Positions 1 through 64,000 of a stretch of DNA of 64,000 nucleotides are shown piece after piece. Every line of letters starts with the position of its first letter. The first letter of the stretch is position 1. Source of the DNA: Pseudomonadota bacterium (GTDB lineage Bacteria; Verrucomicrobiota; Verrucomicrobiia; Limisphaerales; SXTU01); assembly GCA_009922615.1 (NCBI GenBank), contig RFVF01000004.1:1-64000 (forward strand), written 5' to 3'. A program made the position numbers and the translations under genes. The notes beneath the pieces are model-generated. The model was not told the DNA's origin. It did not search any database and saw only the letters and a list, made by a program, of their open reading frames with translations.

Positions 1-2377
<2,377 letters not shown>

Positions 2378-2533
2378 TTGTCAAAAGGTGGCGGAGCCTA
2401 GCACTCGTGAACGGCAGAAGCAACTGCCGCCTGCACTTTGAAAACAGCCGCCATTCAGAGAAAAACCTTGCCGCACACGGCCTGCCCCGCACAATTCCCC
2501 GGCAAGTTTTACACCAGTCAACACCAATACTTT

Positions 2534-3529
2534 ATGGGCCGAATTTTCAACAACATCGTCGAGACCGTGGGCCACACGCCGCTGGTTCGCTTGAACCGCA
2601 TCCCCGCCAGCCTGGGCGTGGACCCGGCCACGCAGATCCTGCTCAAGTGCGAGTTCTTCAACCCACTCGGCTCCGTCAAGGACCGTATCGGCATGGCGAT
2701 GATCGAGGACGCGGAGCGCCGTGGCGTGCTGACCAAAGACACCGTGATCATCGAGCCGACCTCCGGCAACACCGGCATCGCGCTGGCGTTCGTGGCTGCC
2801 GCCAAGGGCTACAAGCTGATTCTCACCATGCCCGAAACCATGTCACAGGAACGGCGTGTGTTGCTGGCGATGCTCGGGGCCAAGCTCGTCCTCACGCCCG
2901 GCACCGAAGGCATGAAGGGCGCCATTCGCCGAGCCGAGGAGCTTGCCAAATCCACGCCCAACGCGTGGATCCCGCAGCAGTTTGAAAATCCCGCCAACCC
3001 GGAAATCCACCGCCGCACCACGGCGGAGGAAATCTGGGCGGACACCGACGGCAAAGTGGACATCCTCGTGGCCGCCGTTGGCACGGGTGGCACCATCACG
3101 GGCTGCACGGAAACCATCCAACCGCGCAAACCATCCTTCCGCGCTATCGCAGTCGAGCCAAAAGATTCACCGGTCATCACGCAAACCCTCGCTGGCGAAC
3201 CGGTTAAGCCCGGCCCGCATAAAATCCAAGGCACCGGTGCCGGGTTTGTTCCCGCCAATCTTCACCTCAAGGATGCCAAGGGGGCAGCTCAAATCCCCGA
3301 GTGTGTCACGGTTACGAACGATGATGCATTTGCCATGGCCCGCCGACTGGCGAAGGAGGAGGGGATTCTCGTCGGCATTTCAACGGGTGCGAATGTCTGG
3401 GCGGCCATCGAAGTGGCCAAGCGCCCGGAGAACAAAGGTAAGGTCATCGTCACCGTGGCCTGCTCCACCGGCGAGCGCTACCTGAGCACTGCCCTAGCGG
3501 CGGACGCACGAGCCGAGGTTGGCGCCTAG
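2534..3529 (+). CDS. cysK: cysteine synthase A (O-acetylserine sulfhydrylase)
   Basis: PLP enzyme making L-cysteine from O-acetylserine and sulfide in the cytoplasm. 331 residues, the usual length. The start is set at the ATG of [20 protein letters not shown], because CysK proteins begin this way; an upstream in-frame ATG at 2438 would add 32 unrelated residues. Key sites: PLP lysine K49 in [11 protein letters not shown], substrate loop EPTSGNTG, phosphate loop GTGGTITG, and C-terminal [10 protein letters not shown]. It is divergent from ftsH, with about 155 bp between the two starts. No clear Shine-Dalgarno sequence is visible. Confidence 0.96.
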
Positions 3530-3608
3530 TGCCAGGCTCGCGAATGCGTTTGAGCTAGCCCTCATGATCCCGATTGCACGAACGACCGGCTCCTCCCCGG
3601 GGGGCCGG

Positions 3609-4013
3609 ATGCCGGATCGGACGCGCACGCTGCTGCTCGTCGATGACGACAGTAATCTGCTCATCATCATCAAGATGTTTTTCCAGCGGCAGGGTTGGCA
3701 CATTCTCGAAGCCGACAACGTCAATGACGCCATCAAACTTTGGACGGCCAATCATCGCCACATTGATGCCGTCATGACGGACTATGCGTTTCCGGAGGGG
3801 CCGACGGGGTTGGACCTCGTCACGCACATTCAGATGCGGCAGCGCGGGTTTCCCTGCATTGTGATCTCCGGCGCTTGGAAACCGGAGAAGCGCCCCAAGG
3901 ACGAACCGGCCTCCAATCTTTTCTACCGCGCCAAGCCGTTTGAAATTCGCGAAATTGCCGAACTGGTCACGCGGGTCAGCAGTGCGTGGAAACGGCCTGA
4001 GGTTGAGGCCTGA
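3609..4013 (+). CDS. single-domain response regulator (CheY-like receiver)
   Basis: Stand-alone receiver domain of 134 residues with no output domain. Acidic pocket D12-D14 (LLLVDDDSN), phospho-acceptor D58 (AVMTDYAFPEG) and conserved lysine K109 (FYRAKPFE) are all present. The switch Thr/Ser position falls in IVISGAW. I chose the ATG at 3609, directly ahead of the first beta strand and preceded by a GGGG run; ATGs at 3519 and 3564 are also open, and the first overlaps the end of cysK. No histidine kinase lies nearby, so the partner is unknown. It converges with the LemA gene, with only six bases between the stops. Confidence 0.82.
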   Translation: MPDRTRTLLLVDDDSNLLIIIKMFFQRQGWHILEADNVNDAIKLWTANHRHIDAVMTDYAFPEGPTGLDLVTHIQMRQRGFPCIVISGAWKPEKRPKDEPASNLFYRAKPFEIREIAELVTRVSSAWKRPEVEA

Positions 4014-4019
4014 TCCAAG

Positions 4020-5336
4020 TCACGGGGCAAAGTTCACAGTCACCGTTGCCCGCTCGAAATCACCGGCAAGCATCAGCGGTTGTGCTTGCAACCCGCCCAA
4101 CATGGCGATGAATCGATCGGGGATTTGTTCCAGCCGCGTGTTGTAGCTCGTGGCGATCTCATTGAAATAGCCGCGTGCGAGCGCAATCCGTTGCTCCGTG
4201 TCCACCAGCGATTGCTGGAGCGAAAGAAACGCCGGCTCGGCGGTCAACTCGGGATAGGCCTCCTGCACCGCCATCATCACCGCCGTGCAACTGGCGTAGT
4301 CTGGGCCCGCCACTCCCGGCGGCGTGGCCGATTGCTGCGCTCGCAAAGCGGCCACCTGCGTTTGCAGCCGCGCCTCGTGGTCGCGCAATCCGGTGACAGT
4401 CGCGACCAGTCGGGGAATGAGATCGTGTCGCCGCTTGAGTTGCACATCCACCTGCGCCCAAGCCTGCCGGACGCGCTGGCGAAGGTCGATCAAGCCATTG
4501 AACACCATCCACACCCAGCCGACAGTTGCGGAGCAGTAAAACCCCAAGACCGCGAGCACGTAGAAAGGCCATTCGCGTCCGCTGTCCCGCCCTTGCACTG
4601 CGTCACGCCAGAGGAAACTTCCCACGAGGAGCAGCGTGCCTAACAACAGCCACCCCCAATAAGCCCACGCAAAACCGGAACGGATTTCCTCCTCGCTGCG
4701 GGTGGAGATCAGAAACAACGGCGCGCTTGGGTCGGCGGCGATCTTGGCCGCCACCGCATCCTCCCGTTCACTCGCCTGGCCCATGACGTAGATCTCGGCG
4801 TGCAACGGCAGCGCCCGCTCATGGAATCGCCGTCGGCCCGTCGAGTCCATGATCCCGCCGGTCGGACCCTTGCCATAGTAAAGCGGGTTGAGCATCGAGC
4901 AGGTTTCATCGAAGGTGGTGGGCACCTCGAGTTCCGCACCTTCCGGCTGCACGAGGATCACGCCGCAATCATCCTGTAGGTAGAAGGGAATCGTTTCGCC
5001 CCCATTGGCCACCGTTGTCCACCCCGATTCGGTGCGCGTGCGCGTTTTGGTGTTGCCTTCGTCGTCGGTGTAAGTCTCCGTGACCGAGCGTTCCCACTGC
5101 TCCTCTACGCTCCACTGGTAATGCGTGCAGCGGCATTCGGCGAGGAAACTGGTGAGGGGCGCGTCCACTTCCGCCGTGCCCTTGAGTTCCACGAGACCAA
5201 TGAACACGCCGGTGGTCTTCGAGGTCGGGAGGTTTTCGACGAGGCGGCGGCGGCGTCCCGCCCGCAGCCCCGCGAGCAGGCAGAGGAAGGCCAGCCCCGC
5301 GCCGAGCACCGGCAGCCAGGGAGCGAAGTCACGCAT
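4020..5336 (-). CDS. GIDE-domain and LemA-domain membrane protein
   Basis: 438 residues. An N-terminal membrane helix (about 8-24) is followed by a region matching the GIDE/MULAN type seen in eukaryotic mitochondrial E3 ligases: KTTGVFIGLVELKGTAE, then a Trp-rich strand and a TYTDDEGNTKTRTRTESGW stretch. Two further helices (about 223-241 and 256-282) lead into a C-terminal LemA-type coiled-coil domain (FNGLIDLRQRV, QVDVQLKRRHDLIPRLVATV). There is no RING finger, so no ubiquitin ligase activity is implied. LemA proteins are helical-bundle membrane proteins of unclear role. The domain calls rest on motif resemblance. Confidence 0.8.
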   Translation of the reverse strand: MRDFAPWLPVLGAGLAFLCLLAGLRAGRRRRLVENLPTSKTTGVFIGLVELKGTAEVDAPLTSFLAECRCTHYQWSVEEQWERSVTETYTDDEGNTKTRTRTESGWTTVANGGETIPFYLQDDCGVILVQPEGAELEVPTTFDETCSMLNPLYYGKGPTGGIMDSTGRRRFHERALPLHAEIYVMGQASEREDAVAAKIAADPSAPLFLISTRSEEEIRSGFAWAYWGWLLLGTLLLVGSFLWRDAVQGRDSGREWPFYVLAVLGFYCSATVGWVWMVFNGLIDLRQRVRQAWAQVDVQLKRRHDLIPRLVATVTGLRDHEARLQTQVAALRAQQSATPPGVAGPDYASCTAVMMAVQEAYPELTAEPAFLSLQQSLVDTEQRIALARGYFNEIATSYNTRLEQIPDRFIAMLGGLQAQPLMLAGDFERATVTVNFAP

Positions 5337-5414
5337 CGGCCTTGGCTATAGCAAATCAATCTTCCGCAGAACACTATCGAATCGAACGAAAAATGTATCC
5401 CGCATCGTCCCGAC

Positions 5415-6677
5415 CTAGTCCCGCAGTTGGGGAAATAGGTCGTGCTTCGGCCACTCCTCCACGGCGGCAGCAGCCCGATGCAGGGCGGGATCAATTGCAC
5501 CGTCCGGCAGCTTCGGGATTTCCTGTCTTTGATTGAACAGCACCGTCCAGCTCAAGCCATCCCAGCGGCGCACCAGCAGCGTGTAAGTGCCGGGCAGGCT
5601 GCCGGTGTGCCAGTAGTTGGCGCCTTTAGAACCGACCGGCCGCGCCTGCCAGCCACAAGCGTAGAAGGTTTCCCGCAGCGAGCCATCGTCATGGGGGGCA
5701 ACTGGTGCCGGCGGCGGCTCGTGCAGTGTTTTCCAAGTATCTGCCTTCAGCAACGGAGACTTGGTCGGATCCCGCATGCCCACCGCGAACCGCATGAGAT
5801 CCACCGCACTTGCCAGCCAGCCACCGTGCGCATCCATTGCTTCGAGATGAAACCCACCATACGGCGAGGGAACTTTTGCCGGCGCACCGGGAAAGACATT
5901 GTCGGCCGTCGCTTGATCCGGTGTGTAGTAATGCACTTCGCGTTCTGCGCGCTGAACTTCCAAGGTGCGCCCCAGCCGCATGGACTTGATGCCGCACGGT
6001 GCCAGCACCGCCTTGTGCAAGTGCTGTTCGTAGCTGCGCCCGGTGACTCGCTCGATGATCCGGCCCAGCAGACAGTAGCCAAAGTTCGAGTAGGCGTAGC
6101 GCTTGCCGGGGTCGAACTCGAGCGGTTGGCCCAACATGAACCGAATGATCGCATCCGCGCTCGCGGGCGAGTTGGTGCCGGTGGCCGCAGCGATGATTCG
6201 CGAGCGGAACATGGGGTCGAATCTTTGGTCGCGATCCCAGCCGCCCGTGTGCTGGAGGCAGTGACGAACAGTGATTTGCTTCCACCGTGCGTCCGTCTGG
6301 CTGCCGGCTGGGACGATGGGTTTGTGTGACAACAGCTCCCGCACGGGCGTGTCCAGCGTGAGCTTGCCTTGCTCGACGAGTTGCAGAACGGCGACGGCCG
6401 TGAACGGTTTGGAGATGCTCGCGATGCGAAACAGCGAAGTGGGCGCGACGGAAATTTGCTTGCCCACATCCGCGAAGCCGTAGCCTCGCGCATACACCAG
6501 CCGGTCATCCTTGGCCACCGCCAACGCCCCGCCGGGGATTTTCCGCGCGGTCATGAACGCTTCCATCTCGCGGTCGAAACTCGCGAGCGGATGATCCTTT
6601 TCCAACGCTCGCGCCGGCAGACTGGCCGCTGCCGAGACCAGCCCGGCGGCGGTGGCAAGAAAACGGCGGCGGCGCAT
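5415..6677 (-). CDS. serine hydrolase, beta-lactamase/class C family, Tat-exported
   Basis: 420-residue secreted hydrolase of the beta-lactamase/D-alanyl-D-alanine carboxypeptidase fold. The start is the ATG of MRRRRFLATAAGL; the frame opens further upstream only with a TTG. The RRRRF motif followed by a hydrophobic stretch ending PARA suggests Tat export. Catalytic S87-x-x-K90 (SISK) and a Tyr-x-Asn motif (YSN within KRYAYSNFGYCLLGRI) are visible, and a late HTG (YWHTGSLPGTY) fits the third motif. The substrate cannot be told: esterase, peptidase and true beta-lactamase are all possible in this family. Confidence 0.88.
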   Translation of the reverse strand: MRRRRFLATAAGLVSAAASLPARALEKDHPLASFDREMEAFMTARKIPGGALAVAKDDRLVYARGYGFADVGKQISVAPTSLFRIASISKPFTAVAVLQLVEQGKLTLDTPVRELLSHKPIVPAGSQTDARWKQITVRHCLQHTGGWDRDQRFDPMFRSRIIAAATGTNSPASADAIIRFMLGQPLEFDPGKRYAYSNFGYCLLGRIIERVTGRSYEQHLHKAVLAPCGIKSMRLGRTLEVQRAEREVHYYTPDQATADNVFPGAPAKVPSPYGGFHLEAMDAHGGWLASAVDLMRFAVGMRDPTKSPLLKADTWKTLHEPPPAPVAPHDDGSLRETFYACGWQARPVGSKGANYWHTGSLPGTYTLLVRRWDGLSWTVLFNQRQEIPKLPDGAIDPALHRAAAAVEEWPKHDLFPQLRD

Positions 6678-6783
6678 CGCGTTGGTTTCAGCCAAGCGGG
6701 TTGCTCATGCAAGCCCGAAGAAAAGCTTGGCTTTGCGTGTCCCCTCTGGCAGACGAGGCACGCAGTTCAACCATCGCATTCCT

Positions 6784-7788
6784 ATGACTTGGTATTACGC
6801 CGTCGGACAGCAGCAACAGGGGCCGGTTTCCGAAGAGCAATTGCAGGGGCTCGTCAAGGATGGCGTCGTCACCGGCGACACGCTCGTCTGGCGCGAAGGC
6901 ATGACGAACTGGCAGCCCTATCGCAGCCTTAACGCATCGACGGCGGCTCCTTCAAACCCACCGATCGCAGTCGGCCCCGCGCCAACCGGCGCGACCACAA
7001 CGAGCAGCATCGGGTTGAACGAACAGCAAGTGCTGGAACGTGAGTATCGCGTGGAGATTGGTGAGGGACTTGATCGCGGATGGAAGGTCTTCACGGGCAA
7101 TGCAGGCGTGATCATCGGCGTGGGCCTGATCTGGCTGGCGTTGCTGACCGGGATATTCTTCGTCAGCACGATTGCCTCGCTCATTCCGCTGGTGAATGTG
7201 CTGTCCTCGTTGGTCACCACGTTTCTCAATGGCCCCATCATGGCCGGCATCCTGTTTTTCTTCCTGCGGATGGTCCGGGGCGAATCAGGACAGCTCGGCG
7301 ATGCGTTCAGTGGCTTCGGCCCGCGCTTTCTCCACCTCGGCCTGACGTCGCTCGTGCAAGGCCTGATCAACCTCGCGCTGATCATGCCCGGGGCGATCAC
7401 CTGCGGCATGCTGGGTTTGTTCTCGGCGGCCGTGTTGAAGGGGGGTCGGTTTCCCGAGCTGTCCGTGGCCGCCATCGCTGCGTTGGTTGTCGTCGGCAGC
7501 ATCACTTTGATCCTCCTGCTTTATGTGAACCTCCTCTGGACGTTCTCGCTGCTGCTCGTGCTGGACAAACATTATGACTTCTGGCCGGCCATGCAGTTGA
7601 GTCGGCGCATGGTCAACCGCCGCTGGTGGATGACCTTCGTGTTCCTGTTCGTCGGTGGGTTGGTCAGTGGCCTCGGGACGCTCGCCTGCTTCATCGGCCT
7701 GTTCGTGACTGTGCCAATTTTCTACGGGATGTATGCGCATCTCTTTGATGCCAACTTCCGTGACCTCGCGCCAATGCGGCGGGAGTAG
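6784..7788 (+). CDS. GYF_2 (DUF4339) domain membrane protein
   Basis: 334 residues starting at MTWYYAVGQQQQGPVSEEQL, the hallmark of the DUF4339/GYF_2 domain (residues 1-50: WYY, GP, WREGMTNWQP). After a Pro/Thr-rich linker come about five to six strongly hydrophobic segments (about 110-330). The frame is open upstream to 6652, but that stretch overlaps the divergent hydrolase start and lacks family similarity. It ends 21 bp before an ABC ATPase gene on the same strand, so it is probably co-transcribed with the ABC system. Specific function unknown. Confidence 0.8.
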   Translation: MTWYYAVGQQQQGPVSEEQLQGLVKDGVVTGDTLVWREGMTNWQPYRSLNASTAAPSNPPIAVGPAPTGATTTSSIGLNEQQVLEREYRVEIGEGLDRGWKVFTGNAGVIIGVGLIWLALLTGIFFVSTIASLIPLVNVLSSLVTTFLNGPIMAGILFFFLRMVRGESGQLGDAFSGFGPRFLHLGLTSLVQGLINLALIMPGAITCGMLGLFSAAVLKGGRFPELSVAAIAALVVVGSITLILLLYVNLLWTFSLLLVLDKHYDFWPAMQLSRRMVNRRWWMTFVFLFVGGLVSGLGTLACFIGLFVTVPIFYGMYAHLFDANFRDLAPMRRE

Positions 7789-7809
7789 TTTCTTTGCTTC
7801 GCTGCTTTC

Positions 7810-8478
7810 ATGTCCCTGCTGGAAATCCATCAACTGAAGAAATCCTACGCCGCTCCGGACGGTGGGACGCACACGGTCGTGGACGTGCCGGAGTTCAAGC
7901 TGGGAGCGCAGGAGCAGGTGGCTTTGAGCGGCGAGAGTGGCTCGGGCAAAACTACTTTCCTTAACCTCATAGCCGGCATCCTCGCGCCGGACTCCGGTTC
8001 GATCAAACTCAATGACCTCGAACTCGCCGGCCTGCGTGAGTCCGCCCGCGACCGCGTGCGCGCAACGACGACTGGCTACATCTTCCAGACCTTCAACCTC
8101 CTGCAGGGCTACACTGCGCTGGAGAACGTGCTGCTGGGCATGAGCTTCGGTCCCGGCGCGGACCGCGAGTTCGCGAAGGCGCTGCTCAAACGCGTCGGCC
8201 TCGAAGCGAAGCTCAACCATCTGCCCCGCCAGCTTTCCACCGGCCAGCAGCAACGCGTTGCTGTCGCACGCGCACTGGCAAACCGGCCCAAGCTCGTCCT
8301 CGCCGACGAGCCGACCGGCAATCTCGACCACACGAATGCCCGCGAGGCAATGGCGCTCATCCGCGAAGCCTGCCGCGAGAACGGCGCAGCCCTCCTGCTC
8401 GTGAGCCACGACCGCGAGGTGCTTGGGCAGTTCGAGAACGTGCAGGAGCTGTCGAAGCTGAACCGCGCGGCAAAGTGA
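7810..8478 (+). CDS. ABC transporter ATP-binding protein (MacB/LolD type)
   Basis: 222-residue nucleotide-binding subunit. Walker A GESGSGKT (41-48), Q-loop [16 protein letters not shown], signature [15 protein letters not shown], Walker [13 protein letters not shown] and an H-loop histidine in LLVSHDREV are all present. The EPTGNLD and Q-loop forms match the LolD/MacB/FtsE group, which work with FtsX-fold permeases rather than importers. The FtsX-fold permease that follows fits as its partner. Substrate unknown; lipoprotein trafficking, peptide or antibiotic export are the family's known roles. Confidence 0.93.
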
Positions 8479-8566
8479 AGACTCCGCTTTCCATGAAAGC
8501 TCCAAAGAAACCCCAAGCTGCAAGCTTCAATGAGCGGTTGGGCTCGGGGAAAGTTCTCGGTGTTTG

Positions 8567-8619
8567 GAACTTCGTGTTTGGAGCTTCGTTGGAACTTGGA
8601 GCTTGGGATTCGGAGCTTC
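8567..8619 (+). repeat. degenerate heptanucleotide repeat tract between ABC ATPase and permease genes
   Basis: The gap holds a run that reads in seven-base steps as GAACTTC, GTGTTTG, GAGCTTC, (GTTG), GAACTTG, GAGCTTG, GGATTCG, GAGCTTC. Related AAGCTCC/CAAGCTT words extend left to about 8490. It ends five bases ahead of the permease start codon. It is one of five heptamer tracts in the window. Confidence 0.75.
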
Positions 8620-8623
8620 GCCC

Positions 8624-9823
8624 ATGACGCTACCACTCATCGTTGCCAAGTCCCTCCGCCAGCACCTTCTTTCCACGGTGGTGACGGCGGCGTCCATCGC
8701 GCTTGCGGGCGGGCTACTCATGGCAGTGTGGGTGGTCAAGACACAGTCCAACGACGCCTTCACCAAGCAGAATGCCGGCTTCGACGCTGTTCTAGGCGCA
8801 CGCAGCGCGAAGCTCCAGCTCGTGCTCAACGCGATTTTTCACCTCGAAGCCTCACCGGGAAATTTGCCGTGGGCCGATTACGAAGACATCGCGAAAAACC
8901 CCGCCGTCACGCTCGCTCTGCCCATCGCCGTGGGAGACAACTACCACGGCTATCGGTTGGTTGGCACAACGACGAATCTATTTTCGGTTGAACTTGCGCC
9001 GGGGCGCAAATATCGCGTTGCCGAGGGTGAACCTTTTCTCGCGGGCTACATGGAGGCGGTGCTGGGCAGTTTTACAGCGCAGCAGCTCAAGCTCAAGGTG
9101 GGCGACAAATTCCATCCGTTCCACGGTCTCATCTTCGACGAAAAGCAGCAGCACGCGGAGACCTACGTCGTCACCGGCATCATGGAGCCGTCGAACACGC
9201 CCGCCGACCGCGTCATCTGGATTCCGCTCGAAGGCATCCAGAACATGAAGGGCCACGACGCCAAGAGCGCCGCCGAGATCAGCGCCGTGCTGGTGAAGCT
9301 CAAGAACCCCATCGCCGGGCGCGGGCTGGAGCTGATGTATAACAAGCAGGGTAACCGGCTGACCTTCGCCTGGCCCATCGCGCAGGTCGTTGCCGAGTTG
9401 TTCGGCAAGATCGCATGGTTCGACAAGGTGCTGGAGCTGGTGGCGTGGCTCGTCGCCGCCGTGGCGACCGGCTCGGTGCTCGCGAGCATTTACAACTCCA
9501 TGAACGAACGTCGCCGCGACATCGCAATCCTGCGGGCACTGGGCGCGCGGGCGCACACTATCTTCTTGGCCGTTGTGCTGGAGTGCGCAGCCATCGCGGT
9601 GCTGGGGATGCTCGCGGCGTTCGCGGTCTATCTCGGCATCACGGGCGTGGCCGCGCATATCATCCGCACGGAGACCGGCGTGGTCCTGAATGCGTTCGCA
9701 TGGCATCCGATCCTGGCGTGGGCACCAGCGACGATGATTGGCCTGAGCGCGCTGGCTGGCGTTATTCCAGCGATGAAAGCCTATCGCACGAACGTGGCGG
9801 AGAACTTGGTGCCGGTGTCGTAG
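8624..9823 (+). CDS. ABC transporter permease, FtsX/MacB fold
   Basis: 399 residues. Start chosen at the ATG of [14 protein letters not shown]; the open frame from 8564 would translate the heptamer tract. The layout is typical of FtsX/MacB permeases: one N-terminal membrane helix (about 20-38), a long periplasmic domain (about 40-270), then three C-terminal helices (about 285-390). The conserved [19 protein letters not shown] loop contacts the ATPase. It forms the transporter with the ATPase encoded just upstream. Cargo is not evident. Confidence 0.88.
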
Positions 9824-9870
9824 GCGCGCCGGGTATTACTCGGCTTCTAGGGAGTTCGCTCGGCGCTTCG

Positions 9871-10911
9871 CTACGGCCTCAACCACTTCTCGAACCAATC
9901 AATCGCTGCTTGCCGTGCCTCGACGGTGACCTTGTGACCAGTTTGTGGTTGGAGAATGACCTGCAGTTTCGGTTCGGCATCGGCGGCGCGGTAGGCCGAG
10001 CGCGCGGCGGCGAGACACTCGTTGACCCCGGGCAACGGCGTGCGCGGATCCGCGTCACCGTTGATGACGAGCAGTGGTCGAGGGGCGATGAGTGGCAACA
10101 TCGCCGGGCCGTCGAACTCGCCGTAGATGCCAGGCACCACGCGGTCGTAGAAGCGCCGGACAAATGCTGCGCTCACCATTTCGCCCTCGTCCTTGGCCGC
10201 CGCTTCGATCGCTGGTTTGAATGTCTCCACCCGCGAGCGCCAGCTCTCATTGTCCAGCGCCCACCTGAAGCTCTGCACGCCGATGCACGGCACCACGACG
10301 GCGATGCGCGGGTCAGCGGCTGCGGCGAGATAGCCTTCCATGCCACCCTTTGAGAAACCGATAAGGCCGATTCGCGCGGCATCTACGTCGTTACACGTGC
10401 CCAGATAATCCACGAGGCGCATCACGTCCCAGGCCGTGTCGTAGAGGAAGGGAAGTTTCCGGCTGCCGAACCACGCGTTGAGGATCGCCTCGTGATACTC
10501 GGCGGAACCGTTGCCCGCCTTGGTGCGCGCGCCGTGGTGCCGACCATCGATCGCGACCGCGAGGAAGCCACGTTTGGCCAGATCGTGCAGCAACGGCAAC
10601 TGGCTTTCCTTGTTCGCGCCGGTCCCGTGCAAAACGATCACCACCGGCCGTCGCCCCGTGGTTTCGTTACGCTTCATCAACAGTCCGGGAACCCGCACAT
10701 TTGCCTCAGAGGCGAAGGAAAACTGCACGGCCCGCAGACCGTTCGTGGCAGCGGGCGCTTTGATCTCGGGGGCCAATTCAACACGCGGACGGTCGAGCAG
10801 TTTGAGGAAGGCGGCTCGGGTATTGGCCGGGGCGTCAACTCCCAGTGTGCGGTTCACGAGAAAGAACAGGGCCAAGCCCGTCATCAAGCTACTGACAGGC
10901 CGCATCTTCAT
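9871..10911 (-). CDS. secreted alpha/beta hydrolase (dienelactone hydrolase-like)
   Basis: 346 residues with an N-terminal signal peptide (about 1-25). Alpha/beta hydrolase fold: oxyanion strand VVIVLHGTGANK, nucleophile elbow GFSKGG (S187), acid GDADPRTPLPG and a C-terminal histidine in QPQTGHKVT. The ATG overlaps the stop of the upstream DUF1501 gene (ATGA type), so translation is likely coupled. It is the last gene of the PSD1-DUF1501 operon, which points to a periplasmic role with those proteins, for example deacylating or de-esterifying a carbohydrate. That role is inference. Confidence 0.85.
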   Translation of the reverse strand: MKMRPVSSLMTGLALFFLVNRTLGVDAPANTRAAFLKLLDRPRVELAPEIKAPAATNGLRAVQFSFASEANVRVPGLLMKRNETTGRRPVVIVLHGTGANKESQLPLLHDLAKRGFLAVAIDGRHHGARTKAGNGSAEYHEAILNAWFGSRKLPFLYDTAWDVMRLVDYLGTCNDVDAARIGLIGFSKGGMEGYLAAAADPRIAVVVPCIGVQSFRWALDNESWRSRVETFKPAIEAAAKDEGEMVSAAFVRRFYDRVVPGIYGEFDGPAMLPLIAPRPLLVINGDADPRTPLPGVNECLAAARSAYRAADAEPKLQVILQPQTGHKVTVEARQAAIDWFEKWLRP

Positions 10912-12332
10912 CCGGCAATCCGGCGATAAATTTCGCCTTCGTTCATGGTCGCGCGCTCAGGCCGGCCCTTGTAGCTGTAAACGAGATTTTCGTGGTTGAT
11001 GCCCAGCAGATGGAGAATCGTCGCGTGCAGGTCGTGGACGTGCAGGCGGTCCTCGACGGCGTGCAGACCGAACTCATCCGTCGCGCCGATGACCTGGCCG
11101 CCTTTCACGCCGCCACCGGCCATCCACATGGTGAAGCCGGTTGGGTTGTGGTCGCGGCCGTTGCCCTTCTCGCTCATGGGCGTGCGGCCAAATTCACCGC
11201 CCCAGATGACAAGGGTCGAATCGAGCAGGCCGCGTGATTTCAAATCTTTCAACAAGCCACCGATTGGCTGGTCGGTCTCACGGAAACGATCACCGTGGTT
11301 CTTCTCGATGCCGCTGTGCGCGTCCCACTTGCTGCCCGCGCCGCTGTAGAGCTGCACGAAGCGCACGCCGCGTTCGACGAGCCGGCGCGAGAGCAGGCAC
11401 ATGCGGCCAAACGGCGCGGCGACGGGGTCATCCATGCCGTAAAGTTTCTTCGTCGCCTCGGTTTCGTGAGTGAGATCCACGGCGTCCGGGGCTTCGGCCT
11501 GCATGCGAAACGCCAGTTCGTAAGCAGCGATGCGCGCCTCCAACTCCGTTTGCTGCGAGCGCGCGGCGGCGTGTTCGCGATTCATCGCGCTGAGAAAATC
11601 GAGCTTTGCGGACTGCCGCGTTTCGCTGATGCCTTCGGGCGTGTTCAAGTTCGCGATTGGTTCCGCGCCGGGCAAAATGCGCGTGCCCTGATAAACGGCG
11701 GGCATGAAGCCTGCGCCCCAGTTGCGCGGGCCGTTCACCACAGTGCCGTTGTTGTCCTGCATCACCACGAACGCGGGGAGGTTCTGATTCACCGAACCGA
11801 GGCCATAGCTGACCCACGCGCCGAGCGAGGGCCGGCCGGCGAGGATGGAGCCGGTGTTCATCTGGCAGACGCCGTTGGAGTGGACGATGCCGTTGGCCCA
11901 GCAGGAACGCAGCACGGCGAGGTCGTCGGCGGATTCAGCGACGTGTTTGCACCAGTCGGAAATCCACAGCCCGCTTTGGCCGTATTGCTTCCACTCGCGC
12001 TTGTCGGGGAAGATCGGCGAGTTGTATTCGCCCATTGCGGTAATGAGGCCCTTGGTGAAGCTCGGCGGCAGCGGCTTGCCCGCGTGCTCCTTCAACGCCG
12101 CCTTTGGGTCGAACGTGTCGAGATGCGACGGCCCGCCTTCCATGAAGAGAAAGATGACGCTCTTGGCCTTTGCCGCGTAGTGCGCGAGCGGCGGGGCGGC
12201 GGGCCCGGCGCGCAACGGATTCTCCGCCAGCAGCGAGCCCAACGCGACGGCCCCAAAGCCCGCACCGGTCTTGGTGAGGAAGTCGCGGCGGGAAACCGCC
12301 CAGTCAACTTTGTTGCATCCGTATTTCTTCAT
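10908..12332 (-). CDS. DUF1501 domain-containing protein (Tat-exported, alkaline-phosphatase/sulfatase-like fold)
   Basis: 474 residues. Twin-arginine signal SRRDFLTK near residue 14 and an AxA-like cleavage region. DUF1501 hallmarks: MEGGPSHLDTFDPK, GRPSLGAWVSYGLG, LVIWGGEFGRTPMSE, GRDHNPTGFTMWMAGGG and HDLHATILHLLGI. DUF1501 proteins are predicted to share the alkaline-phosphatase superfamily fold and are abundant in Planctomycetes and Verrucomicrobia, but their reaction is not established. The start lies three bases past the PSD1 stop, and the end overlaps the hydrolase gene, so all three form one operon. Confidence 0.93.
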   Translation of the reverse strand: MKKYGCNKVDWAVSRRDFLTKTGAGFGAVALGSLLAENPLRAGPAAPPLAHYAAKAKSVIFLFMEGGPSHLDTFDPKAALKEHAGKPLPPSFTKGLITAMGEYNSPIFPDKREWKQYGQSGLWISDWCKHVAESADDLAVLRSCWANGIVHSNGVCQMNTGSILAGRPSLGAWVSYGLGSVNQNLPAFVVMQDNNGTVVNGPRNWGAGFMPAVYQGTRILPGAEPIANLNTPEGISETRQSAKLDFLSAMNREHAAARSQQTELEARIAAYELAFRMQAEAPDAVDLTHETEATKKLYGMDDPVAAPFGRMCLLSRRLVERGVRFVQLYSGAGSKWDAHSGIEKNHGDRFRETDQPIGGLLKDLKSRGLLDSTLVIWGGEFGRTPMSEKGNGRDHNPTGFTMWMAGGGVKGGQVIGATDEFGLHAVEDRLHVHDLHATILHLLGINHENLVYSYKGRPERATMNEGEIYRRIAG

Positions 12333-12335
12333 GGA

Positions 12336-15300
12336 TCAATCAACGTAAACAAATTCATTGGCGTTCAGCAGCACGTGGCAGAAGTCGGCCAGGGCGGCGG
12401 CGCGGGTCGTGGCAGCGGATTTGGCGGCGGTGGTTGTGTTAAACTGCAGATCGTTGGCGTGCTTTGAAGCGTCCTTGAAAGCGCTCGGCTTGGTCTCGAA
12501 CTGCCACAGCCCGAGGGTCTGGTCCGTGGCGCGCGCGTCGCCACCGAGCAGCAAATCCGCCTGTGTCAGTGTGCCCGTGCTCAGGCGCACATCGTCGATC
12601 ATCCCATCGAAGCCGCCCGATTTGCCGCTGCGACCGCCGAGGTTCAGTGGCAGAGCATTTGCGAACCCGCCGATGATTTTGTGCGGCACCTTGGCCAGCG
12701 ACAATGGTTCGTCGTCGTTCGCCAGATCCTTCACGTAGAAGGTCACTTCGCCGGGCACGCCGGGCTTGGCGAGTTTTACCGACGCGGCGACGTAGTAGGG
12801 CTTGCCGGTCGCGAGTGAATGATCGGAGAAAATCGCTTCCTCGCCAAAGCTGCCGTCGGTCTTGGTGCCGATAATCTGGAGCACCAGGGTCTGCGGTTTG
12901 CGCCGTGAGCCTTTGCCGGTGATGGCGAAACCCCAGCCGGGTTTCTTCGCATCGCCGCTCCACTTTGCGGCGATCGTTCGCACCATCGCTCCGCTGTCCA
13001 CGGAGCGCACCAGCACGCACGCTTCGAGCGTGAAATCCTCCAGCGCCAACGAGGGATTATCTGGCACCGTGAGCGTCTCACCGCCCATCTCGGGGGAAAT
13101 AACCGCCGCCATGCCGTCGCGATACGGCATCTTCTCGGCTGCAAACACCGCGCTGGATGCGGGTTTCGTGCCGATCCGCAGGCTTTGGCTTTGCATGAAT
13201 TGCAACGCAGCGGCGCGTTCGTTCGGGCGCGGTTCGCGGCTGAAGGCGAGGCGATACGCGGCGTTGACCATCTCTTCGTCGCTGCTGGGATTTTCCTGTT
13301 CCAATCGCGCGGCGAAGGTCTTGGCGTGGCGCAACATCATCTGGCTGTTGAAGAGTAGCAGCGCCTGGGGCGGTGTGGTGGTGACGTTGCGCTGGGCCAC
13401 GCTGTTGAAAGATTCCGCAAGGTCAAAGACGTTGAGCAATGGGTCGGGCGAATTGCGCATCAACTTGCTGTAGATGGAGCGGCGCGGCGTGAGAAAATCC
13501 GTGCTCGGCCCGCCTGCGGGTTCCAGCTTCAGCTCGCCGGTGACGGCCAGCACCGCATCGCGAATCTGCTCGGCTTCGAGGCGGCGTGTGGGGAAACGCC
13601 AGAGGAGGCGGTTTTCTGGATCAGTCTGCTGGGCGCGGGCAAATTCCGGACTTCGAGCTCCGAGCTCTGAATTCGCGGAACTCTGCCGATACGTCGCGCT
13701 CGTGACCATCAGCCGATGCATCGCTTTCAGGCTCCAGCCCTTTTCCACAAACGTCGCCGCCAGCCAGTCCAGCAGCTCGGGATGTGTTGGTTGTTCGCCC
13801 AGCTTGCCGAAGTCGCTGGCATTGGCGGCGAGGCCACGACCGAAGTGCCATTGCCAGAGCCGGTTTACCATCACGCGGGCGGTGAGCGGGTTTTCGGGCG
13901 AAGTGAGCCAGCGGGAAAGTTCGCTGCGACGACCGGTGGAATGGGGCAGGGGGGTGATCTTTGCCGGGCCTGGATCAAGCACGGTCAGATAACCCGGCTC
14001 GATCGGTTCCTTGGTCTTGCCTTTGGGCAGATAGGTGGGCGGCGCAACGGGGCCGACATCGGTGGCCCCGAAGAGCGGAGTGAGTGGCTTGGGCTTGAGG
14101 GCGTCGAATTCGGTGAGCTTTTTGCGGATCGCCACCACGCGCTCCTTGGCATCGCCTTTGAGCTTCGCATCCAGTTTGTCGAACTCATACGTCACCTGCC
14201 GGTAGGCCAGTTCGGCGATCTGGTGCTGGTAGGGCGTGCGTTGCGCAATCGGGGTGTTCAAATCTTCGCGGATGTCTTCAATGAATTTTTCGACCGCACC
14301 TTTCAACGCGCTGCGTTTGACTGGCTCCAAGAGCTTCTCCAATTCGGCCCGCAAATCAGCCGTGGCAGCTTCCCACTTCGCCAGTTTGGCTTGGTATTCG
14401 GCCTTCTCCTCGGGCGTGGCCAAGGGAATGTCTTCTCGCGGCAGCAGCGGAGCGAGGAAGGCCTGCAACCGGTAATAATCCTTCTGAAGAATGGGGTCGA
14501 ACTTGTGATCGTGGCAGCGCGCACATTGGAGGCCGACCCCCATGAACGCATCGGCAGTCGTGTCGGTGATGTCTTCGAGGATGCGTTGCCACTGGCCGCG
14601 CACATCGCGATTGTTGTATTCGTAAATGCCGTTGCGGAAGTAGCTCGTGGCGGCGAGCGCTTCGGGGTTTGCGGGAAACAGTTCATCGCCCGCGAGCTGC
14701 TCTTTCACGAACAGGTCGTAGGGCTTGTCCGCGTTAAACGACCGGACGACGTAATCGCGATATCGCCACGCATGCGCGCGAAAGTCATCAGCCTTGTAGC
14801 CGTCCGATTCGGCGAAGCGCACGAGGTCCAACCAGTGACGCGCCCACTTCTCGCCATAGCGGGGGCTGGCCAACAGCTTCTCCACCAGCCGTTCGTAAGC
14901 GTCGGCGGCTTTGTCGGCGAGAAACTGGTCCAGCTCGAACGGAGTGGGCGGCAAGCCGGTCAAGTCGAAGTAAAGCCGGCGGACGAGCGTGGCGCGCTGG
15001 GCGGGGGGAGATACGGCGAGGTTGGCCGAAGTCAGCTTTTGCTGGATAAACGCATCAATGGGGTTGCCCGAGGTCGCCGCGCGGTTGCCGGGTGTTGGGA
15101 CGGCCGGTTTGCGCAAGGGCTGAAAAGCCCACCATTGACGGTCTTCATCCGTGATTTTTCCGCGTCGAACTACACGGTTTTCGCCGGGGGGCATCGGTGC
15201 GCCAGACTTTACCCACTGTTCCAAGACGGCGATTTGTTCGGCGGAGAGGCGCTTGTTCTTCGGCGGCATTTGGAGGTCCGCGTCAGTGTAACGCACCGCC

Positions 15301-15581
15301 TTGATGAGCAAACTCTTCTCCAAATCTCCCGGCACTACGGCGGGACCGGTGTCGCCGCCCTTGAGGACTGCTGCGGTGGAATCCAGCGCCAGCCCGCCCT
15401 TGAACTTCTTCGCCTCGTGGCTGTGACATTCGAAACAAGCTGCAGCCAGCAACGGCCGGACCGATTGCTCATAGAACGCAAGGTCCCCGATGGCAGCCTT
15501 GACGGTGGCGGCGCGCCCGATTGGCACGGCACAAACAAGTAGGGCTGAAAGCAGCAGCGCTGGTGGAGACAGTCGTTTCAT
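12336..15581 (-). CDS. PSD1/DUF1549/DUF1553 planctomycete-type cytochrome c protein with LamG-like C-terminus
   Basis: 1,081 residues. Start is the ATG of MKRLSPPALLLSALL (a GTG lies 10 codons upstream); signal peptide follows. An N-terminal cytochrome domain carries heme motif CFECH with a later MPPKNK Met ligand region. DUF1549 holds a second CxxCH (CARCHDHKFDP), and DUF1553 follows (LTARVMVNRLWQWHFGRGL). The last about 230 residues (LEDFTLEACVLVRS to GLWQF) look like a concanavalin/LamG jelly roll that may bind glycans. About 12 extra residues (NSELGARSPEFA) encoded by a heptamer tract interrupt DUF1553. First gene of the operon with DUF1501 and the hydrolase. Confidence 0.92.
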   Translation of the reverse strand: MKRLSPPALLLSALLVCAVPIGRAATVKAAIGDLAFYEQSVRPLLAAACFECHSHEAKKFKGGLALDSTAAVLKGGDTGPAVVPGDLEKSLLIKAVRYTDADLQMPPKNKRLSAEQIAVLEQWVKSGAPMPPGENRVVRRGKITDEDRQWWAFQPLRKPAVPTPGNRAATSGNPIDAFIQQKLTSANLAVSPPAQRATLVRRLYFDLTGLPPTPFELDQFLADKAADAYERLVEKLLASPRYGEKWARHWLDLVRFAESDGYKADDFRAHAWRYRDYVVRSFNADKPYDLFVKEQLAGDELFPANPEALAATSYFRNGIYEYNNRDVRGQWQRILEDITDTTADAFMGVGLQCARCHDHKFDPILQKDYYRLQAFLAPLLPREDIPLATPEEKAEYQAKLAKWEAATADLRAELEKLLEPVKRSALKGAVEKFIEDIREDLNTPIAQRTPYQHQIAELAYRQVTYEFDKLDAKLKGDAKERVVAIRKKLTEFDALKPKPLTPLFGATDVGPVAPPTYLPKGKTKEPIEPGYLTVLDPGPAKITPLPHSTGRRSELSRWLTSPENPLTARVMVNRLWQWHFGRGLAANASDFGKLGEQPTHPELLDWLAATFVEKGWSLKAMHRLMVTSATYRQSSANSELGARSPEFARAQQTDPENRLLWRFPTRRLEAEQIRDAVLAVTGELKLEPAGGPSTDFLTPRRSIYSKLMRNSPDPLLNVFDLAESFNSVAQRNVTTTPPQALLLFNSQMMLRHAKTFAARLEQENPSSDEEMVNAAYRLAFSREPRPNERAAALQFMQSQSLRIGTKPASSAVFAAEKMPYRDGMAAVISPEMGGETLTVPDNPSLALEDFTLEACVLVRSVDSGAMVRTIAAKWSGDAKKPGWGFAITGKGSRRKPQTLVLQIIGTKTDGSFGEEAIFSDHSLATGKPYYVAASVKLAKPGVPGEVTFYVKDLANDDEPLSLAKVPHKIIGGFANALPLNLGGRSGKSGGFDGMIDDVRLSTGTLTQADLLLGGDARATDQTLGLWQFETKPSAFKDASKHANDLQFNTTTAAKSAATTRAAALADFCHVLLNANEFVYVD
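13644..13671 (+). repeat. degenerate heptamer tract inside the PSD1 gene
   Basis: Four seven-base units, TTCCGGA, CTTCGAG, CTCCGAG and CTCTGAA, lie within the coding sequence. They encode the run SELGARSPE that is absent at the matching point of the second PSD1 protein of this window (ATYRQTSVATKEQ). Confidence 0.7.
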
Positions 15582-15715
15582 CGCGGATGTTTGACGCCCA
15601 CGAGTATGCACAGGATTCGCCAGGTGTCAGCAGCTCTTTGGGCTGCTTTCGGGACATGGGCAGTCCTGTTTCCGGAGGCGGATGATCCGGACTGGGTGAA
15701 GTAAAATCGATGATG

Positions 15716-15730
15716 TCTTAATTTTTAAGA
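15716..15730. promoter_or_regulatory. candidate operator upstream of the MarR gene
   Basis: A perfect inverted repeat TCTTAA-TTT-TTAAGA is centred about 48 bp before the MarR start, in the AT-rich divergent region between the PSD1 operon and the MarR-transporter-acyltransferase operon. MarR proteins commonly bind such palindromes in their own promoters. Function inferred from position and symmetry only. Confidence 0.5.
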
Positions 15731-15770
15731 ATGATGACACATAGACAATCGCCTGCTAAACCATGCGCCG

Positions 15771-16235
15771 ATGAAACGCAAAACCACCTCGCCCGGCCCG
15801 CGCTACGCGGCGCTCATCCAACTGCTCCGCACGGCGGAGGAGCTGTGGAACGCCAGCCGCGTCTTCTTCGCCCGCTGGGACCTCAGCCCCAGCCAGTTCA
15901 ACCTCCTCAATGTCCTCACCGACTTCCCCAACGGCTGCACGCAGTCGGACCTCAGCCGCCAGCTCATCATGCACCGCTCGAACGTGACTGGCCTTGTGGA
16001 CCGCCTCGAAGAACGCGGCCTGGTCGCACGGAAGGAGAATGCCACCGACCGTCGCGCGTGGCTGGTAGTGCTCACACCCGCCGCGCACAAGCTGCTCGCT
16101 GAGATTTACCCGCATTACTACGCCGCCGCCGAGCTGGTCTGGGGCAAGCTCCCCGCCGCGCGCGCGGACAAGCTCGTCACCGAACTCACGGCCATCAGCG
16201 AAAACGCCACCCGCGCCGCCCTGGCCAATTCTTGA
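15771..16235 (+). CDS. MarR family transcriptional regulator
   Basis: 154 residues, normal for MarR. Winged helix with recognition segment TQSDLSRQLIMHRSNVTGLVDRLEERGLV and wing RKENATDRRAWLVVLTPAA, the characteristic DRR of the family. Six bases separate its stop from the LplT-like transporter start, so it probably belongs to that operon and may control it through the palindrome upstream. The ligand is unknown. Confidence 0.92.
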   Translation: MKRKTTSPGPRYAALIQLLRTAEELWNASRVFFARWDLSPSQFNLLNVLTDFPNGCTQSDLSRQLIMHRSNVTGLVDRLEERGLVARKENATDRRAWLVVLTPAAHKLLAEIYPHYYAAAELVWGKLPAARADKLVTELTAISENATRAALANS

Positions 16236-16241
16236 ACCCCC

Positions 16242-17501
16242 ATGAAATCCTCCCGCAATTATCCGCTGCTCCTCACCAGCCAGTTTCTTGGCGCGCTGGG
16301 CGACAACGCCATCCTCGCCATCATCCTCGGCCCGGTTATGAAATCCTTCGCCGAGGGCAAAATCTCTAGCCAGGACCAGAGCGTGGCGAACATTGTTTAT
16401 ACGAGCCTGCTCTTCATCCCGTATCTACTCTTCGCTTCGCTCGCGGGCTACATGAACGACCGCTTCCCGAAGACCTGCTGGCTCGCGGCAGGCAATGCAG
16501 TAAAACTCGCCGGCACCGCGCTCGTAGCCACGCACATGGCCAGCGGTGAGTGGGCGCTGGCGGCGGGCTACTTCATCGTCGGCATTGGCGCGTGTTTCTA
16601 TTCACCCGCCAAATACGGCATTCTACCGGAAATCGTCCCGACAGAAAGACTCGTGAAGGCCAACGGCATGGTCGAACTGCTCACGCTCGTGGCGATTCTC
16701 TTCGGCAGCATCGCCGGCTCGGTCGTCGCCGACGCCGTCAACAAGGGCAATCTCTCCTCGCTCGGCGCCTACGGCATCGTGTGCAGCATCTATGGCCTGT
16801 CGCTGGCACTCAACCTCTGCATGGACCGCACGCCGTCGTATCCCGAAGTGCAGTTTCGCGGCAGCACGGGCGAATTCTTCCGCAACTTCGGCCACCTTTT
16901 CCACAGCGCGCGACTGCGTCGCGTGCTGGTCGGCACGGGTTTGTTCTGGATTTGTGGCGCGCTGCTCAAGATGAACTTCCAGCCGTGGGGCCAGCAGGTC
17001 TTGAAGCTCGAGACGATGACGCAGGTCGCGCTGCTGGGCCTGTGGTTGAGCCTCGGTGTGATGGCGGGCAGCGTGCTCGCCGGCCAACTGCACAAAGTCG
17101 GCGACCTCCGCACCACGCGGCGCTACGGCGCGTTTCTCGCGGTGGCCATCGCGCTGCTGGGCGCGGTGCAATGGCTCACCGGCGTCGGGTTGCCGTGGCC
17201 CAAGTCCTTCGCCATCGGCGTGCTCATCATCGCGGGCCTGTTCGCCGGGCTGTTTCTCATCCCGCTCAACGCCGCGCTCCAAGCGGAGTCGCATCAGGAC
17301 AAGCTCGGCAAGACCATCGCCACCCAAAACTTCATCGAAAACACCGCGATGCTCGCGGCCGGCGTGTTCGCCTGGATCAACGTGAAGAAGGGTTTCGACC
17401 CATCGCAACTCTTCTACTGCCTCGCTGTGCTGGTCGCCGTGGTCGTGGCGTGGCTGAGGATTCCTGAGAAGGACGTTTCCCCTGTGACCGCGAACTTGTA
17501 A
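16242..17501 (+). CDS. MFS transporter, lysophospholipid transporter LplT-like
   Basis: 419 residues with about 12 hydrophobic segments. LplT-type features: N-terminal LLLTSQFLGALGDNAI, the loop GYMNDRFPK and FYSPAKYGILPEI. LplT flips lysophospholipids across the inner membrane to Aas for re-acylation. Here the next gene encodes an Aas-like two-domain enzyme, the same pairing as in Enterobacteria, which supports the assignment. In some Verrucomicrobia and Proteobacteria the transporter and enzyme are fused; here they are separate. Confidence 0.87.
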   Translation: MKSSRNYPLLLTSQFLGALGDNAILAIILGPVMKSFAEGKISSQDQSVANIVYTSLLFIPYLLFASLAGYMNDRFPKTCWLAAGNAVKLAGTALVATHMASGEWALAAGYFIVGIGACFYSPAKYGILPEIVPTERLVKANGMVELLTLVAILFGSIAGSVVADAVNKGNLSSLGAYGIVCSIYGLSLALNLCMDRTPSYPEVQFRGSTGEFFRNFGHLFHSARLRRVLVGTGLFWICGALLKMNFQPWGQQVLKLETMTQVALLGLWLSLGVMAGSVLAGQLHKVGDLRTTRRYGAFLAVAIALLGAVQWLTGVGLPWPKSFAIGVLIIAGLFAGLFLIPLNAALQAESHQDKLGKTIATQNFIENTAMLAAGVFAWINVKKGFDPSQLFYCLAVLVAVVVAWLRIPEKDVSPVTANL

Positions 17502-17536
17502 TCTTTCTCATAGCCTTAAACATCCTTCGCGCCAGC

Positions 17537-19678
17537 ATGAAATCCATCCTCCGTCTCCTCGTCCGCCTCCTCTTCCGCTTTCGCGCGTTCAACGAGTCTG
17601 CGCTCCGCACGCCCGGGCCGGTGTTGCTCATCCCGAACCACACCTCCTGGTTCGACTGGCTGTTCATCGGCGTGTGCCTGGACAGTGACTGGAAGTTCGT
17701 CACGTCCTCGACCACTGCGCAGAAATCCTGGTTTCATAAGTTCGTGATGGTCAACTCCCGCACGTTTCCCATCGACAACGCCTCGCCCTACGCGGTGAAG
17801 CACATGGCGGAATTCCTCTCCAAGGGCGGCAAGCTCGTGCTCTTCGCGGAAGGCCGGCTTTCGCGCACGGGGACATTGATGAAGCTTTTTGACGGCACCG
17901 GCTTTCTCATTCACAAGACCCATGCCAAAGTCATCACTGCCTATTTGCGTGGCGCGCAACGCCTGCCCTTCTCCCCCAATGCCGGCTGGAAGCGGTGCTT
18001 TCCCAAAGTCACCGCTCATTTCAGCGACCTGCTCTCCGCGCCCCACGAGGAGCACCTGAGCACCTCGCAGAGCCGCGCGCTGTTCACCCGCTGGCTCCGG
18101 GACCAGATGGTGGGACAGCAGTTCAATACGGAAATGGACTTCGGCCCGGACAGCATCCCCGCCGCCATCATGCGAGCCGCGTCGGACGAGCCGGGCAAGG
18201 TCATCCTGGAGGACGCGACACAGACGAAACTTACCTATCGCGAACTCCTCATCGGCGCGCAACTCATGGGCAGTCGCATCGCGCAAGCCACCACCTCGGC
18301 AGCCTCCAGTCCACCGCGCATCGGCGTCCTGCTGCCCAACGTCAACGCCACCCCTGTCGTCCTCCTCGCCCTCTGGCAGCTCGGCAAAGTCCCGGCCATC
18401 CTCAACTACTCCACCGGCACCGCCACGATGCTCGCCTGCACTGAACTAGCCGGGCTGAAGCACATCGTCACCTCGCGCGCCTTCATAAAGCGCGCCAAGC
18501 TGGACGCCGCGCCATTCGAGCAAGCTGGCGTGAAGCTCATCTACCTCGAAGACCTCCGCGCCACCATCAGCAGCCTCGACAAGTTCATCGCGTTGCTCGG
18601 TAGCTTCTTCAACTTTCAACTTTCAACTTTCAACTCCCACACCGACACCGCTGTCATCCTTTTCACCAGCGGTTCGGAAGGTGTCCCCAAAGGCGTCGAG
18701 CTGACCCACCGCAATCTCCTCGCCAACGTTCGACAACTCCTCGCCAAGTGCGACCTCCTCGACGGCGACCGATTCTTCAACGCCATGCCGCTGTTCCATA
18801 GTTTCGGTCTCACCGCCGGGCTGGTGCTGCCGCTGGTGCGTGGTAACTACATCTTCATCTATCCCTCGCCCTTGCACTACCGTGTCGTGCCCACCGTCTT
18901 CTACGACCGCGACTGCACGGTGCTCTTCGGCACCAACACCTTCCTCAGCGGCTATGGCCGCAAGGCTCATCCCTACGACTTCCGTAGTCTTCGTTACCTC
19001 TTTGCCGGGGCGGAGAAGCTCCAGCAAGCCACCGCCGAACTCTGGGCGCAGAAGTTTGGCGTCCGCGTCTTTGAAGGTTATGGCGCGACCGAGTGCAGTC
19101 CGTGCATCAGCGCGACCACCCCGCTTGAACCAAAGCACGGCACCGCCGGCCGCTTCCTGCCGGGCGTCGAGCACAAGCTCGAACCCGTGGATGGCGTGGC
19201 CGAAGGCGGTCGGCTTTTTGTCCGCGGCCCCAACATCATGAAGGGCTACCTCAATGCCGATGCAAACGCCAAGTTCCATGCCGGCGGCGGCTGGTATGAC
19301 ACCGGCGACATCGTCAGCGTGGATGCCGAGGGCTTCGTGAGCATTCGCGGACGCATGAAACGCTTCGCCAAGATCAGCGGCGAAATGGTCAGCCTCACCG
19401 CCGTCGAGGACGCCCTGGCCGGGGCCTTCCCGCACTACGGCCTCCGCTGCGCCACTGCTGTCGTGACCCGTCCCGACGAGGACAAGGGCGAAGCCCTCAT
19501 CTGCTGCACCAACGAGCCGAAGCTCACCCTCGCAGAGATTCGCGAAGCCATTAAAGCCAAAGGCCTCAGCAACCTCTGCGTGCCCAAGGAAATAGCCGTC
19601 GTGAAAGAAATCCCCAAGCTCGGCACCGGCAAGGTGAACCACCGGGAGCTCCACGCGATGGTCCAGCCCGCTAAATGA
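17537..19678 (+). CDS. Aas-like acyltransferase / acyl-ACP synthetase fusion
   Basis: 713 residues with two domains. Residues about 1-200 form a PlsC acyltransferase with the HxxxxD box (NHTSWFDWLF) and the substrate motif FAEGRLSRTG. Residues about 215-710 form an AMP-binding synthetase with P-loop FTSGSEGVPKGVELTHRN, GYGATECSP and YDTGDIV; the C-terminal lysine region is KLGTGKVNHREL. Aas re-acylates 2-acyl-lysophospholipid at the inner membrane. A four-fold heptamer tract (TTTCAAC) encodes an extra FNFQLSTFNSH just before the P-loop. Follows the LplT-like gene by 35 bp. Confidence 0.9.
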   Translation: MKSILRLLVRLLFRFRAFNESALRTPGPVLLIPNHTSWFDWLFIGVCLDSDWKFVTSSTTAQKSWFHKFVMVNSRTFPIDNASPYAVKHMAEFLSKGGKLVLFAEGRLSRTGTLMKLFDGTGFLIHKTHAKVITAYLRGAQRLPFSPNAGWKRCFPKVTAHFSDLLSAPHEEHLSTSQSRALFTRWLRDQMVGQQFNTEMDFGPDSIPAAIMRAASDEPGKVILEDATQTKLTYRELLIGAQLMGSRIAQATTSAASSPPRIGVLLPNVNATPVVLLALWQLGKVPAILNYSTGTATMLACTELAGLKHIVTSRAFIKRAKLDAAPFEQAGVKLIYLEDLRATISSLDKFIALLGSFFNFQLSTFNSHTDTAVILFTSGSEGVPKGVELTHRNLLANVRQLLAKCDLLDGDRFFNAMPLFHSFGLTAGLVLPLVRGNYIFIYPSPLHYRVVPTVFYDRDCTVLFGTNTFLSGYGRKAHPYDFRSLRYLFAGAEKLQQATAELWAQKFGVRVFEGYGATECSPCISATTPLEPKHGTAGRFLPGVEHKLEPVDGVAEGGRLFVRGPNIMKGYLNADANAKFHAGGGWYDTGDIVSVDAEGFVSIRGRMKRFAKISGEMVSLTAVEDALAGAFPHYGLRCATAVVTRPDEDKGEALICCTNEPKLTLAEIREAIKAKGLSNLCVPKEIAVVKEIPKLGTGKVNHRELHAMVQPAK
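18607..18634 (+). repeat. perfect heptanucleotide tandem repeat (TTTCAAC x4) inside the Aas-like gene
   Basis: Units CTTCAAC, TTTCAAC, TTTCAAC, TTTCAAC are contiguous within the coding frame, in the linker just ahead of the AMP-binding P-loop. Because seven is not a multiple of three, gain or loss of one unit would shift the frame. Confidence 0.9.
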
Positions 19679-19686
19679 AGTGCGCC

Positions 19687-19712
19687 CGCGAATCACGCGA
19701 ATGACCGCGAAT
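19687..19712 (+). repeat. CGCGAAT short direct repeats in intergenic region
   Basis: CGCGAAT occurs at 19687, 19696 and 19706, spaced 9-10 bp, in the 140-bp gap after the Aas-like gene. The words resemble short dispersed intergenic repeats I associate with Verrucomicrobia, but this is recollection, not a search. Nothing else is visible in the gap. Confidence 0.5.
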
Positions 19713-19818
19713 GGAAAACCACTGCAGGTAGGGCGCGTCTGTCCTCAGTGCGCCGGTTTGGTCTCCGGCCACCATCGCCCCCAACAAACGCCAGCGAGTA
19801 ACCAACCAATGAGACCTT

Positions 19819-20370
19819 ATGGACCACGAACAACCTGCTCAATTACCTGTGGCAAACAAATTGCTTCCCATCGCACCGGCAGCCTTTGCCTTGCTGGCCA
19901 CCACCGGCGGTTTGGCCTTCTCACCCGTCGCTTTCCTGGGCGGGATCGGCATGACGGCTACCCTGGGCGGAATGCTTACCGGGGTGAGCTTCCAGGTGCA
20001 GCTGCTACAAGCTCACTCGCCCGACCCATCCTGGCTTTCTCTCGCCACCAAGGTGCTACGTGGGCTGCTGCTGGTCTTTGCGGTGCTATGTGTCATCACC
20101 ATTGTGGGCGTCAGCTTCAATGCCGTTTGCAATAAATCGTCTTCCATGCTCAGTGCCCGGCGCGGGCATCCCAATGACGTGACAGGCACACTCGCATCCT
20201 GCACGGCACTGGGAGTGGTCGCAGCAGTGGCACTCGCGTCTGTGACTCTGTTTTTCCGCCGGGAAGCCCTGGGAACGGCAGCACTTGTGATGGTGTATTG
20301 GGCGTCCTACGTTCCGATCTCGATTGCCGCAGTAAGTCTCTGGGGAAGCGCTGCTCCGTTCGGCAACTAG
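19819..20370 (+). CDS. hypothetical membrane protein
   Basis: 183 residues with four to five hydrophobic segments (about 15-35, 38-58, 75-98, 122-145, 150-175) and no motif I recognise. Codon use matches the neighbours, and the ORF occupies otherwise empty space between two confident genes. It is preceded by an ATG with weak upstream purines (GAGACC). No function is proposed. Confidence 0.6.
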   Translation: MDHEQPAQLPVANKLLPIAPAAFALLATTGGLAFSPVAFLGGIGMTATLGGMLTGVSFQVQLLQAHSPDPSWLSLATKVLRGLLLVFAVLCVITIVGVSFNAVCNKSSSMLSARRGHPNDVTGTLASCTALGVVAAVALASVTLFFRREALGTAALVMVYWASYVPISIAAVSLWGSAAPFGN

Positions 20371-20412
20371 ACTTAACATCCCATCCCATCATCCTCCAGC
20401 GGACCATTGCCC

Positions 20413-21543
20413 ATGTGCGATTCTGCAACCAAGGTTAAAGCCAGCCCATCCCGCTCTCGCCGCTGGCCGCGCATCCTCGTCATTTCTGTGCTGGCCCTTT
20501 CTCTTGGCGGCTGTGTGGCTTGCCGCGTATTCCACTCCGGTCCCTATCGCGCACCGGAGCCTTTGCCCGAGTCCAAGCTTTTGGACATGCACGTGCACAC
20601 GGCTGGCATCGGGGCAGGGGACAGCGGGTGCTTCATCTCCAAGGGCATGGAATCAAGCTGGAAACTCGGCATCTACCTCAAGAGCTTCGGCACCACGCGC
20701 AAGGAACTTCAGCAGAAGGGCGACGCCCATGTCGTGCAACTCATCTCCCGTCAACTCGCGGGCAGCCGACATGTCGGGCAAGCCATCCTCCTTGCCATGG
20801 ACGGTGTCGTGGATGCGAATGGCGAACTCGACAAGTCACGGACGGAGATATATGTGCCCAACGCCTTCATCGCCAAGGAGACGGCGAAGACCACCAACCT
20901 CCTCTTCGGCGCGAGCATCAACCCGCTGCGCAAGGACGCCCTCGCTCAGCTCGACTGGGCCAAGGCCAACGCTGCCCGGCTGGTGAAATGGATTCCCAGC
21001 ATCATGCAGTTCGACCCCGCCGATGAGCGGCTCACGCCCTTCTATCGGAAGCTCGTCGAGCTAAAGCTCCCGCTCCTCACGCACGCGGGACAGGAGCGTT
21101 CCTTCACCAGCGCGCGCGATGAACTGTGCGACCCGCAGCGTCTCCACCTGCCCCTGAAGCTCGGCGTCACGGTGATCGTCGCGCACATCGCCTCCACCGG
21201 CGCGAACGAAGGTCAGCGGGACACCGACCGCCTTGCCCCGATGATAGCGACCTACACCAACCTCTTCTCCGAGATATCCTCGCTCACGCAGGTCAACAAA
21301 CTGGGTTATCTCAAGGAAGCCCTCACGCGCCCCGAGTGGCAGGGACGACTACTCTTCGGCTCCGACTACCCGCTCATCAACACCGCGCTGTGCTCGCCTC
21401 ATTTCTACCCTCTCCAACTCACCGGGGAACAACGCTCCCACATCGCCGCCATCGAAAACCCTTGGGACCGCGATGTGGAACTCAAGCAAGCACTCGGGGT
21501 GCCAAAGGAAGTCTTCACGCGCTCCCGACAGATGTTCCCGTGA
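20413..21543 (+). CDS. amidohydrolase-family metal-dependent hydrolase, lipoprotein
   Basis: 376 residues from the ATG of MCDSATKV (a TTG lies two codons upstream). A membrane segment ends in a lipobox-like LGGC, so it is probably lipid-anchored. The TIM-barrel amidohydrolase-2 metal ligands are recognisable: DMHVH after strand 1, H in LLTHAG, H in VIVAHIAS and D in LFGSDYP. Family members include decarboxylases, lactonases and deacetylases; the substrate cannot be inferred. It stands alone between intergenic repeats. Confidence 0.8.
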   Translation: MCDSATKVKASPSRSRRWPRILVISVLALSLGGCVACRVFHSGPYRAPEPLPESKLLDMHVHTAGIGAGDSGCFISKGMESSWKLGIYLKSFGTTRKELQQKGDAHVVQLISRQLAGSRHVGQAILLAMDGVVDANGELDKSRTEIYVPNAFIAKETAKTTNLLFGASINPLRKDALAQLDWAKANAARLVKWIPSIMQFDPADERLTPFYRKLVELKLPLLTHAGQERSFTSARDELCDPQRLHLPLKLGVTVIVAHIASTGANEGQRDTDRLAPMIATYTNLFSEISSLTQVNKLGYLKEALTRPEWQGRLLFGSDYPLINTALCSPHFYPLQLTGEQRSHIAAIENPWDRDVELKQALGVPKEVFTRSRQMFP

Positions 21544-21570
21544 ACACGTATGGCTGAAACAATCTCCATA

Positions 21571-21613
21571 GTCTCTTCTCCCTCTCCCTTCATCGGGTGA
21601 GGGGTTCTGTGAG
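21571..21613. repeat. GC-rich palindromic (REP-like) element, copy 1
   Basis: CTCTTCTCCCTCTCCC, a CATCG core and GGGTGAGGGG form an imperfect palindrome between the hydrolase and the giant Ig-repeat gene. The same CCCTCTCCC/GGGAGAGGG theme recurs near 36.9-37.0 kb and within the alpha-2-macroglobulin gene. The rest of the 222-bp gap shows no further feature. Confidence 0.6.
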
Positions 21614-21765
21614 GCGGGGGTGATTGGTGCGGGGAGAACAATGGCTTGCCAAGGAATGCGCGTAAATGCTACGGGTGGGGAGTTTTCGCCGGGTGCAAGT
21701 CGTTGCGGTTTTCGGCGTTTAATACCTTGATCATCGGCCTTTGCCAATTGAGCGCTGACACTACC

Positions 21766-24700
21766 ATGAAGAGTTTTAAGAACGACGCATCATTTGCCGT
21801 TGCCAGATGGCTGCTGGGGCGATTGGGCGGCTGGCTGGTCGCCGGGCTGGTCTTGCTCGGTTGGATGGAGGCTCCGCTTCTGCGCGCTGACCCAGGTGAC
21901 GTGGATCTGTCGTTTAACATTGGCACGGGTCCGAACCAGAATGTCTTCTGCACGGTCATCCGAACCAACGATGACAAGATCTATATCGGAGGCACTTTTG
22001 ATGGCTACAATGGCAACGTCGCCCGGCGCATTGCCCGCCTCACGGTAAGCGGGGCGTTTGATCCCACGTTTGCTACGCCGGGGTGTGAGTCTTCGGTTAA
22101 CGCAATCGCCTTGTGGCCACAGGTGGTGACCAACACGGCCGCAGGTAAGTGTATTATCGTGGGCGATTTCACGTCGGTGGGCAACACGACTTCGCGCCGG
22201 ATAGCCCGGTTGAATGACGATGGGTCGCTCGACACGGCCTTCACGGCAAACATGGGCTTCGGTCCTGACAACGGCGTGGATGCGGTTACCGTCCAAGCCG
22301 ATGGCAAGATCCTCATCGGCGGGCGGTTCTTGAACTTTGACAATGTGCCGCGGAAACGAGTCGCCCGGTTGAATGCGGACGGCACGTTGGATACGACCTT
22401 TAATCCCGGGGCTGGGCCCAACGGAACGGTGGTGACGATCGATCTCCAGAGGGACGGCAAGATCCTGTTGTGCGGCAGTTTCACCGGGTATAACAACGTG
22501 CCCAATCACGAAGGAATCGTGCGCCTGAATGATGACGGTTCGTTGGACGCGAGCTTCACTGCGCGGGCCGCAAAGGACACAGCTACCGGTCTGGTTAACG
22601 GAGCGGTGGTGCTGGATGACCTCGGCAAGATCGTGGTCTTTGGCGGGTTCAATGTCTTCAACAACACTTTTCGCACCAAGATCGTCCGAATTAATCTCGC
22701 AGACGGCTCGCTGGATGCCACCTGGGGGCAGAACACGACGTTCAACTCCGACATTCGAGATGTGGAATTGTTACCCAGTGGCAAGTTTATGTGTGTTGGT
22801 GTGTTCAGCGGCATCAACGGTGTCTCGCGGCGCGGAGTGGCTCGTCTGGATGTGAATGGAAATCACGACCTAGGTTTCAATCCCGGCACCGCGGCGGGCT
22901 ACAACGACGGCCAGACCAATGCCAACAACGCCAATGTCAACGCCAGCGCCTTGGACAGCCAGGATCGGTTGTTCATTGCCGGTGAGTTCCGCGACTTCAA
23001 CCAGATTCCGTTCAATTTCATCACCCGCGTGGGCACGGCCGATCCCACGGCGCCGCTGGTAATCACGCAGCCGGTGGATGTGTTCATTCCGACGGGCTCG
23101 AATGCGAGCTTTTCGATCACCGCCAGCGGCACGGCTCCGTTGTTTTACCAGTGGCGCTTCAACGGGGTCCCCCTTCCGGGAGCGACGAATCTTTCCCTCA
23201 CCATCACCAACGCACAGAACGCGAACGTGGGGCTGTATTCCGTGGTGGTCACCAATAAGGGTGGCACGGCGACCAGCTCCAACGCCAGCCTCACGCTGGG
23301 CACCTTTCCGTTTTTCGTGACGCCTCCGGTTTCCCAGACCAATCTGATTGGAGCCAACACCAACTTCTCGGTGACGGCGGGCGGCACGCAGCCGCTGTTC
23401 TTGCAGTGGTTCTTCAACGGCACCCTCCTGCCGGGCCAGACCGGTTCGGTGATCAATTTAACCAACCTCCAGCTGACCAACGCCGGCACTTACACCATCG
23501 TCGTGTCCAACTTTTTCGGTTCGGTCACCAACAGCGCCACGCTGACCATTGCGGCGCCCCCCGCGATCGTCGCTGGACCGAACGGCGGCGGACCCGCCGA
23601 CGGGCAGCCGCAATCACGGACGGTCGTGCAGGGGCAGAGCGCCACCTTCAGTGTCAACTCGGTGGGCAGCGTGCCGCTGACCTATCAATGGCGTTTTGGC
23701 GGCGTGAACATTCCGGGTGCGACCAACACGGCCCTGACCTTGAACAACGTCCAGGCCGCACAGGCTGGACTTTATTCCGTTGTCATCACGAATCCCTTCG
23801 GTGTCACCACCAGCGCGAATGCCACGCTCACGGTGCTCCTGCCCCCGGCCATCCTCGTGCAGCCGGTGTCCCAGACCATTACACAAGGCGCAACGATCAA
23901 TCTCTCCGTGACCGCGACCGGTTCGCCCACGCTGACCTATCTGTGGAGCCTCAACGGAGTTCCCATTCCGGGTGGCACCGCCGCAACGCTCTCCTTGTTC
24001 AATGCACAGAAAAGTCTTCAGGGCAATTACGTCTGCGTGGTCAGCAATCCCTACGGCTCGGTGACGAGCGCCGTTGCCGTCGTCACGATCCAAGCCCCGC
24101 CGGTGATTTACGACAACGGTCAGCCTCAGCCTCAGACGGTGATTCAGGGTAGCAATGCTACCTTCAACGTAACCGCCACCGGCGACCAGCCCTTCACGTA
24201 TCAGTGGCGGTTCAACGGCATCAATCTTCCGGGCGCGACCAACAACCCGCTCGTGCTCACCGGCGTCCTGACCAATCAGGCCGGCAATTATTCCGTCGTC
24301 GTCAGCAACCCCTTCGGCACCAGCACCAGCTCCAACGCGCTCCTTACCGTCCGCTTGCCGCCCTTCATCGTCACGCAGCCCGCGCCGACGAACCAGACCG
24401 TGGTCGTCGGCAGCAACGCCACGATCACCGTGGTGGCCGGGGGCGATCCAACGCTGGCGTATCAATGGCTGTTGAACGGCGTGCCGGTCCTTGGGGCCAA
24501 CGCCGCCACGCTCGTGCTCAACGCCGTTCAGCTCAACCAGCTCGGCAATTACACCGTCGTCGTCACCAACGCCTACGGCACCGTCACCAGCGCGGCGGCA
24601 ACGTTGAACGTGAAAACCCCGCCGTTCATCGCGACGCAGCCGCAGTCCCTGACTGTGCTGCAAGGCAGCCCCGCTGTGTTCGCCGTCACCGCCGGTGGAG

Positions 24701-27141
24701 ATGGTCCGTTCACGTATCAATGGCGGTTTGCGGGAGTAAATATCCCCGGAGCCACCAACAGCAGCTTCGGTCTGGCCAGCGCTTTCCCTACAAACGCCGG
24801 TAACTACTCCGTCGTCATCACGAGCGCCTACGGCAGCGTCACCAGTTCGAACGCACTGCTCACGGTCAACGTGCCGCCCACCATCCTCGTGCAACCGCAG
24901 GTCACCACCGGCATCACGGGGGGCAGCGTTGCCTTCAGCGTCGTCGCCAGCGGCGATCCCACGCTGTTGTATCAATGGGCTTTCAATGGTGCGCCTCTCG
25001 CGAATGCTACGAACGCGACCCTGACGTTGACCAATCTGCAAGCCAGCCAGGCCGGCCTCTACTCGGTCGTGGTCTCGAATCCCTTCGGCACGGCGACGAG
25101 CACCAACGCCGCGCTCACCGTGAAGGTCGCTCCGTTCGTCGCCACGCAACCGCAATCGCTCACCGTTGTGCAAGGGAGCAATGCGACCTTCTCGGTCACG
25201 GCGGGCGGAGATGGACCCTTCGCTTATCAATGGTTCTATTCCGGCGTTCTGGTCACCGGGGCCACCAACGCCGCACTCACCTTGACCGGCGTCGTCACCA
25301 ATCAGGCCGGCAATTATTACGTCACCATCACCAGTCCCTACGGCTCGGTTGCCAGTTCGAATGCGTTGCTCACGGTCAAGGTGCCGCCTGCGATCATTGT
25401 GCAGCCGCTTTCGCAGACGATCGTCGTTGGTGTCACGGCCAATCTTTCCGTCACCGCAACCGGCGATCTACCGCTTTCCTATCAATGGCGTTTCAACGGC
25501 ACTCCTATCACGGGGGCTACGAACCCCACGCTGACGCTGCCCGGCATCCGGGCGAACCAGACCGGCGACTATACGGTTGTGGTCTCCAACCCCTACGGCA
25601 CGGTGACCAGTTCCATTGCGACGCTTTCGGTCAAGACCCCTCCCTTCGTGGCCACTCAACCGCAATCGCTGACGGTCCTCAAAGGAACGAACGCTGCGTT
25701 CTCCGTAACGGCGGGCGGTGATGGGCCGTTCACCTACCAATGGCGTTTCGGCGGCGTGAACCTCGACGGGGCAACCAACGCGACGCTCAACCTCACCAGT
25801 GTCCAGACCAACCAAGCCGGGCTCTACTCCGCCGTCATCACCAGCCCGTATGGTTCCGTGACCAGTTCCAACGCGACCCTCACCGTCCTTGATCCGCCAG
25901 TCATCATCGTTCAGCCCGCGCCTGCCACTGGCTTGGCAGGTGACACAGTCGCCTTCGTCGTCGTCGCCACCGGCCGCCCGACGTTGCTCTATCAGTGGTG
26001 CAAGAACGGCGTGGACCTCGCCGGCGCAACCAATGCCATGCTGACGCTGACGAACATCTCCGCCGCTGACGTAGGGAACTATTGCGTGAAGGTGACGAAC
26101 GCCGATGGCAGTGTGACTAGCATCACCGTCCCGCTCACGTTGTCCCAGCGGACCCTGACCGTGGTCACGGTGCAGACTACGAACTTCACCACTGGCACTC
26201 CCATTTCCGTGCCCATCGTGCTGCTGGCCGAGGGCGGCGAGAACCGCGTGCTTGGCAGCATCGCCTACGACACCAACAAGCTGAACTTCACCAGCGTCAC
26301 CACGCCGGTTGGCGCGACCTTGGCCTCCACCAACGCGGCGGGACAGGGGCAGATTGGCTTCGATGTCACCCTGCCGGCTGCACAGACTTTCACTCCTGGC
26401 AGCAACGTGGTTGTATTCGTCAACTTCACCGTCGCGGCGGGCGTCACGCAAAGCATCGCTGGCGTGAATCTGCAAGGCGTTCCCGTCACCAACCAGGTGC
26501 TCAACGCCGCCAGCGCGCCGCTCCCGAGCTACTTCATCAGCGGTGCGGTGATCTTCAAGTCTCTCACGGATTACACCCTGCGTTCCCAGACGGGCGCTAC
26601 GGAGGAGTCGATACCCGTCTTGAACCCGGCGGGCAGCGTGAGCGCGTTGACCTTGCTGCGCATTTCCTTCTTCGACCTAGGCAAAGATTCCCTCGGCAAC
26701 GCGATCTACCTCATCAACGCCACGGGCACGAACAACGGCATTCCTTACATCCTCATACCGACCACCGTTGCTCCCGCCGGCACCTTCCCGTTGAGCGTGG
26801 AGTATTACGTTTCCGACCGCGTCACCACGCCGAAGCCGCGGTTGGTCGTTGAGATTGTCACCGGTGGCTATCCCGTGACGCCCGCTGGGCTGGTCCTGTC
26901 GGCGGACCGTTCGCAATTCAACACCGCCACTGGACGGTTCGTCGTGGATTTTTCGAGCATCGCAGGGATGACCTATTACATCCAATATAGCTCCAGTCCC
27001 GCCGGACCCTACGACACTTCCTTCCCGGGCGTTGCGGGCACGGGGGGACGCCTGCAATGGGTGGACACCGGTCCGCCGCGCACCACCAGCCTGCCTGCGT
27101 CAGCCGGTTCGCGCTTCTATCGCATCCTGCAAGTGCCCTGA
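21766..27141 (+). CDS. giant secreted protein: delta-60 repeats, 12 Ig-like domains and cohesin-like domain
   Basis: 1,791 residues from the ATG of MKSFKNDASF, followed by a hydrophobic export segment (about 20-38). Residues about 42-430 contain about seven delta-60-type repeats (ARLNDDGSLDTAF, DGKILIGGRF), likely a beta-propeller. Residues about 431-1460 hold 12 Ig-like domains of about 85 residues, each with the TYQWRFNG core and a YSVVVSNPFG strand. About 1462-1598 resembles a cohesin domain (VPIVLLAEGGENRVLGSIAYD). The C-terminus (YYIQYSSSPAGPY, RFYRILQVP) recurs in Verrucomicrobia surface proteins and may act in sorting. Probable adhesin or surface scaffold; role inferred. Confidence 0.88.
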   Translation: MKSFKNDASFAVARWLLGRLGGWLVAGLVLLGWMEAPLLRADPGDVDLSFNIGTGPNQNVFCTVIRTNDDKIYIGGTFDGYNGNVARRIARLTVSGAFDPTFATPGCESSVNAIALWPQVVTNTAAGKCIIVGDFTSVGNTTSRRIARLNDDGSLDTAFTANMGFGPDNGVDAVTVQADGKILIGGRFLNFDNVPRKRVARLNADGTLDTTFNPGAGPNGTVVTIDLQRDGKILLCGSFTGYNNVPNHEGIVRLNDDGSLDASFTARAAKDTATGLVNGAVVLDDLGKIVVFGGFNVFNNTFRTKIVRINLADGSLDATWGQNTTFNSDIRDVELLPSGKFMCVGVFSGINGVSRRGVARLDVNGNHDLGFNPGTAAGYNDGQTNANNANVNASALDSQDRLFIAGEFRDFNQIPFNFITRVGTADPTAPLVITQPVDVFIPTGSNASFSITASGTAPLFYQWRFNGVPLPGATNLSLTITNAQNANVGLYSVVVTNKGGTATSSNASLTLGTFPFFVTPPVSQTNLIGANTNFSVTAGGTQPLFLQWFFNGTLLPGQTGSVINLTNLQLTNAGTYTIVVSNFFGSVTNSATLTIAAPPAIVAGPNGGGPADGQPQSRTVVQGQSATFSVNSVGSVPLTYQWRFGGVNIPGATNTALTLNNVQAAQAGLYSVVITNPFGVTTSANATLTVLLPPAILVQPVSQTITQGATINLSVTATGSPTLTYLWSLNGVPIPGGTAATLSLFNAQKSLQGNYVCVVSNPYGSVTSAVAVVTIQAPPVIYDNGQPQPQTVIQGSNATFNVTATGDQPFTYQWRFNGINLPGATNNPLVLTGVLTNQAGNYSVVVSNPFGTSTSSNALLTVRLPPFIVTQPAPTNQTVVVGSNATITVVAGGDPTLAYQWLLNGVPVLGANAATLVLNAVQLNQLGNYTVVVTNAYGTVTSAAATLNVKTPPFIATQPQSLTVLQGSPAVFAVTAGGDGPFTYQWRFAGVNIPGATNSSFGLASAFPTNAGNYSVVITSAYGSVTSSNALLTVNVPPTILVQPQVTTGITGGSVAFSVVASGDPTLLYQWAFNGAPLANATNATLTLTNLQASQAGLYSVVVSNPFGTATSTNAALTVKVAPFVATQPQSLTVVQGSNATFSVTAGGDGPFAYQWFYSGVLVTGATNAALTLTGVVTNQAGNYYVTITSPYGSVASSNALLTVKVPPAIIVQPLSQTIVVGVTANLSVTATGDLPLSYQWRFNGTPITGATNPTLTLPGIRANQTGDYTVVVSNPYGTVTSSIATLSVKTPPFVATQPQSLTVLKGTNAAFSVTAGGDGPFTYQWRFGGVNLDGATNATLNLTSVQTNQAGLYSAVITSPYGSVTSSNATLTVLDPPVIIVQPAPATGLAGDTVAFVVVATGRPTLLYQWCKNGVDLAGATNAMLTLTNISAADVGNYCVKVTNADGSVTSITVPLTLSQRTLTVVTVQTTNFTTGTPISVPIVLLAEGGENRVLGSIAYDTNKLNFTSVTTPVGATLASTNAAGQGQIGFDVTLPAAQTFTPGSNVVVFVNFTVAAGVTQSIAGVNLQGVPVTNQVLNAASAPLPSYFISGAVIFKSLTDYTLRSQTGATEESIPVLNPAGSVSALTLLRISFFDLGKDSLGNAIYLINATGTNNGIPYILIPTTVAPAGTFPLSVEYYVSDRVTTPKPRLVVEIVTGGYPVTPAGLVLSADRSQFNTATGRFVVDFSSIAGMTYYIQYSSSPAGPYDTSFPGVAGTGGRLQWVDTGPPRTTSLPASAGSRFYRILQVP
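24625..26140 (+). repeat. 510-bp two-Ig super-repeat within the giant Ig gene
   Basis: The PPF(I/V)ATQPQSLTV start recurs at 24625, 25135 and 25645, exactly 510 bp apart, so three two-domain units (types GGDGPF-YQW and PTLLYQW or LPLSYQW) are in tandem. This suggests growth of the protein by duplication of domain pairs. Confidence 0.75.
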
Positions 27142-27153
27142 ACTTCCATCGAC

Positions 27154-28233
27154 ATGAAACCTTCACTGTGGTTCGGAGCGGTCAGTCTGGCGTGCGTGGG
27201 CGGCACGGCTTGGGCACAGGACATGGTGCTAGTGGCCGAAACCAGCGACCCCATGCTGAAGCGGCGCAACCGCTTCTCGCTCAAGGCCACCTTCAACTTC
27301 GGCGTGAAGACCGACTTCACCAGCGTCACCCCAAACAGCACAGGCGCGCTCTTGCCGGGATTGAACCGGTCTTACGACGACGGCTTTGTCTTCCGTGACA
27401 TCAGCGGCAACGCCGGTGGCAAGACGTGGAACTGGGGCTACAACAACAATGCTCAATACACCGCTGCCGACCCGGCCGCTCCGTTTGCGGGCACCAGTTC
27501 GCTTGCCTTCCACTCCGTGAACTCGCTCGGCGACGGCCAGACGCGCGGCAGCCGGGACAAGATGCTGCCCGGCGTCGAACTGGCCTACGAAGAGGTGCTC
27601 GGACGTTTCCTCTTCTCCGAAAAACGCCGCGCCAACATCGGCATTCTCGCCACCTTCGGATACATGCACATCGGCCAGCGCGACAGCGGCGCTCTGGCGG
27701 GGCCGGTCAACCTCACCACGGACAAATACGCTCCCGGCATCGTGCTGCCCCCGCTGGCTCCGTATTCGGGCAGCTTCTCGGCTGCCGGCCCGTTGCTTCC
27801 GGACGTGCCCGCCGATCGCGCCACCGCCGCCGTCCCGGCCACCGGCACGCTGCTCAATAAACTAGATGGCTCGCTCTACGGCATGAACATCGGCCCCTTC
27901 ATCGAGTTCCCGCTGCATGACCGCGTGTCCCTCACGCTCGGCGGCGGGATTGGCGTGGTTTACGTCAACAACACCTACTCTTTCAGCGAAACGGTGGTCG
28001 TGCCCGGCGTCGTGACCGCGAACCGCTCCGGACGCATCTCCAGTGACGACTGGCTCTTCAGTGCCATCGCCCGCGCGAATCTCTACGTGGCCCTGAGCCA
28101 GCAGTGGAGCTGGGAAATTGGCTTCGCCTACCAATACGCCGGCAACTCCCGTTCCTCCGTGCAGGGCAAGACCGCCAACCTCCAGCTCGACGGCATCCTC
28201 AGCGTCAACACGGGCTTGAACTACGCATTCTGA
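27154..28233 (+). CDS. predicted outer-membrane beta-barrel protein
   Basis: 359 residues with signal peptide (MKPSLWFGAVSLACVGGTAWAQ). Alternating amphipathic strands, Gly and aromatic residues at strand ends, and a C-terminal phenylalanine (GLNYAF) are typical of outer-membrane barrels. Lies 12 bp after the giant Ig gene, so they are likely co-transcribed; the barrel may help export or anchor it. That link is inference from adjacency. No named family recognised. Confidence 0.7.
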   Translation: MKPSLWFGAVSLACVGGTAWAQDMVLVAETSDPMLKRRNRFSLKATFNFGVKTDFTSVTPNSTGALLPGLNRSYDDGFVFRDISGNAGGKTWNWGYNNNAQYTAADPAAPFAGTSSLAFHSVNSLGDGQTRGSRDKMLPGVELAYEEVLGRFLFSEKRRANIGILATFGYMHIGQRDSGALAGPVNLTTDKYAPGIVLPPLAPYSGSFSAAGPLLPDVPADRATAAVPATGTLLNKLDGSLYGMNIGPFIEFPLHDRVSLTLGGGIGVVYVNNTYSFSETVVVPGVVTANRSGRISSDDWLFSAIARANLYVALSQQWSWEIGFAYQYAGNSRSSVQGKTANLQLDGILSVNTGLNYAF

Positions 28234-28334
28234 GGTGGACTTGATTGGTCAACCTCCGTCAACGAGTTGACTGAACTGGCGGAAAGCGGAGCGTAAAGCG
28301 AGTGGGCGCTGGCGAACCTGGTTATTGCACCGAG

Positions 28335-28364
28335 CCTGCGCTTAGTCCGGTATTGTAGCGCAGG
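28335..28364. other. inverted repeat in convergent intergenic region
   Basis: CCTGCGCT and AGCGCAGG pair across a 14-nt loop in the 303-bp gap between the barrel gene and the convergent DUF1501 gene. No T-run follows on either strand, so a classical intrinsic terminator is doubtful. The remainder of the gap shows nothing recognisable. Confidence 0.4.
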
Positions 28365-28536
28365 TTCAAAACAGTGAGGTCAACGTGTTCGAGTCGGTCG
28401 GGTGGAAGAGCGAGACTTGCTTCTCGACGAACAATGCTGGGTCAAGCAAGAGGAGTGTGGAGACGGCAGCTTGGAGACAAACTTTAAGGCGACGGATATC
28501 AGCCGTTTGGTCACGGGTCCCATTGAGAACGATTTT

Positions 28537-29994
28537 TTACGCCAAGATTCCCTGTATAGGCTTCGCGCCTTCTACGCCGGAGAGTTTCACGTCGAGGCCC
28601 TGGAACTTCACTGAGAGGCGTCCGTGGTCGATGCCGAGGAGCTTGAGAATCGTCGCGTGGAGGTCGTGGACGTTGACGATGTTTTCGACGGCGGAGTAGC
28701 CGAGTTCGTCGGTCGCGCCGTAGCTGATGCCGCCTTTGATGCCGCCACCCGCGAGCCAGATGGTGAAGCCGGCGTTGTGGTGGTCGCGACCACTGCCGCC
28801 CTGGCTCATCGGCGTGCGGCCGAACTCACCGGCCCAAACGATGATCGTGTCCTTTAGCATCCCGCGTTGCTTGAGGTCGGTGATGAGGGCCATGCAAGCG
28901 CGGTCAATCTCGGCGGCCTTGAGTGTTACGCCGTCTTTCACGCCGCCGTGGTGGTCCCAGTCCTTGTGGTAAAGCTGGATGAAGCGCGTGCCACGTTCGG
29001 CGAGGCGGCGGGCGAGCAAGCAGTTCGAAGCGAACGAACCGTCACCGGGCTTGCAGCCGTAGAGGTCCATGACGGATTGAGGTTCCTTCGAGGTATCCAT
29101 CAGCTCGGGCACGCTGGCCTGCATCTGGAAGGCCATTTCATACTGCGCGATGCGTGTGGCAATTTCGGGGTCATCCACCACGGCATCGTATTTTTTGTTG
29201 AGCGAATTGACGGCTTGCACCACGTCGCCTTGCTGATCGCGCGTGACGCCGGGGGGCGTGCCGAGATACATCACGGCGTCACCCTTGCTGCGGAGTTGCA
29301 CGCCTTGGAAGCGGCTGGGCAAAAATCCCGCCGACCACTGGCGCGCGGCGATGGGCTGGTTCTGCCCACCCTTGCCGAGCGAGGTGAGCACGACGAAGCC
29401 GGGCAAATCATCGGCTTCCGTGCCAAGGCCGTAAGTGACCCACGCACCCGCGCTGGGGCGGCCGGCGATTTGCGAACCGGTGTTCATGAACATGTGCGCG
29501 GGGTCGTGGTTGATGGCCTCGGTGGTCATCGAACGAATCAGGCACATCTCGTCCGCAACGATGCCCATCTGCTCGAACAATTCGCAAAACTCCTGGCCGT
29601 TCTGGCCGAACTTCTTGAACCCGAGCTGCGGGCCAAAGCAATTCAACTTTGCTCCCTGCAACTGCGCGATTTGTTTCCCCTTGGTGAACGACTCGGGCAT
29701 CGGCTCGCCGTGCATCTTGGCGAGCTTGGGCTTGTAGTCCCACGTCTCCAAATGCGACGGCCCGCCGGCCATCGTCAGCCAGATGACGCGCTTGGCCTTC
29801 GCCGGGAAGTGCAGCGGGTTCACGACGCCAAGCCACTTGTCCTTCGCGGCGGGCTTCTTCGTGGCGGCGAATAGCGAGGAGTGCAGCAACGAAGCCAGCG
29901 CGAACGTGCCGACGCCCTGTGCGGTGCGACCGAGAAACACGCGGCGGGTCTGTTGCTGCTGGCGGAACTGGCGGAGTTCGGTGTTCAGGTCCAT
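28537..29994 (-). CDS. DUF1501 domain-containing protein (second copy)
   Basis: 485 residues from the ATG of MDLNTELRQF; the frame also opens 20 codons earlier inside the PSD1 gene. A twin-arginine-like TRRVFLGRTAQG precedes a hydrophobic stretch. DUF1501 motifs: MAGGPSHLETWDYKPK, GRPSAGAWVTYGLG, IIVWAGEFGRTPMSQ, GRDHHNAGFTIWLAGGG, HDLHATILKLLGIDH. Starts two bases past the PSD1 stop. It is closely similar in plan to the first copy but differs clearly in sequence, so the two operons are not a recent duplication. Confidence 0.93.
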   Translation of the reverse strand: MDLNTELRQFRQQQQTRRVFLGRTAQGVGTFALASLLHSSLFAATKKPAAKDKWLGVVNPLHFPAKAKRVIWLTMAGGPSHLETWDYKPKLAKMHGEPMPESFTKGKQIAQLQGAKLNCFGPQLGFKKFGQNGQEFCELFEQMGIVADEMCLIRSMTTEAINHDPAHMFMNTGSQIAGRPSAGAWVTYGLGTEADDLPGFVVLTSLGKGGQNQPIAARQWSAGFLPSRFQGVQLRSKGDAVMYLGTPPGVTRDQQGDVVQAVNSLNKKYDAVVDDPEIATRIAQYEMAFQMQASVPELMDTSKEPQSVMDLYGCKPGDGSFASNCLLARRLAERGTRFIQLYHKDWDHHGGVKDGVTLKAAEIDRACMALITDLKQRGMLKDTIIVWAGEFGRTPMSQGGSGRDHHNAGFTIWLAGGGIKGGISYGATDELGYSAVENIVNVHDLHATILKLLGIDHGRLSVKFQGLDVKLSGVEGAKPIQGILA

Positions 29995-29996
29995 GA

Positions 29997-32900
29997 CTAT
30001 GAGCGGGTGATGGTTTCGTGAAGGTTTAGGATAACGCGCGCGACGCTCGTCCACGCGGCGAGTTCGGCTTGGTCGGCGGCGGGAGGCAGCGGAGCGAGGC
30101 CGACTTTCAGGAGCGACTCGGCGGCTTTCGTGTCGGCCTTGTATTGCGCGAGATGTTTGTCGAAGAGCGCGCGGGCGGTGGTGAGTTCGTCAGGGCGCGG
30201 GGCGCGGGCGAGTGCTTGCCGCCAAGCCCAGGTGATGCGCGCGGTCGCGTCGCCGCTGCCTTCCTTCACGATGCGCGCGGCGAAGGCGCGGGCGGACTCG
30301 ACGTAGGTCGGGTCGTTGAGCAGCACGAGCGCCTGCTGCGGGATGTTCGAGCGCGTGCGTTCGGCGGCGCATTCCTCGCGGCTGGGCGCGTCGAAGGCGA
30401 GCATCGAGGGATGCAAAAAGCTGCGCTGCCACCACGTGTAGAGGCCGCGCCGGAACTGATCCTCGCCCTTGCTCGCGTCGTAGCTGCGGACGGGGAAGTT
30501 CAAGTTCTCCCAATAGCCGTCGGGCTGGTAGGGCTTCACACTCGGGCCACCGATCTTCGGGTTCAGCAAGCCGGCGACAGTCAGCGCGTTGTCGCGGACC
30601 ATCTCGGCCTCGATACGCCACCGGCTCTGGCGGGCGTGCTCGCGGTTGTAGGGGTCACGTGCTTGCTGCTCTTTTGTGGCCACGGAAGTCTGCCGATACG
30701 TCGCGCTCGTCACGATGGTGCGAACCAAGTGCTTCACATCCCAGCCGCTGTCGCGGAACTCACACGCGAGCCAGTCCAGCAACGCGGGGTTCACCGGCGG
30801 CTCGCCCTGTGCGCCCATGTCGTCGAGCACCTTGGAAAGGCCAGTCCCGAAGAACTGTTTCCAAAGTCGGTTCGCGAACACACGCGCGGTGAGTGGATTA
30901 TCTTTCGCCACAATCCACTCGGCCAAATCCGCACGCGTGAGCGGCGCGTCGGCCTTGGCGGCGCGCTTGAAGGACACGGGCAGGAAGGCTGGCACCGCGG
31001 GCTGCATCGTCGGGCCGCTCTCGTCCATCCAGTTGCCGCGCGGCAGAATGCGGACGGTGCGCGGCGCGGCGCTCGATTCTGACACGAGGCACTTGGGAAC
31101 CTTTGCCTCGTAATCTGTCTTGGCTTTTTTCGCACTGGCGAGTTCCGCGCGCAATTTGGCCAACTCGGGAGCAAGGCTCTTGAAGTGCGCGAACAGCTTG
31201 TCCTTCTGCGCGGCTGTGCGCTTGTCCGTGGTCACTTTCAAAATCGCCGCGATGTCCGCCGGCGGGGCGGGCGGGAGCGCGGTGCGCGAGGCATCCACAT
31301 CGGTTGTCGCGCCGAGGCGGAACTTGCCGAGCAAATGTTCCTTCGCGTCGTGGTTTTGTTTCAGCACGATGTTCAACTCCTCGCCGAAGGCGAGCGTGAG
31401 CGGTTCGGCGAGTTCGAGCACGAGGTTCTGCGCGCGGCCTACCTCGGGCAAAACCGCCCACCCCCAGCCCGCACCTTTCACATCGCCGTCAATCGCCGAT
31501 GCCGCTGTCCACGCTTTGTAAGGATTTTTCTCGGCAACTTGAGTCTGCTCGCAGGTCGCGTGCGCGGAGGCGAACTTCACTGATTCGGATTTGCCCGTGT
31601 TGCGCTTCACGGACGCGACAACCTCGGACAAAACAAAGTTGCCGTTGCCCGCCCGGCCCGGGCCTTTGCTTGGCAGCGAATCATCTGGCAACGCCTCGAC
31701 GCGCAGGCCCGTCACGCTCGTCAGCGCGTTGGTGACGGTGACGGTGTAGGTGTCCTTGTCCGGGGCTTTGCCGCTGGCGAGCACGGAGTGATCGGCTTGC
31801 ACGGCGAGCTTCGACTTGTTCGCCGACGCGACCTTTGCGGGCTTGAGCGGCTTCCACTGCGCCTCGTGTTGCACGGCGGCAAAGGCCGCGTCCTGCCATT
31901 TCTCGAACGCGCTGGCGAGCTGCGGTTGCGGCGCGTCGAAGTCCTTTTGCAGCCGCGTCACGTCTGCGTCCAACCGCGCGAGTTCCTTCGTGTCCGCTTC
32001 ACTCGGAACCATCATGCCGTCCTCGCGTCTGCCGACGATGGGCTCCTTGATGTCCGCGAAGAACGCGCCCAACGAGTAAAAATCCCGCTGTGTGCTGGGA
32101 TCAAACTTGTGGTCGTGGCACTGGCAGCAGCCGAGCGTCTGCCCGAGCCAAACCGTGCCGACGGCGCGCACGCGGTCGGTGAGGTAACGCTGCTCATAAT
32201 CTTTCGCCTGCGCGCCGCCTTCCTCGGTGGAGAGGATGAGACGATTGAAGGCCGAGGCCACACGCGTCTCCAGCGAAGGATTCGGAAACAAATCCCCGGC
32301 CAGTTGCTCGCGCGTGAACTGGTCAAAGCGCTTGTTTTCGTTGAACGATTTGATGACGTAGTCGCGATACGGAAAAACGTTGCGCGGCGTGTCCGAGTGG
32401 TAGCCGATCGTGTCCGCGTAACGCACCACGTCCAGCCAGCCGATGGCCATGCGCTCGCCGTAGTGCGGCGAGGCGAGCAGTTTCTCTACGAGTTTGGTGT
32501 AGGCATCCGGCGACTTGTCGTTCACGAACGCGTCCACTTCCTCGGGCTTCGGCGGCAGGCCGATGAGGTCGAAGTAGAGTCGGCGGGCCAGTGTGCGGCG
32601 GTCGGCTTCGACTGAGGGCTTCAAGCCGACTTCCTTCAGCCGCTTCTGCACCAGGAAATCCACGCCGTTCTGGCCCGTGGGGATCGCGGCTTTCACCGGC
32701 GGCACGTAGGCCCAATGGGTCTGATACTCCGCCCCCTCGGCGATCCAGCGCTTGAACAGCTCCTTTTGTGCGGCGGTGAGTTTCTTGTGCGAGTCCGCAG
32801 GCGGCATCAAGTCATCCGCGTCTTTCGTGAACAGGCGCTTCACCAGTTCGCTCGCGTCGGGCTTGCCGGGGATGAAGGCTTTCTTCGCAATCGCCTCATC

Positions 32901-33083
32901 GCGCACGTCGAGCCGGAGCTTGGCCTTGCGCTGTTTCTCGTCTGGGCCATGGCAGAAGAAGCAGTTGTCCGAGAGCAGCGGGCGGATGTCCCGATTGTAA
33001 TCCACCTTCTTGGCAGTGGCGGGCGCGGCGAGGGCGGGCAACGCAACGGCGCCAGCCAGCGAAAGGAACGCAACGAGTCTCAT
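29997..33083 (-). CDS. PSD1/DUF1549/DUF1553 planctomycete-type cytochrome c protein (second copy)
   Basis: 1,028 residues with signal peptide (MRLVAFLSLAGAVALPALA). Cytochrome domain with CFFCH and MPPADSH, DUF1549 with CCQCHDHKFDP, a central discoidin-like or spacer region of about 300 residues (about 400-680), and C-terminal DUF1553 (PLTARVFANRLWKQFFGTGL). It lacks the C-terminal jelly roll of the first copy. Such proteins are thought to be extracytoplasmic heme proteins involved in oxidative polysaccharide use, which is unproven. Operon with the DUF1501 gene that follows. Confidence 0.92.
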   Translation of the reverse strand: MRLVAFLSLAGAVALPALAAPATAKKVDYNRDIRPLLSDNCFFCHGPDEKQRKAKLRLDVRDEAIAKKAFIPGKPDASELVKRLFTKDADDLMPPADSHKKLTAAQKELFKRWIAEGAEYQTHWAYVPPVKAAIPTGQNGVDFLVQKRLKEVGLKPSVEADRRTLARRLYFDLIGLPPKPEEVDAFVNDKSPDAYTKLVEKLLASPHYGERMAIGWLDVVRYADTIGYHSDTPRNVFPYRDYVIKSFNENKRFDQFTREQLAGDLFPNPSLETRVASAFNRLILSTEEGGAQAKDYEQRYLTDRVRAVGTVWLGQTLGCCQCHDHKFDPSTQRDFYSLGAFFADIKEPIVGRREDGMMVPSEADTKELARLDADVTRLQKDFDAPQPQLASAFEKWQDAAFAAVQHEAQWKPLKPAKVASANKSKLAVQADHSVLASGKAPDKDTYTVTVTNALTSVTGLRVEALPDDSLPSKGPGRAGNGNFVLSEVVASVKRNTGKSESVKFASAHATCEQTQVAEKNPYKAWTAASAIDGDVKGAGWGWAVLPEVGRAQNLVLELAEPLTLAFGEELNIVLKQNHDAKEHLLGKFRLGATTDVDASRTALPPAPPADIAAILKVTTDKRTAAQKDKLFAHFKSLAPELAKLRAELASAKKAKTDYEAKVPKCLVSESSAAPRTVRILPRGNWMDESGPTMQPAVPAFLPVSFKRAAKADAPLTRADLAEWIVAKDNPLTARVFANRLWKQFFGTGLSKVLDDMGAQGEPPVNPALLDWLACEFRDSGWDVKHLVRTIVTSATYRQTSVATKEQQARDPYNREHARQSRWRIEAEMVRDNALTVAGLLNPKIGGPSVKPYQPDGYWENLNFPVRSYDASKGEDQFRRGLYTWWQRSFLHPSMLAFDAPSREECAAERTRSNIPQQALVLLNDPTYVESARAFAARIVKEGSGDATARITWAWRQALARAPRPDELTTARALFDKHLAQYKADTKAAESLLKVGLAPLPPAADQAELAAWTSVARVILNLHETITRS

Positions 33084-33143
33084 AGAATCTGTGTGAGTTC
33101 GGACGAAAGCGCGCGGCAGCGCAATTCAATTCCCACCAATTCT

Positions 33144-34262
33144 TCAGCGGGGCAGGAGTTGGGCGGGGCCGTCGCCGCGCAGCAGGTCCTTGAGTTCCGC
33201 ATAATCGAAGTGGACGACGAATTCTCCATCCGCACCCGAGGCGATGGCGTAGGGGTTGAAGTAGATTTGCAGTCCAGTGGGCGACAGCGTGAAGACGTCG
33301 AGGCCCACGTCTTTGTCGAACACCGCCTCCGGGCGCGGCGCGGTGATCGCTTTTAGTTTGGGCACGCACCGGATGCGCAATTCGTTCTCCCAGCCGGAGC
33401 CTTCGCGGAACAACTCCGCCATTTCCAAGCGCCGCAATCCTCCATCGGTCGCAATGAAGTTCTCGCCACTCCAATGCGAGTGGTTGCCGTTGCCGCCGGT
33501 CGCGTCATAGCTCCACACGCAGAAGCTGGCCACGTTGGTCGTCAGCAGCCGGAGCTGCCAGTTCGCGGTGAACTCGTATTGATTGAAGCCCATCAGCTCT
33601 CGCTCGCGGATCATCCACCGCCAAAACTCAAAGGCCTCACTATTAAACTCCGCGGCCCCGGCCTCGCACTGCGCGATGATCGCCCGATTTAACGCGCTGC
33701 TGAATGCATTCGTCTCCGGCAACCGTGGAAACTGCGCGCGATACTCATGCGTTCCGCCGACGCGCCCCAACCGTATCCCAGCGAGTCGACGAAAGCTCAC
33801 GTGCTCGCATTGCCGCGTCAGGTTCACCGTGTCGCTGCCCCAGGACGCGAGCCGGGGCAGTGTGACTTGCAGTTCCGTGGTGCTCGCGGTGGATGCCATC
33901 GTGGTTTCCGGCGGTGACTTTCCGTTGTCCTGCTCGCGCTCCCGGCCGTGAAAGGCCTCTTTCCAAGGATGCCTCCGTGTCTCGGTGATGAACCACTCAG
34001 CCTGGCCTTGCCCTTCGCGATACAGCCAGCCCTGCCAGCCCGGCGTCCGGCGGTCGCCGGGCTCCGACTCAAAAAGATTCGCATACACCAGCCGACCATC
34101 CACATCCCGGCCGGTGAAAGTGCCCCCACTGGCCGGTTGCACCGGTGGCCGGCCCGCCTCGCGCCAGCACAAGAAGGTAAAGCCCGCCAACCCGAGCGCG
34201 AAGGCCACCGCCAGCCAGCGGCCTTTGCGTGATGACAGCGGGTCAGGGGACGGCGCGCTCAT
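33144..34262 (-). CDS. DUF3298/RsiV-like membrane-anchored protein
   Basis: 372 residues. One membrane helix near the N-terminus (about 17-33) and a large outer domain. The C-terminal part ends with LQIYFNPYAIASGADGEFVVHFDYAELKDLL, the pattern of DUF3298, seen in anti-sigma factor RsiV and related outer proteins. No sigma factor lies nearby, so an anti-sigma role is not supported. Its ATG overlaps the stop of the upstream FHA-like gene, so the two are translationally coupled. Confidence 0.65.
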   Translation of the reverse strand: MSAPSPDPLSSRKGRWLAVAFALGLAGFTFLCWREAGRPPVQPASGGTFTGRDVDGRLVYANLFESEPGDRRTPGWQGWLYREGQGQAEWFITETRRHPWKEAFHGREREQDNGKSPPETTMASTASTTELQVTLPRLASWGSDTVNLTRQCEHVSFRRLAGIRLGRVGGTHEYRAQFPRLPETNAFSSALNRAIIAQCEAGAAEFNSEAFEFWRWMIRERELMGFNQYEFTANWQLRLLTTNVASFCVWSYDATGGNGNHSHWSGENFIATDGGLRRLEMAELFREGSGWENELRIRCVPKLKAITAPRPEAVFDKDVGLDVFTLSPTGLQIYFNPYAIASGADGEFVVHFDYAELKDLLRGDGPAQLLPR

Positions 34263-35128
34263 TTCGCCGCGTGAATGACCAGGTTCAGCTTGCCGATTTC
34301 CAGCCGGCTGCCGTCCTTCAACGGGGTGCGTTTGCCACTCGTGGTCTCGACGTATTCGATCACCCCGTTGGCGAACACGATGCTCGCGAAATGGTGCGGC
34401 AGCCCGCGCACAAAGACATGATCCTCACCGCCGCCGATGGTCACGGCCTGCGCGCCGAGATTAAAGCTCGTCGTCTCGTTCGGTGCCCAGATGACTTCCA
34501 GACTCGCTTCGCGGAAGAGCTTCTCCACGACGATCATCGCCAGTCCCAGCGCGAGGCCAAGCGTCCCCAGGCCCACGGCCCGCCCCAGCGCGTCGGGTAA
34601 AACCGCTCCCACCAGCAGGAAACCCACTCCGCCCAATCCGCCCCCGATCGCGCCTGCGATCAACCCGCGCCACCATCCCAGGTTCGGCACCGGCCGGGAC
34701 AGCAGCGCGCCCAGCAGCGCGCCCATCAAGCCCCAACACACGGTCCGCACGACCACGTGGTGGAAGAGTTCGCTGCCGATTTGCACCGAATAGGCTGCCT
34801 GAGCGGTGGCCCCGGAAATAAATCCGCCGAGGGCGCCCAAAAGCACGACCGGCACGCACTTACGCGGACGCACGTCCCGGCGTTGATACCATTCCCCCGC
34901 GCCAAACAGGGCCGTGGCCAGCACGCTGGCGGAGATCCCCGACCACACGCCCATCGTCACCATGAGGGCCAGGGCCGTGGCGCGCTGCCCGCTGCCCGGC
35001 GCGAACTCCGCCAGCACGGAGCCCGCCCCGCCGCCGAGCCCACCGGCGAGCAGATAAAGCAACGCCTTGTTCGCGCGAATCGCGGCCAGCTTCAGGGGCA
35101 ACGAATTCGATGATTCACTGGCGGACAT
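34259..35128 (-). CDS. multi-pass membrane protein with FHA-like C-terminal domain
   Basis: 289 residues. About six hydrophobic segments between residues 18 and 205, many Gly-rich, then a soluble domain (about 215-289) with the FHA layout: VTIGGGEDHVFV, LPHHFASI, and GSRLEIGKLNLVIH. The canonical Gly-Arg and Ser-x-x-His pair is altered (GGG, PHH), so phospho-threonine binding is uncertain. First gene of a two-gene unit with the DUF3298-like protein. Confidence 0.65.
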   Translation of the reverse strand: MSASESSNSLPLKLAAIRANKALLYLLAGGLGGGAGSVLAEFAPGSGQRATALALMVTMGVWSGISASVLATALFGAGEWYQRRDVRPRKCVPVVLLGALGGFISGATAQAAYSVQIGSELFHHVVVRTVCWGLMGALLGALLSRPVPNLGWWRGLIAGAIGGGLGGVGFLLVGAVLPDALGRAVGLGTLGLALGLAMIVVEKLFREASLEVIWAPNETTSFNLGAQAVTIGGGEDHVFVRGLPHHFASIVFANGVIEYVETTSGKRTPLKDGSRLEIGKLNLVIHAAK

Positions 35129-35232
35129 GACGCAACGCTAAGGATTGACTGGCTCATTTTGAACTCTGCTCGGCCCGAACCAGCCAGGTTGTGAGTCTGG
35201 ATTGGTGCCGGTTAGGGCCAGTTCGGAAAGCC

Positions 35233-35514
35233 TCACGCCTTGCCTTGGCGCACCAGCTCTTTTTTCTCCTCCAACTCCGCATTCAAGGTCTTGCGATCAC
35301 TCACCAGTTGCTTCTCCAGTTGCTCGTAAGCCTCGCCGTCCCCTTTTTCTGCCGCTTTTTGGAGCTGGCCTTTTACGAGGATCTCGCGGTCAGCGATCTT
35401 CGATTTGTAAAGCGCCTCGAGCTCGGCCAGTTTGGCCTTCTGTTCGCTGGTGAGTTTGACGGACGGGGCCTGCTTGTTCAACCGCTCCATCGCGAGTTCA
35501 AAGGATGACTTCAT
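35233..35514 (-). CDS. small coiled-coil hypothetical protein
   Basis: 93 residues, highly charged, with heptad-like Leu/Ala spacing from SEQKAKLAELEALYKSKIADRE to the end; no signal peptide or membrane segment. Probably an all-helical cytoplasmic protein. Codon use is like the neighbours and it stands between two confident genes. Function unknown. Confidence 0.68.
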   Translation of the reverse strand: MKSSFELAMERLNKQAPSVKLTSEQKAKLAELEALYKSKIADREILVKGQLQKAAEKGDGEAYEQLEKQLVSDRKTLNAELEEKKELVRQGKA

Positions 35515-35622
35515 GCGGGGACGCTACGCTGTATCTGGATGAAATGGCAGGATGAAATCGCGTGGGGCGCGGCCTTCAACCTTCCTTCCCCGCCGATGCA
35601 CAACGCATCGCTCCATGTTTTC

Positions 35623-35934
35623 TTACACCGCCACTTCGATTTTACCTTCCACCACCTTGACCGGATAGGTCCGCACCGGTCGGGCAGGCACGGTCAGGCC
35701 TGCACCCGTCTTCAAATCGAATTCCCAACCATGAAGCGGACAGGCCACAGTGCATTTCTCGGCAGTGACCCAACCCGGCCCCAAGGGGCCACCCCGGTGC
35801 GGGCAATCGTCTTCCAACGCGTAGATTTGGTCATCCACATTGAAGATGGCGATCCGTTTCCCCGCGATCTCGACAGTGCGTCCCTGGCCTTTCACAAGGT
35901 CAGAAACGGCAATGACAGGCGTAAAATCGGCCAT
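35623..35934 (-). CDS. Rieske [2Fe-2S] protein, NirD/ferredoxin type
   Basis: 103 residues from the ATG of MADFTPVIAVSDL; the frame opens 22 codons further but that part lacks family similarity. Rieske cluster ligands are CPHRGG and CPLHGW, separated by the expected spacing. Small NirD-like Rieske ferredoxins pass electrons to nitrite reductases or oxygenases; no such partner lies nearby, so the role is open. The start faces the 42-bp repeat array. Confidence 0.88.
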   Translation of the reverse strand: MADFTPVIAVSDLVKGQGRTVEIAGKRIAIFNVDDQIYALEDDCPHRGGPLGPGWVTAEKCTVACPLHGWEFDLKTGAGLTVPARPVRTYPVKVVEGKIEVAV

Positions 35935-36001
35935 TGGGCTAAGTTTATGGGCGCACATTGCTAAAATCAACCCAGCGACAGATTGACTGCACACACGCAT
36001 G

Positions 36002-36253
36002 TCAAATAAACAGCCATGGAATAGATGTGAACAGGCAGACTTGTCATCTGAACAGCCAGCGATGAGTTATTGCTAGACGGACTTGGCGTGTAATCACCAA
36101 GTAGCTACTTATCAATAGACAGAACTGTCCTCTAATCAGGCACCGATGGCTTGTCACTAGCCAGACTTGTCCTGTAATCAGGCAGCGACGGCTTAATGCT
36201 AGACAGAACCGTCCTGTATTCAGTTAGCGATGACTTAATGCTAGACAGAATTG
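36002..36253. repeat. 42-bp tandem repeat array, six degenerate units
   Basis: Six head-to-tail units of exactly 42 bp begin at 36002, 36044, 36086, 36128, 36170 and 36212. A seventh partial unit starts at 36254, and a weaker one may precede the array. Unit landmarks are TCCTGTAATCAGGCAGCGA and TGCTAGACAGAACTG. Unit junctions carry GACAGAACTGTC (36118-36129, perfect 5-bp arms), GACAGAACCGTC (36202) and GACAGAATTGTC (36244). The array is much richer in AT than its surroundings. It fills the 577-bp gap between the Rieske and winged-helix genes. Confidence 0.88.
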
Positions 36254-36511
36254 TCCTGTTTTTAGACAATAAAACACCGATTTCATATGAATTTAGGCTG
36301 TTTTTTACGATTGATGGCGTAAATCCAAGCTGCGAACTGGCATGGCTGCAACTGGGCACTCAGAGCACACCGGGAGTTGGCTGAAGGAAACTCCGCTCGG
36401 AGAGCAAGGGAGTCTGCCTCAACCGGTTTCGACTCGGTTGCTCGGGGTTCTGGGCAGACCTGCGCGGCGCAAGCTCGGAGGTTGGGTTCAATTAATGAAA
36501 GGATTCATATT

Positions 36512-36853
36512 ATGAGCGATTCCCCCCGCAATGCCGCCGCGTCTCCCGCAGTGGCCACGCGCCGACTCAAGCCTGCGGATGTGTTTTTTGCGCTGAGCAG
36601 TGACCTGCGGTTGGAGGTGCTCAAGTTGCTCGCTGATGGCCGGAAGATGAGCACGAGCGAAATGGCCACCGCCCTTGGTCGCAAGCTCGACGGCACGGGG
36701 AAGCTGCTCAAAGTGATGAGCGCGGCCGGGGTTCTGGATTTCCTACGCGGCGAGGATCGCCGGCAAGCCGTCTTTCAAATCCCGGCGGCCTACCGGGCCA
36801 CGCCCGGAGTGCTGGACTTCGGCTTTTGCGTGGTGGAGGTGAAAAAGTTGTGA
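36512..36853 (+). CDS. ArsR-like winged-helix regulator
   Basis: 113 residues from the ATG of MSDSPRNAAAS, chosen because GAAAGGA lies about 9 bases upstream; the longer open frame from 36377 is unlikely to be coding. LSSDLRLEVLKLLADGRKMSTSEMATALGR is a typical helix-turn-helix of ArsR/GntR-like winged helices, followed by a wing (LRGEDRRQAVFQIP). No metal-binding cysteine pair is seen. The 42-bp array upstream could be its binding region; this is speculation. Confidence 0.72.
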   Translation: MSDSPRNAAASPAVATRRLKPADVFFALSSDLRLEVLKLLADGRKMSTSEMATALGRKLDGTGKLLKVMSAAGVLDFLRGEDRRQAVFQIPAAYRATPGVLDFGFCVVEVKKL

Positions 36854-36907
36854 GGCCAACTACGGGTGAAAGTCGTTCGAACGGCACGAGGGGGGACGGA
36901 GGTTTCC

Positions 36908-37032
36908 TCCTCCCTGCGCGGAGCGAGGGGAGAAGGTGATCGCAGGCCGGATGAGGGGAGCGGCCACCCACGCCGACGCACGTAACCCCTCACCCCGACC
37001 CTCTCCCCTTGCTGCGCAAAGGGAGAGGGAGC
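36908..37032. repeat. GC-rich palindromic (REP-like) elements, inverted pair
   Basis: One copy (about 36908-36960, reading GAGGGGAGAAGG then ATGAGGGGAG) and one opposite copy (about 36985-37032, CCCCTCACCCCGACCCTCTCCCC, loop TTGCTGCGCAAA, GGGAGAGGGAG) lie between the winged-helix and cytochrome-SUMF1 genes. Each can fold on itself, and the two can pair with each other. Confidence 0.68.
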
Positions 37033-37131
37033 CGGCTGCTCGGCGGCGTGGCCCACACGCGCGGGTGAGGCCGGGCCAAGTTTGACTTTCCAATTGGCGG
37101 GTCGGCCACTAGGTTGGACACGAACTTTTTA

Positions 37132-38841
<1,710 letters not shown>

Positions 38842-38865
38842 TGCGCCGCCGTCGGGAGCCGCCGC

Positions 38866-39234
38866 TCAATGTCTGGGCGCAGGTTCCCGGATGGTTTCCA
38901 AATTGACCGGCAAACCGCGCCGTTCGAGGTAACGGAGGTCAAACCATCCGTCCAAGTCAGAGTCGCGCCGGATGAGCAGATCACCGTTGGGCAGACGGAT
39001 GATTTCCTCGTCGATGAGCCCGTCGCGATTGCGATCCGTGTGCGTGGTGCGACCCCGCTGCCAGACGATGCCATCCGGGGTGTCGCTGATTTTGCGCCAG
39101 TGCAACTGTGGCCAGAGCATGACGGCGGCGATCAAGAGAACGAGGTTGAATCCCCAGAGCCAGACCTTCCGTTGCGCAGGATTCGAGGCGGAGTCCGTCG
39201 CGGAAGCGGGCCGGGGAGGAAGCATGCTCTCCAT
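38866..39234 (-). CDS. hypothetical single-pass membrane protein with calcium-loop-like motifs
   Basis: 122 residues with one membrane helix (about 25-45). The outer part holds two Asp-rich loops, DRNRDGLIDEE and DSDLDGWFD, that resemble EF-hand or dockerin calcium loops. It closes the minus-strand gene run, 12 bases after the asparaginase. Function unknown. Confidence 0.65.
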   Translation of the reverse strand: MESMLPPRPASATDSASNPAQRKVWLWGFNLVLLIAAVMLWPQLHWRKISDTPDGIVWQRGRTTHTDRNRDGLIDEEIIRLPNGDLLIRRDSDLDGWFDLRYLERRGLPVNLETIREPAPRH

Positions 39235-39246
39235 GAGCCGGGCAGG

Positions 39247-40281
39247 TTAGTCCTTCCGAATCGCCGTCCACGGCTTGCCATCCGGCCGAATGACCCCGCG
39301 ATACATACCCTCGGTGTTAAAGGGCATGGCGACGTTGCCCTGGCGGTCGAGGGCGATGACGCCGCCTTTGCCGCCGGCCTCGGTGAGCTTACGCATCACC
39401 ACATCCGTGGCGGCGTTGGTGAGCGTCACGCCTTGGTATTCCATTTTCGCCGCGATGTCGTAGGCCACCACGCCGCGCAAGAAAAATTCGCCGTGGCCGG
39501 TGCCGGAGACGGCGCAGGTGAGGTTGTTCGCATACGTGCCGGCACCGATGACGGGCGAATCGCCCACGCGGCCGAAGCGCTTGTTCACCATGCCACCCGT
39601 CGAGGTGCCGGCGGCAAGGTTACCGTGCTTGTCCAACGCGACCGCGCCGACGGTGCCGATGGCGTCGAGAGAATTGAGCTGCGCCTTCTTGGGGTCGGCA
39701 GGGCGGGACTTCTCGCGTTCCTGCACCCGCTGCAACTGAAGTTTCCGATGCTCGGTGATGAAGTATTCGGCCGGCATGAGTGGGAGGCTGTGTTCCTTCG
39801 CCAGCCGTTCCGCTCCTTCGCCCGTGAGCAGCACATGCGGGGTTTTATCCATGACCAGCCGGGCGAGTTCGATGGGATTCTTGACGTGGCGGATATCCGC
39901 GCACGCGCCGGCCTGGCGGGTCGCGCCGTCCATGAGAGAGGCGTCCATGGTGACGATGCCGTCAGCGGTGAGCACCGAGCCTTTGCCGGCGTTGAAGAGC
40001 GGCGAGTCCTCCAAAATTTTGATCGCAGCGACGACCGCGTCCAGACTTCGGCCGCCACGGGCGAGCACGGCATGCCCGGCGAGCAAGGCGGCATCCAGCG
40101 TCGCCCGCGAGGCCTTTTCCTGCTCCGGTGTCAGCTCGTCCTTGGGCACGACGCCCGCGCCACCGTGGATGACGAGGATGAAATCGTCCGCCGCCCTGGG
40201 GGCGGACTGCTGCCCATCAGCGCGGGCAAATGGGGCAGGCATAAGCAGCAGGGTGGCGCAAAGCAAGAGCAGCGGGCGCAT
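39247..40281 (-). CDS. isoaspartyl peptidase / L-asparaginase (Ntn-hydrolase), exported
   Basis: 344 residues with signal peptide (about 1-22). Plant-type asparaginase family: N-terminal VIHGGAGVVPKDEL, FNAGKGSVL, and nucleophile threonine T210 in the auto-cleavage site DAIGTVGAVALD, followed by GTSTGGMVNK and VGDSPVIGAGTYA. The precursor is expected to self-cleave before T210. It would hydrolyse isoaspartyl dipeptides or asparagine in the periplasm. It starts three bases after the upstream gene. Confidence 0.92.
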   Translation of the reverse strand: MRPLLLLCATLLLMPAPFARADGQQSAPRAADDFILVIHGGAGVVPKDELTPEQEKASRATLDAALLAGHAVLARGGRSLDAVVAAIKILEDSPLFNAGKGSVLTADGIVTMDASLMDGATRQAGACADIRHVKNPIELARLVMDKTPHVLLTGEGAERLAKEHSLPLMPAEYFITEHRKLQLQRVQEREKSRPADPKKAQLNSLDAIGTVGAVALDKHGNLAAGTSTGGMVNKRFGRVGDSPVIGAGTYANNLTCAVSGTGHGEFFLRGVVAYDIAAKMEYQGVTLTNAATDVVMRKLTEAGGKGGVIALDRQGNVAMPFNTEGMYRGVIRPDGKPWTAIRKD

Positions 40282-40284
40282 GGC

Positions 40285-40875
40285 TCAACGTTTCTTGCGC
40301 CCGGGTTTGAACAGCTCCAATTGCGGTTCGCGAAGGAAGTCGTAGTTCTTGAGGATGCGGATGATTTGGAGGAGGTCGGACTTCTGGTAATTGCGGTTCA
40401 CCTCGATCTCCGCAATCAAGTCAGCCAGCAGCGTGGGGAAGGAAATCACCGCATCGATCCCTTTCGCGCGCAGTAGCTCGATGCTTTGCGCCCGGGCATC
40501 CTCGCCCGTGGGCAAGGCGGGCACGACGAGCAGTTTGGTGAGCGGCCCGTCGCCGCCGAACGTCTTCGCGGTCTGCTCGAAGGCGGCGGGTTCGACAAAG
40601 CGGAAGATCTCCGGCGCATTCGCCAGCAGCCCCGGGCTGAAGGTCTCCGTGTGCCAGCCTTTCACGACGACCAGCGCGCGGGCGATGCCGGGGAGATCCG
40701 CCGAACCGAGCACGAAGGGCAGGGGAACACCCGGCGTATAATGCGGGTTGAGCGCGTAGAAATCGATCTCGTCATCCTCGTGCTTGGACGGTGCGATGAA
40801 CTTGCGCTGCTGACGGACAAAGAAGCCGTGGAGCTCGAAGTATTCGCGGACGATGGTTTCGGAAACAGCGCTCAA
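40285..40875 (-). CDS. hypothetical protein
   Basis: 196 residues with no signal or membrane segment. A TTG start is used because no in-frame ATG precedes the conserved-looking SETIVREYFELHGFFVRQQRKF. The EIDFYALN and RALVVVKGWHTE stretches recall PD-(D/E)xK nuclease-like folds, but this is weak. It lies between aroB (9 bp) and the asparaginase (3 bp), in one transcription unit. Function unknown. Confidence 0.68.
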   Translation of the reverse strand: MSAVSETIVREYFELHGFFVRQQRKFIAPSKHEDDEIDFYALNPHYTPGVPLPFVLGSADLPGIARALVVVKGWHTETFSPGLLANAPEIFRFVEPAAFEQTAKTFGGDGPLTKLLVVPALPTGEDARAQSIELLRAKGIDAVISFPTLLADLIAEIEVNRNYQKSDLLQIIRILKNYDFLREPQLELFKPGRKKR

Positions 40876-40884
40876 GACCGGAAT

Positions 40885-41991
40885 TCAGGGTTCGGGGTTT
40901 GAGCCGCTTACCAAATCAAGGGCGCGATGGACGGCGGGGGCCGGGACTTTCTGGCCCCAAACGACTTTCCCAATCCGCTCGGCCAGCACAAATTTGATTT
41001 CACCGGCGCTGACTTTCTTGTCGAGGGTCATTGCGGCGAGGAGTTTGGCGCGCTGCGTCGGGTTCAACTTGATGCTCACCGGCAAACCCGCGGCCACGAA
41101 CAAGGCCCGGATGCGGGCCACTTCCGACGCGGGCAAACCGAGCAAATCCGCCGACAAATGCGATGCGGCGACCTGCCCGATCGAAATTGCTTCCCCGTGC
41201 AGATAGCGACCGTAAGCGGTAATCGCCTCTATGGCGTGGCCAATGGTGTGGCCGTAATTGAGGATCGCCCGGAGCCCACCTTCGGTTTCGTCCTGGGACA
41301 CGACGTCGGCCTTGATCTCGCAGGAGCGGGCGACGATGTGGGCCAGTGCCGTGGTGTCCCGGCGAAGGATTTTCGGCAGCGCGCGTTCGAGGAACGCGAA
41401 GAGCTCCGCATCGTAGATGATGCCGTATTTGATGACTTCAGCCAGGCCGGCGCGGAACTCGCGCTCCGGCAGCGTGCGGAACGTCGAGAGATCGCAGAGC
41501 ACGAGGCGCGGCTGGTAAAACGCGCCGACGAGGTTCTTGCCGGCGGCGAGGTTGACGCCGGTCTTGCCGCCGACCGAGCTGTCCACCTGCGCCAGCAGCG
41601 TCGTGGGCACCTGCACAAAGGGAATCCCGCGCAGATAGCTCGCGGCGACGAAACCGGCGAGATCGCCCACGACGCCGCCGCCGAGCGCGACGATGAAGGA
41701 TTTCCGCTCCAGCCGATGTTCCGCGAGCTGGTTGAAGCAGGATTCAGCTTGTTTGAGTCGCTTGGCCGTTTCACCGGCGGGAACGGTGATGAGGACGGGA
41801 GCGAAGCCCGCGCGTTTTAGGCTGGCCAGCGCGGGTTTGGCGTAGCGTGAATTGACGTTGGTATCCGTGATGACGGCGCACTTCTGACCCAGCTTGAGTG
41901 CAGCGCAGTCGCCGCCGAGTCCGGCGAGCCCGCCGCTGGCGATCTTGATTTCGTAACTGCGGGCCCCGAGGGAGACCTTCACGGAACGCAT
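40885..41991 (-). CDS. aroB: 3-dehydroquinate synthase
   Basis: 368 residues, the usual length. Second step of the shikimate pathway: DAHP to 3-dehydroquinate, using NAD and a divalent metal. NAD-binding GGGVVGDLAGFVAASYLRG and QVPTTLLAQVDSSVGGKTGVN are exact family motifs; the metal ligands fall in E (EVIKYG region), H in NYGHTIGHA and H in YLHGEAI. No other aro gene is nearby. Confidence 0.96.
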   Translation of the reverse strand: MRSVKVSLGARSYEIKIASGGLAGLGGDCAALKLGQKCAVITDTNVNSRYAKPALASLKRAGFAPVLITVPAGETAKRLKQAESCFNQLAEHRLERKSFIVALGGGVVGDLAGFVAASYLRGIPFVQVPTTLLAQVDSSVGGKTGVNLAAGKNLVGAFYQPRLVLCDLSTFRTLPEREFRAGLAEVIKYGIIYDAELFAFLERALPKILRRDTTALAHIVARSCEIKADVVSQDETEGGLRAILNYGHTIGHAIEAITAYGRYLHGEAISIGQVAASHLSADLLGLPASEVARIRALFVAAGLPVSIKLNPTQRAKLLAAMTLDKKVSAGEIKFVLAERIGKVVWGQKVPAPAVHRALDLVSGSNPEP

Positions 41992-42052
41992 GGGGCAAAG
42001 GTAGAGAGCCGGAGGCGGGCAGTCACCTCAGATTGTGCGCCTCTTTGCGAGG

Positions 42053-42436
42053 TCACAGTTCCTCGCGGCCGGCGTAGCCGCTGTCGATGTCATGCCAGTG
42101 CTTGATGTCGTCCTCGCCCATTTCCCAGCAGAGGAAAACTTCGCGTCCGCCGTGCATGGCGGGGAAGTCCACGAGGCCACGATCAAGGTCTTTCACCTGG
42201 ATTTCCCGCCGGTCGAATTCCTCGATGAGATCCTTGAACGCGGCGAGGTTGCGGACCCATTGATGGACTTTGCCGCCACCGAAGTTTTCCCCGTCCTGCA
42301 AGCGCTCCTGCGTGCTTTGTTCGTAGGAGGCGAGACTCCGACGGAGGCGCTGGAGCTGAGGCAGCCAGATCCGAAGCTGGGGGAGCAGTTCGCGCGCTTC
42401 GGCCAGGGAGTAGTGTTTGGAGAAGCGCCGCTCCAT
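42053..42436 (-). CDS. DUF2203 domain-containing protein
   Basis: 127 residues from the ATG of MERRFSKHYSLAEA. DUF2203 pattern: a start like FSKHYSLAEARELLPQLR, then VKDLDRGLVDFPAMHGGREVFLCWEMGEDDIKHWHD, close to the family signature. Cytoplasmic, helical, function unknown. It begins five bases after the TPR gene stop and is probably co-translated. Confidence 0.85.
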   Translation of the reverse strand: MERRFSKHYSLAEARELLPQLRIWLPQLQRLRRSLASYEQSTQERLQDGENFGGGKVHQWVRNLAAFKDLIEEFDRREIQVKDLDRGLVDFPAMHGGREVFLCWEMGEDDIKHWHDIDSGYAGREEL

Positions 42437-42441
42437 GCCGG

Positions 42442-44121
42442 TTATTGCCTGCCCTTGAGCTTTTGCTGGATGGTGTCGCTCGGCTCGATGGTCAGGGCCT
42501 TTTCCCATTGCTCCCGGGCCTTGTCCGGCTGCTTGAGCGCAAGGTAGATGTCTCCGAGGTGGTCGTGTAGCGTGGCGTCGGGTTCCTTCTGGAGCTTGAG
42601 AGCCTTGAGCTGGTGTTCGAGCGCCTGCTTGGGCTGGTTCAGCTTGAAGAGCACCCAGGCCATACTGTCGAGGAAGGCTGCGTTTTCGGGCTCGAGCTTG
42701 AGCGCCTTCTCGATCATCGCGCGCGCTTCGGAAAGGTTCTCACCGCGCTCGGCCCACATGTAGCCGAGGTAGTTCAGGGCTTCGGTGAAGTCCGGGGCAA
42801 TCTGCAAGCTCTGCCGGAAGTAGGACTCGGCCTGCTTGAAATCTTTGTGGCGTTCGTAGGCCGTGCCGACTTGGAAGTAGAACAGGGCGGTGAGCCGCTC
42901 GGGATCGTCGCGCTTGGCGAGGAGCTCGGCGGCGGTGAAGTGCTTGATGCTGGCGGCGTAATCCTTGGCCCGGCTGTAGGCCAGGGCGGTGTAGAGCTCG
43001 ATGCCAAAACTGAGCTTGAGCTTGGTGCGCGCCCGTTCAATGGCCTTCAGCGCTTCCGCAGGCCGGTCGCGGTTCAAATGCACGCCGATGAGGCCGAAGT
43101 AGGAGGGCTCGACAATTTCGGGATTACCGCTGCCAAGCTGGATGGCTTTTTCAAAGCACTCGATCGCCTTGTCCCACTCTTTTTGCTCGGCGGCCAGCTC
43201 ACCACGGATGGCGTGCCAGCGAGGATCGGTGGGTTGTTCGCGCACCAGCGAGTCGAGCTGGGTTTGCGCGGCCTTCATGTCATTGGCGCGCAGGAAGAGA
43301 TCCAGCAACCGTCCACGTAGCAGGGCGTTGTTCGGCAGCCGGCCAAGCATGCGGGTGTAAATTTCGGCGGCGCGCTTGTATTCGCCAGTGAAGCTCCACA
43401 ACTCAGCCAGGCGAATGACGAGGTTTTGGGCGCGCGGTTCGAGTTTGGCGGCGGCTTCCAGAACGGCCGTGACCTTGGGCTTGATGGTTTCAAGGTCGCG
43501 CGGGTTGGATGCGAGGTAATTGCGGTAGGCCTCGCCGAGATCGATCAGGAATGCGGCATCGGGCGGCGGCAGCGCTGCGGCTTCGTTGAGCGTGGCCAGC
43601 GCTTCTTTCGGACGTTTGGTCTGGAGATAGATGGTGGCGAGATTCTGGTAGCCCAAAAAAGATTTGGGCATTTTGGCGATGGCGCGCCGACTGGCAGCGA
43701 CAGCCAGGTCGGATTTGCCAGTCTGCAAGTGCGCGATGCCCAGCAGGGCATCCACCATGCCGCTGCTGCCGGGCTGCGCCGCGCACCGGCTCAGAATGTC
43801 GATGGCCTTCTCGGTTTCTTTCTTGCGAATCAGCCGACGGGCGACGTCGATGACTAGCGGCTCGTTGGAGGGATCAGCGAGGACGGATTTGTAAAACTGC
43901 TCGACCGCTTGATCCGGCTGATCGCGCAGCTCCTCGCTGACGCCGGCCGCAAAGCGCGCGAGCGCTTCGATGCGCTTTTCGGTCTCGTCCTTGGAGAGTG
44001 GCGCTTCGGTTGCCTTGGCAGCCGACGTCGCAGAAACCTGCGCCCGTTTACCGGAGGCGCAACCGAACAAGGTTCCCAGCGCGGCAAGCGCGACTAGGGT
44101 TGGCAATACAATCGGTCGCAT
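42442..44121 (-). CDS. tetratricopeptide-repeat lipoprotein
   Basis: 559 residues. A lipoprotein signal with lipobox LFGC (Cys about 21) and then about 12 to 14 TPR units through residue 550 (for example ALNYLGYMWAERGENLSEARAMIEKALKLEPEN and PDATLHDHLGDIYLALKQPDKAREQWEKAL). Likely a periplasmic outer-membrane-anchored scaffold, similar in plan to BamD- or NlpI-like helpers, but no specific match. A hairpin lies between its start and the COX24 gene. Confidence 0.9.
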   Translation of the reverse strand: MRPIVLPTLVALAALGTLFGCASGKRAQVSATSAAKATEAPLSKDETEKRIEALARFAAGVSEELRDQPDQAVEQFYKSVLADPSNEPLVIDVARRLIRKKETEKAIDILSRCAAQPGSSGMVDALLGIAHLQTGKSDLAVAASRRAIAKMPKSFLGYQNLATIYLQTKRPKEALATLNEAAALPPPDAAFLIDLGEAYRNYLASNPRDLETIKPKVTAVLEAAAKLEPRAQNLVIRLAELWSFTGEYKRAAEIYTRMLGRLPNNALLRGRLLDLFLRANDMKAAQTQLDSLVREQPTDPRWHAIRGELAAEQKEWDKAIECFEKAIQLGSGNPEIVEPSYFGLIGVHLNRDRPAEALKAIERARTKLKLSFGIELYTALAYSRAKDYAASIKHFTAAELLAKRDDPERLTALFYFQVGTAYERHKDFKQAESYFRQSLQIAPDFTEALNYLGYMWAERGENLSEARAMIEKALKLEPENAAFLDSMAWVLFKLNQPKQALEHQLKALKLQKEPDATLHDHLGDIYLALKQPDKAREQWEKALTIEPSDTIQQKLKGRQ

Positions 44122-44151
44122 GATGGTGTGGAACGAGGTCGAACAAGAACA

Positions 44152-44185
44152 ACGGCACAGCCCCGCTGTGGCAGAGCTGTGCCGT
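44152..44185 (-). terminator. candidate intrinsic terminator after the COX24-type gene
   Basis: ACGGCACAGC and GCTGTGCCGT form a perfect 10-bp stem with a 14-nt loop between the COX24 gene and the TPR gene. On the minus strand it is followed by TGTTCTTGTTC, a weak U-rich tail. The loop arm CACAG can also pair with CTGTG at 44166-44170, giving a mutually exclusive smaller hairpin. Confidence 0.55.
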
Positions 44186-44212
44186 CCGAAGCGAAAGACA
44201 AGCGTGAAACGC

Positions 44213-44314
44213 CTACTTCTGCCAAGTGCGCTTCTTGTGACGGTTGAGCCGAAGCTTTTTCCGGCGCTTGTGTTTGTTGATCTTTGCCTTGCGGCGCTTT
44301 TTCAGTGAACCCAT
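44213..44314 (-). CDS. AURKAIP1/COX24-domain small ribosomal-type protein (bS22-like)
   Basis: 33 residues, over 50% Lys and Arg, beginning [20 protein letters not shown] and ending [10 protein letters not shown]. This matches the short COX24/AURKAIP1 proteins that in bacteria belong to the small ribosomal subunit (bS22 in mycobacteria). It lies 67 bp downstream of hisG and is followed by the hairpin at 44152. Its small size makes automatic pipelines likely to miss it. Confidence 0.88.
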
Positions 44315-44381
44315 ATCGTTAGTTTGCTCGTTGCGGTGCCTCAAACGGTTGTGCTGCAACCGCCTTTCGGCGAAACGTGTT

Positions 44382-45284
44382 TCAATATACTACTTTGTTC
44401 AGGGGATATTCAATGATTCCTTCCGCGCCAGCCGCTTTGAGCAGCGGAATGATCTCGCGGACGATCTTTTCGTCGATGATGGTTTCGACCGCCACCCACT
44501 CCGGATGACTGAGCTGGGAGATCGTCGGATTGCGCAGGGCTGGGAGTTCCTCAAGCAGTTTGGCCAAGCCGGCGCGCGGGACGTTCATCTTGAGTCCAAC
44601 TTTCGATTCGGCTTCCAGCGCACCTCGGAGCAACAGAGAAAGCGTTTCGATCTTCTTGCGCTTCCAACTGTTCTTCCACGAGTCGTGGTTGGCAATGAGG
44701 CGCGGGGTGGAGGTCAGCAGGGTTTCGACGATGCGCAGCTTGTTCGCACGCAACGAGGAGCCGGTCTCGGTGACTTCGACGATGGCGTCCACGAGCTCGT
44801 GGGCCTTCACCTCGGTCGCACCCCACGAAAATTCAACCTCGGCTTTCACGCCATTCTTCTTCAGCCAGCGGTTGGTGAGATTCACCACCTCGGTGGCGAT
44901 GCGTTTGCCCTGCAAATCCTTCACCGACTTGATCGATGACTCCTCGGGCACGGCGAGCACCCAGCGCGTGGGCTGGCGAGAAATCTTGCTGAAAATAAAT
45001 TCGCCGACCTCTTGCACCTTGGAACCGTTTTCCACGATCCAGTCGTGCCCGGTGATGCCGGCATCGAGGTAGCCATGCTCTACGTAGCGGCTGATTTCCT
45101 GCGCGCGGATCAATCGGATTTCCAACTCCTCGTCGTCCACGTAGGGCACGTAACTGCGGCTGCTCACCTGCACGTTGAAGCCCGCCTTGGCCATCTTCTC
45201 GATGGTGGCGTCCTGCAGGCTGCCCTTGGGCAGGCCCAACCGGAGCTTGGGCTGGGCGGTCGATTTCGTTGCCGTCTTCTTCAT
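44382..45284 (-). CDS. hisG: ATP phosphoribosyltransferase, long form
   Basis: 300 residues: first, feedback-controlled step of histidine synthesis. N-terminal [15 protein letters not shown], then DAGITGHDW and the PRPP-binding-region [19 protein letters not shown] pattern ([16 protein letters not shown]). The C-terminal about 75 residues ([34 protein letters not shown]) are the ACT-like regulatory domain of the long form, so no HisZ is needed. No other his gene is nearby. Confidence 0.95.
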
Positions 45285-45479
45285 GCTTTGATCACTCGTC
45301 GGAGGCTGGCTGGCGGGCGGTTGTCCGCTTCACGCGAGCTCGCGAATACTTTTTTTCCGACTCCACGACGCGCGTGGAGGGGTTTATCTGCCAAGTCCTT
45401 CGCGGGAAGGCGATTGTTTTCTTTGGCTTTTTCACTGCGACCCTTGGTGGCGTGTCCACCGGGTGGGGAAAATACGGCG

Positions 45480-46433
45480 CTAACTGTTCACCACATTCTG
45501 CGGCGAGCCGGCGAGGAATGCCTTCACGTTTGCGACGGTAGTCTCCATCAGTCGCGCGCGGGCGGCCTTGGCCGCCCACGCCTGATGCGGAGTGATGAGG
45601 CAGTTTTTCGCTGCTAGCAGTGGATTCTCCGCCTTCGGTGGCTCCGTGGATAGCACGTCCAGACCCGCGCCGGCCAGACGGCCGTTGTTCAACGCTTCTG
45701 CCACCGCCGTCTCATCCAGCAGCGGCCCGCGGCTCGTGTTCAACAGGAACGCCGACGGTTTCATCAGCGCCAGCCGCGCCGCGTTCACCAATCCTTTCGT
45801 CTCCGGCGTCAACGGGCAGTGCAAGCTCACCACGTCCGCGCGCCGGAACAGCGTGTCCAGGTCCACAAATTCGACGCCATCCTTCGGCGGCTTGGGCGTG
45901 CGGCTCGCGGCAATGATCTTCATCCCCAGTGCCCGCGCGATTTCCGCCGTCGCTTGGCCGATGCGTCCCCAGCCGGCGACGCCAAAAGTCAGCCCGTCCA
46001 GTTCGAGCAACGGCGTGCGCGCGTAGCACCAGTCCGCGGACTTCACCCAGTCGCCCGCGCGCACCGACGCCGCGTGCGCGCCGACGTGATGGCAAAGCTC
46101 CAGCAGTAACGCGATGGTGAACTGTGCCACTGCGCGCGTCCCGTAGAGCGGCACATTGCTCACTGGCACGCCGCGTTCCTTCGCGGCCGCCGTGTCCACG
46201 ATGTTGTGGCCGGTGGCCGTCACGCTGATGAACTTCAATTTCGGCAGGGTTGCAATCACCTCGCGCGGCAGCAGCGCCTTGTTGGTGATGACGATCTCCG
46301 CGTCGGCACAGCGCGCCGCCACCTCGCCCGGCGGCGTGCGGTCATGCACCGTGCAGGGTGCGAGCGCCTGCAAATCCGCCCAGCTCAGATCACCGGGGTT
46401 CAGCGTGTAACCATCAAGCACTACGATTTTCAT
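45480..46433 (-). CDS. D-2-hydroxyacid dehydrogenase (NAD-dependent)
   Basis: 317 residues from the ATG of MKIVVLDGYTLNPGDLSW. Rossmann GWGRIGQATAEIARALG, catalytic Arg in LLNTSRGPLLDE, Glu in GLDVLSTEPP and His in LITPHQAW complete the triad. The N-terminal VVLDGYTLNPGDLSW is typical of the glycerate/hydroxypyruvate reductase branch, but substrate is not fixed. The 195 bp to the hisG start carry short palindromes (CGCGAGCTCGCG at 45333; CTCCACG/CGTGGAG at 45361) with no clear role. Confidence 0.9.
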   Translation of the reverse strand: MKIVVLDGYTLNPGDLSWADLQALAPCTVHDRTPPGEVAARCADAEIVITNKALLPREVIATLPKLKFISVTATGHNIVDTAAAKERGVPVSNVPLYGTRAVAQFTIALLLELCHHVGAHAASVRAGDWVKSADWCYARTPLLELDGLTFGVAGWGRIGQATAEIARALGMKIIAASRTPKPPKDGVEFVDLDTLFRRADVVSLHCPLTPETKGLVNAARLALMKPSAFLLNTSRGPLLDETAVAEALNNGRLAGAGLDVLSTEPPKAENPLLAAKNCLITPHQAWAAKAARARLMETTVANVKAFLAGSPQNVVNS

Positions 46434-46560
46434 GCGCGGAAGTGAAGCGGAGGCGAGCCGTAAGCGAAAGCGTGAAACGCAAACCACGCCGCTTCGTTCT
46501 TGGGTGAGCGATGACTTCGGACGGCTGCCAATACCCTGCGATGCGTGTCGTGAGACGCGC

Positions 46561-47265
46561 TCAATTCTTCGGCACCCGCACCTTGAGGTTGCGAAACCAG
46601 CACTCGTCGTTGTGGTAGGTGAGCATGATGTGCCCTTCTACCTTGGTGCCGAAGTCCGGGATGTTTTTGAACTTGCTCTTCGCCAGGCCGGCCTTCACCT
46701 CGTCACTGCCGAGATCGAACGAAAGCACCTTGGCCCCGTTGAGCCAGTGCTCGCAGTGGTTGCCCTGCACGAGGATGCGCGAGAGATTCCATTCGCCGAC
46801 GGGCTTGAGCTTCTTGTCCTTCGCCGGCGGCAGCACGTCGTAGAACGAGGCCGTCTGACGGTGCGGACCGATCTTGCCGTCGGGATGCCCGTCGTCGTCC
46901 AGCATCTGATACTCGTGGCCGGGGGCCTTCGGGCGCTCCTCAAGCACGCAATACTTGATGCCGTTGTTGCCAGCGGGCGCGATACGCCATTCCCAGACGA
47001 GGTCGAAGTCGCCGAATTTCTGCTCCGTGATGATTTCGCTCCCTTTGACTTTGGCGACCGTCTTGAGCGTGCCGTCTTGAATTTCCCAGCCCGCCGCAGG
47101 CATCGCCTTCTGTCGATAGCCGCGCCAGCCGGTGAACGTCTTGCCATCGAAGAGCAACTTCCAGCCGTCCTTTTTCTCCGCTTCGGTCAGCGTGTTGTGT
47201 GAGTCGGCTGCCGAGGCGAGGGAGAGGCTCAGAAGCATGGCAAAGGCAATGGCTGGAATTTTCAT
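46561..47265 (-). CDS. DUF1080 (3-keto-disaccharide hydrolase-type) secreted protein
   Basis: 234 residues from the ATG of MKIPAIAFAMLLSLS; signal peptide ends near ASAAD. DUF1080 jelly roll: WKLLFDGKTFTGWRGY, FGDFDLVWEWRIAPAGNNGIKYCV, GEWNLSRILVQGNHCEHWLNG, GHIMLTYHNDECWFRNLKV. Some DUF1080 proteins cleave 3-keto-glycosides; many are uncharacterised, and no partner oxidase is adjacent. Abundant in Planctomycetes and Verrucomicrobia. Confidence 0.92.
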   Translation of the reverse strand: MKIPAIAFAMLLSLSLASAADSHNTLTEAEKKDGWKLLFDGKTFTGWRGYRQKAMPAAGWEIQDGTLKTVAKVKGSEIITEQKFGDFDLVWEWRIAPAGNNGIKYCVLEERPKAPGHEYQMLDDDGHPDGKIGPHRQTASFYDVLPPAKDKKLKPVGEWNLSRILVQGNHCEHWLNGAKVLSFDLGSDEVKAGLAKSKFKNIPDFGTKVEGHIMLTYHNDECWFRNLKVRVPKN

Positions 47266-47341
47266 AAGTGCGTAGCGCGCCGCTGTTGTCGGATTCAATT
47301 CGCCGTCGTGCAAGCTGAAATTCGCAACCGACTCCATCGCA

Positions 47342-50300
47342 TCACTTCGCATCCCCGACCGTCACGCGCAACTCCGCGCCGTTGCAGCGGATTTCGGGGA
47401 CATACATCGCGTGGCCCAACACTGGCAGCGCGTGGAAAACGCCGGGGACTTCCGCACGCATCTCGTAGCGGAGCTGCCAGACGCCTTCGGGGAGCTTGTC
47501 GAGGAAGAGGGCCACCTTGCGGTCGCGCAGCTCCTGATAGACCCAACGATCGCGGCCGGTGAAGTCGGGCTCACCGATGCCGATGGGCCGGGGCAGGGCG
47601 ATGCCAACAGGGCGCGCAGCGGCCAGACGAGCGGCCGGCGCTCCGGGGGCAATCGCGATGGCTGGCTCGGCTACCGCCACCTCCGCAGCGACCGCTGGCA
47701 CCGCCGCCCCGACTTTGGACTTCGGACCCTTGGACTTTGGACTCTTCGCGGGCGCGGGCGCCGGCGCAGGCTTCCCGACTTCCCCAAACTTCCGCTCCAC
47801 CGCGCCGCTCTTCAGCTCACGCGCATACAGCGATTCACCGCTGCGGACGGCCACGGCCTCGAAGCCGGCGGGCTTCAGGTCCTCGAAGAGCAAATACTCG
47901 TAGTTATTTTTCGCCTCGATGGTCAGGACGGTCTCGATGCGCTCGCCGCTCTTCACGGACTCGCCATCGAGCAGCGGCACCTTGTCGTAGAGCAGGCCCT
48001 TGAGCAGGGTGGGGCGGCCCACCAGCTTGAAGTATTCGCGCTTCACGAAAATCTCGTTGCCGCTCGGAGGGATGGGCTCTTCCAGACTGAAGAACTTGGC
48101 TTCGGCGGCGAAGTAAACCGGCCCCTCGCCCTTGCGCCGGATGCGGATGTCGTTCGCGCCGTCCTTGATGAGCTTGGTGTCAACGGCGAAGCGGCTGGGC
48201 GCAGCGAAGACCTCCGCGCCGCTGACCTTGCGCTTGGCGATGCTCGTGCCGTTCACGGTCACCTCGTATTCCAACTCGGGTGACAGTTCCTTGGTCACGC
48301 GCAAGTAGTCGTTGAGCGCGAGCACGGTGATGGCGGTGTCGCTGGTGTTGCTCCACTGCGCGCCGCGCCGGCCCTTGAGCAGCCAGTTGGTGACGGGCTC
48401 GATGAGCTTGTTCTGCGGGTCAATCGCCAGCAACGCGCGGAGGGCGAAGGCCGTCGCCTCCACGCCGCCGTCGGACCAGCGCCAGTAAATGCCGTCCTCG
48501 CCCCAATGCGCGGTGCCCATCACGCCGGCGTTCGCGGGCAACTGGCCGTCGATGAGCACGCTGGCGTCGGGCCGCTCGTCGCGCTTCACGCCGTTCTCCA
48601 GGTTCGCGATGAGCGTCTTGGCCTCCGCCGCCTTGCCGAAGTGGTGCGCGGCGAGCGCGAGGAGGGCGCGAGTGTAAGCGTTCAGGACCTCACGGTTTTT
48701 CCACAGGTTGTCCCACGCTTTGGTCTGGAATTGGGAAAGTCCGGCCTGCTTCGCGTCCGCGCGTTGCTCAGCGAGCGCGTGCAGCATGAAGGCCTGCATG
48801 TCGTGGTTCAGTTCTTCCTCGACGAGTGTCTTGTCGAGGAACGCCGCGGCGCGCTCCAGCACGTTGGCTTTCAGCGCCACGCCGGATTGCTTCGCGAGCG
48901 TGAGGCCCCACACGACGTAGGCGGTCATCCAACGGTCGCTCTGACCTTCCTTCCACCAGCCCCAGCCGCCGTCGCCGTGCTGGAAGTCGTAGAGGCGCTT
49001 CAAGCCGGCGTCGGTCATTTCGTTCAGCTTGGACAGGTCTTTCTTCACGCCAAGGTTCGGCGGGGCGGCACCACCAGCACGAGCTTCAATGCCGCCGAAT
49101 ACGCGGCTCATCACGTCCTCGGGCTGAAGGCCCAGGTCTTTCAACGTCCTCGCCGTGACCACCGACGGCAGAAAGCGGCTCATGGTCTGCTCAGTGCAGC
49201 CGTAGGGGTAATCAATCAGGTAGGGCAGGGCGTCGAGCATCGTGACCGCGAGGCTGGGCGCGACCTGCACGACGAGCGTGGTGGTGTCCTTCTTGCGCGC
49301 GGCGGGGATGTCGAGCCGCACGGTGATGTCAGAGCCGCGCACCTTGCCGGCCTTGGTGAGGAAGCGCTCGATGCCGTGCTCGTGGACGGGATAGGTCTTC
49401 TCCATTGCGTCGCTGAACTTGCCGCCGACGGCTGTGGTCTTGAGCCAAACTTCGCCGGGCGTCACGACGCGGGCCTTCCAGTCGGCGCGTCCTTCGGAGT
49501 TGGGCGGAACCTTCAAGACCACGTCGCGCCCCCTTACCCCGGCCCTCTCCCCCGATGCGGGCGAGGGAGGTAGAAAAGTCAGCCCGGAGCCACCGGCTTC
49601 AAGCGAAACTTTCACGTCGAGCGGTTGGTCGGTGTTATTGTTCACCACCGCACTCAAGACAACTTCATCGCCGACGACGAAGAAGCGCGGGGCCTGCAGT
49701 CGCACGATGAGCGGCTGCTTCGTGCGCGTGGTGGTGTTCGCGATGCCGAACTGCGCGCCGCTGCCGACCGCGCGGGCGGTGGCCTTCCAGCCGGTGAGCG
49801 TGTCGGGATACTTCACCGGCACGCGCGCGGTGCCGTCTGCGCCGGTCTTCACATCCGGCAGCCAGGTGATGGTGGAGCGGAAGTCGGTGCGGACGACGAC
49901 GTTTGGTTCCTCGTCGCCTTCGCCAGCAGCTTGCTTGTCGCCCTTGGCCTTCTCGTCGCGAAGCATTACCTTCGGCATTGGTGCCGGGGCAGCAGCGAGT
50001 GCCACCGCATCCATCGCGACGGCTCCGACCGGCGCACTCATCGGCATGGCCAACCCCCGCATCCGGTTCGCATTCGCGCCGCCACCGAAGGCCGCCTGTT
50101 CCTCCCGCGCCATGCCGGACTTTCGCAGTTCCTGCAAATCCCCTTTGTCGCTCTCTCCCTCGAAGGCCCAGTTCTTCCGCCGGTCGGCACGTTCGAGCGC
50201 GTCGCTCTGCTCCAGCACCATCTTTACGCCGTCCTCCTCCCACTCCACGAGCTTCGCGTAGGACTTCTGGTTGAACGTGCTCTGCGTCTGCGTCCGCTGC

Positions 50301-52381
50301 TGGCGCTTCGTGCCGAAGTAGAACTGCCGCGGGTCGCCCGCGTAGTCGCTCTGGATGTAATAGACCGACTCGTCCACCAGCCCCACCGCCACTTCGGCGG
50401 CGACGGGCTTGCCCTCGTGGTCGCGCGCGGTCACGAGCAACGTTCCCTCCTCGCGCGGCTGGTATTGGGCGCGGTCGGGCTTTACGTCCACGGTGAGGAA
50501 ATGCTTCGTGGGCGGCACGATGACTTGCTTCGTGTCCAGGTGAACCTGTTTGTCCGCAACCATCGCGGCGCTGAGGAAGACGTTCGGCACATGCTCGTCG
50601 CTGAGTTGAAGTTCGACCAACTTCACCGTGCCCGTGAGATGCACCACCTGATGGCTGATAAGCTCCTCGGCCTCGACCGTGAAGAGCACGTAACGGTCGT
50701 TGCTGTTCGCCACGAGCATGACCGGAGCCTTCTGCCCGCTGCGGAAAGTGTCGCGGTCCACGATGATTTCCACGCCGCCGTGCCGGTAGCCGAGTTCGGC
50801 GGTCACGTTGTTCGCGACCCACAGCGTCGTCTCCGCGCGGATGGGCTGCGGTGGGCGATTGGGAAAGGCGTCTTCCGTGAGCCAGGTGACTTTGTAATAG
50901 CCCTCGCGCTCAGGCGTGAAGACCAAGTCCACCTTGCCCTCGGCGTCGGTCTTGAGCGTGCGCGTGAGTATGTCGTCGCTGTGGTAGCCACGGAATTTTA
51001 GCCGCCACGGACGCTGGCCCACTTGCGGCGGGGGCGGAAACTTCCCGTCGGACTGAAGCGCCTTCAGCTCCGGCCCCTTCACTTCCTTGCCGGCGGGGTT
51101 CACCCAGATTTCCTCCCAATACTCGCGCGTGACCTTGACGATGCCCGCGATGACGGCGGGCTGCTCGTTCGCGTCCTGCGCGCGGAAGTTCACCGTCGCC
51201 TTGTCGCCGGGCTTGTGGAGGTTGTGCTCCGGCTTGGCGTGGACGTAGTAGCGCTGGCGCGTGACGCGCACGGTGCCGCTGCCGGTGATTTCGCGGCGAC
51301 TGGCATCCACCACGCGCGCCTCGATGCGGAACTCGAAGTCCTGCCCGTAATCCTTTGGCGACTCGAACTCCAGCGTCGCCTTGCCCGTCGCATCGGTCTT
51401 CAAGGTCTCGCGTTTCAAAATCTGCCCGCCCCCGCCCCCGCGCCAGTAGCGTCCACGACCGAAGCGGCCTTCGTTCTCCTCGTAGAACCAACCGAACTCA
51501 CGCGGCTCCTTCCACGCGAAGTAATACGGGTTCTGATGCACGATGACCTCGACCGTCGCGTTCGCCACCGGCCCGCCGAAGTAGTAATCCGCCTGCACGT
51601 TTACCTCCACGCGGTCGCCGGTGCGGAAGGCCTTCTTGCGCCTGCCTTCCTCGGGCGTCTGCACGGCCACCTTGAACTCCGGCAGCTTGTATTCCTCCAG
51701 CCGGAAAAGCGTCGCGCTGCCGATGTGCTGGTTGTTCGCCTTGTCGCGGAACTGCACGTGATACTCGCCGAGGCGCTGCTGCTCCGTGAGTTCGAGCGAC
51801 GCCCAGCCGGTTCCGAACTCGTTCAGCTTGAGGTCGCCTTCCTTCACCTTCGCGCCGTCCGGGCCGGTGATGGAGTAAGCAATCGTCTCGTTCGCGGGCG
51901 TGGAATAGACCGAGCCGTTGTAGCGACGAACAACCGCCTTCCACTCGACCTTCTCCTTCGGGCGATAAGCCGGGCGGTCGGTGAACGCGTAGATGCGCCA
52001 CGACTCGTGCGGCTCGCGATACCAATACGCGCTGCCAGGACTGAAGGCCTGCTTGTCGCCCGCGATGGCGCTGGCGAACAGCTCGTTGTTCGAGTTCGGC
52101 GTGCGGGTGAGCTCGAAGACGGCGAGGCCGTCCTTGTCTGTGACCTTGTCCTGCGCGCGGGACTCCCATTGGTTGTTCGCGACGTGCCAGCGCTCCCAGA
52201 TGCGGGCCTTTGCCTTGGGCAACGGCTTGCCCGAAAGCGCGTCGGTGACGAAGACGAGTGCCTGCTTGCCGCTCGCCTTGAGCACCAGCGCGGCGTCGGT
52301 CACCAGCACCAGTTCGCGCGCGGACTGCCCGCCGCCCTGCGCGTGCAGCACGTAGGCCCCGGGCCGCAGCTTGCCGTCCAC
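47342..52381 (-). CDS. alpha-2-macroglobulin family protein, main body (frameshifted from its N-terminus)
   Basis: About 1,679 residues. Contains MG-type beta-sandwich domains (YAFTDRPAYRPKEKVEWKAVV), a Gly/Ala/Met-rich linker that may be the protease bait region (about residues 820-880), the pre-thioester A2M block and the thioester motif CTEQ (YGCTEQTMSRF, about 1058), then the alpha/alpha toroid and a receptor-like C-terminus. Bacterial A2Ms trap foreign proteases in the periplasm. This ORF begins at a GTG inside a domain, with no ribosome site, so it is the continuation of the upstream 53459 gene after a frameshift. A GC-rich palindrome and a heptamer tract lie inside it. Confidence 0.88.
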   Translation of the reverse strand: MDGKLRPGAYVLHAQGGGQSARELVLVTDAALVLKASGKQALVFVTDALSGKPLPKAKARIWERWHVANNQWESRAQDKVTDKDGLAVFELTRTPNSNNELFASAIAGDKQAFSPGSAYWYREPHESWRIYAFTDRPAYRPKEKVEWKAVVRRYNGSVYSTPANETIAYSITGPDGAKVKEGDLKLNEFGTGWASLELTEQQRLGEYHVQFRDKANNQHIGSATLFRLEEYKLPEFKVAVQTPEEGRRKKAFRTGDRVEVNVQADYYFGGPVANATVEVIVHQNPYYFAWKEPREFGWFYEENEGRFGRGRYWRGGGGGQILKRETLKTDATGKATLEFESPKDYGQDFEFRIEARVVDASRREITGSGTVRVTRQRYYVHAKPEHNLHKPGDKATVNFRAQDANEQPAVIAGIVKVTREYWEEIWVNPAGKEVKGPELKALQSDGKFPPPPQVGQRPWRLKFRGYHSDDILTRTLKTDAEGKVDLVFTPEREGYYKVTWLTEDAFPNRPPQPIRAETTLWVANNVTAELGYRHGGVEIIVDRDTFRSGQKAPVMLVANSNDRYVLFTVEAEELISHQVVHLTGTVKLVELQLSDEHVPNVFLSAAMVADKQVHLDTKQVIVPPTKHFLTVDVKPDRAQYQPREEGTLLVTARDHEGKPVAAEVAVGLVDESVYYIQSDYAGDPRQFYFGTKRQQRTQTQSTFNQKSYAKLVEWEEDGVKMVLEQSDALERADRRKNWAFEGESDKGDLQELRKSGMAREEQAAFGGGANANRMRGLAMPMSAPVGAVAMDAVALAAAPAPMPKVMLRDEKAKGDKQAAGEGDEEPNVVVRTDFRSTITWLPDVKTGADGTARVPVKYPDTLTGWKATARAVGSGAQFGIANTTTRTKQPLIVRLQAPRFFVVGDEVVLSAVVNNNTDQPLDVKVSLEAGGSGLTFLPPSPASGERAGVRGRDVVLKVPPNSEGRADWKARVVTPGEVWLKTTAVGGKFSDAMEKTYPVHEHGIERFLTKAGKVRGSDITVRLDIPAARKKDTTTLVVQVAPSLAVTMLDALPYLIDYPYGCTEQTMSRFLPSVVTARTLKDLGLQPEDVMSRVFGGIEARAGGAAPPNLGVKKDLSKLNEMTDAGLKRLYDFQHGDGGWGWWKEGQSDRWMTAYVVWGLTLAKQSGVALKANVLERAAAFLDKTLVEEELNHDMQAFMLHALAEQRADAKQAGLSQFQTKAWDNLWKNREVLNAYTRALLALAAHHFGKAAEAKTLIANLENGVKRDERPDASVLIDGQLPANAGVMGTAHWGEDGIYWRWSDGGVEATAFALRALLAIDPQNKLIEPVTNWLLKGRRGAQWSNTSDTAITVLALNDYLRVTKELSPELEYEVTVNGTSIAKRKVSGAEVFAAPSRFAVDTKLIKDGANDIRIRRKGEGPVYFAAEAKFFSLEEPIPPSGNEIFVKREYFKLVGRPTLLKGLLYDKVPLLDGESVKSGERIETVLTIEAKNNYEYLLFEDLKPAGFEAVAVRSGESLYARELKSGAVERKFGEVGKPAPAPAPAKSPKSKGPKSKVGAAVPAVAAEVAVAEPAIAIAPGAPAARLAAARPVGIALPRPIGIGEPDFTGRDRWVYQELRDRKVALFLDKLPEGVWQLRYEMRAEVPGVFHALPVLGHAMYVPEIRCNGAELRVTVGDAK
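47714..47742 (+). repeat. degenerate heptamer tract inside the alpha-2-macroglobulin gene
   Basis: Units TTTGGAC, TTCGGAC, CCTTGGAC (8 bp) and TTTGGAC are contiguous and encode a Lys/Ser/Pro-rich stretch (KSPKSKGPKSKV) in an Ala/Pro linker near the C-terminus. Confidence 0.72.
49529..49571. repeat. GC-rich palindromic (REP-like) element inside the alpha-2-macroglobulin gene
   Basis: CCCCCTTACCCCGGCCCTC then TCCCCCGATGCGGGCGAGGGAGG matches the intergenic elements at 21.6 and 36.9-37.0 kb. It is read in frame as FLPPSPASGERAGVRGR and interrupts an otherwise normal strand-rich region. Confidence 0.75.
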
Positions 52382-52399
52382 GCGCGGCGAGGCGTTGCC

Positions 52400-53459
52400 C
52401 GGCCGGTACGTCGGTCGTGAGGTTGGCCGTATAGAGCGTGAGCTCGATGGTTTTCAAGTTGCGCCAGTTCAGGTGGAACTGGACTTCCGAGTCCGGCAGG
52501 AAGACGTGGCTGACGGACACGCCGAGGTTTACTTGGGTGATGTTGCGAATTTGCTGCTGCGCCTGCTCCCAGTAACGCGTCTCGCCCTTGTTGAACTCCG
52601 CAACCAGCCGCCGGAACAGCGCGAGCGCCTTCACGTAATCCTGCTCCTGCGTCCAGTTGCCGTCCTTGAGCGGGACGGCGCGGCCTTGGTTCATCATCCA
52701 TTCGGCGTAGTGATACAGCGCGTCATCATACCAATCCGTCCCTTTGCCGGGCTTGAGCGCCGCCTCGAAATGCTCCGGCACCCGCGCGCGCGCATCCCAG
52801 TCACCGCCGTGATACTGGAACGACACCGCGAGGAGATAATGCGCGTGGGCCTTGTCGTTCTCCGTGGTGGCTATCTTCAGCACGTTCTCGAGAATGTTCA
52901 GCGGGACGACGTTGCCGTAGTTCCCGTAGCGGTAATACGGCTCCGCCTGCGGCGGCTTGGCGGAGCGCCATACGATGCTGAGGTAACGCGTCCGCGACTC
53001 CTCCGACGCCCGCTGCCCGGCCCACCAGTCCAGCACTTGCGCGTAATGCTGCCACGCCGTGCCCCAGTTGCGCTGGTTGCGCGGCGTCCAGTGCGAGTCT
53101 CCGAGTGACTCCTGAATCTCGACCCACACGCGATCCTTCTCCTCTTCGCGCTGCACATCGCGCACGAGCGCGTTCAGCTCCTGCCGGGCGTGGTTGAACT
53201 TGGTGTTGTCCGCGCGCTGCGTGCTGGCCTCGGAGCGCCACAGCGTATCCGCCCGCCGGAACAGCACCCAGCGCTGCTCGGCGGGCGGGAGATTCGTCAC
53301 GTTTACGGCGCGGTAAAGCTCGTTGGCCTTGGCGAAAGATTTCTCGGCAACGAACTTCTCCGCCTCCGCCTTCTGCGCGGCGTAGTTCGCGGTTGGTTCA
53401 GCGGAATGAATTTGGCAGGCGAGCGAAAGAAAAGTAGCGACAACCAGCAGCGGTCTCAT
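52400..53459 (-). CDS. alpha-2-macroglobulin family protein, N-terminal part (before frameshift)
   Basis: The ATG at 53459 gives a signal peptide (MRPLLVVATFLSLACQIHSAE), about 280 residues of TPR/HAT-like helical sequence (YRAVNVTNLPPAEQRWVLF, ALALFRRLVAEFNKGETRYW) and the first MG-domain strand (IELTLYTANLTTDV). After about 52405 this frame turns into low-complexity Arg/Ala/Gly sequence, while the adjacent frame continues the domain (PGNASPRVDGKLRPGAYVLHAQ). Removing one base near 52400-52412 would restore a single protein of about 2,030 residues. Sequencing error and real mutation are both possible. Confidence 0.82.
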
Positions 53460-53607
53460 AGCGGCAGGTTAGACGGTGCGTTCAGGAAAACACTCCCGAA
53501 ATGGCTGGCGGAGGCAGCGAGGTTTTTATTTCGCAACTGTTCCCTTGGCTTTGGTAGCTTCCCCGTCGTCGCACAGCGCAAAACGTTCCATGTCCGGACA
53601 GGTCGTC

Positions 53608-54879
53608 ATGAACACCAATACATACTCCCGTCGGTCATTTCTCCGGGCTGCTGGCATCACGCTGGCGCTGCCGGCGCTGGAATCGTTGCGGCCCAACGCG
53701 CGCGCCGCCGCCGCGGGTCCGGTGCGGCGGCTCGTGGCGTGCTGCACCACGCTGGGCATTCACGCGGAGAATTTGTTTCCGAAGCAGGTGGGCCGGGAGT
53801 TTGAACTGACCCCGTATTTGGAGCCGTTGCAGGAGATTCGCGGGGATTTTACGGTGTTCAGCGGCGTGTCGCATCCGGAGGTGGATGGCGGGCATTCGAG
53901 CGAGGCGAGCTTCCTCAGCGCCGCGCCGCATCCGGGGGCGAGCAGCTTTCGCAACACGATTTCGCTCGATCAATTCATTCTGGAAAAGCTCCCGCCCGCG
54001 ACGCGCTTTGGGTGTCTCGCCTTGAACACGGGCAACGGCGGCACCGGGCTCTCGGTTTCCCGCAGTGGCGTGAAGGTTCCCACGGATTACCGGCCGAGTG
54101 AGGTGTTCAAGAAGCTCTTCGTGAATGGCACGGCCAAGGAAGTGGCGCAACAAACGGAGCGCCTTCGGGACGGCCAGAGCATCATGGACACCGTGGCGGG
54201 TGACGCCAAACGCCTCCAGCAGCGGGCGACGGCGCGCGATCGCGAGAAACTCGACGAGTATTTCACGACGGTCCGCGAAGTGGAACAGCGGCTCAAACTC
54301 GCCGAGGAATGGGCGCAGAAGCCTAAGCCTTCGGTGAACGTCCCACCGGCCACCGACGTGCAGAACGCCGCTGATTTCGTCGCGCGCACGCGGCTGATGT
54401 TTGACCTCGCGCACCTCGCGTTGCAGACGGATTCCACGCGCGTCATCACGGTGATGATCTCCGGTCACAACAGCGTGCCGCCCATTCCCGGCATCACGCA
54501 GGACTGGCACAACCTGTCGCACCACGGCAAGGACCCGGAGAAGCTCGCCCAGCTCCGCGTCATTGAGCTGGAGCAAATGAAGTTGCTGGCCGGATTCCTC
54601 GGCAAACTGCGCTCGTCGAAGGAGGCGGGCGCGGATTTGCTGGCCAACACGATGGTGCTTTACGGCTCCAACCTCGGCAACGCGTCGAGCCACGACACGA
54701 AGAACATGCCGATGCTGTTGGCGGGCGGTGGCTTCAAGCACGGGCAGCATTTGGCATTCGATGCGCAGAGCAATTACCCACTGCCCAATCTTTACGTATC
54801 CATGCTGCACCGCCTCGGCATCGAAACCGCCAAGTTTGCCAGCAGCACCGGGACAATGCGCGGACTGGAATTAATCTGA
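53608..54879 (+). CDS. DUF1552 domain-containing protein (Tat-exported)
   Basis: 423 residues from the ATG of MNTNTYSRRSFLRAAG; SRRSFLR is a twin-arginine signal. DUF1552 pattern: VACCTTLGIHAENLFPK, TVFSGVSHPEVDGGHSSEASFL, WHNLSHHGKDPEKLAQL, NTMVLYGSNLGNASSHDTKNMPMLLAGGG. It is related in plan to DUF1501 and typical of Planctomycetes/Verrucomicrobia, often next to DUF1592/1549 cytochromes; here it stands alone next to the A2M gene. Reaction unknown. Confidence 0.92.
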   Translation: MNTNTYSRRSFLRAAGITLALPALESLRPNARAAAAGPVRRLVACCTTLGIHAENLFPKQVGREFELTPYLEPLQEIRGDFTVFSGVSHPEVDGGHSSEASFLSAAPHPGASSFRNTISLDQFILEKLPPATRFGCLALNTGNGGTGLSVSRSGVKVPTDYRPSEVFKKLFVNGTAKEVAQQTERLRDGQSIMDTVAGDAKRLQQRATARDREKLDEYFTTVREVEQRLKLAEEWAQKPKPSVNVPPATDVQNAADFVARTRLMFDLAHLALQTDSTRVITVMISGHNSVPPIPGITQDWHNLSHHGKDPEKLAQLRVIELEQMKLLAGFLGKLRSSKEAGADLLANTMVLYGSNLGNASSHDTKNMPMLLAGGGFKHGQHLAFDAQSNYPLPNLYVSMLHRLGIETAKFASSTGTMRGLELI

Positions 54880-54954
54880 GCGGCACACGAATGGTCCCCG
54901 CCGTGGCGTTTACTGCGAGCCTTGCGGACGAAAGCGTTCGCGCTTCCGAACCCA

Positions 54955-55992
54955 ATGCATCTTCTGCTTACTGAATCGGGCGATGAGCCGTTCCTGCTCG
55001 AGGAATTGCAACGCGCTTTTCCGGGTGGCCACCACGCGAGCATGGCCGATGGGCTGGTGCAAACTGATTTCGTGTTGCAGCGGGAATGCGGTGCGCCCGT
55101 GCTCGCGTTCGCGCGGCAGATGCTGCCCGAAGCCGTGGCGCTGACGGCGGTATCCATCCGGGAGTGGGGTATTCGATTGTTTGAAGCCATCTGCGCTCGG
55201 GTGCCGGAGGGCCAGCCGTGGCGGTTGCACGTTGCTCCGCATTATGGTCAAGGCACTGCCGGGGTGAACCGCGCGCAGTTTATTCTGGAGGCCAGCCGGG
55301 ATTTGCTCCGGAAGAAACGGCGACATCTGCTGCGGGCACTGGTGCCGGAGGAGACACCTTTCGACGAATGCACCACGCTGGTGCAGTTGCTGTTGACGGC
55401 TCCGGACGCGGGCTTTCTGTCCATCGCACCCGCGCCGATGCCGTGGCAGCTGCGCCGGTGCGTGTGGCCGTTCGTCAAGGGCGAGGTGCCCGAGGCAGTG
55501 GACAAGGCCGCGCCCAGCCGGGCCTTTGCGAAACTGGTCGAGGCGGAGCGGCGGCTGGGGCTGCGCATCGGCGTGGGTGAAATGTGCGTGGACCTCGGCG
55601 CGTGTCCGGGAAGCTGGAGCTATGTGGCGCTGGAGCGCGGCGCACGGGTCATCGCGGTGGATCGCTCGCCCTTGCGCGACGATCTGATGGCGAACGAGCG
55701 GTTGAGTTTTCATCAGGGCGACGCCTTCACCTTCGATCCGGAACAGCCGGTGAACTGGTTGCTCTGCGACGTGATCGCCGCGCCGGAGCGCAGCGTGGAA
55801 CTCGCGCTCGACTGGGTGCGGCGGCAGCGCTGCCGCAAGTTTGTGGTGACGATCAAGTTCAAGGGCCAAGGCGACTATGCGAAGCTGGAACCCCTCAAGC
55901 ACGCGTTACCCTCGCTGTGCTCCGAGTTTTTCCTAGTCCGGCTGTGTGCTAACAAGAACGAGGCGTGCGTTGCAGGAGTGGTCGCATTCTGA
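54955..55992 (+). CDS. RlmM-like 23S rRNA 2'-O-methyltransferase family protein
   Basis: 345 residues from the ATG of MHLLLTESGDEPFLLEEL. The C-terminal half is an FtsJ-type SAM methyltransferase (CVDLGACPGSWSYVALERGARVIAVDRSPL, LLCDVIAAPERS, KFVVTIKFKGQG), with the Asp-Lys-Lys type catalytic residues D in LLCDV and K in TIKFK. The N-terminal THUMP-like half resembles RlmM, which 2'-O-methylates C2498 of 23S rRNA. Long relative to plain RrmJ, in line with RlmM. Confidence 0.82.
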   Translation: MHLLLTESGDEPFLLEELQRAFPGGHHASMADGLVQTDFVLQRECGAPVLAFARQMLPEAVALTAVSIREWGIRLFEAICARVPEGQPWRLHVAPHYGQGTAGVNRAQFILEASRDLLRKKRRHLLRALVPEETPFDECTTLVQLLLTAPDAGFLSIAPAPMPWQLRRCVWPFVKGEVPEAVDKAAPSRAFAKLVEAERRLGLRIGVGEMCVDLGACPGSWSYVALERGARVIAVDRSPLRDDLMANERLSFHQGDAFTFDPEQPVNWLLCDVIAAPERSVELALDWVRRQRCRKFVVTIKFKGQGDYAKLEPLKHALPSLCSEFFLVRLCANKNEACVAGVVAF

Positions 55993-56014
55993 AAAGGTTT
56001 TGGCACCGGTTCGC

Positions 56015-56809
56015 ATGAAATACACTTACGAAGAACTCGCGAAGATGATTGATCACTCGCTGCTGCATCCAACGATGACGGATCAGGAGCTGGAGGACGG
56101 CTGCAAGCTGGCGGCGAAGTATCAGGTCGCCTCGGTGTGCATCAAACCCTACGCCGTGAAACGCGCAGCGGAACTCTTGCAAGGCTCGGGTGTGCTGGTG
56201 GGCGCGGTCATCGGCTTCCCACACGGCAACGCCGCCACGGAATCAAAACGTTACGAGACCGAGCTGGCTTGTCGTGATGGGGCGGCCGAGATCGACATGG
56301 TCATCAACGTGGGTAAGGCGCTTTCGGGCGACTGGGGTTTTGTGGAGCGGGATGTGAAGGCCGTTTGCGACGAGGCTCATTCGCACGGTGCAAAGGTAAA
56401 GGTGATCTTCGAGAATGATTACCTCACCAAGGGCGGCGCGGGCTTGAGCAGCGATGATTTCAAGCGCCAGCTCTGTCAAATCTGCGAACGCGCCGGCGCA
56501 GACTGGGTGAAGACGAGTTCCGGCTACGGCTTTGTGAAGCAGCCCGACGGCTCCTACAACTACAAGGGCGCGACGGAGCACGACCTCGCACTGATGCGGG
56601 CGAGTGTGTCTGCAAGGGTGCAGGTGAAGGCTGCCGGCGGCGTGCGCGATCTGGACGGGCTCATCAAGGTGCGCGATCTCGGGGGCTCGCGCTGCGGCGC
56701 GACGGCGACGGCGGCGATGCTGGATGAGTATCGACGGCGTGAAGCGGCGGAACGGGCGGGACAGGGGGCGCAAGGTGGCAGTGGGGCCATCGGTGCGGGC
56801 GGTTACTGA
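56015..56809 (+). CDS. deoC: deoxyribose-phosphate aldolase
   Basis: 264 residues from the ATG of MKYTYEELAKMIDHSLLHPT. It cleaves 2-deoxyribose-5-phosphate to glyceraldehyde-3-phosphate and acetaldehyde. Schiff-base lysine K166 (WVKTSSGYG) and the proton-relay K205 (VKAAGGVRD), with D94 in the AEIDMVINVG strand, are present. The C-terminal tail (RAGQGAQGGSGAIGAGGY) is Gly-rich and beyond the family core. Start overlaps no gene; the longer frame from 55946 reads into the methyltransferase gene. Confidence 0.96.
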   Translation: MKYTYEELAKMIDHSLLHPTMTDQELEDGCKLAAKYQVASVCIKPYAVKRAAELLQGSGVLVGAVIGFPHGNAATESKRYETELACRDGAAEIDMVINVGKALSGDWGFVERDVKAVCDEAHSHGAKVKVIFENDYLTKGGAGLSSDDFKRQLCQICERAGADWVKTSSGYGFVKQPDGSYNYKGATEHDLALMRASVSARVQVKAAGGVRDLDGLIKVRDLGGSRCGATATAAMLDEYRRREAAERAGQGAQGGSGAIGAGGY

Positions 56810-56817
56810 AACTCTGC

Positions 56818-57333
56818 ATGAAGCCCGTCGATTTGTTTCGTCACTGCCCGCAGTGTGGCCAGCCCGCGCAGAACGTGGGGCGTGCCCCGTTCCATTGCGA
56901 TGCCTGTGGTTTTCTCTTCTACTTCAATCCCGCCATTGCCGTTGGCGCGCTGCTCATCGCGCCGGATGACACGCTCTTGTTGGTGCGACGCGCGAAGGAT
57001 CCGCATCGCGACAAGCTCACGGTGCCAGGTGGATTTGTGGATGCCGGTGAGATCGCTGAGGACGCGCTGCGACGTGAAATCCGCGAGGAGGTGGCGATGG
57101 AAGTGGAAGGCCTCGACTACTTTTGCTCGCTGCCCAACACCTATCACTATCGCGGTGTGACGTATCAGGTGCTGGATTTCTTTTTTGTGGTCCGCGTGAA
57201 TTCCAAGACGGCGCGGGCAGAAGCTGCGGAGGTGAGCGAGATTTGCTGGCGCAAGGCAGAGCAAATCAAGCTTGAGGAAATCGCCTTTGATTCCGTGCGT
57301 GAAGCGATGCGCCGCTTTCTCCTCCGCCGGTGA
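56818..57333 (+). CDS. NUDIX hydrolase with N-terminal zinc ribbon
   Basis: 171 residues. Zinc ribbon CPQCG...CDACG (10-30), then the NUDIX domain with box GGFVDAGEIAEDALRREIREEV. The zinc ribbon plus NUDIX layout is that of small NADH/ADP-ribose-type pyrophosphatases, but NudC's SQPWPFPxS signature is absent, so the substrate is open. It starts eight bases after deoC, suggesting co-transcription of two nucleotide-salvage functions. Confidence 0.9.
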   Translation: MKPVDLFRHCPQCGQPAQNVGRAPFHCDACGFLFYFNPAIAVGALLIAPDDTLLLVRRAKDPHRDKLTVPGGFVDAGEIAEDALRREIREEVAMEVEGLDYFCSLPNTYHYRGVTYQVLDFFFVVRVNSKTARAEAAEVSEICWRKAEQIKLEEIAFDSVREAMRRFLLRR

Positions 57334-57340
57334 GGAGCGC

Positions 57341-58489
57341 CTACGACTTGGGCGGCGGCGGGCCGTTGCGCACGCAACGGAAGCCGGTGTGATTGAGGCC
57401 CGTGTCCGGCGAAGTCTTCATGCGCATGGCGGGGCGGTAGCCCCAGCAGTAGGCCTCGGTGCAGAGATACGAGCCGCCGCGCGTGATGCGTTTCCAGACA
57501 CCGGGTTCGTTCGGATCGTAGCTCTCCTGCGGGCCTTGCGGATTGGCCTTGGGACTCTTCGCATAGTAGTCGGGCAGATACCAGTCGCTCGTCCACTCCC
57601 ACACGTTCCCCGCCATGTCGTAGAGGCCGTAGTCATTGGGAGGGAAACTTCCCACAGGGGACTGTGATTTGAAGCCGTCCTGAAGCGTGTTCCCATTGGG
57701 AAACTTGCCCTGCCAGAAGTTCGCCATCCACTTGCCGTCGGGGGTTTTCTCGTTGCCCCAGATGTAAGTGAGTTTTTCCTTGCCGCCGCGCGCCGCGAAT
57801 TCCCACTCGGCCTCCGTGGGCAGCCGCTTGCCGGCCCACTTCGCGTAGGCCACGGCATCGAACCACGCCACATGCACCACCGGGTGCTTCTCGCGGCCCA
57901 CGATCGTGGAGTCCGGCCCCTCAGGATGCCGCCAGTTCGCGCCGGGCACGTAACGCCACCATGCCATGTGATTGTGCAACGGCACGTCGCCTGGCGGCGG
58001 GGTGAAGACGATCGAGCCCGGAACGAGCGCCTCGGGCGGCGCCTCGGGGAAATCTTCCTGTTTGGGTTTGCGCTCGGCGATGGTCACGTAGCCGGTGGCC
58101 TTGATGAACTTCTCGAACTCGGCATTGGTGAGCTCATATTTGTCCATCCAGAAACCATCCACTGTGACCTCGTGGACGGGCTTTTCATCTGGCTGGCCTT
58201 CCTCGGAACCCATCTGGAACGTGCCGCCGGGAATCCATACCATGCCGTTGGTCCACGACAGGTCGTTCGGATTTTGCTTCGCGGTCGAAGCGGAGGATTC
58301 GGTTGGTTTCGGCTCAACCACCGCGTGGCCCAGGCCCTTCGGGGCATCGTAGCGCGTGGCGTAATCCTTCGCTGACTTGCGAGCGAGCAACGGCGAGATC
58401 AACGCGACCAGGCCGACCACCACGACGAGGGCGAGCACGAACTTCCACGGACTGACTTGGTGCGGATTCGGTTCAGGCGGTTTGCTCAT
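57341..58489 (-). CDS. formylglycine-generating enzyme (SUMF1) family protein
   Basis: 382 residues from the ATG of MSKPPEPNPHQVSPW, with one membrane helix (about 18-36). FGE/SUMF1 domain from about 80: [49 protein letters not shown], and RGGSYLCTEAYCWGYRPAMR. The C-x4-C pair matches the copper-binding catalytic cysteines of aerobic FGE, which convert sulfatase Cys/Ser to formylglycine. This makes it a likely true sulfatase-activating enzyme, unlike the cysteine-less copy at 37132. No sulfatase gene is in the window. Confidence 0.92.
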   Translation of the reverse strand: MSKPPEPNPHQVSPWKFVLALVVVVGLVALISPLLARKSAKDYATRYDAPKGLGHAVVEPKPTESSASTAKQNPNDLSWTNGMVWIPGGTFQMGSEEGQPDEKPVHEVTVDGFWMDKYELTNAEFEKFIKATGYVTIAERKPKQEDFPEAPPEALVPGSIVFTPPPGDVPLHNHMAWWRYVPGANWRHPEGPDSTIVGREKHPVVHVAWFDAVAYAKWAGKRLPTEAEWEFAARGGKEKLTYIWGNEKTPDGKWMANFWQGKFPNGNTLQDGFKSQSPVGSFPPNDYGLYDMAGNVWEWTSDWYLPDYYAKSPKANPQGPQESYDPNEPGVWKRITRGGSYLCTEAYCWGYRPAMRMKTSPDTGLNHTGFRCVRNGPPPPKS

Positions 58490-58531
58490 GGGTGCCAAGA
58501 TTGCGTCGGCACAGCATGAGAGACGAAGACG

Positions 58532-58552
58532 AAAGGCAAAAGGTAAAAGGTA
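58532..58552 (+). repeat. heptanucleotide repeat AAAGGTA x3 upstream of the FGE gene
   Basis: Units AAAGGCA, AAAGGTA, AAAGGTA are contiguous in the 106-bp gap between the FGE and WYL-regulator genes. Same seven-base period as the four other tracts. Confidence 0.8.
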
Positions 58553-58595
58553 AACTGCCGGGAAGGGCGTCTGAAACGCGTGTTCCGTTTGCTGA

Positions 58596-59588
58596 TTACC
58601 TTTGGCCCGGTTGCGCTCCCTCGTGGCGCGCCGCGAGTTGGCGCGCTCCTTCTCGCACGGCGGCAACCAACTCCTGCGGCTCGACCGCCACGGCGCGGCC
58701 CGCCCACGCCAGCACCCAGCGCTCGACTTCGACCAGACTCGACAGTTTCATCCGCAGCTCCAGTCTGCCATCCCGCAGATCTGTGAGTTGTTGCGAGGCG
58801 TGCCAGCGCTTCTCGCGGATGTAGTCGGCGATGCTGGCGTCGAAGCGAATGCACACGGCAAATTCACCCTCCGCCGAGTGCACGCCGAAGCTGTCGCGCA
58901 GCCGTTTCTCCAGCGAAAACTTTTGCGGACGCGGGAAGGTCTTGCCGGTTTCTTTCGCGGCCAGAATGCGGGCCGGCGCAAACGTCCGCACGTCCTTGCG
59001 CGCGTGGTCGAACGCAAACAGGAACCATTCGCCGTTGATGTTCGCCAGGTGATACGGGTCCACGATGCGTCGCTCCGGCGCGGCCTGACCAGGTTTGCGG
59101 TAGGTGATTTCCAACTGCCGGCGCGCGGCGGTTGCTTTGGCCAGCGTGTCGAAGATGCCTAGGTTCAGCACGGGCTCGGCCGTCGTGCGGAACGAGATGG
59201 TCTGCTCGACGTTGGCGAGGTTCAGCGAGATGGTGTCCGGCAACGCCTGCTCCATTTTCCGGATCGCCGAGAGCAGCGGCTTTTCGAAGCTCGTGCCGCG
59301 ATACTGGTGGAGCGCCTTTTCCGCGACAATCAGCGCGAAGAGTTCGCCTTCCGTGATTTGAAACGTGGGGAACGCGCTGACTTCCTCGGTGTAGCAATAA
59401 CCGTTGTGCAGCTTGTCGAAGTCAATCGGCAACCCGAGCCGGTCTCGCATGAAATCGATGTCGCGGTAAACGGTCTTGGTGGTCACCTCCAGTTCGGCGG
59501 CGAGGAAGTTGGCGTTGGGGAAACCGCCCGCGTGCAAGGCCTGGTGAATGCGCTGCATCCGCTCCAGCGGCGGGCGCGACAACGGCAT
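58596..59588 (-). CDS. WYL-domain transcriptional regulator
   Basis: 330 residues from the ATG of MPLSRPPLERMQRIHQ (a GTG lies seven codons upstream). N-terminal DeoR/HTH_11 winged helix (ANFLAAELEVTTKTVYRDIDFMRDRLGLPI) and a WYL Sm-like domain with ITYRKPGQAAPERRIVDPYHLANINGEWFLFAFD, followed by a WCX region. These regulators bind nucleic acid or nucleotide ligands through WYL and often control DNA-damage or defence genes; the target here is unknown. Stop is 106 bp from the FGE start on the same strand. Confidence 0.9.
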   Translation of the reverse strand: MPLSRPPLERMQRIHQALHAGGFPNANFLAAELEVTTKTVYRDIDFMRDRLGLPIDFDKLHNGYCYTEEVSAFPTFQITEGELFALIVAEKALHQYRGTSFEKPLLSAIRKMEQALPDTISLNLANVEQTISFRTTAEPVLNLGIFDTLAKATAARRQLEITYRKPGQAAPERRIVDPYHLANINGEWFLFAFDHARKDVRTFAPARILAAKETGKTFPRPQKFSLEKRLRDSFGVHSAEGEFAVCIRFDASIADYIREKRWHASQQLTDLRDGRLELRMKLSSLVEVERWVLAWAGRAVAVEPQELVAAVREGARQLAARHEGAQPGQR

Positions 59589-59660
59589 GGACACGGGCTT
59601 CTTCGGCACGGCGTCAGTTTCGGTGAAGGGCTCGCGCTAGGCCAGCGGCGAATTGTCCGC

Positions 59661-62600
59661 TCACTTCTCGATGACCCGGTAGTAGCGTCGGACGAGGTTG
59701 GTGACCGAGGGATCGTCGAACTGGAGCATTCCGTTCACCACGCTGAAACCATTGGTGAGCGTCACCCACACGCTATTGGTGCGCAGCAGATTGGTCGTGG
59801 CTTGAACCTCCAGCTTGCTCAGGTCCACGGGGCCAGCCAGTCCGCCATCCGCGTCGCCGAAGCGCAGCCGGAACGGCGAGCCGGGCGTGAACACGGGGGG
59901 GGCCACCCGCTGCGGCAAGCGCACGCGCACCAGCGCATTGCTGCTGACCGCGCCACCGGCGATGTTTGTCACGGCGGCCGAGTAAAATCCGTTCTCCAAC
60001 CGCGTGACGTTGGTGAGGAGCAACGTGGTGTTCGTCTCGCCGGGCAGATCGCTGCCGTTGAACCGCCACTGGTAGAGCAGGGGAGCTGCTCCGCTCGCGG
60101 CCACGGTCAGCGTGACAGGCAGGATGTCCGTGGGATTGGTGCGCAGCAGCGTCACGTTGGTCGGGTGCATCGTGATGACGGGTGCCAGCAACACGGTGAG
60201 CGTCACCGGCGCGCTGGTGAGACTGCCGACGGCATTTGTGACCACGACCGTATAAGTGCCGCCCTGCGCGGCCTGCGCGTTGAAGACGAGCAGGTTGGTC
60301 TGGGTCACGTTGGCGTAGTTGACAGAGTTGGTCAGCGGCACGCCGTTCCTAAACCACTGGTAGCCAGGCGGTGGGGACGCGATTGCTTCCGCCGTGAAAA
60401 GTGTCGTGCCGCCCTGTAGAACGACCGCATTCTGCGGCACCGTCAGAAAAGCCGGCGGAGCCTGCACTGTGAGCGTGGCGGTGGCACTCGATGCCAGCCC
60501 GCCAGAATTGAAGACCTGCACGAAGTAATTGCCTGCGTCGGCCAGCGAGACGTTGGTGATGGTCAAGGTAGGCTGGTCATTGCCGGGAATGGCGAAGCCG
60601 GCGAATACCCATTGGTAGCTGAACGGCGGAGTGCCGCTGCACGCCACGCTGAAGGTCACGTTCGTGCCGGCCAGCACGGCCTGGCTCTGTGGTGCATTTG
60701 TGATGACCGGGGCGAAGATTTGGATGACCGACAGCACGGCGGGCGCGCTAGTGACGGCTCCGAACGTGTTCGTCACCACCACGGTGTAGCTGCCAGCCGC
60801 ATTCGTCGTGACGCCGCCGAGCGGGAGGAAGCTGTAGATTTGGCCGGGGAGGTTCGTGCCGTTGAAGCGCCACTGGTAGCTCAAGGGCTGTGCCCCCACC
60901 GCGCCCACCGTCAACGTCACCGCCGTTCCCTGTTGCGCTGTCTGCGTCTGTGGCGGCGTAAGGATGAACGGCACGCCGCTGGTGTCCACGGTGAGATAGG
61001 CAGGCGCGGTGTTCGTGATGCCAAACGCGTCACCGATCAGCACGCCATAGTTGCCGCCGCTACCAGGGACGACGGTGGGGATCAGGTAGCTCGAGTTGGT
61101 TGCCCCGGGAATGTCGGCCCCGTTGAATTGCCATTGGTAACTGATCACTCCCGAACCGGCCGCGTTGGCTGAGAAAGTGACGGGTCGGTTGACTGCGATC
61201 GTCTGCGACAATGGCGAAGCGAGGATGATCGGCGCAACAGCAGACATCTGCGCCAGCGAGATTTGTCCAGATCCCATCACTCCGGGAATTCCGCCGAAAC
61301 TTCCGCCGAAGTAGATGTTTTGGCTCGGATCTAATGCCAACCCATTGATGTAATCGCCCCCCGCAGCGCCAAAGCTCTGTGCCCAAACGAGCCGCCCCTG
61401 TGGGTCGAACTTGGCAATCATCGCATCGTCGCCCCCGACGCTCACGGCATTGGGGATACCTAGGGTGTTGGTGCCAGAGAACACCGTGCCGACATAAACG
61501 TTCCCGAACCGATCCACCGCCAGCGCTCCAAAAGGAGTGAACTTTCCCGAACCCACGGTGCATGACCATTCCACGGCTCCATTAGTGGCGAGCTTCAGCA
61601 AAAATCCCGTCGCCAGCAGGCTTGGGTCAGGCGTCAGCACCACTCCGTTGCCAAAATCGGAAGCCGCGTCGAAGGCCCCGAGCACATACGTGCTTCCATC
61701 GGGGCTGGCGGCAACATGGCTCACATATTCTTGGCCGGGACCGCTGATGCTGCGCACCCAAATCGCGGAGCCAGTGCTGGTGAATTTGGCCACGAAGGCA
61801 TCCAAGTTTCCTTTCACCGGAAAGGGCAGGTTGACGCCACCCACGGAGACATGTCCCGCACTGTTGATGGCCCCGCCCAGAATCAAATTTCCCGCTGCAT
61901 CCATCGCCAGTTGGCTGTCGTCGTGGATGTATTGTCCGCCAGTTACGTCGCCGGTGTTGGTGACCAGTGTAACGTTGCCATTCGTGTCGTATTTCACCAC
62001 GTAGTCCCAGCCGACGGAGTGGGTCACCGTAGTTGCTCCTTCGTCGAACGAAAGGGTGTCAATTCCCTTGCCAGTTACGAAAGCATTGCCGGCTGCGTCC
62101 ACGACAACTTCCGAGTTTTGCGACATGGGAGAACCCGAGACGCTGGGATTCAGAACCCTGCGGAACCAGAGCAACTGGCCGGAAGGGGAGAGTCGCACGG
62201 TGAAGGCTGATGGAAAGGTGGTGGGGCTGGCAACCGGTCCGTTGGTTCCAAACATGGCTCCGTTGCGGAATAGGCCGACCGCCAGCACGTCTCCATTGGG
62301 CGCGACGGCCACTCCGTTGACGCTGTCGGCACCGGGGCCGCCAAACTGGGCGGCCCACAGCACCGTGCCGGTGGCGTCGGCTTTGGCCACAAACGCATCG
62401 GTTGAGCCGAGGCTCACCAAGTTAGTGGTTCCGAGATCAAGTGCGTTCTGGAACAAACCACCGAAGTAATAATTTCCGTTTGCATCTCTTGCCATCGAGT
62501 TCAAGGAACCGCTGCCGCTACCTCCCAAGTTCTTGGCGAGCACGAAGGGCAGGGGATTTGCGCTCGGAATGACCGAGATCACGGCGGGCGCGCTGTAGAC

Positions 62601-64000
62601 GGCACCGAAGGCGTGGGTCACGAGCACATCGTAGGTGCCGGCTGCATTGGTTCCCGCGTTGGCTAGTGTAAGCGTGGCATTCGTCGCGCCAGCGAGGTTT
62701 GTGCCGTTGAAGCGCCACTGGTAAGTCACCGCGCCCGTGGCGTTCGTCACGCCGACGGTGAGGGTGAGGTTCTGGCCTGCCAACACATTGCCACCGAGCG
62801 GTTGAGCGGTGATTGCGGGAGGCGTGAAGCCAATTTTTCCGACGAAAATGTCCCCAGCTCCCGCGCTGGTGAGGTTGAACTGACCGAATTGCCCCGTGCC
62901 GGCGAAAGTGCCGGCCAGCACGATGTTTCCCCGTGCATCCACATCCAAGCCGCGGCTGTAGTCATAGCCAGGGCCACCAGCGGACTTCGCCCAGACGAAA
63001 TTGCCGGATAGATCAAATTTCGCGACGAAAACGTCGTTCGAGCCCAGTCCCGGCAACAGCGTTGCATTCACAGTTGCGCTGTTCAGCATGCTACCGACGA
63101 TATAGGCGTTGCCCGCCGCATCCGTCGCCACCTTGCCTTCGAAGCTGTTGTCATCGCCGAGGCCGCCGGCCTGGCGAGCCCAGAGGAAGTTGCCGTTGGC
63201 GTCCAGCTTCACAAGGCAGACATCCCCGCTGCCCACACTATTGAGTGTGTTTGTGCCGAAGGCGGCGTTGCCAGTGAAGCGTCCGGTTATGAAAACGTTA
63301 CCGAGGCGGTCCGTGGCGATGTAATTGGCGGCCTCGGCTCCTGTGCCGGCGCTGGCCGACACCCAGAGGAGGTTGCCCGCGCCATCGTAGCGGGCCACAA
63401 AGGCATCGCTCCCACCGGTTACCGGCACGGTCGTGGTGTCGAATTGTGCGGTCGCGCCAAGGATGCCGGCGGCATAGACGCCGCCGATTCCGTCCGACAC
63501 GCAGCTGTAGCCGACGTCATTGGCCGCCCCGCCGCCAGCAGTCGCCCACTGCACGACGCCGGCGGAGTTGAACTTCGCCACGAAGAAGTCCTGGCCACCG
63601 GCGGAGGTCAGCGTGCCCCCCCCGAACGTGGCCGTCTGGTTGAAGGCTCCGGTCAGGAAGATGTCCCCGTTGGCATCCACGGCCACGCCGTGCCCGTTGT
63701 CGAGCGCCGGGCCACCCATTGCCTGAATCCAAACGAGTTGGCCGTCCGCCGTGAAGCGGGCGAGGAAAATGTCCTGACCGCCAAACCCGGCGAGCACGTT
63801 CGTGCCAAATGTGGCGGGACCGGTGAAGATGCCTGTCACCACCGGGTTGCCCGCAGAATCCAGCGCAATGTCCAGCCCTTCATCGAAGCCGGCGCCACCG
63901 CCCTTGAAGACCCAGAGCAGGGTTCCGTTGGCATCATATTTCGCGAGGAAGAAATCCACGCCGCCAGCAGCGGTGACGTTCGTCCCGCCGAAGTCGGCGG
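59661..64000 (-). CDS. giant secreted protein with SBBP repeats and Ig-like domains, partial at right edge
   Basis: About 1,446 residues visible; the start lies beyond the window. SBBP beta-propeller repeats (DAFVAKYDGAGNLLWVSA, GNVFITGRFTGNAAFGTNTL) occur in two blocks, either side of an Ig domain. Six Ig-like domains follow the YQWRFNG plan at about 62.6-62.7, 61.1, 60.9, 60.6, 60.3 and 60.0 kb. The C-terminus (FRLRFGDADGGLAGPVDLSKLEV, LVRRYYRVIEK) matches a verrucomicrobial surface-protein tail like the protein at 21766. Likely an extracellular or surface protein; ligand unknown. Confidence 0.88.
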   Translation of the reverse strand, partial: ADFGGTNVTAAGGVDFFLAKYDANGTLLWVFKGGGAGFDEGLDIALDSAGNPVVTGIFTGPATFGTNVLAGFGGQDIFLARFTADGQLVWIQAMGGPALDNGHGVAVDANGDIFLTGAFNQTATFGGGTLTSAGGQDFFVAKFNSAGVVQWATAGGGAANDVGYSCVSDGIGGVYAAGILGATAQFDTTTVPVTGGSDAFVARYDGAGNLLWVSASAGTGAEAANYIATDRLGNVFITGRFTGNAAFGTNTLNSVGSGDVCLVKLDANGNFLWARQAGGLGDDNSFEGKVATDAAGNAYIVGSMLNSATVNATLLPGLGSNDVFVAKFDLSGNFVWAKSAGGPGYDYSRGLDVDARGNIVLAGTFAGTGQFGQFNLTSAGAGDIFVGKIGFTPPAITAQPLGGNVLAGQNLTLTVGVTNATGAVTYQWRFNGTNLAGATNATLTLANAGTNAAGTYDVLVTHAFGAVYSAPAVISVIPSANPLPFVLAKNLGGSGSGSLNSMARDANGNYYFGGLFQNALDLGTTNLVSLGSTDAFVAKADATGTVLWAAQFGGPGADSVNGVAVAPNGDVLAVGLFRNGAMFGTNGPVASPTTFPSAFTVRLSPSGQLLWFRRVLNPSVSGSPMSQNSEVVVDAAGNAFVTGKGIDTLSFDEGATTVTHSVGWDYVVKYDTNGNVTLVTNTGDVTGGQYIHDDSQLAMDAAGNLILGGAINSAGHVSVGGVNLPFPVKGNLDAFVAKFTSTGSAIWVRSISGPGQEYVSHVAASPDGSTYVLGAFDAASDFGNGVVLTPDPSLLATGFLLKLATNGAVEWSCTVGSGKFTPFGALAVDRFGNVYVGTVFSGTNTLGIPNAVSVGGDDAMIAKFDPQGRLVWAQSFGAAGGDYINGLALDPSQNIYFGGSFGGIPGVMGSGQISLAQMSAVAPIILASPLSQTIAVNRPVTFSANAAGSGVISYQWQFNGADIPGATNSSYLIPTVVPGSGGNYGVLIGDAFGITNTAPAYLTVDTSGVPFILTPPQTQTAQQGTAVTLTVGAVGAQPLSYQWRFNGTNLPGQIYSFLPLGGVTTNAAGSYTVVVTNTFGAVTSAPAVLSVIQIFAPVITNAPQSQAVLAGTNVTFSVACSGTPPFSYQWVFAGFAIPGNDQPTLTITNVSLADAGNYFVQVFNSGGLASSATATLTVQAPPAFLTVPQNAVVLQGGTTLFTAEAIASPPPGYQWFRNGVPLTNSVNYANVTQTNLLVFNAQAAQGGTYTVVVTNAVGSLTSAPVTLTVLLAPVITMHPTNVTLLRTNPTDILPVTLTVAASGAAPLLYQWRFNGSDLPGETNTTLLLTNVTRLENGFYSAAVTNIAGGAVSSNALVRVRLPQRVAPPVFTPGSPFRLRFGDADGGLAGPVDLSKLEVQATTNLLRTNSVWVTLTNGFSVVNGMLQFDDPSVTNLVRRYYRVIEK

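What the first reader, a model, noticed from the sequence alone, without database searches (positions are those of the whole stretch)
8567..58552. Heptanucleotide (STRR-like) repeats at five loci, three read in-frame inside genes
Seven-base tandem runs occur at 8567-8619, 13644-13671, 18607-18634, 47714-47742 and 58532-58552. Unit families differ (GAGCTTC, CTTCGAG, TTTCAAC, TTTGGAC, AAAGGTA) but share period and style. Three lie in coding sequence and add short linkers in PSD1, the Aas-like enzyme and A2M. Heptameric STRR repeats are known from heterocystous cyanobacteria; a family like this in Verrucomicrobiota, colonising genes in frame, may be undescribed.
Basis: partly seen in the sequence, partly recalled or inferred. 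Interest (0 to 1): 0.75.

Follow-up and report, generated by a model that had tools for sequence, protein, structure and literature searches.

The report
Seven-base repeat hairpins between and inside genes
This bacterium's genome is sprinkled with short runs of seven-base repeats, some arranged as hairpins, that sit between genes and as extra loops inside conserved enzymes, and related species often carry them at the same spots with a different repeated word.

Summary
In ~1 Mb of the window's own genome, period 7 is the commonest tandem period: 72 segments, against 38 (period 14), 24 (period 6) and 0 in each of five shuffles. In the window, 18608-18635 and 58526-58554 are clean arrays; the other three are degenerate, but relatives show they are real sites.

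44 of 76 arrays lie wholly inside predicted genes, among them PheS, PheT, RecG, QueA, XseA and a MurG-like gene. At eleven sites followed through relatives, arrays sit in variable loops or gene junctions, and at several the unit differs between species. Some arrays come as inverted pairs. At four such sites tested without hand selection, the two arms match better within a species than between species (clear at PSD1 and RecG, weaker at two). Units follow a restricted grammar. One unit occurs in records of about thirteen phyla.

Best reading: a local mutational process with a 7-nt step (slippage plus fold-back copying) writes these arrays, and selection keeps those encoding tolerable polar linkers. 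Heptamer repeats are known from cyanobacteria, Xanthomonas and Beggiatoaceae; the in-gene abundance, paired arms and unit switching at fixed sites appear new. The mechanism is inferred.

The parts
8488..8622 (+). Spacer between an ABC ATPase gene (7810-8478) and a MacB/FtsX-like permease gene (ATG at 8624); two arms of TTGGAGC-type heptamers in opposite orientation (left about 8496-8530, right 8560-8618)
   Evidence: DNA fold z -2.24, 6 of 200 shuffles as good. In G007-G010 the ATPase stop lies 1 nt before the permease ATG; G005 has a longer hairpin of the same unit, G002 one of GGTCATT units, G004 ATTCCGC units.
13646..13680 (-). Degenerate heptamer tract in the loop ATYRQ...DPENR of a PSCyt/PSD1 protein (CDS 12336-15611)
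   Evidence: Six of 14 relatives' sequences at this loop have paired heptamer arms with three different unit types; others are shorter.
18608..18635 (+). Exact array, 4.0 x TTCAACT, encoding FNFQLSTFNS just before the TSGSEGVPKG motif of an Aas-like enzyme (CDS 17537-19678)
   Evidence: Orthologues carry arrays of other units at the same codons.
47711..47743 (-). AGTCCAA-type interrupted array encoding SPKSKGPKSKV in a linker near the C-terminus of an alpha-2-macroglobulin (CDS 47342-52381)
   Evidence: The same unit type in the genus; at score >=10 4 of 10 same-genus rows and 0 of 3 others.
58526..58554 (-). AAAGGTA/AAAGGCA array between a WYL-domain gene (58596-59609) and an FGE-sulfatase gene, with a short partly complementary arm (AAAGGTAATCAGC, about 58580-58592)
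   Evidence: Fold z -1.22, 22 of 200 shuffles as good, so hairpin not significant here.

Best explanation
These are locally generated heptamer arrays, some of them heptamer-stem hairpins. Proposed steps: (1) inferred: during replication or repair, strand slippage in 7-nt steps lengthens a tract; (2) inferred: where the nascent strand folds back on itself, sliding by one unit and refilling copies the same unit into the opposite arm, so the arms carry and change the unit together; (3) shown: the products have a restricted sequence grammar and recur at tolerant places, namely gene junctions and variable loops of conserved proteins; (4) partly shown: selection filters them in genes, since inserts keep the frame, the sense cycle is mostly stop-free and the encoded peptide tends to be polar; (5) shown as a pattern, cause inferred: orthologous sites keep an array while its unit changes, or the array is absent or replaced. 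The most likely effect on the cell is none or mild: disordered linkers and untranslated spacers rather than regulatory devices.
For: Period-7 excess. Restricted grammar: 69% of 42 distinct units are one purine block plus one pyrimidine block, against 30% of background 7-mers; 66 same-unit pairs against a mean of 4.5, maximum 13 of 200 draws. Inverted partners within 150 nt for 9 of 37 arrays. Different units at the same site in relatives. Arms match within more than between species: PSD1 14.9 vs 8.5 (6 of 5040 permutations as good), RecG 10.5 vs 6.7 (8 of 20000), Aas second site 13.1 vs 9.4 (317 of 20000), permease junction 29.2 vs 14.6 (2 of 24); single-arm control sites 17675 and 1155 of 20000. 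Where both strands are open, the sense peptide is the more hydrophilic in 22 of 29 (p=0.008). No Y1 transposase in the genome. Mixed copies within arrays fit slippage plus point mutation.
Against: 28 of 37 arrays have no inverted partner at p<0.02, and only 1 of 73 TCAACTY seed arrays in other bacteria had one (control positions came from the same heptamer-rich loci). The same few units recur at unrelated loci and in distant phyla, which plain local slippage does not predict and a copied element would. Arm matching does not tell in-place change from independent insertion at one tolerant site. Coding arrays at one site keep nearly constant length, which slippage alone would not give without selection on frame. 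No within-species variation was seen, because one genome per species is held.
Confidence: 0.5

Rival explanations
1. A mobile, non-autonomous hairpin family (MITE-, REP- or Rickettsia-palindromic-element-like) that inserts whole and then diverges, or is replaced by another member through recombination.
For: Precise presence or absence at orthologous junctions and loops. Same units at unrelated loci. A shared outer segment (GCGAAAGGGCGCAGAGAAC type) around three intergenic heptamer tracts, L041, L045 and L046. G004 and G012, from different families, share GAGTCGA units at both the PSD1 and RecG sites.
Against: Flank comparison of the 76 arrays found, beyond overlapping neighbours, heptamer tracts and a few homologous gene segments, no common flank apart from that small group. 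No Y1 transposase (other transposase families were not searched). No target duplication seen by eye at the filled and empty sites. Many arrays are single-armed.
Confidence: 0.22
2. Plain 7-nt slippage of local sequence arising many times independently at tolerant sites, with no fold-back copying; paired arms are incidental.
For: Single-armed arrays are common. Heptamers are the most abundant 5-11 nt repeats in most genomes and slippage was proposed for them by Mrazek et al. 2007, as cited in PMC4679880 (Introduction).
Against: Arm matching within species. Non-random unit repertoire. RecG hairpin folds far better than shuffles, z -4.84.
Confidence: 0.2
3. Selected regulatory or structural elements, such as RNA hairpins or protein-binding heptamers near start codons, as suggested for TAACTGA in Beggiatoaceae.
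For: In 8 of 32 intergenic or edge arrays the array ends within 10 nt of a predicted start (starts are from a crude gene caller). Higher density between genes, 352 against 48.6 per Mb.
Against: 44 of 76 arrays are inside predicted genes. Units differ between species at one site and several species have none there.
Confidence: 0.05

Closest known systems
Long simple sequence repeats with 7-nt units (Mrazek et al. 2007, as cited in PMC4679880 and PMC4692102; original not seen)
   Same: Tandem 7-nt excess in a bacterial genome; slippage proposed.
   Different: There, multiples of three were said to be commonest in coding regions; here over half of the heptamer arrays are in predicted genes, some are paired in inverted orientation, and the unit differs between species at one site.
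Cyanobacterial heptanucleotide repeats (STRR of Calothrix; Nostoc GGGGA(C/T)T) and Xanthomonas GGGAATC (PMC4692102, passages read)
   Same: Period 7, degenerate copies, many loci, purine-rich strand.
   Different: Different units; mostly intergenic and G-quadruplex-prone there.
TAACTGA repeats of Beggiatoaceae, Cyanobacteria and Bacteroidetes (PMC4679880, Introduction and passages read)
   Same: Period 7, often just before start codons, some within ORFs, scattered phyla; a TAACTGA-like array occurs at L034:11204-11234.
   Different: One unit, related heptamers rarely or never repeated, one inverted case in 170 sets; here dozens of units, many inside genes.
Rickettsia palindromic elements (seen only in search listings; details recalled)
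   Same: Hairpin DNA inserted in frame inside protein genes.
   Different: Those are sequence families; here there is no shared sequence, only a shared period and grammar.
Tandem repeats of archaeal Borg elements (PMC9879509, start of abstract seen)
   Same: Fast-evolving, independently arising tandem repeats that make disordered regions in proteins.
   Different: Extrachromosomal archaeal elements; here bacterial chromosomes, 7-nt units, some inverted arms.

Membership tests
Long simple sequence repeats of the 5-11 nt class | Tandem tracts longer or more frequent than expected for the genome | tested here: met
   72 period-7 segments, 0 in each of five shuffles at score >=12.
Long simple sequence repeats of the 5-11 nt class | Copy-number variation within a species | not testable with these tools
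   One genome per species is held.
Cyanobacterial STRR / Nostoc and Xanthomonas G-rich heptamers | Unit sequence GGGGA(C/T)T or GGGAATC | tested here: not met
   Units quoted in PMC4692102 are absent from the consensus units of my 76 arrays. The three Calothrix units were not seen and not compared.
TAACTGA repeats (Beggiatoaceae) | TAACTGA as the dominant unit | tested here: not met
   One array mixes ACTGAAA and ACTGATA (L034:11204-11234) among 76 arrays of many units.
REP/RAYT elements | Y1 (TnpA-REP) transposase in the genome | tested here: not met
   PF01797 search of the 92.6% complete genome: no match; rang in 5 of 14 control genomes.
Rickettsia palindromic elements | Common element sequence among copies | tested here: not met
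   All-against-all comparison of 150-nt flanks: only overlapping neighbours, heptamer tracts, a few homologous gene segments and one small intergenic group.
Rickettsia palindromic elements | In-frame residence inside protein genes | tested here: met
   44 of 76 arrays wholly inside predicted genes; four of these start within the first 8 codons and may lie before the true start.

The most novel reading that the evidence does not exclude
A widespread, unnamed bacterial process with a 7-nt ruler and a sequence grammar writes heptamer-stem hairpins into genomes across phyla and rewrites both arms together in place, continually making new polar loops in conserved proteins.
Probability: 0.3. Interest if true: 0.85.

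Novelty: new variant of a known kind. Interest (0 to 1): 0.6.

Why it matters
If right, sites that keep a heptamer array while its unit changes, with matched arms, give a handle on why seven is a favoured repeat length in bacteria. They also describe a route by which conserved enzymes such as RecG, PheT and QueA gain loops, and warn that peptides such as NSQLSTLNSQ or ESRIQNPESRIQNP are DNA-level products and not functional motifs. One unit type turns up in records of about thirteen phyla, so the process is not peculiar to this lineage.

Tried and rejected
Chance: rejected by shuffles. Conserved protein sequence: rejected, since orthologues lack or vary the tracts. Y1-transposase mobilisation: no such gene found. 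The backward-read control of the phylum scan is useless because CAAC reads the same reversed; in many genomes it scored as high as the pattern, so only raw counts are used. Longest-ORF extraction of the Aas orthologues picked wrong frames and was replaced. Regex extraction of the PSD1 loop from 30 own-genome paralogue loci recovered 5, one with a hairpin; no rate is drawn. Unit classes merge unlike units and are not used. The first arm test used rows that I picked because they looked like hairpins (PSD1 7, RecG 5, permease 3, WYL 5 of about 8 non-empty, Aas second site 6): 6/5040, 6/120, 2/6, 3/120, 43/720; one search repeats it with every orthologue above a length cut-off, except for WYL, and is the one relied on.
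Full report
What is there. The window (G000:C224, one of 331 contigs of a 5.52-Mb genome, 92.6% complete) comes from a bacterium whose PheT is 73-76% identical to that of a genome titled 'Verrucomicrobia subdivision 3' (UBA7542) and 34-44% identical to those of eight other named genomes, including Akkermansia, planctomycetes, Bacteroidetes, an acidobacterium and a cyanobacterium. Verrucomicrobiota is therefore well supported. Of the five reported tracts, 18608-18635 and 58526-58554 are clean period-7 arrays; 8560-8618, 13646-13680 and 47711-47743 are degenerate. Pfam places the three coding tracts in a PSCyt/PSD1 protein, an acyltransferase/AMP-ligase and an alpha-2-macroglobulin.

Genome-wide excess. 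I scored ungapped self-matching segments at every period from 2 to 30 in 996,751 bp: the window plus 52 unmasked stretches. At score >=12 there are 72 at period 7, 38 at 14, 24 at 6, 19 at 21, 13 at 12, 12 at 9, and 10 or fewer elsewhere. At score >=18 there are 24 at period 7, 6 at period 14 and at most 1 at the nine other periods tested; five dinucleotide shuffles gave 0 each at score >=12 and 0 to 8 at score >=10, where the real count is 88. Sampling is not fully random: 20 stretches lie on contigs with a TTTCAAC-like hit. Contigs taken by number alone (158 kb) gave 6, against 5 at period 6 and 4 at period 21, so the lead is weak there; 400 kb tiled along long contigs gave 28, against 15 at period 14 and at most 8 elsewhere.

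Units and grammar. Among 76 merged arrays the commonest units are AACTCTC (8) and AAAGTCC (6). On the 72 period-7 segments, same-unit pairs number 66, against a mean of 4.5 and a maximum of 13 in 200 background draws, and 69% of 42 distinct units consist of one purine block and one pyrimidine block, against 30% of background 7-mers. In the heptamer-bearing loci of other bacteria (seed units removed) the figures are 135 pairs against 8.7, and 51% of 76 units against 33%. The arrays are therefore not random local duplications.

Paired arms. Of 37 arrays in the first 438 kb, 9 have an inverted partner within 150 nt at p<0.02 each; 28 do not, though two merged entries hold both arms inside. Neighbouring arrays within 200 nt whose units match are inverted in 5 cases and direct in 0 (3 unmatched); in 80 loci of other bacteria 35 are inverted, 14 direct and 16 unmatched. 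Direct neighbours may have been fused by the detector, so this contrast is only indicative. Against it, 1 of 73 TCAACTY seed arrays in those loci had an inverted partner, by a test whose control positions lay in the same heptamer-rich loci. The RecG array folds far better than its shuffles (z -4.84, 0 of 200); the permease junction (-2.24) and PSD1 (-2.19) are moderate, WYL weak (-1.22), Aas (-0.43) and A2M (+0.47) none.

Inside genes. With an ad hoc gene caller (91% coding), 44 of 76 arrays are wholly inside predicted genes, 3 overlap an edge and 29 are intergenic; per Mb, 48.6 in coding and 352 in non-coding DNA. Four of the 44 start within the first 8 codons and may precede the true start, as for GlpK, whose family match begins after the array. 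Of ten array-bearing proteins scanned with NCBIfam, PheT, PheS, RecG, QueA, XseA, UbiE/MenG and GlpK pass a family cut-off; MurG and a methionine-synthase-like protein match below it; one has no confident family. In RecG the array adds residues to a loop present in solved structures 1gm5 and 9wm0. Because 7 and 3 share no factor, an array encodes the same heptapeptide cycle in every frame; only length and stops matter. In 12 of 44 coding arrays the antisense cycle has a stop and the sense one does not; in 3 the consensus sense cycle has a stop (mixed copies). Where both strands are open, the sense peptide is the more hydrophilic in 22 of 29 (p=0.008).

Same place, different word. Orthologues in up to 29 relatives (10 of the same genus) were compared at eleven sites; counts are of rows with a period-7 segment at score >=10 unless said otherwise. 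Aas loop (window 18608): 6 of 7 same-genus rows and 3 of 9 others; own TTTCAAC, G004 and G007 CTCTCAAC, G005 CAATCGG, G020 CAATCCG, at nearly constant length. PheT first loop: 6 of 11 and 1 of 18; GAATCCA, AGCGGTC, AGTGTTC, AGAATTC. PheT second loop: 6 of 11 and 0 of 18, CAATNGN units. PheS loop: own only, of 14 rows. RecG loop A: 7 of 9 and 2 of 17; GAGTCGA arms in own, G004 and G012, GTGTTGC arms in G005, CAACTCT single arrays in G001, G007 and G010. RecG loop B: among 26 rows only G020 has heptamer arrays at score >=9; others have different or no inserts. PSD1 loop (window 13646): 3 of 10 and 1 of 4, but six of the 14 rows show paired arms by eye and - GAGTCGA (G004, G012), AGTGATT (G005, G002), AGTGTTC (G001, G010) - while G007, G008, G011, G013 and G017 have 27-39 nt; the rows of G008, G011, G013 and G017 are 50-59% identical and may be paralogues. 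Aas second site: 2 of 7 and 0 of 9; own, G006 and six others have no insert, and eight genomes have inserts of tens of residues, several with G-rich and C-rich opposite arms. A2M linker: 4 of 10 (one of the ten lacks the region) and 0 of 3, one unit type. Permease junction, 14 rows: own and G005 TTGGAGC arms, G002 GGTCATT arms, G004 ATTCCGC; G001, G003 and G007-G010 have 14-21 nt. Downstream of WYL, 14 rows: AAAAGGC-type in own, G004 and G007-G010, ACTGATT/AACACTG arms in G002; no array in G001, G003 and G005, where the next gene looks different, so these are not proven empty sites.

Arms vary together. For each site I aligned the left half of every orthologue with the reverse complement of the right half of every orthologue and compared own-species with cross-species pairings, keeping all orthologues above a length cut-off. 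Within versus between: PSD1 14.9 vs 8.5 (6 of 5040 permutations as good; n=7, 7 short rows dropped, own among them); RecG A 10.5 vs 6.7 (8 of 20000; n=13, 13 dropped); Aas second site 13.1 vs 9.4 (317 of 20000; n=8, 8 dropped); permease junction 29.2 vs 14.6 (2 of 24; n=4, 8 short and 2 unplaced dropped), which is too few rows to stand alone. Single-arm control sites: Aas first loop 5.3 vs 5.7 (17675 of 20000), PheT first loop 5.1 vs 4.7 (1155 of 20000). An earlier version with hand-chosen rows agrees. Matching arms do not by themselves tell in-place turnover from independent insertion at one tolerant site. In G001, G002, G005 and G010 the PSD1 spacers between the arms look alike to my eye, which favours in-place change there; G004 and G012 look like a different element.

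Beyond this lineage. CAAYBBB repeated four times occurs in 109 of 387 genomes of the phylum, very unevenly. Many are metagenome bins, so single records may be misassigned. In those 80 loci, more than 250 nt from the seeds, period 7 leads with 119 segments against 80 (period 14), 40 (21), 26 (8) and 17 or fewer elsewhere. The loci were chosen for carrying a heptamer, so this shows variety of units, not prevalence.

What is known. Heptamers as the most abundant 5-11 nt repeats in most genomes, with the proposal that 7 nt reflects contact with the polymerase, is credited to Mrazek et al. 2007 in PMC4679880 (Introduction read; the original was not seen). Cyanobacterial and Xanthomonas heptamers: PMC4692102 (passages). 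TAACTGA repeats, with one inverted case among 170 sets: PMC4679880 (passages). Prokaryote satellites, some from heptamers: PMC6749651 (passages). I found no description of heptamer hairpins, abundant in-gene heptamers or unit switching in Verrucomicrobiota in searches (listings and starts of abstracts seen); the library lacks most subscription papers.

Mechanism and confidence. I favour slippage in 7-nt steps plus fold-back copying that keeps arms alike, filtered by selection for tolerable polar linkers (0.5). A mobile hairpin family (0.22) and plain slippage (0.2) remain open. The pattern is shown; the enzyme and the reason for seven are not.

Noticed in passing
window 36116-36259: Tandem repeat of a 42-bp unit, 3.4 copies at 79% match, in a non-coding stretch.
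   Followed up: no
L215 (G002) and L223 (G012), RecG loop B: A CCCTCTCCC/GGGAGAGGG hairpin inside the recG reading frame, resembling the triplex-type motif that PMC4666352 (passages) found always intergenic in E. coli.
   Followed up: no
L041:6230-6400, L045:4520-4720, L046:19490-19600: Three intergenic heptamer tracts share an outer inverted segment of the type GCGAAAGGGCGCAGAGAAC...CTTTCGC, perhaps a hairpin element of its own.
   Followed up: partly
L147:17018-19999: One predicted 994-aa gene holds five heptamer arrays of different units; no confident NCBIfam family.
   Followed up: no
L040:8122-10388: Short genes with arrays at their N-termini that look like type IV pilin-like prepilins (by eye, no family search); arrays in at least three neighbouring spots.
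   Followed up: no
L185 (G007) and L186 (G005), A2M linker: Beside the heptamer tract these two orthologues carry an extra stretch of about 45 residues that looks LysM-like (by eye, recalled motif).
   Followed up: no
own genome, PSCyt/PSD1 family: The window's PSD1 protein gives 168 matching stretches in the genome, a very large paralogous family; at least one paralogue (L354) has GAGTCGA arms at the equivalent loop.
   Followed up: partly
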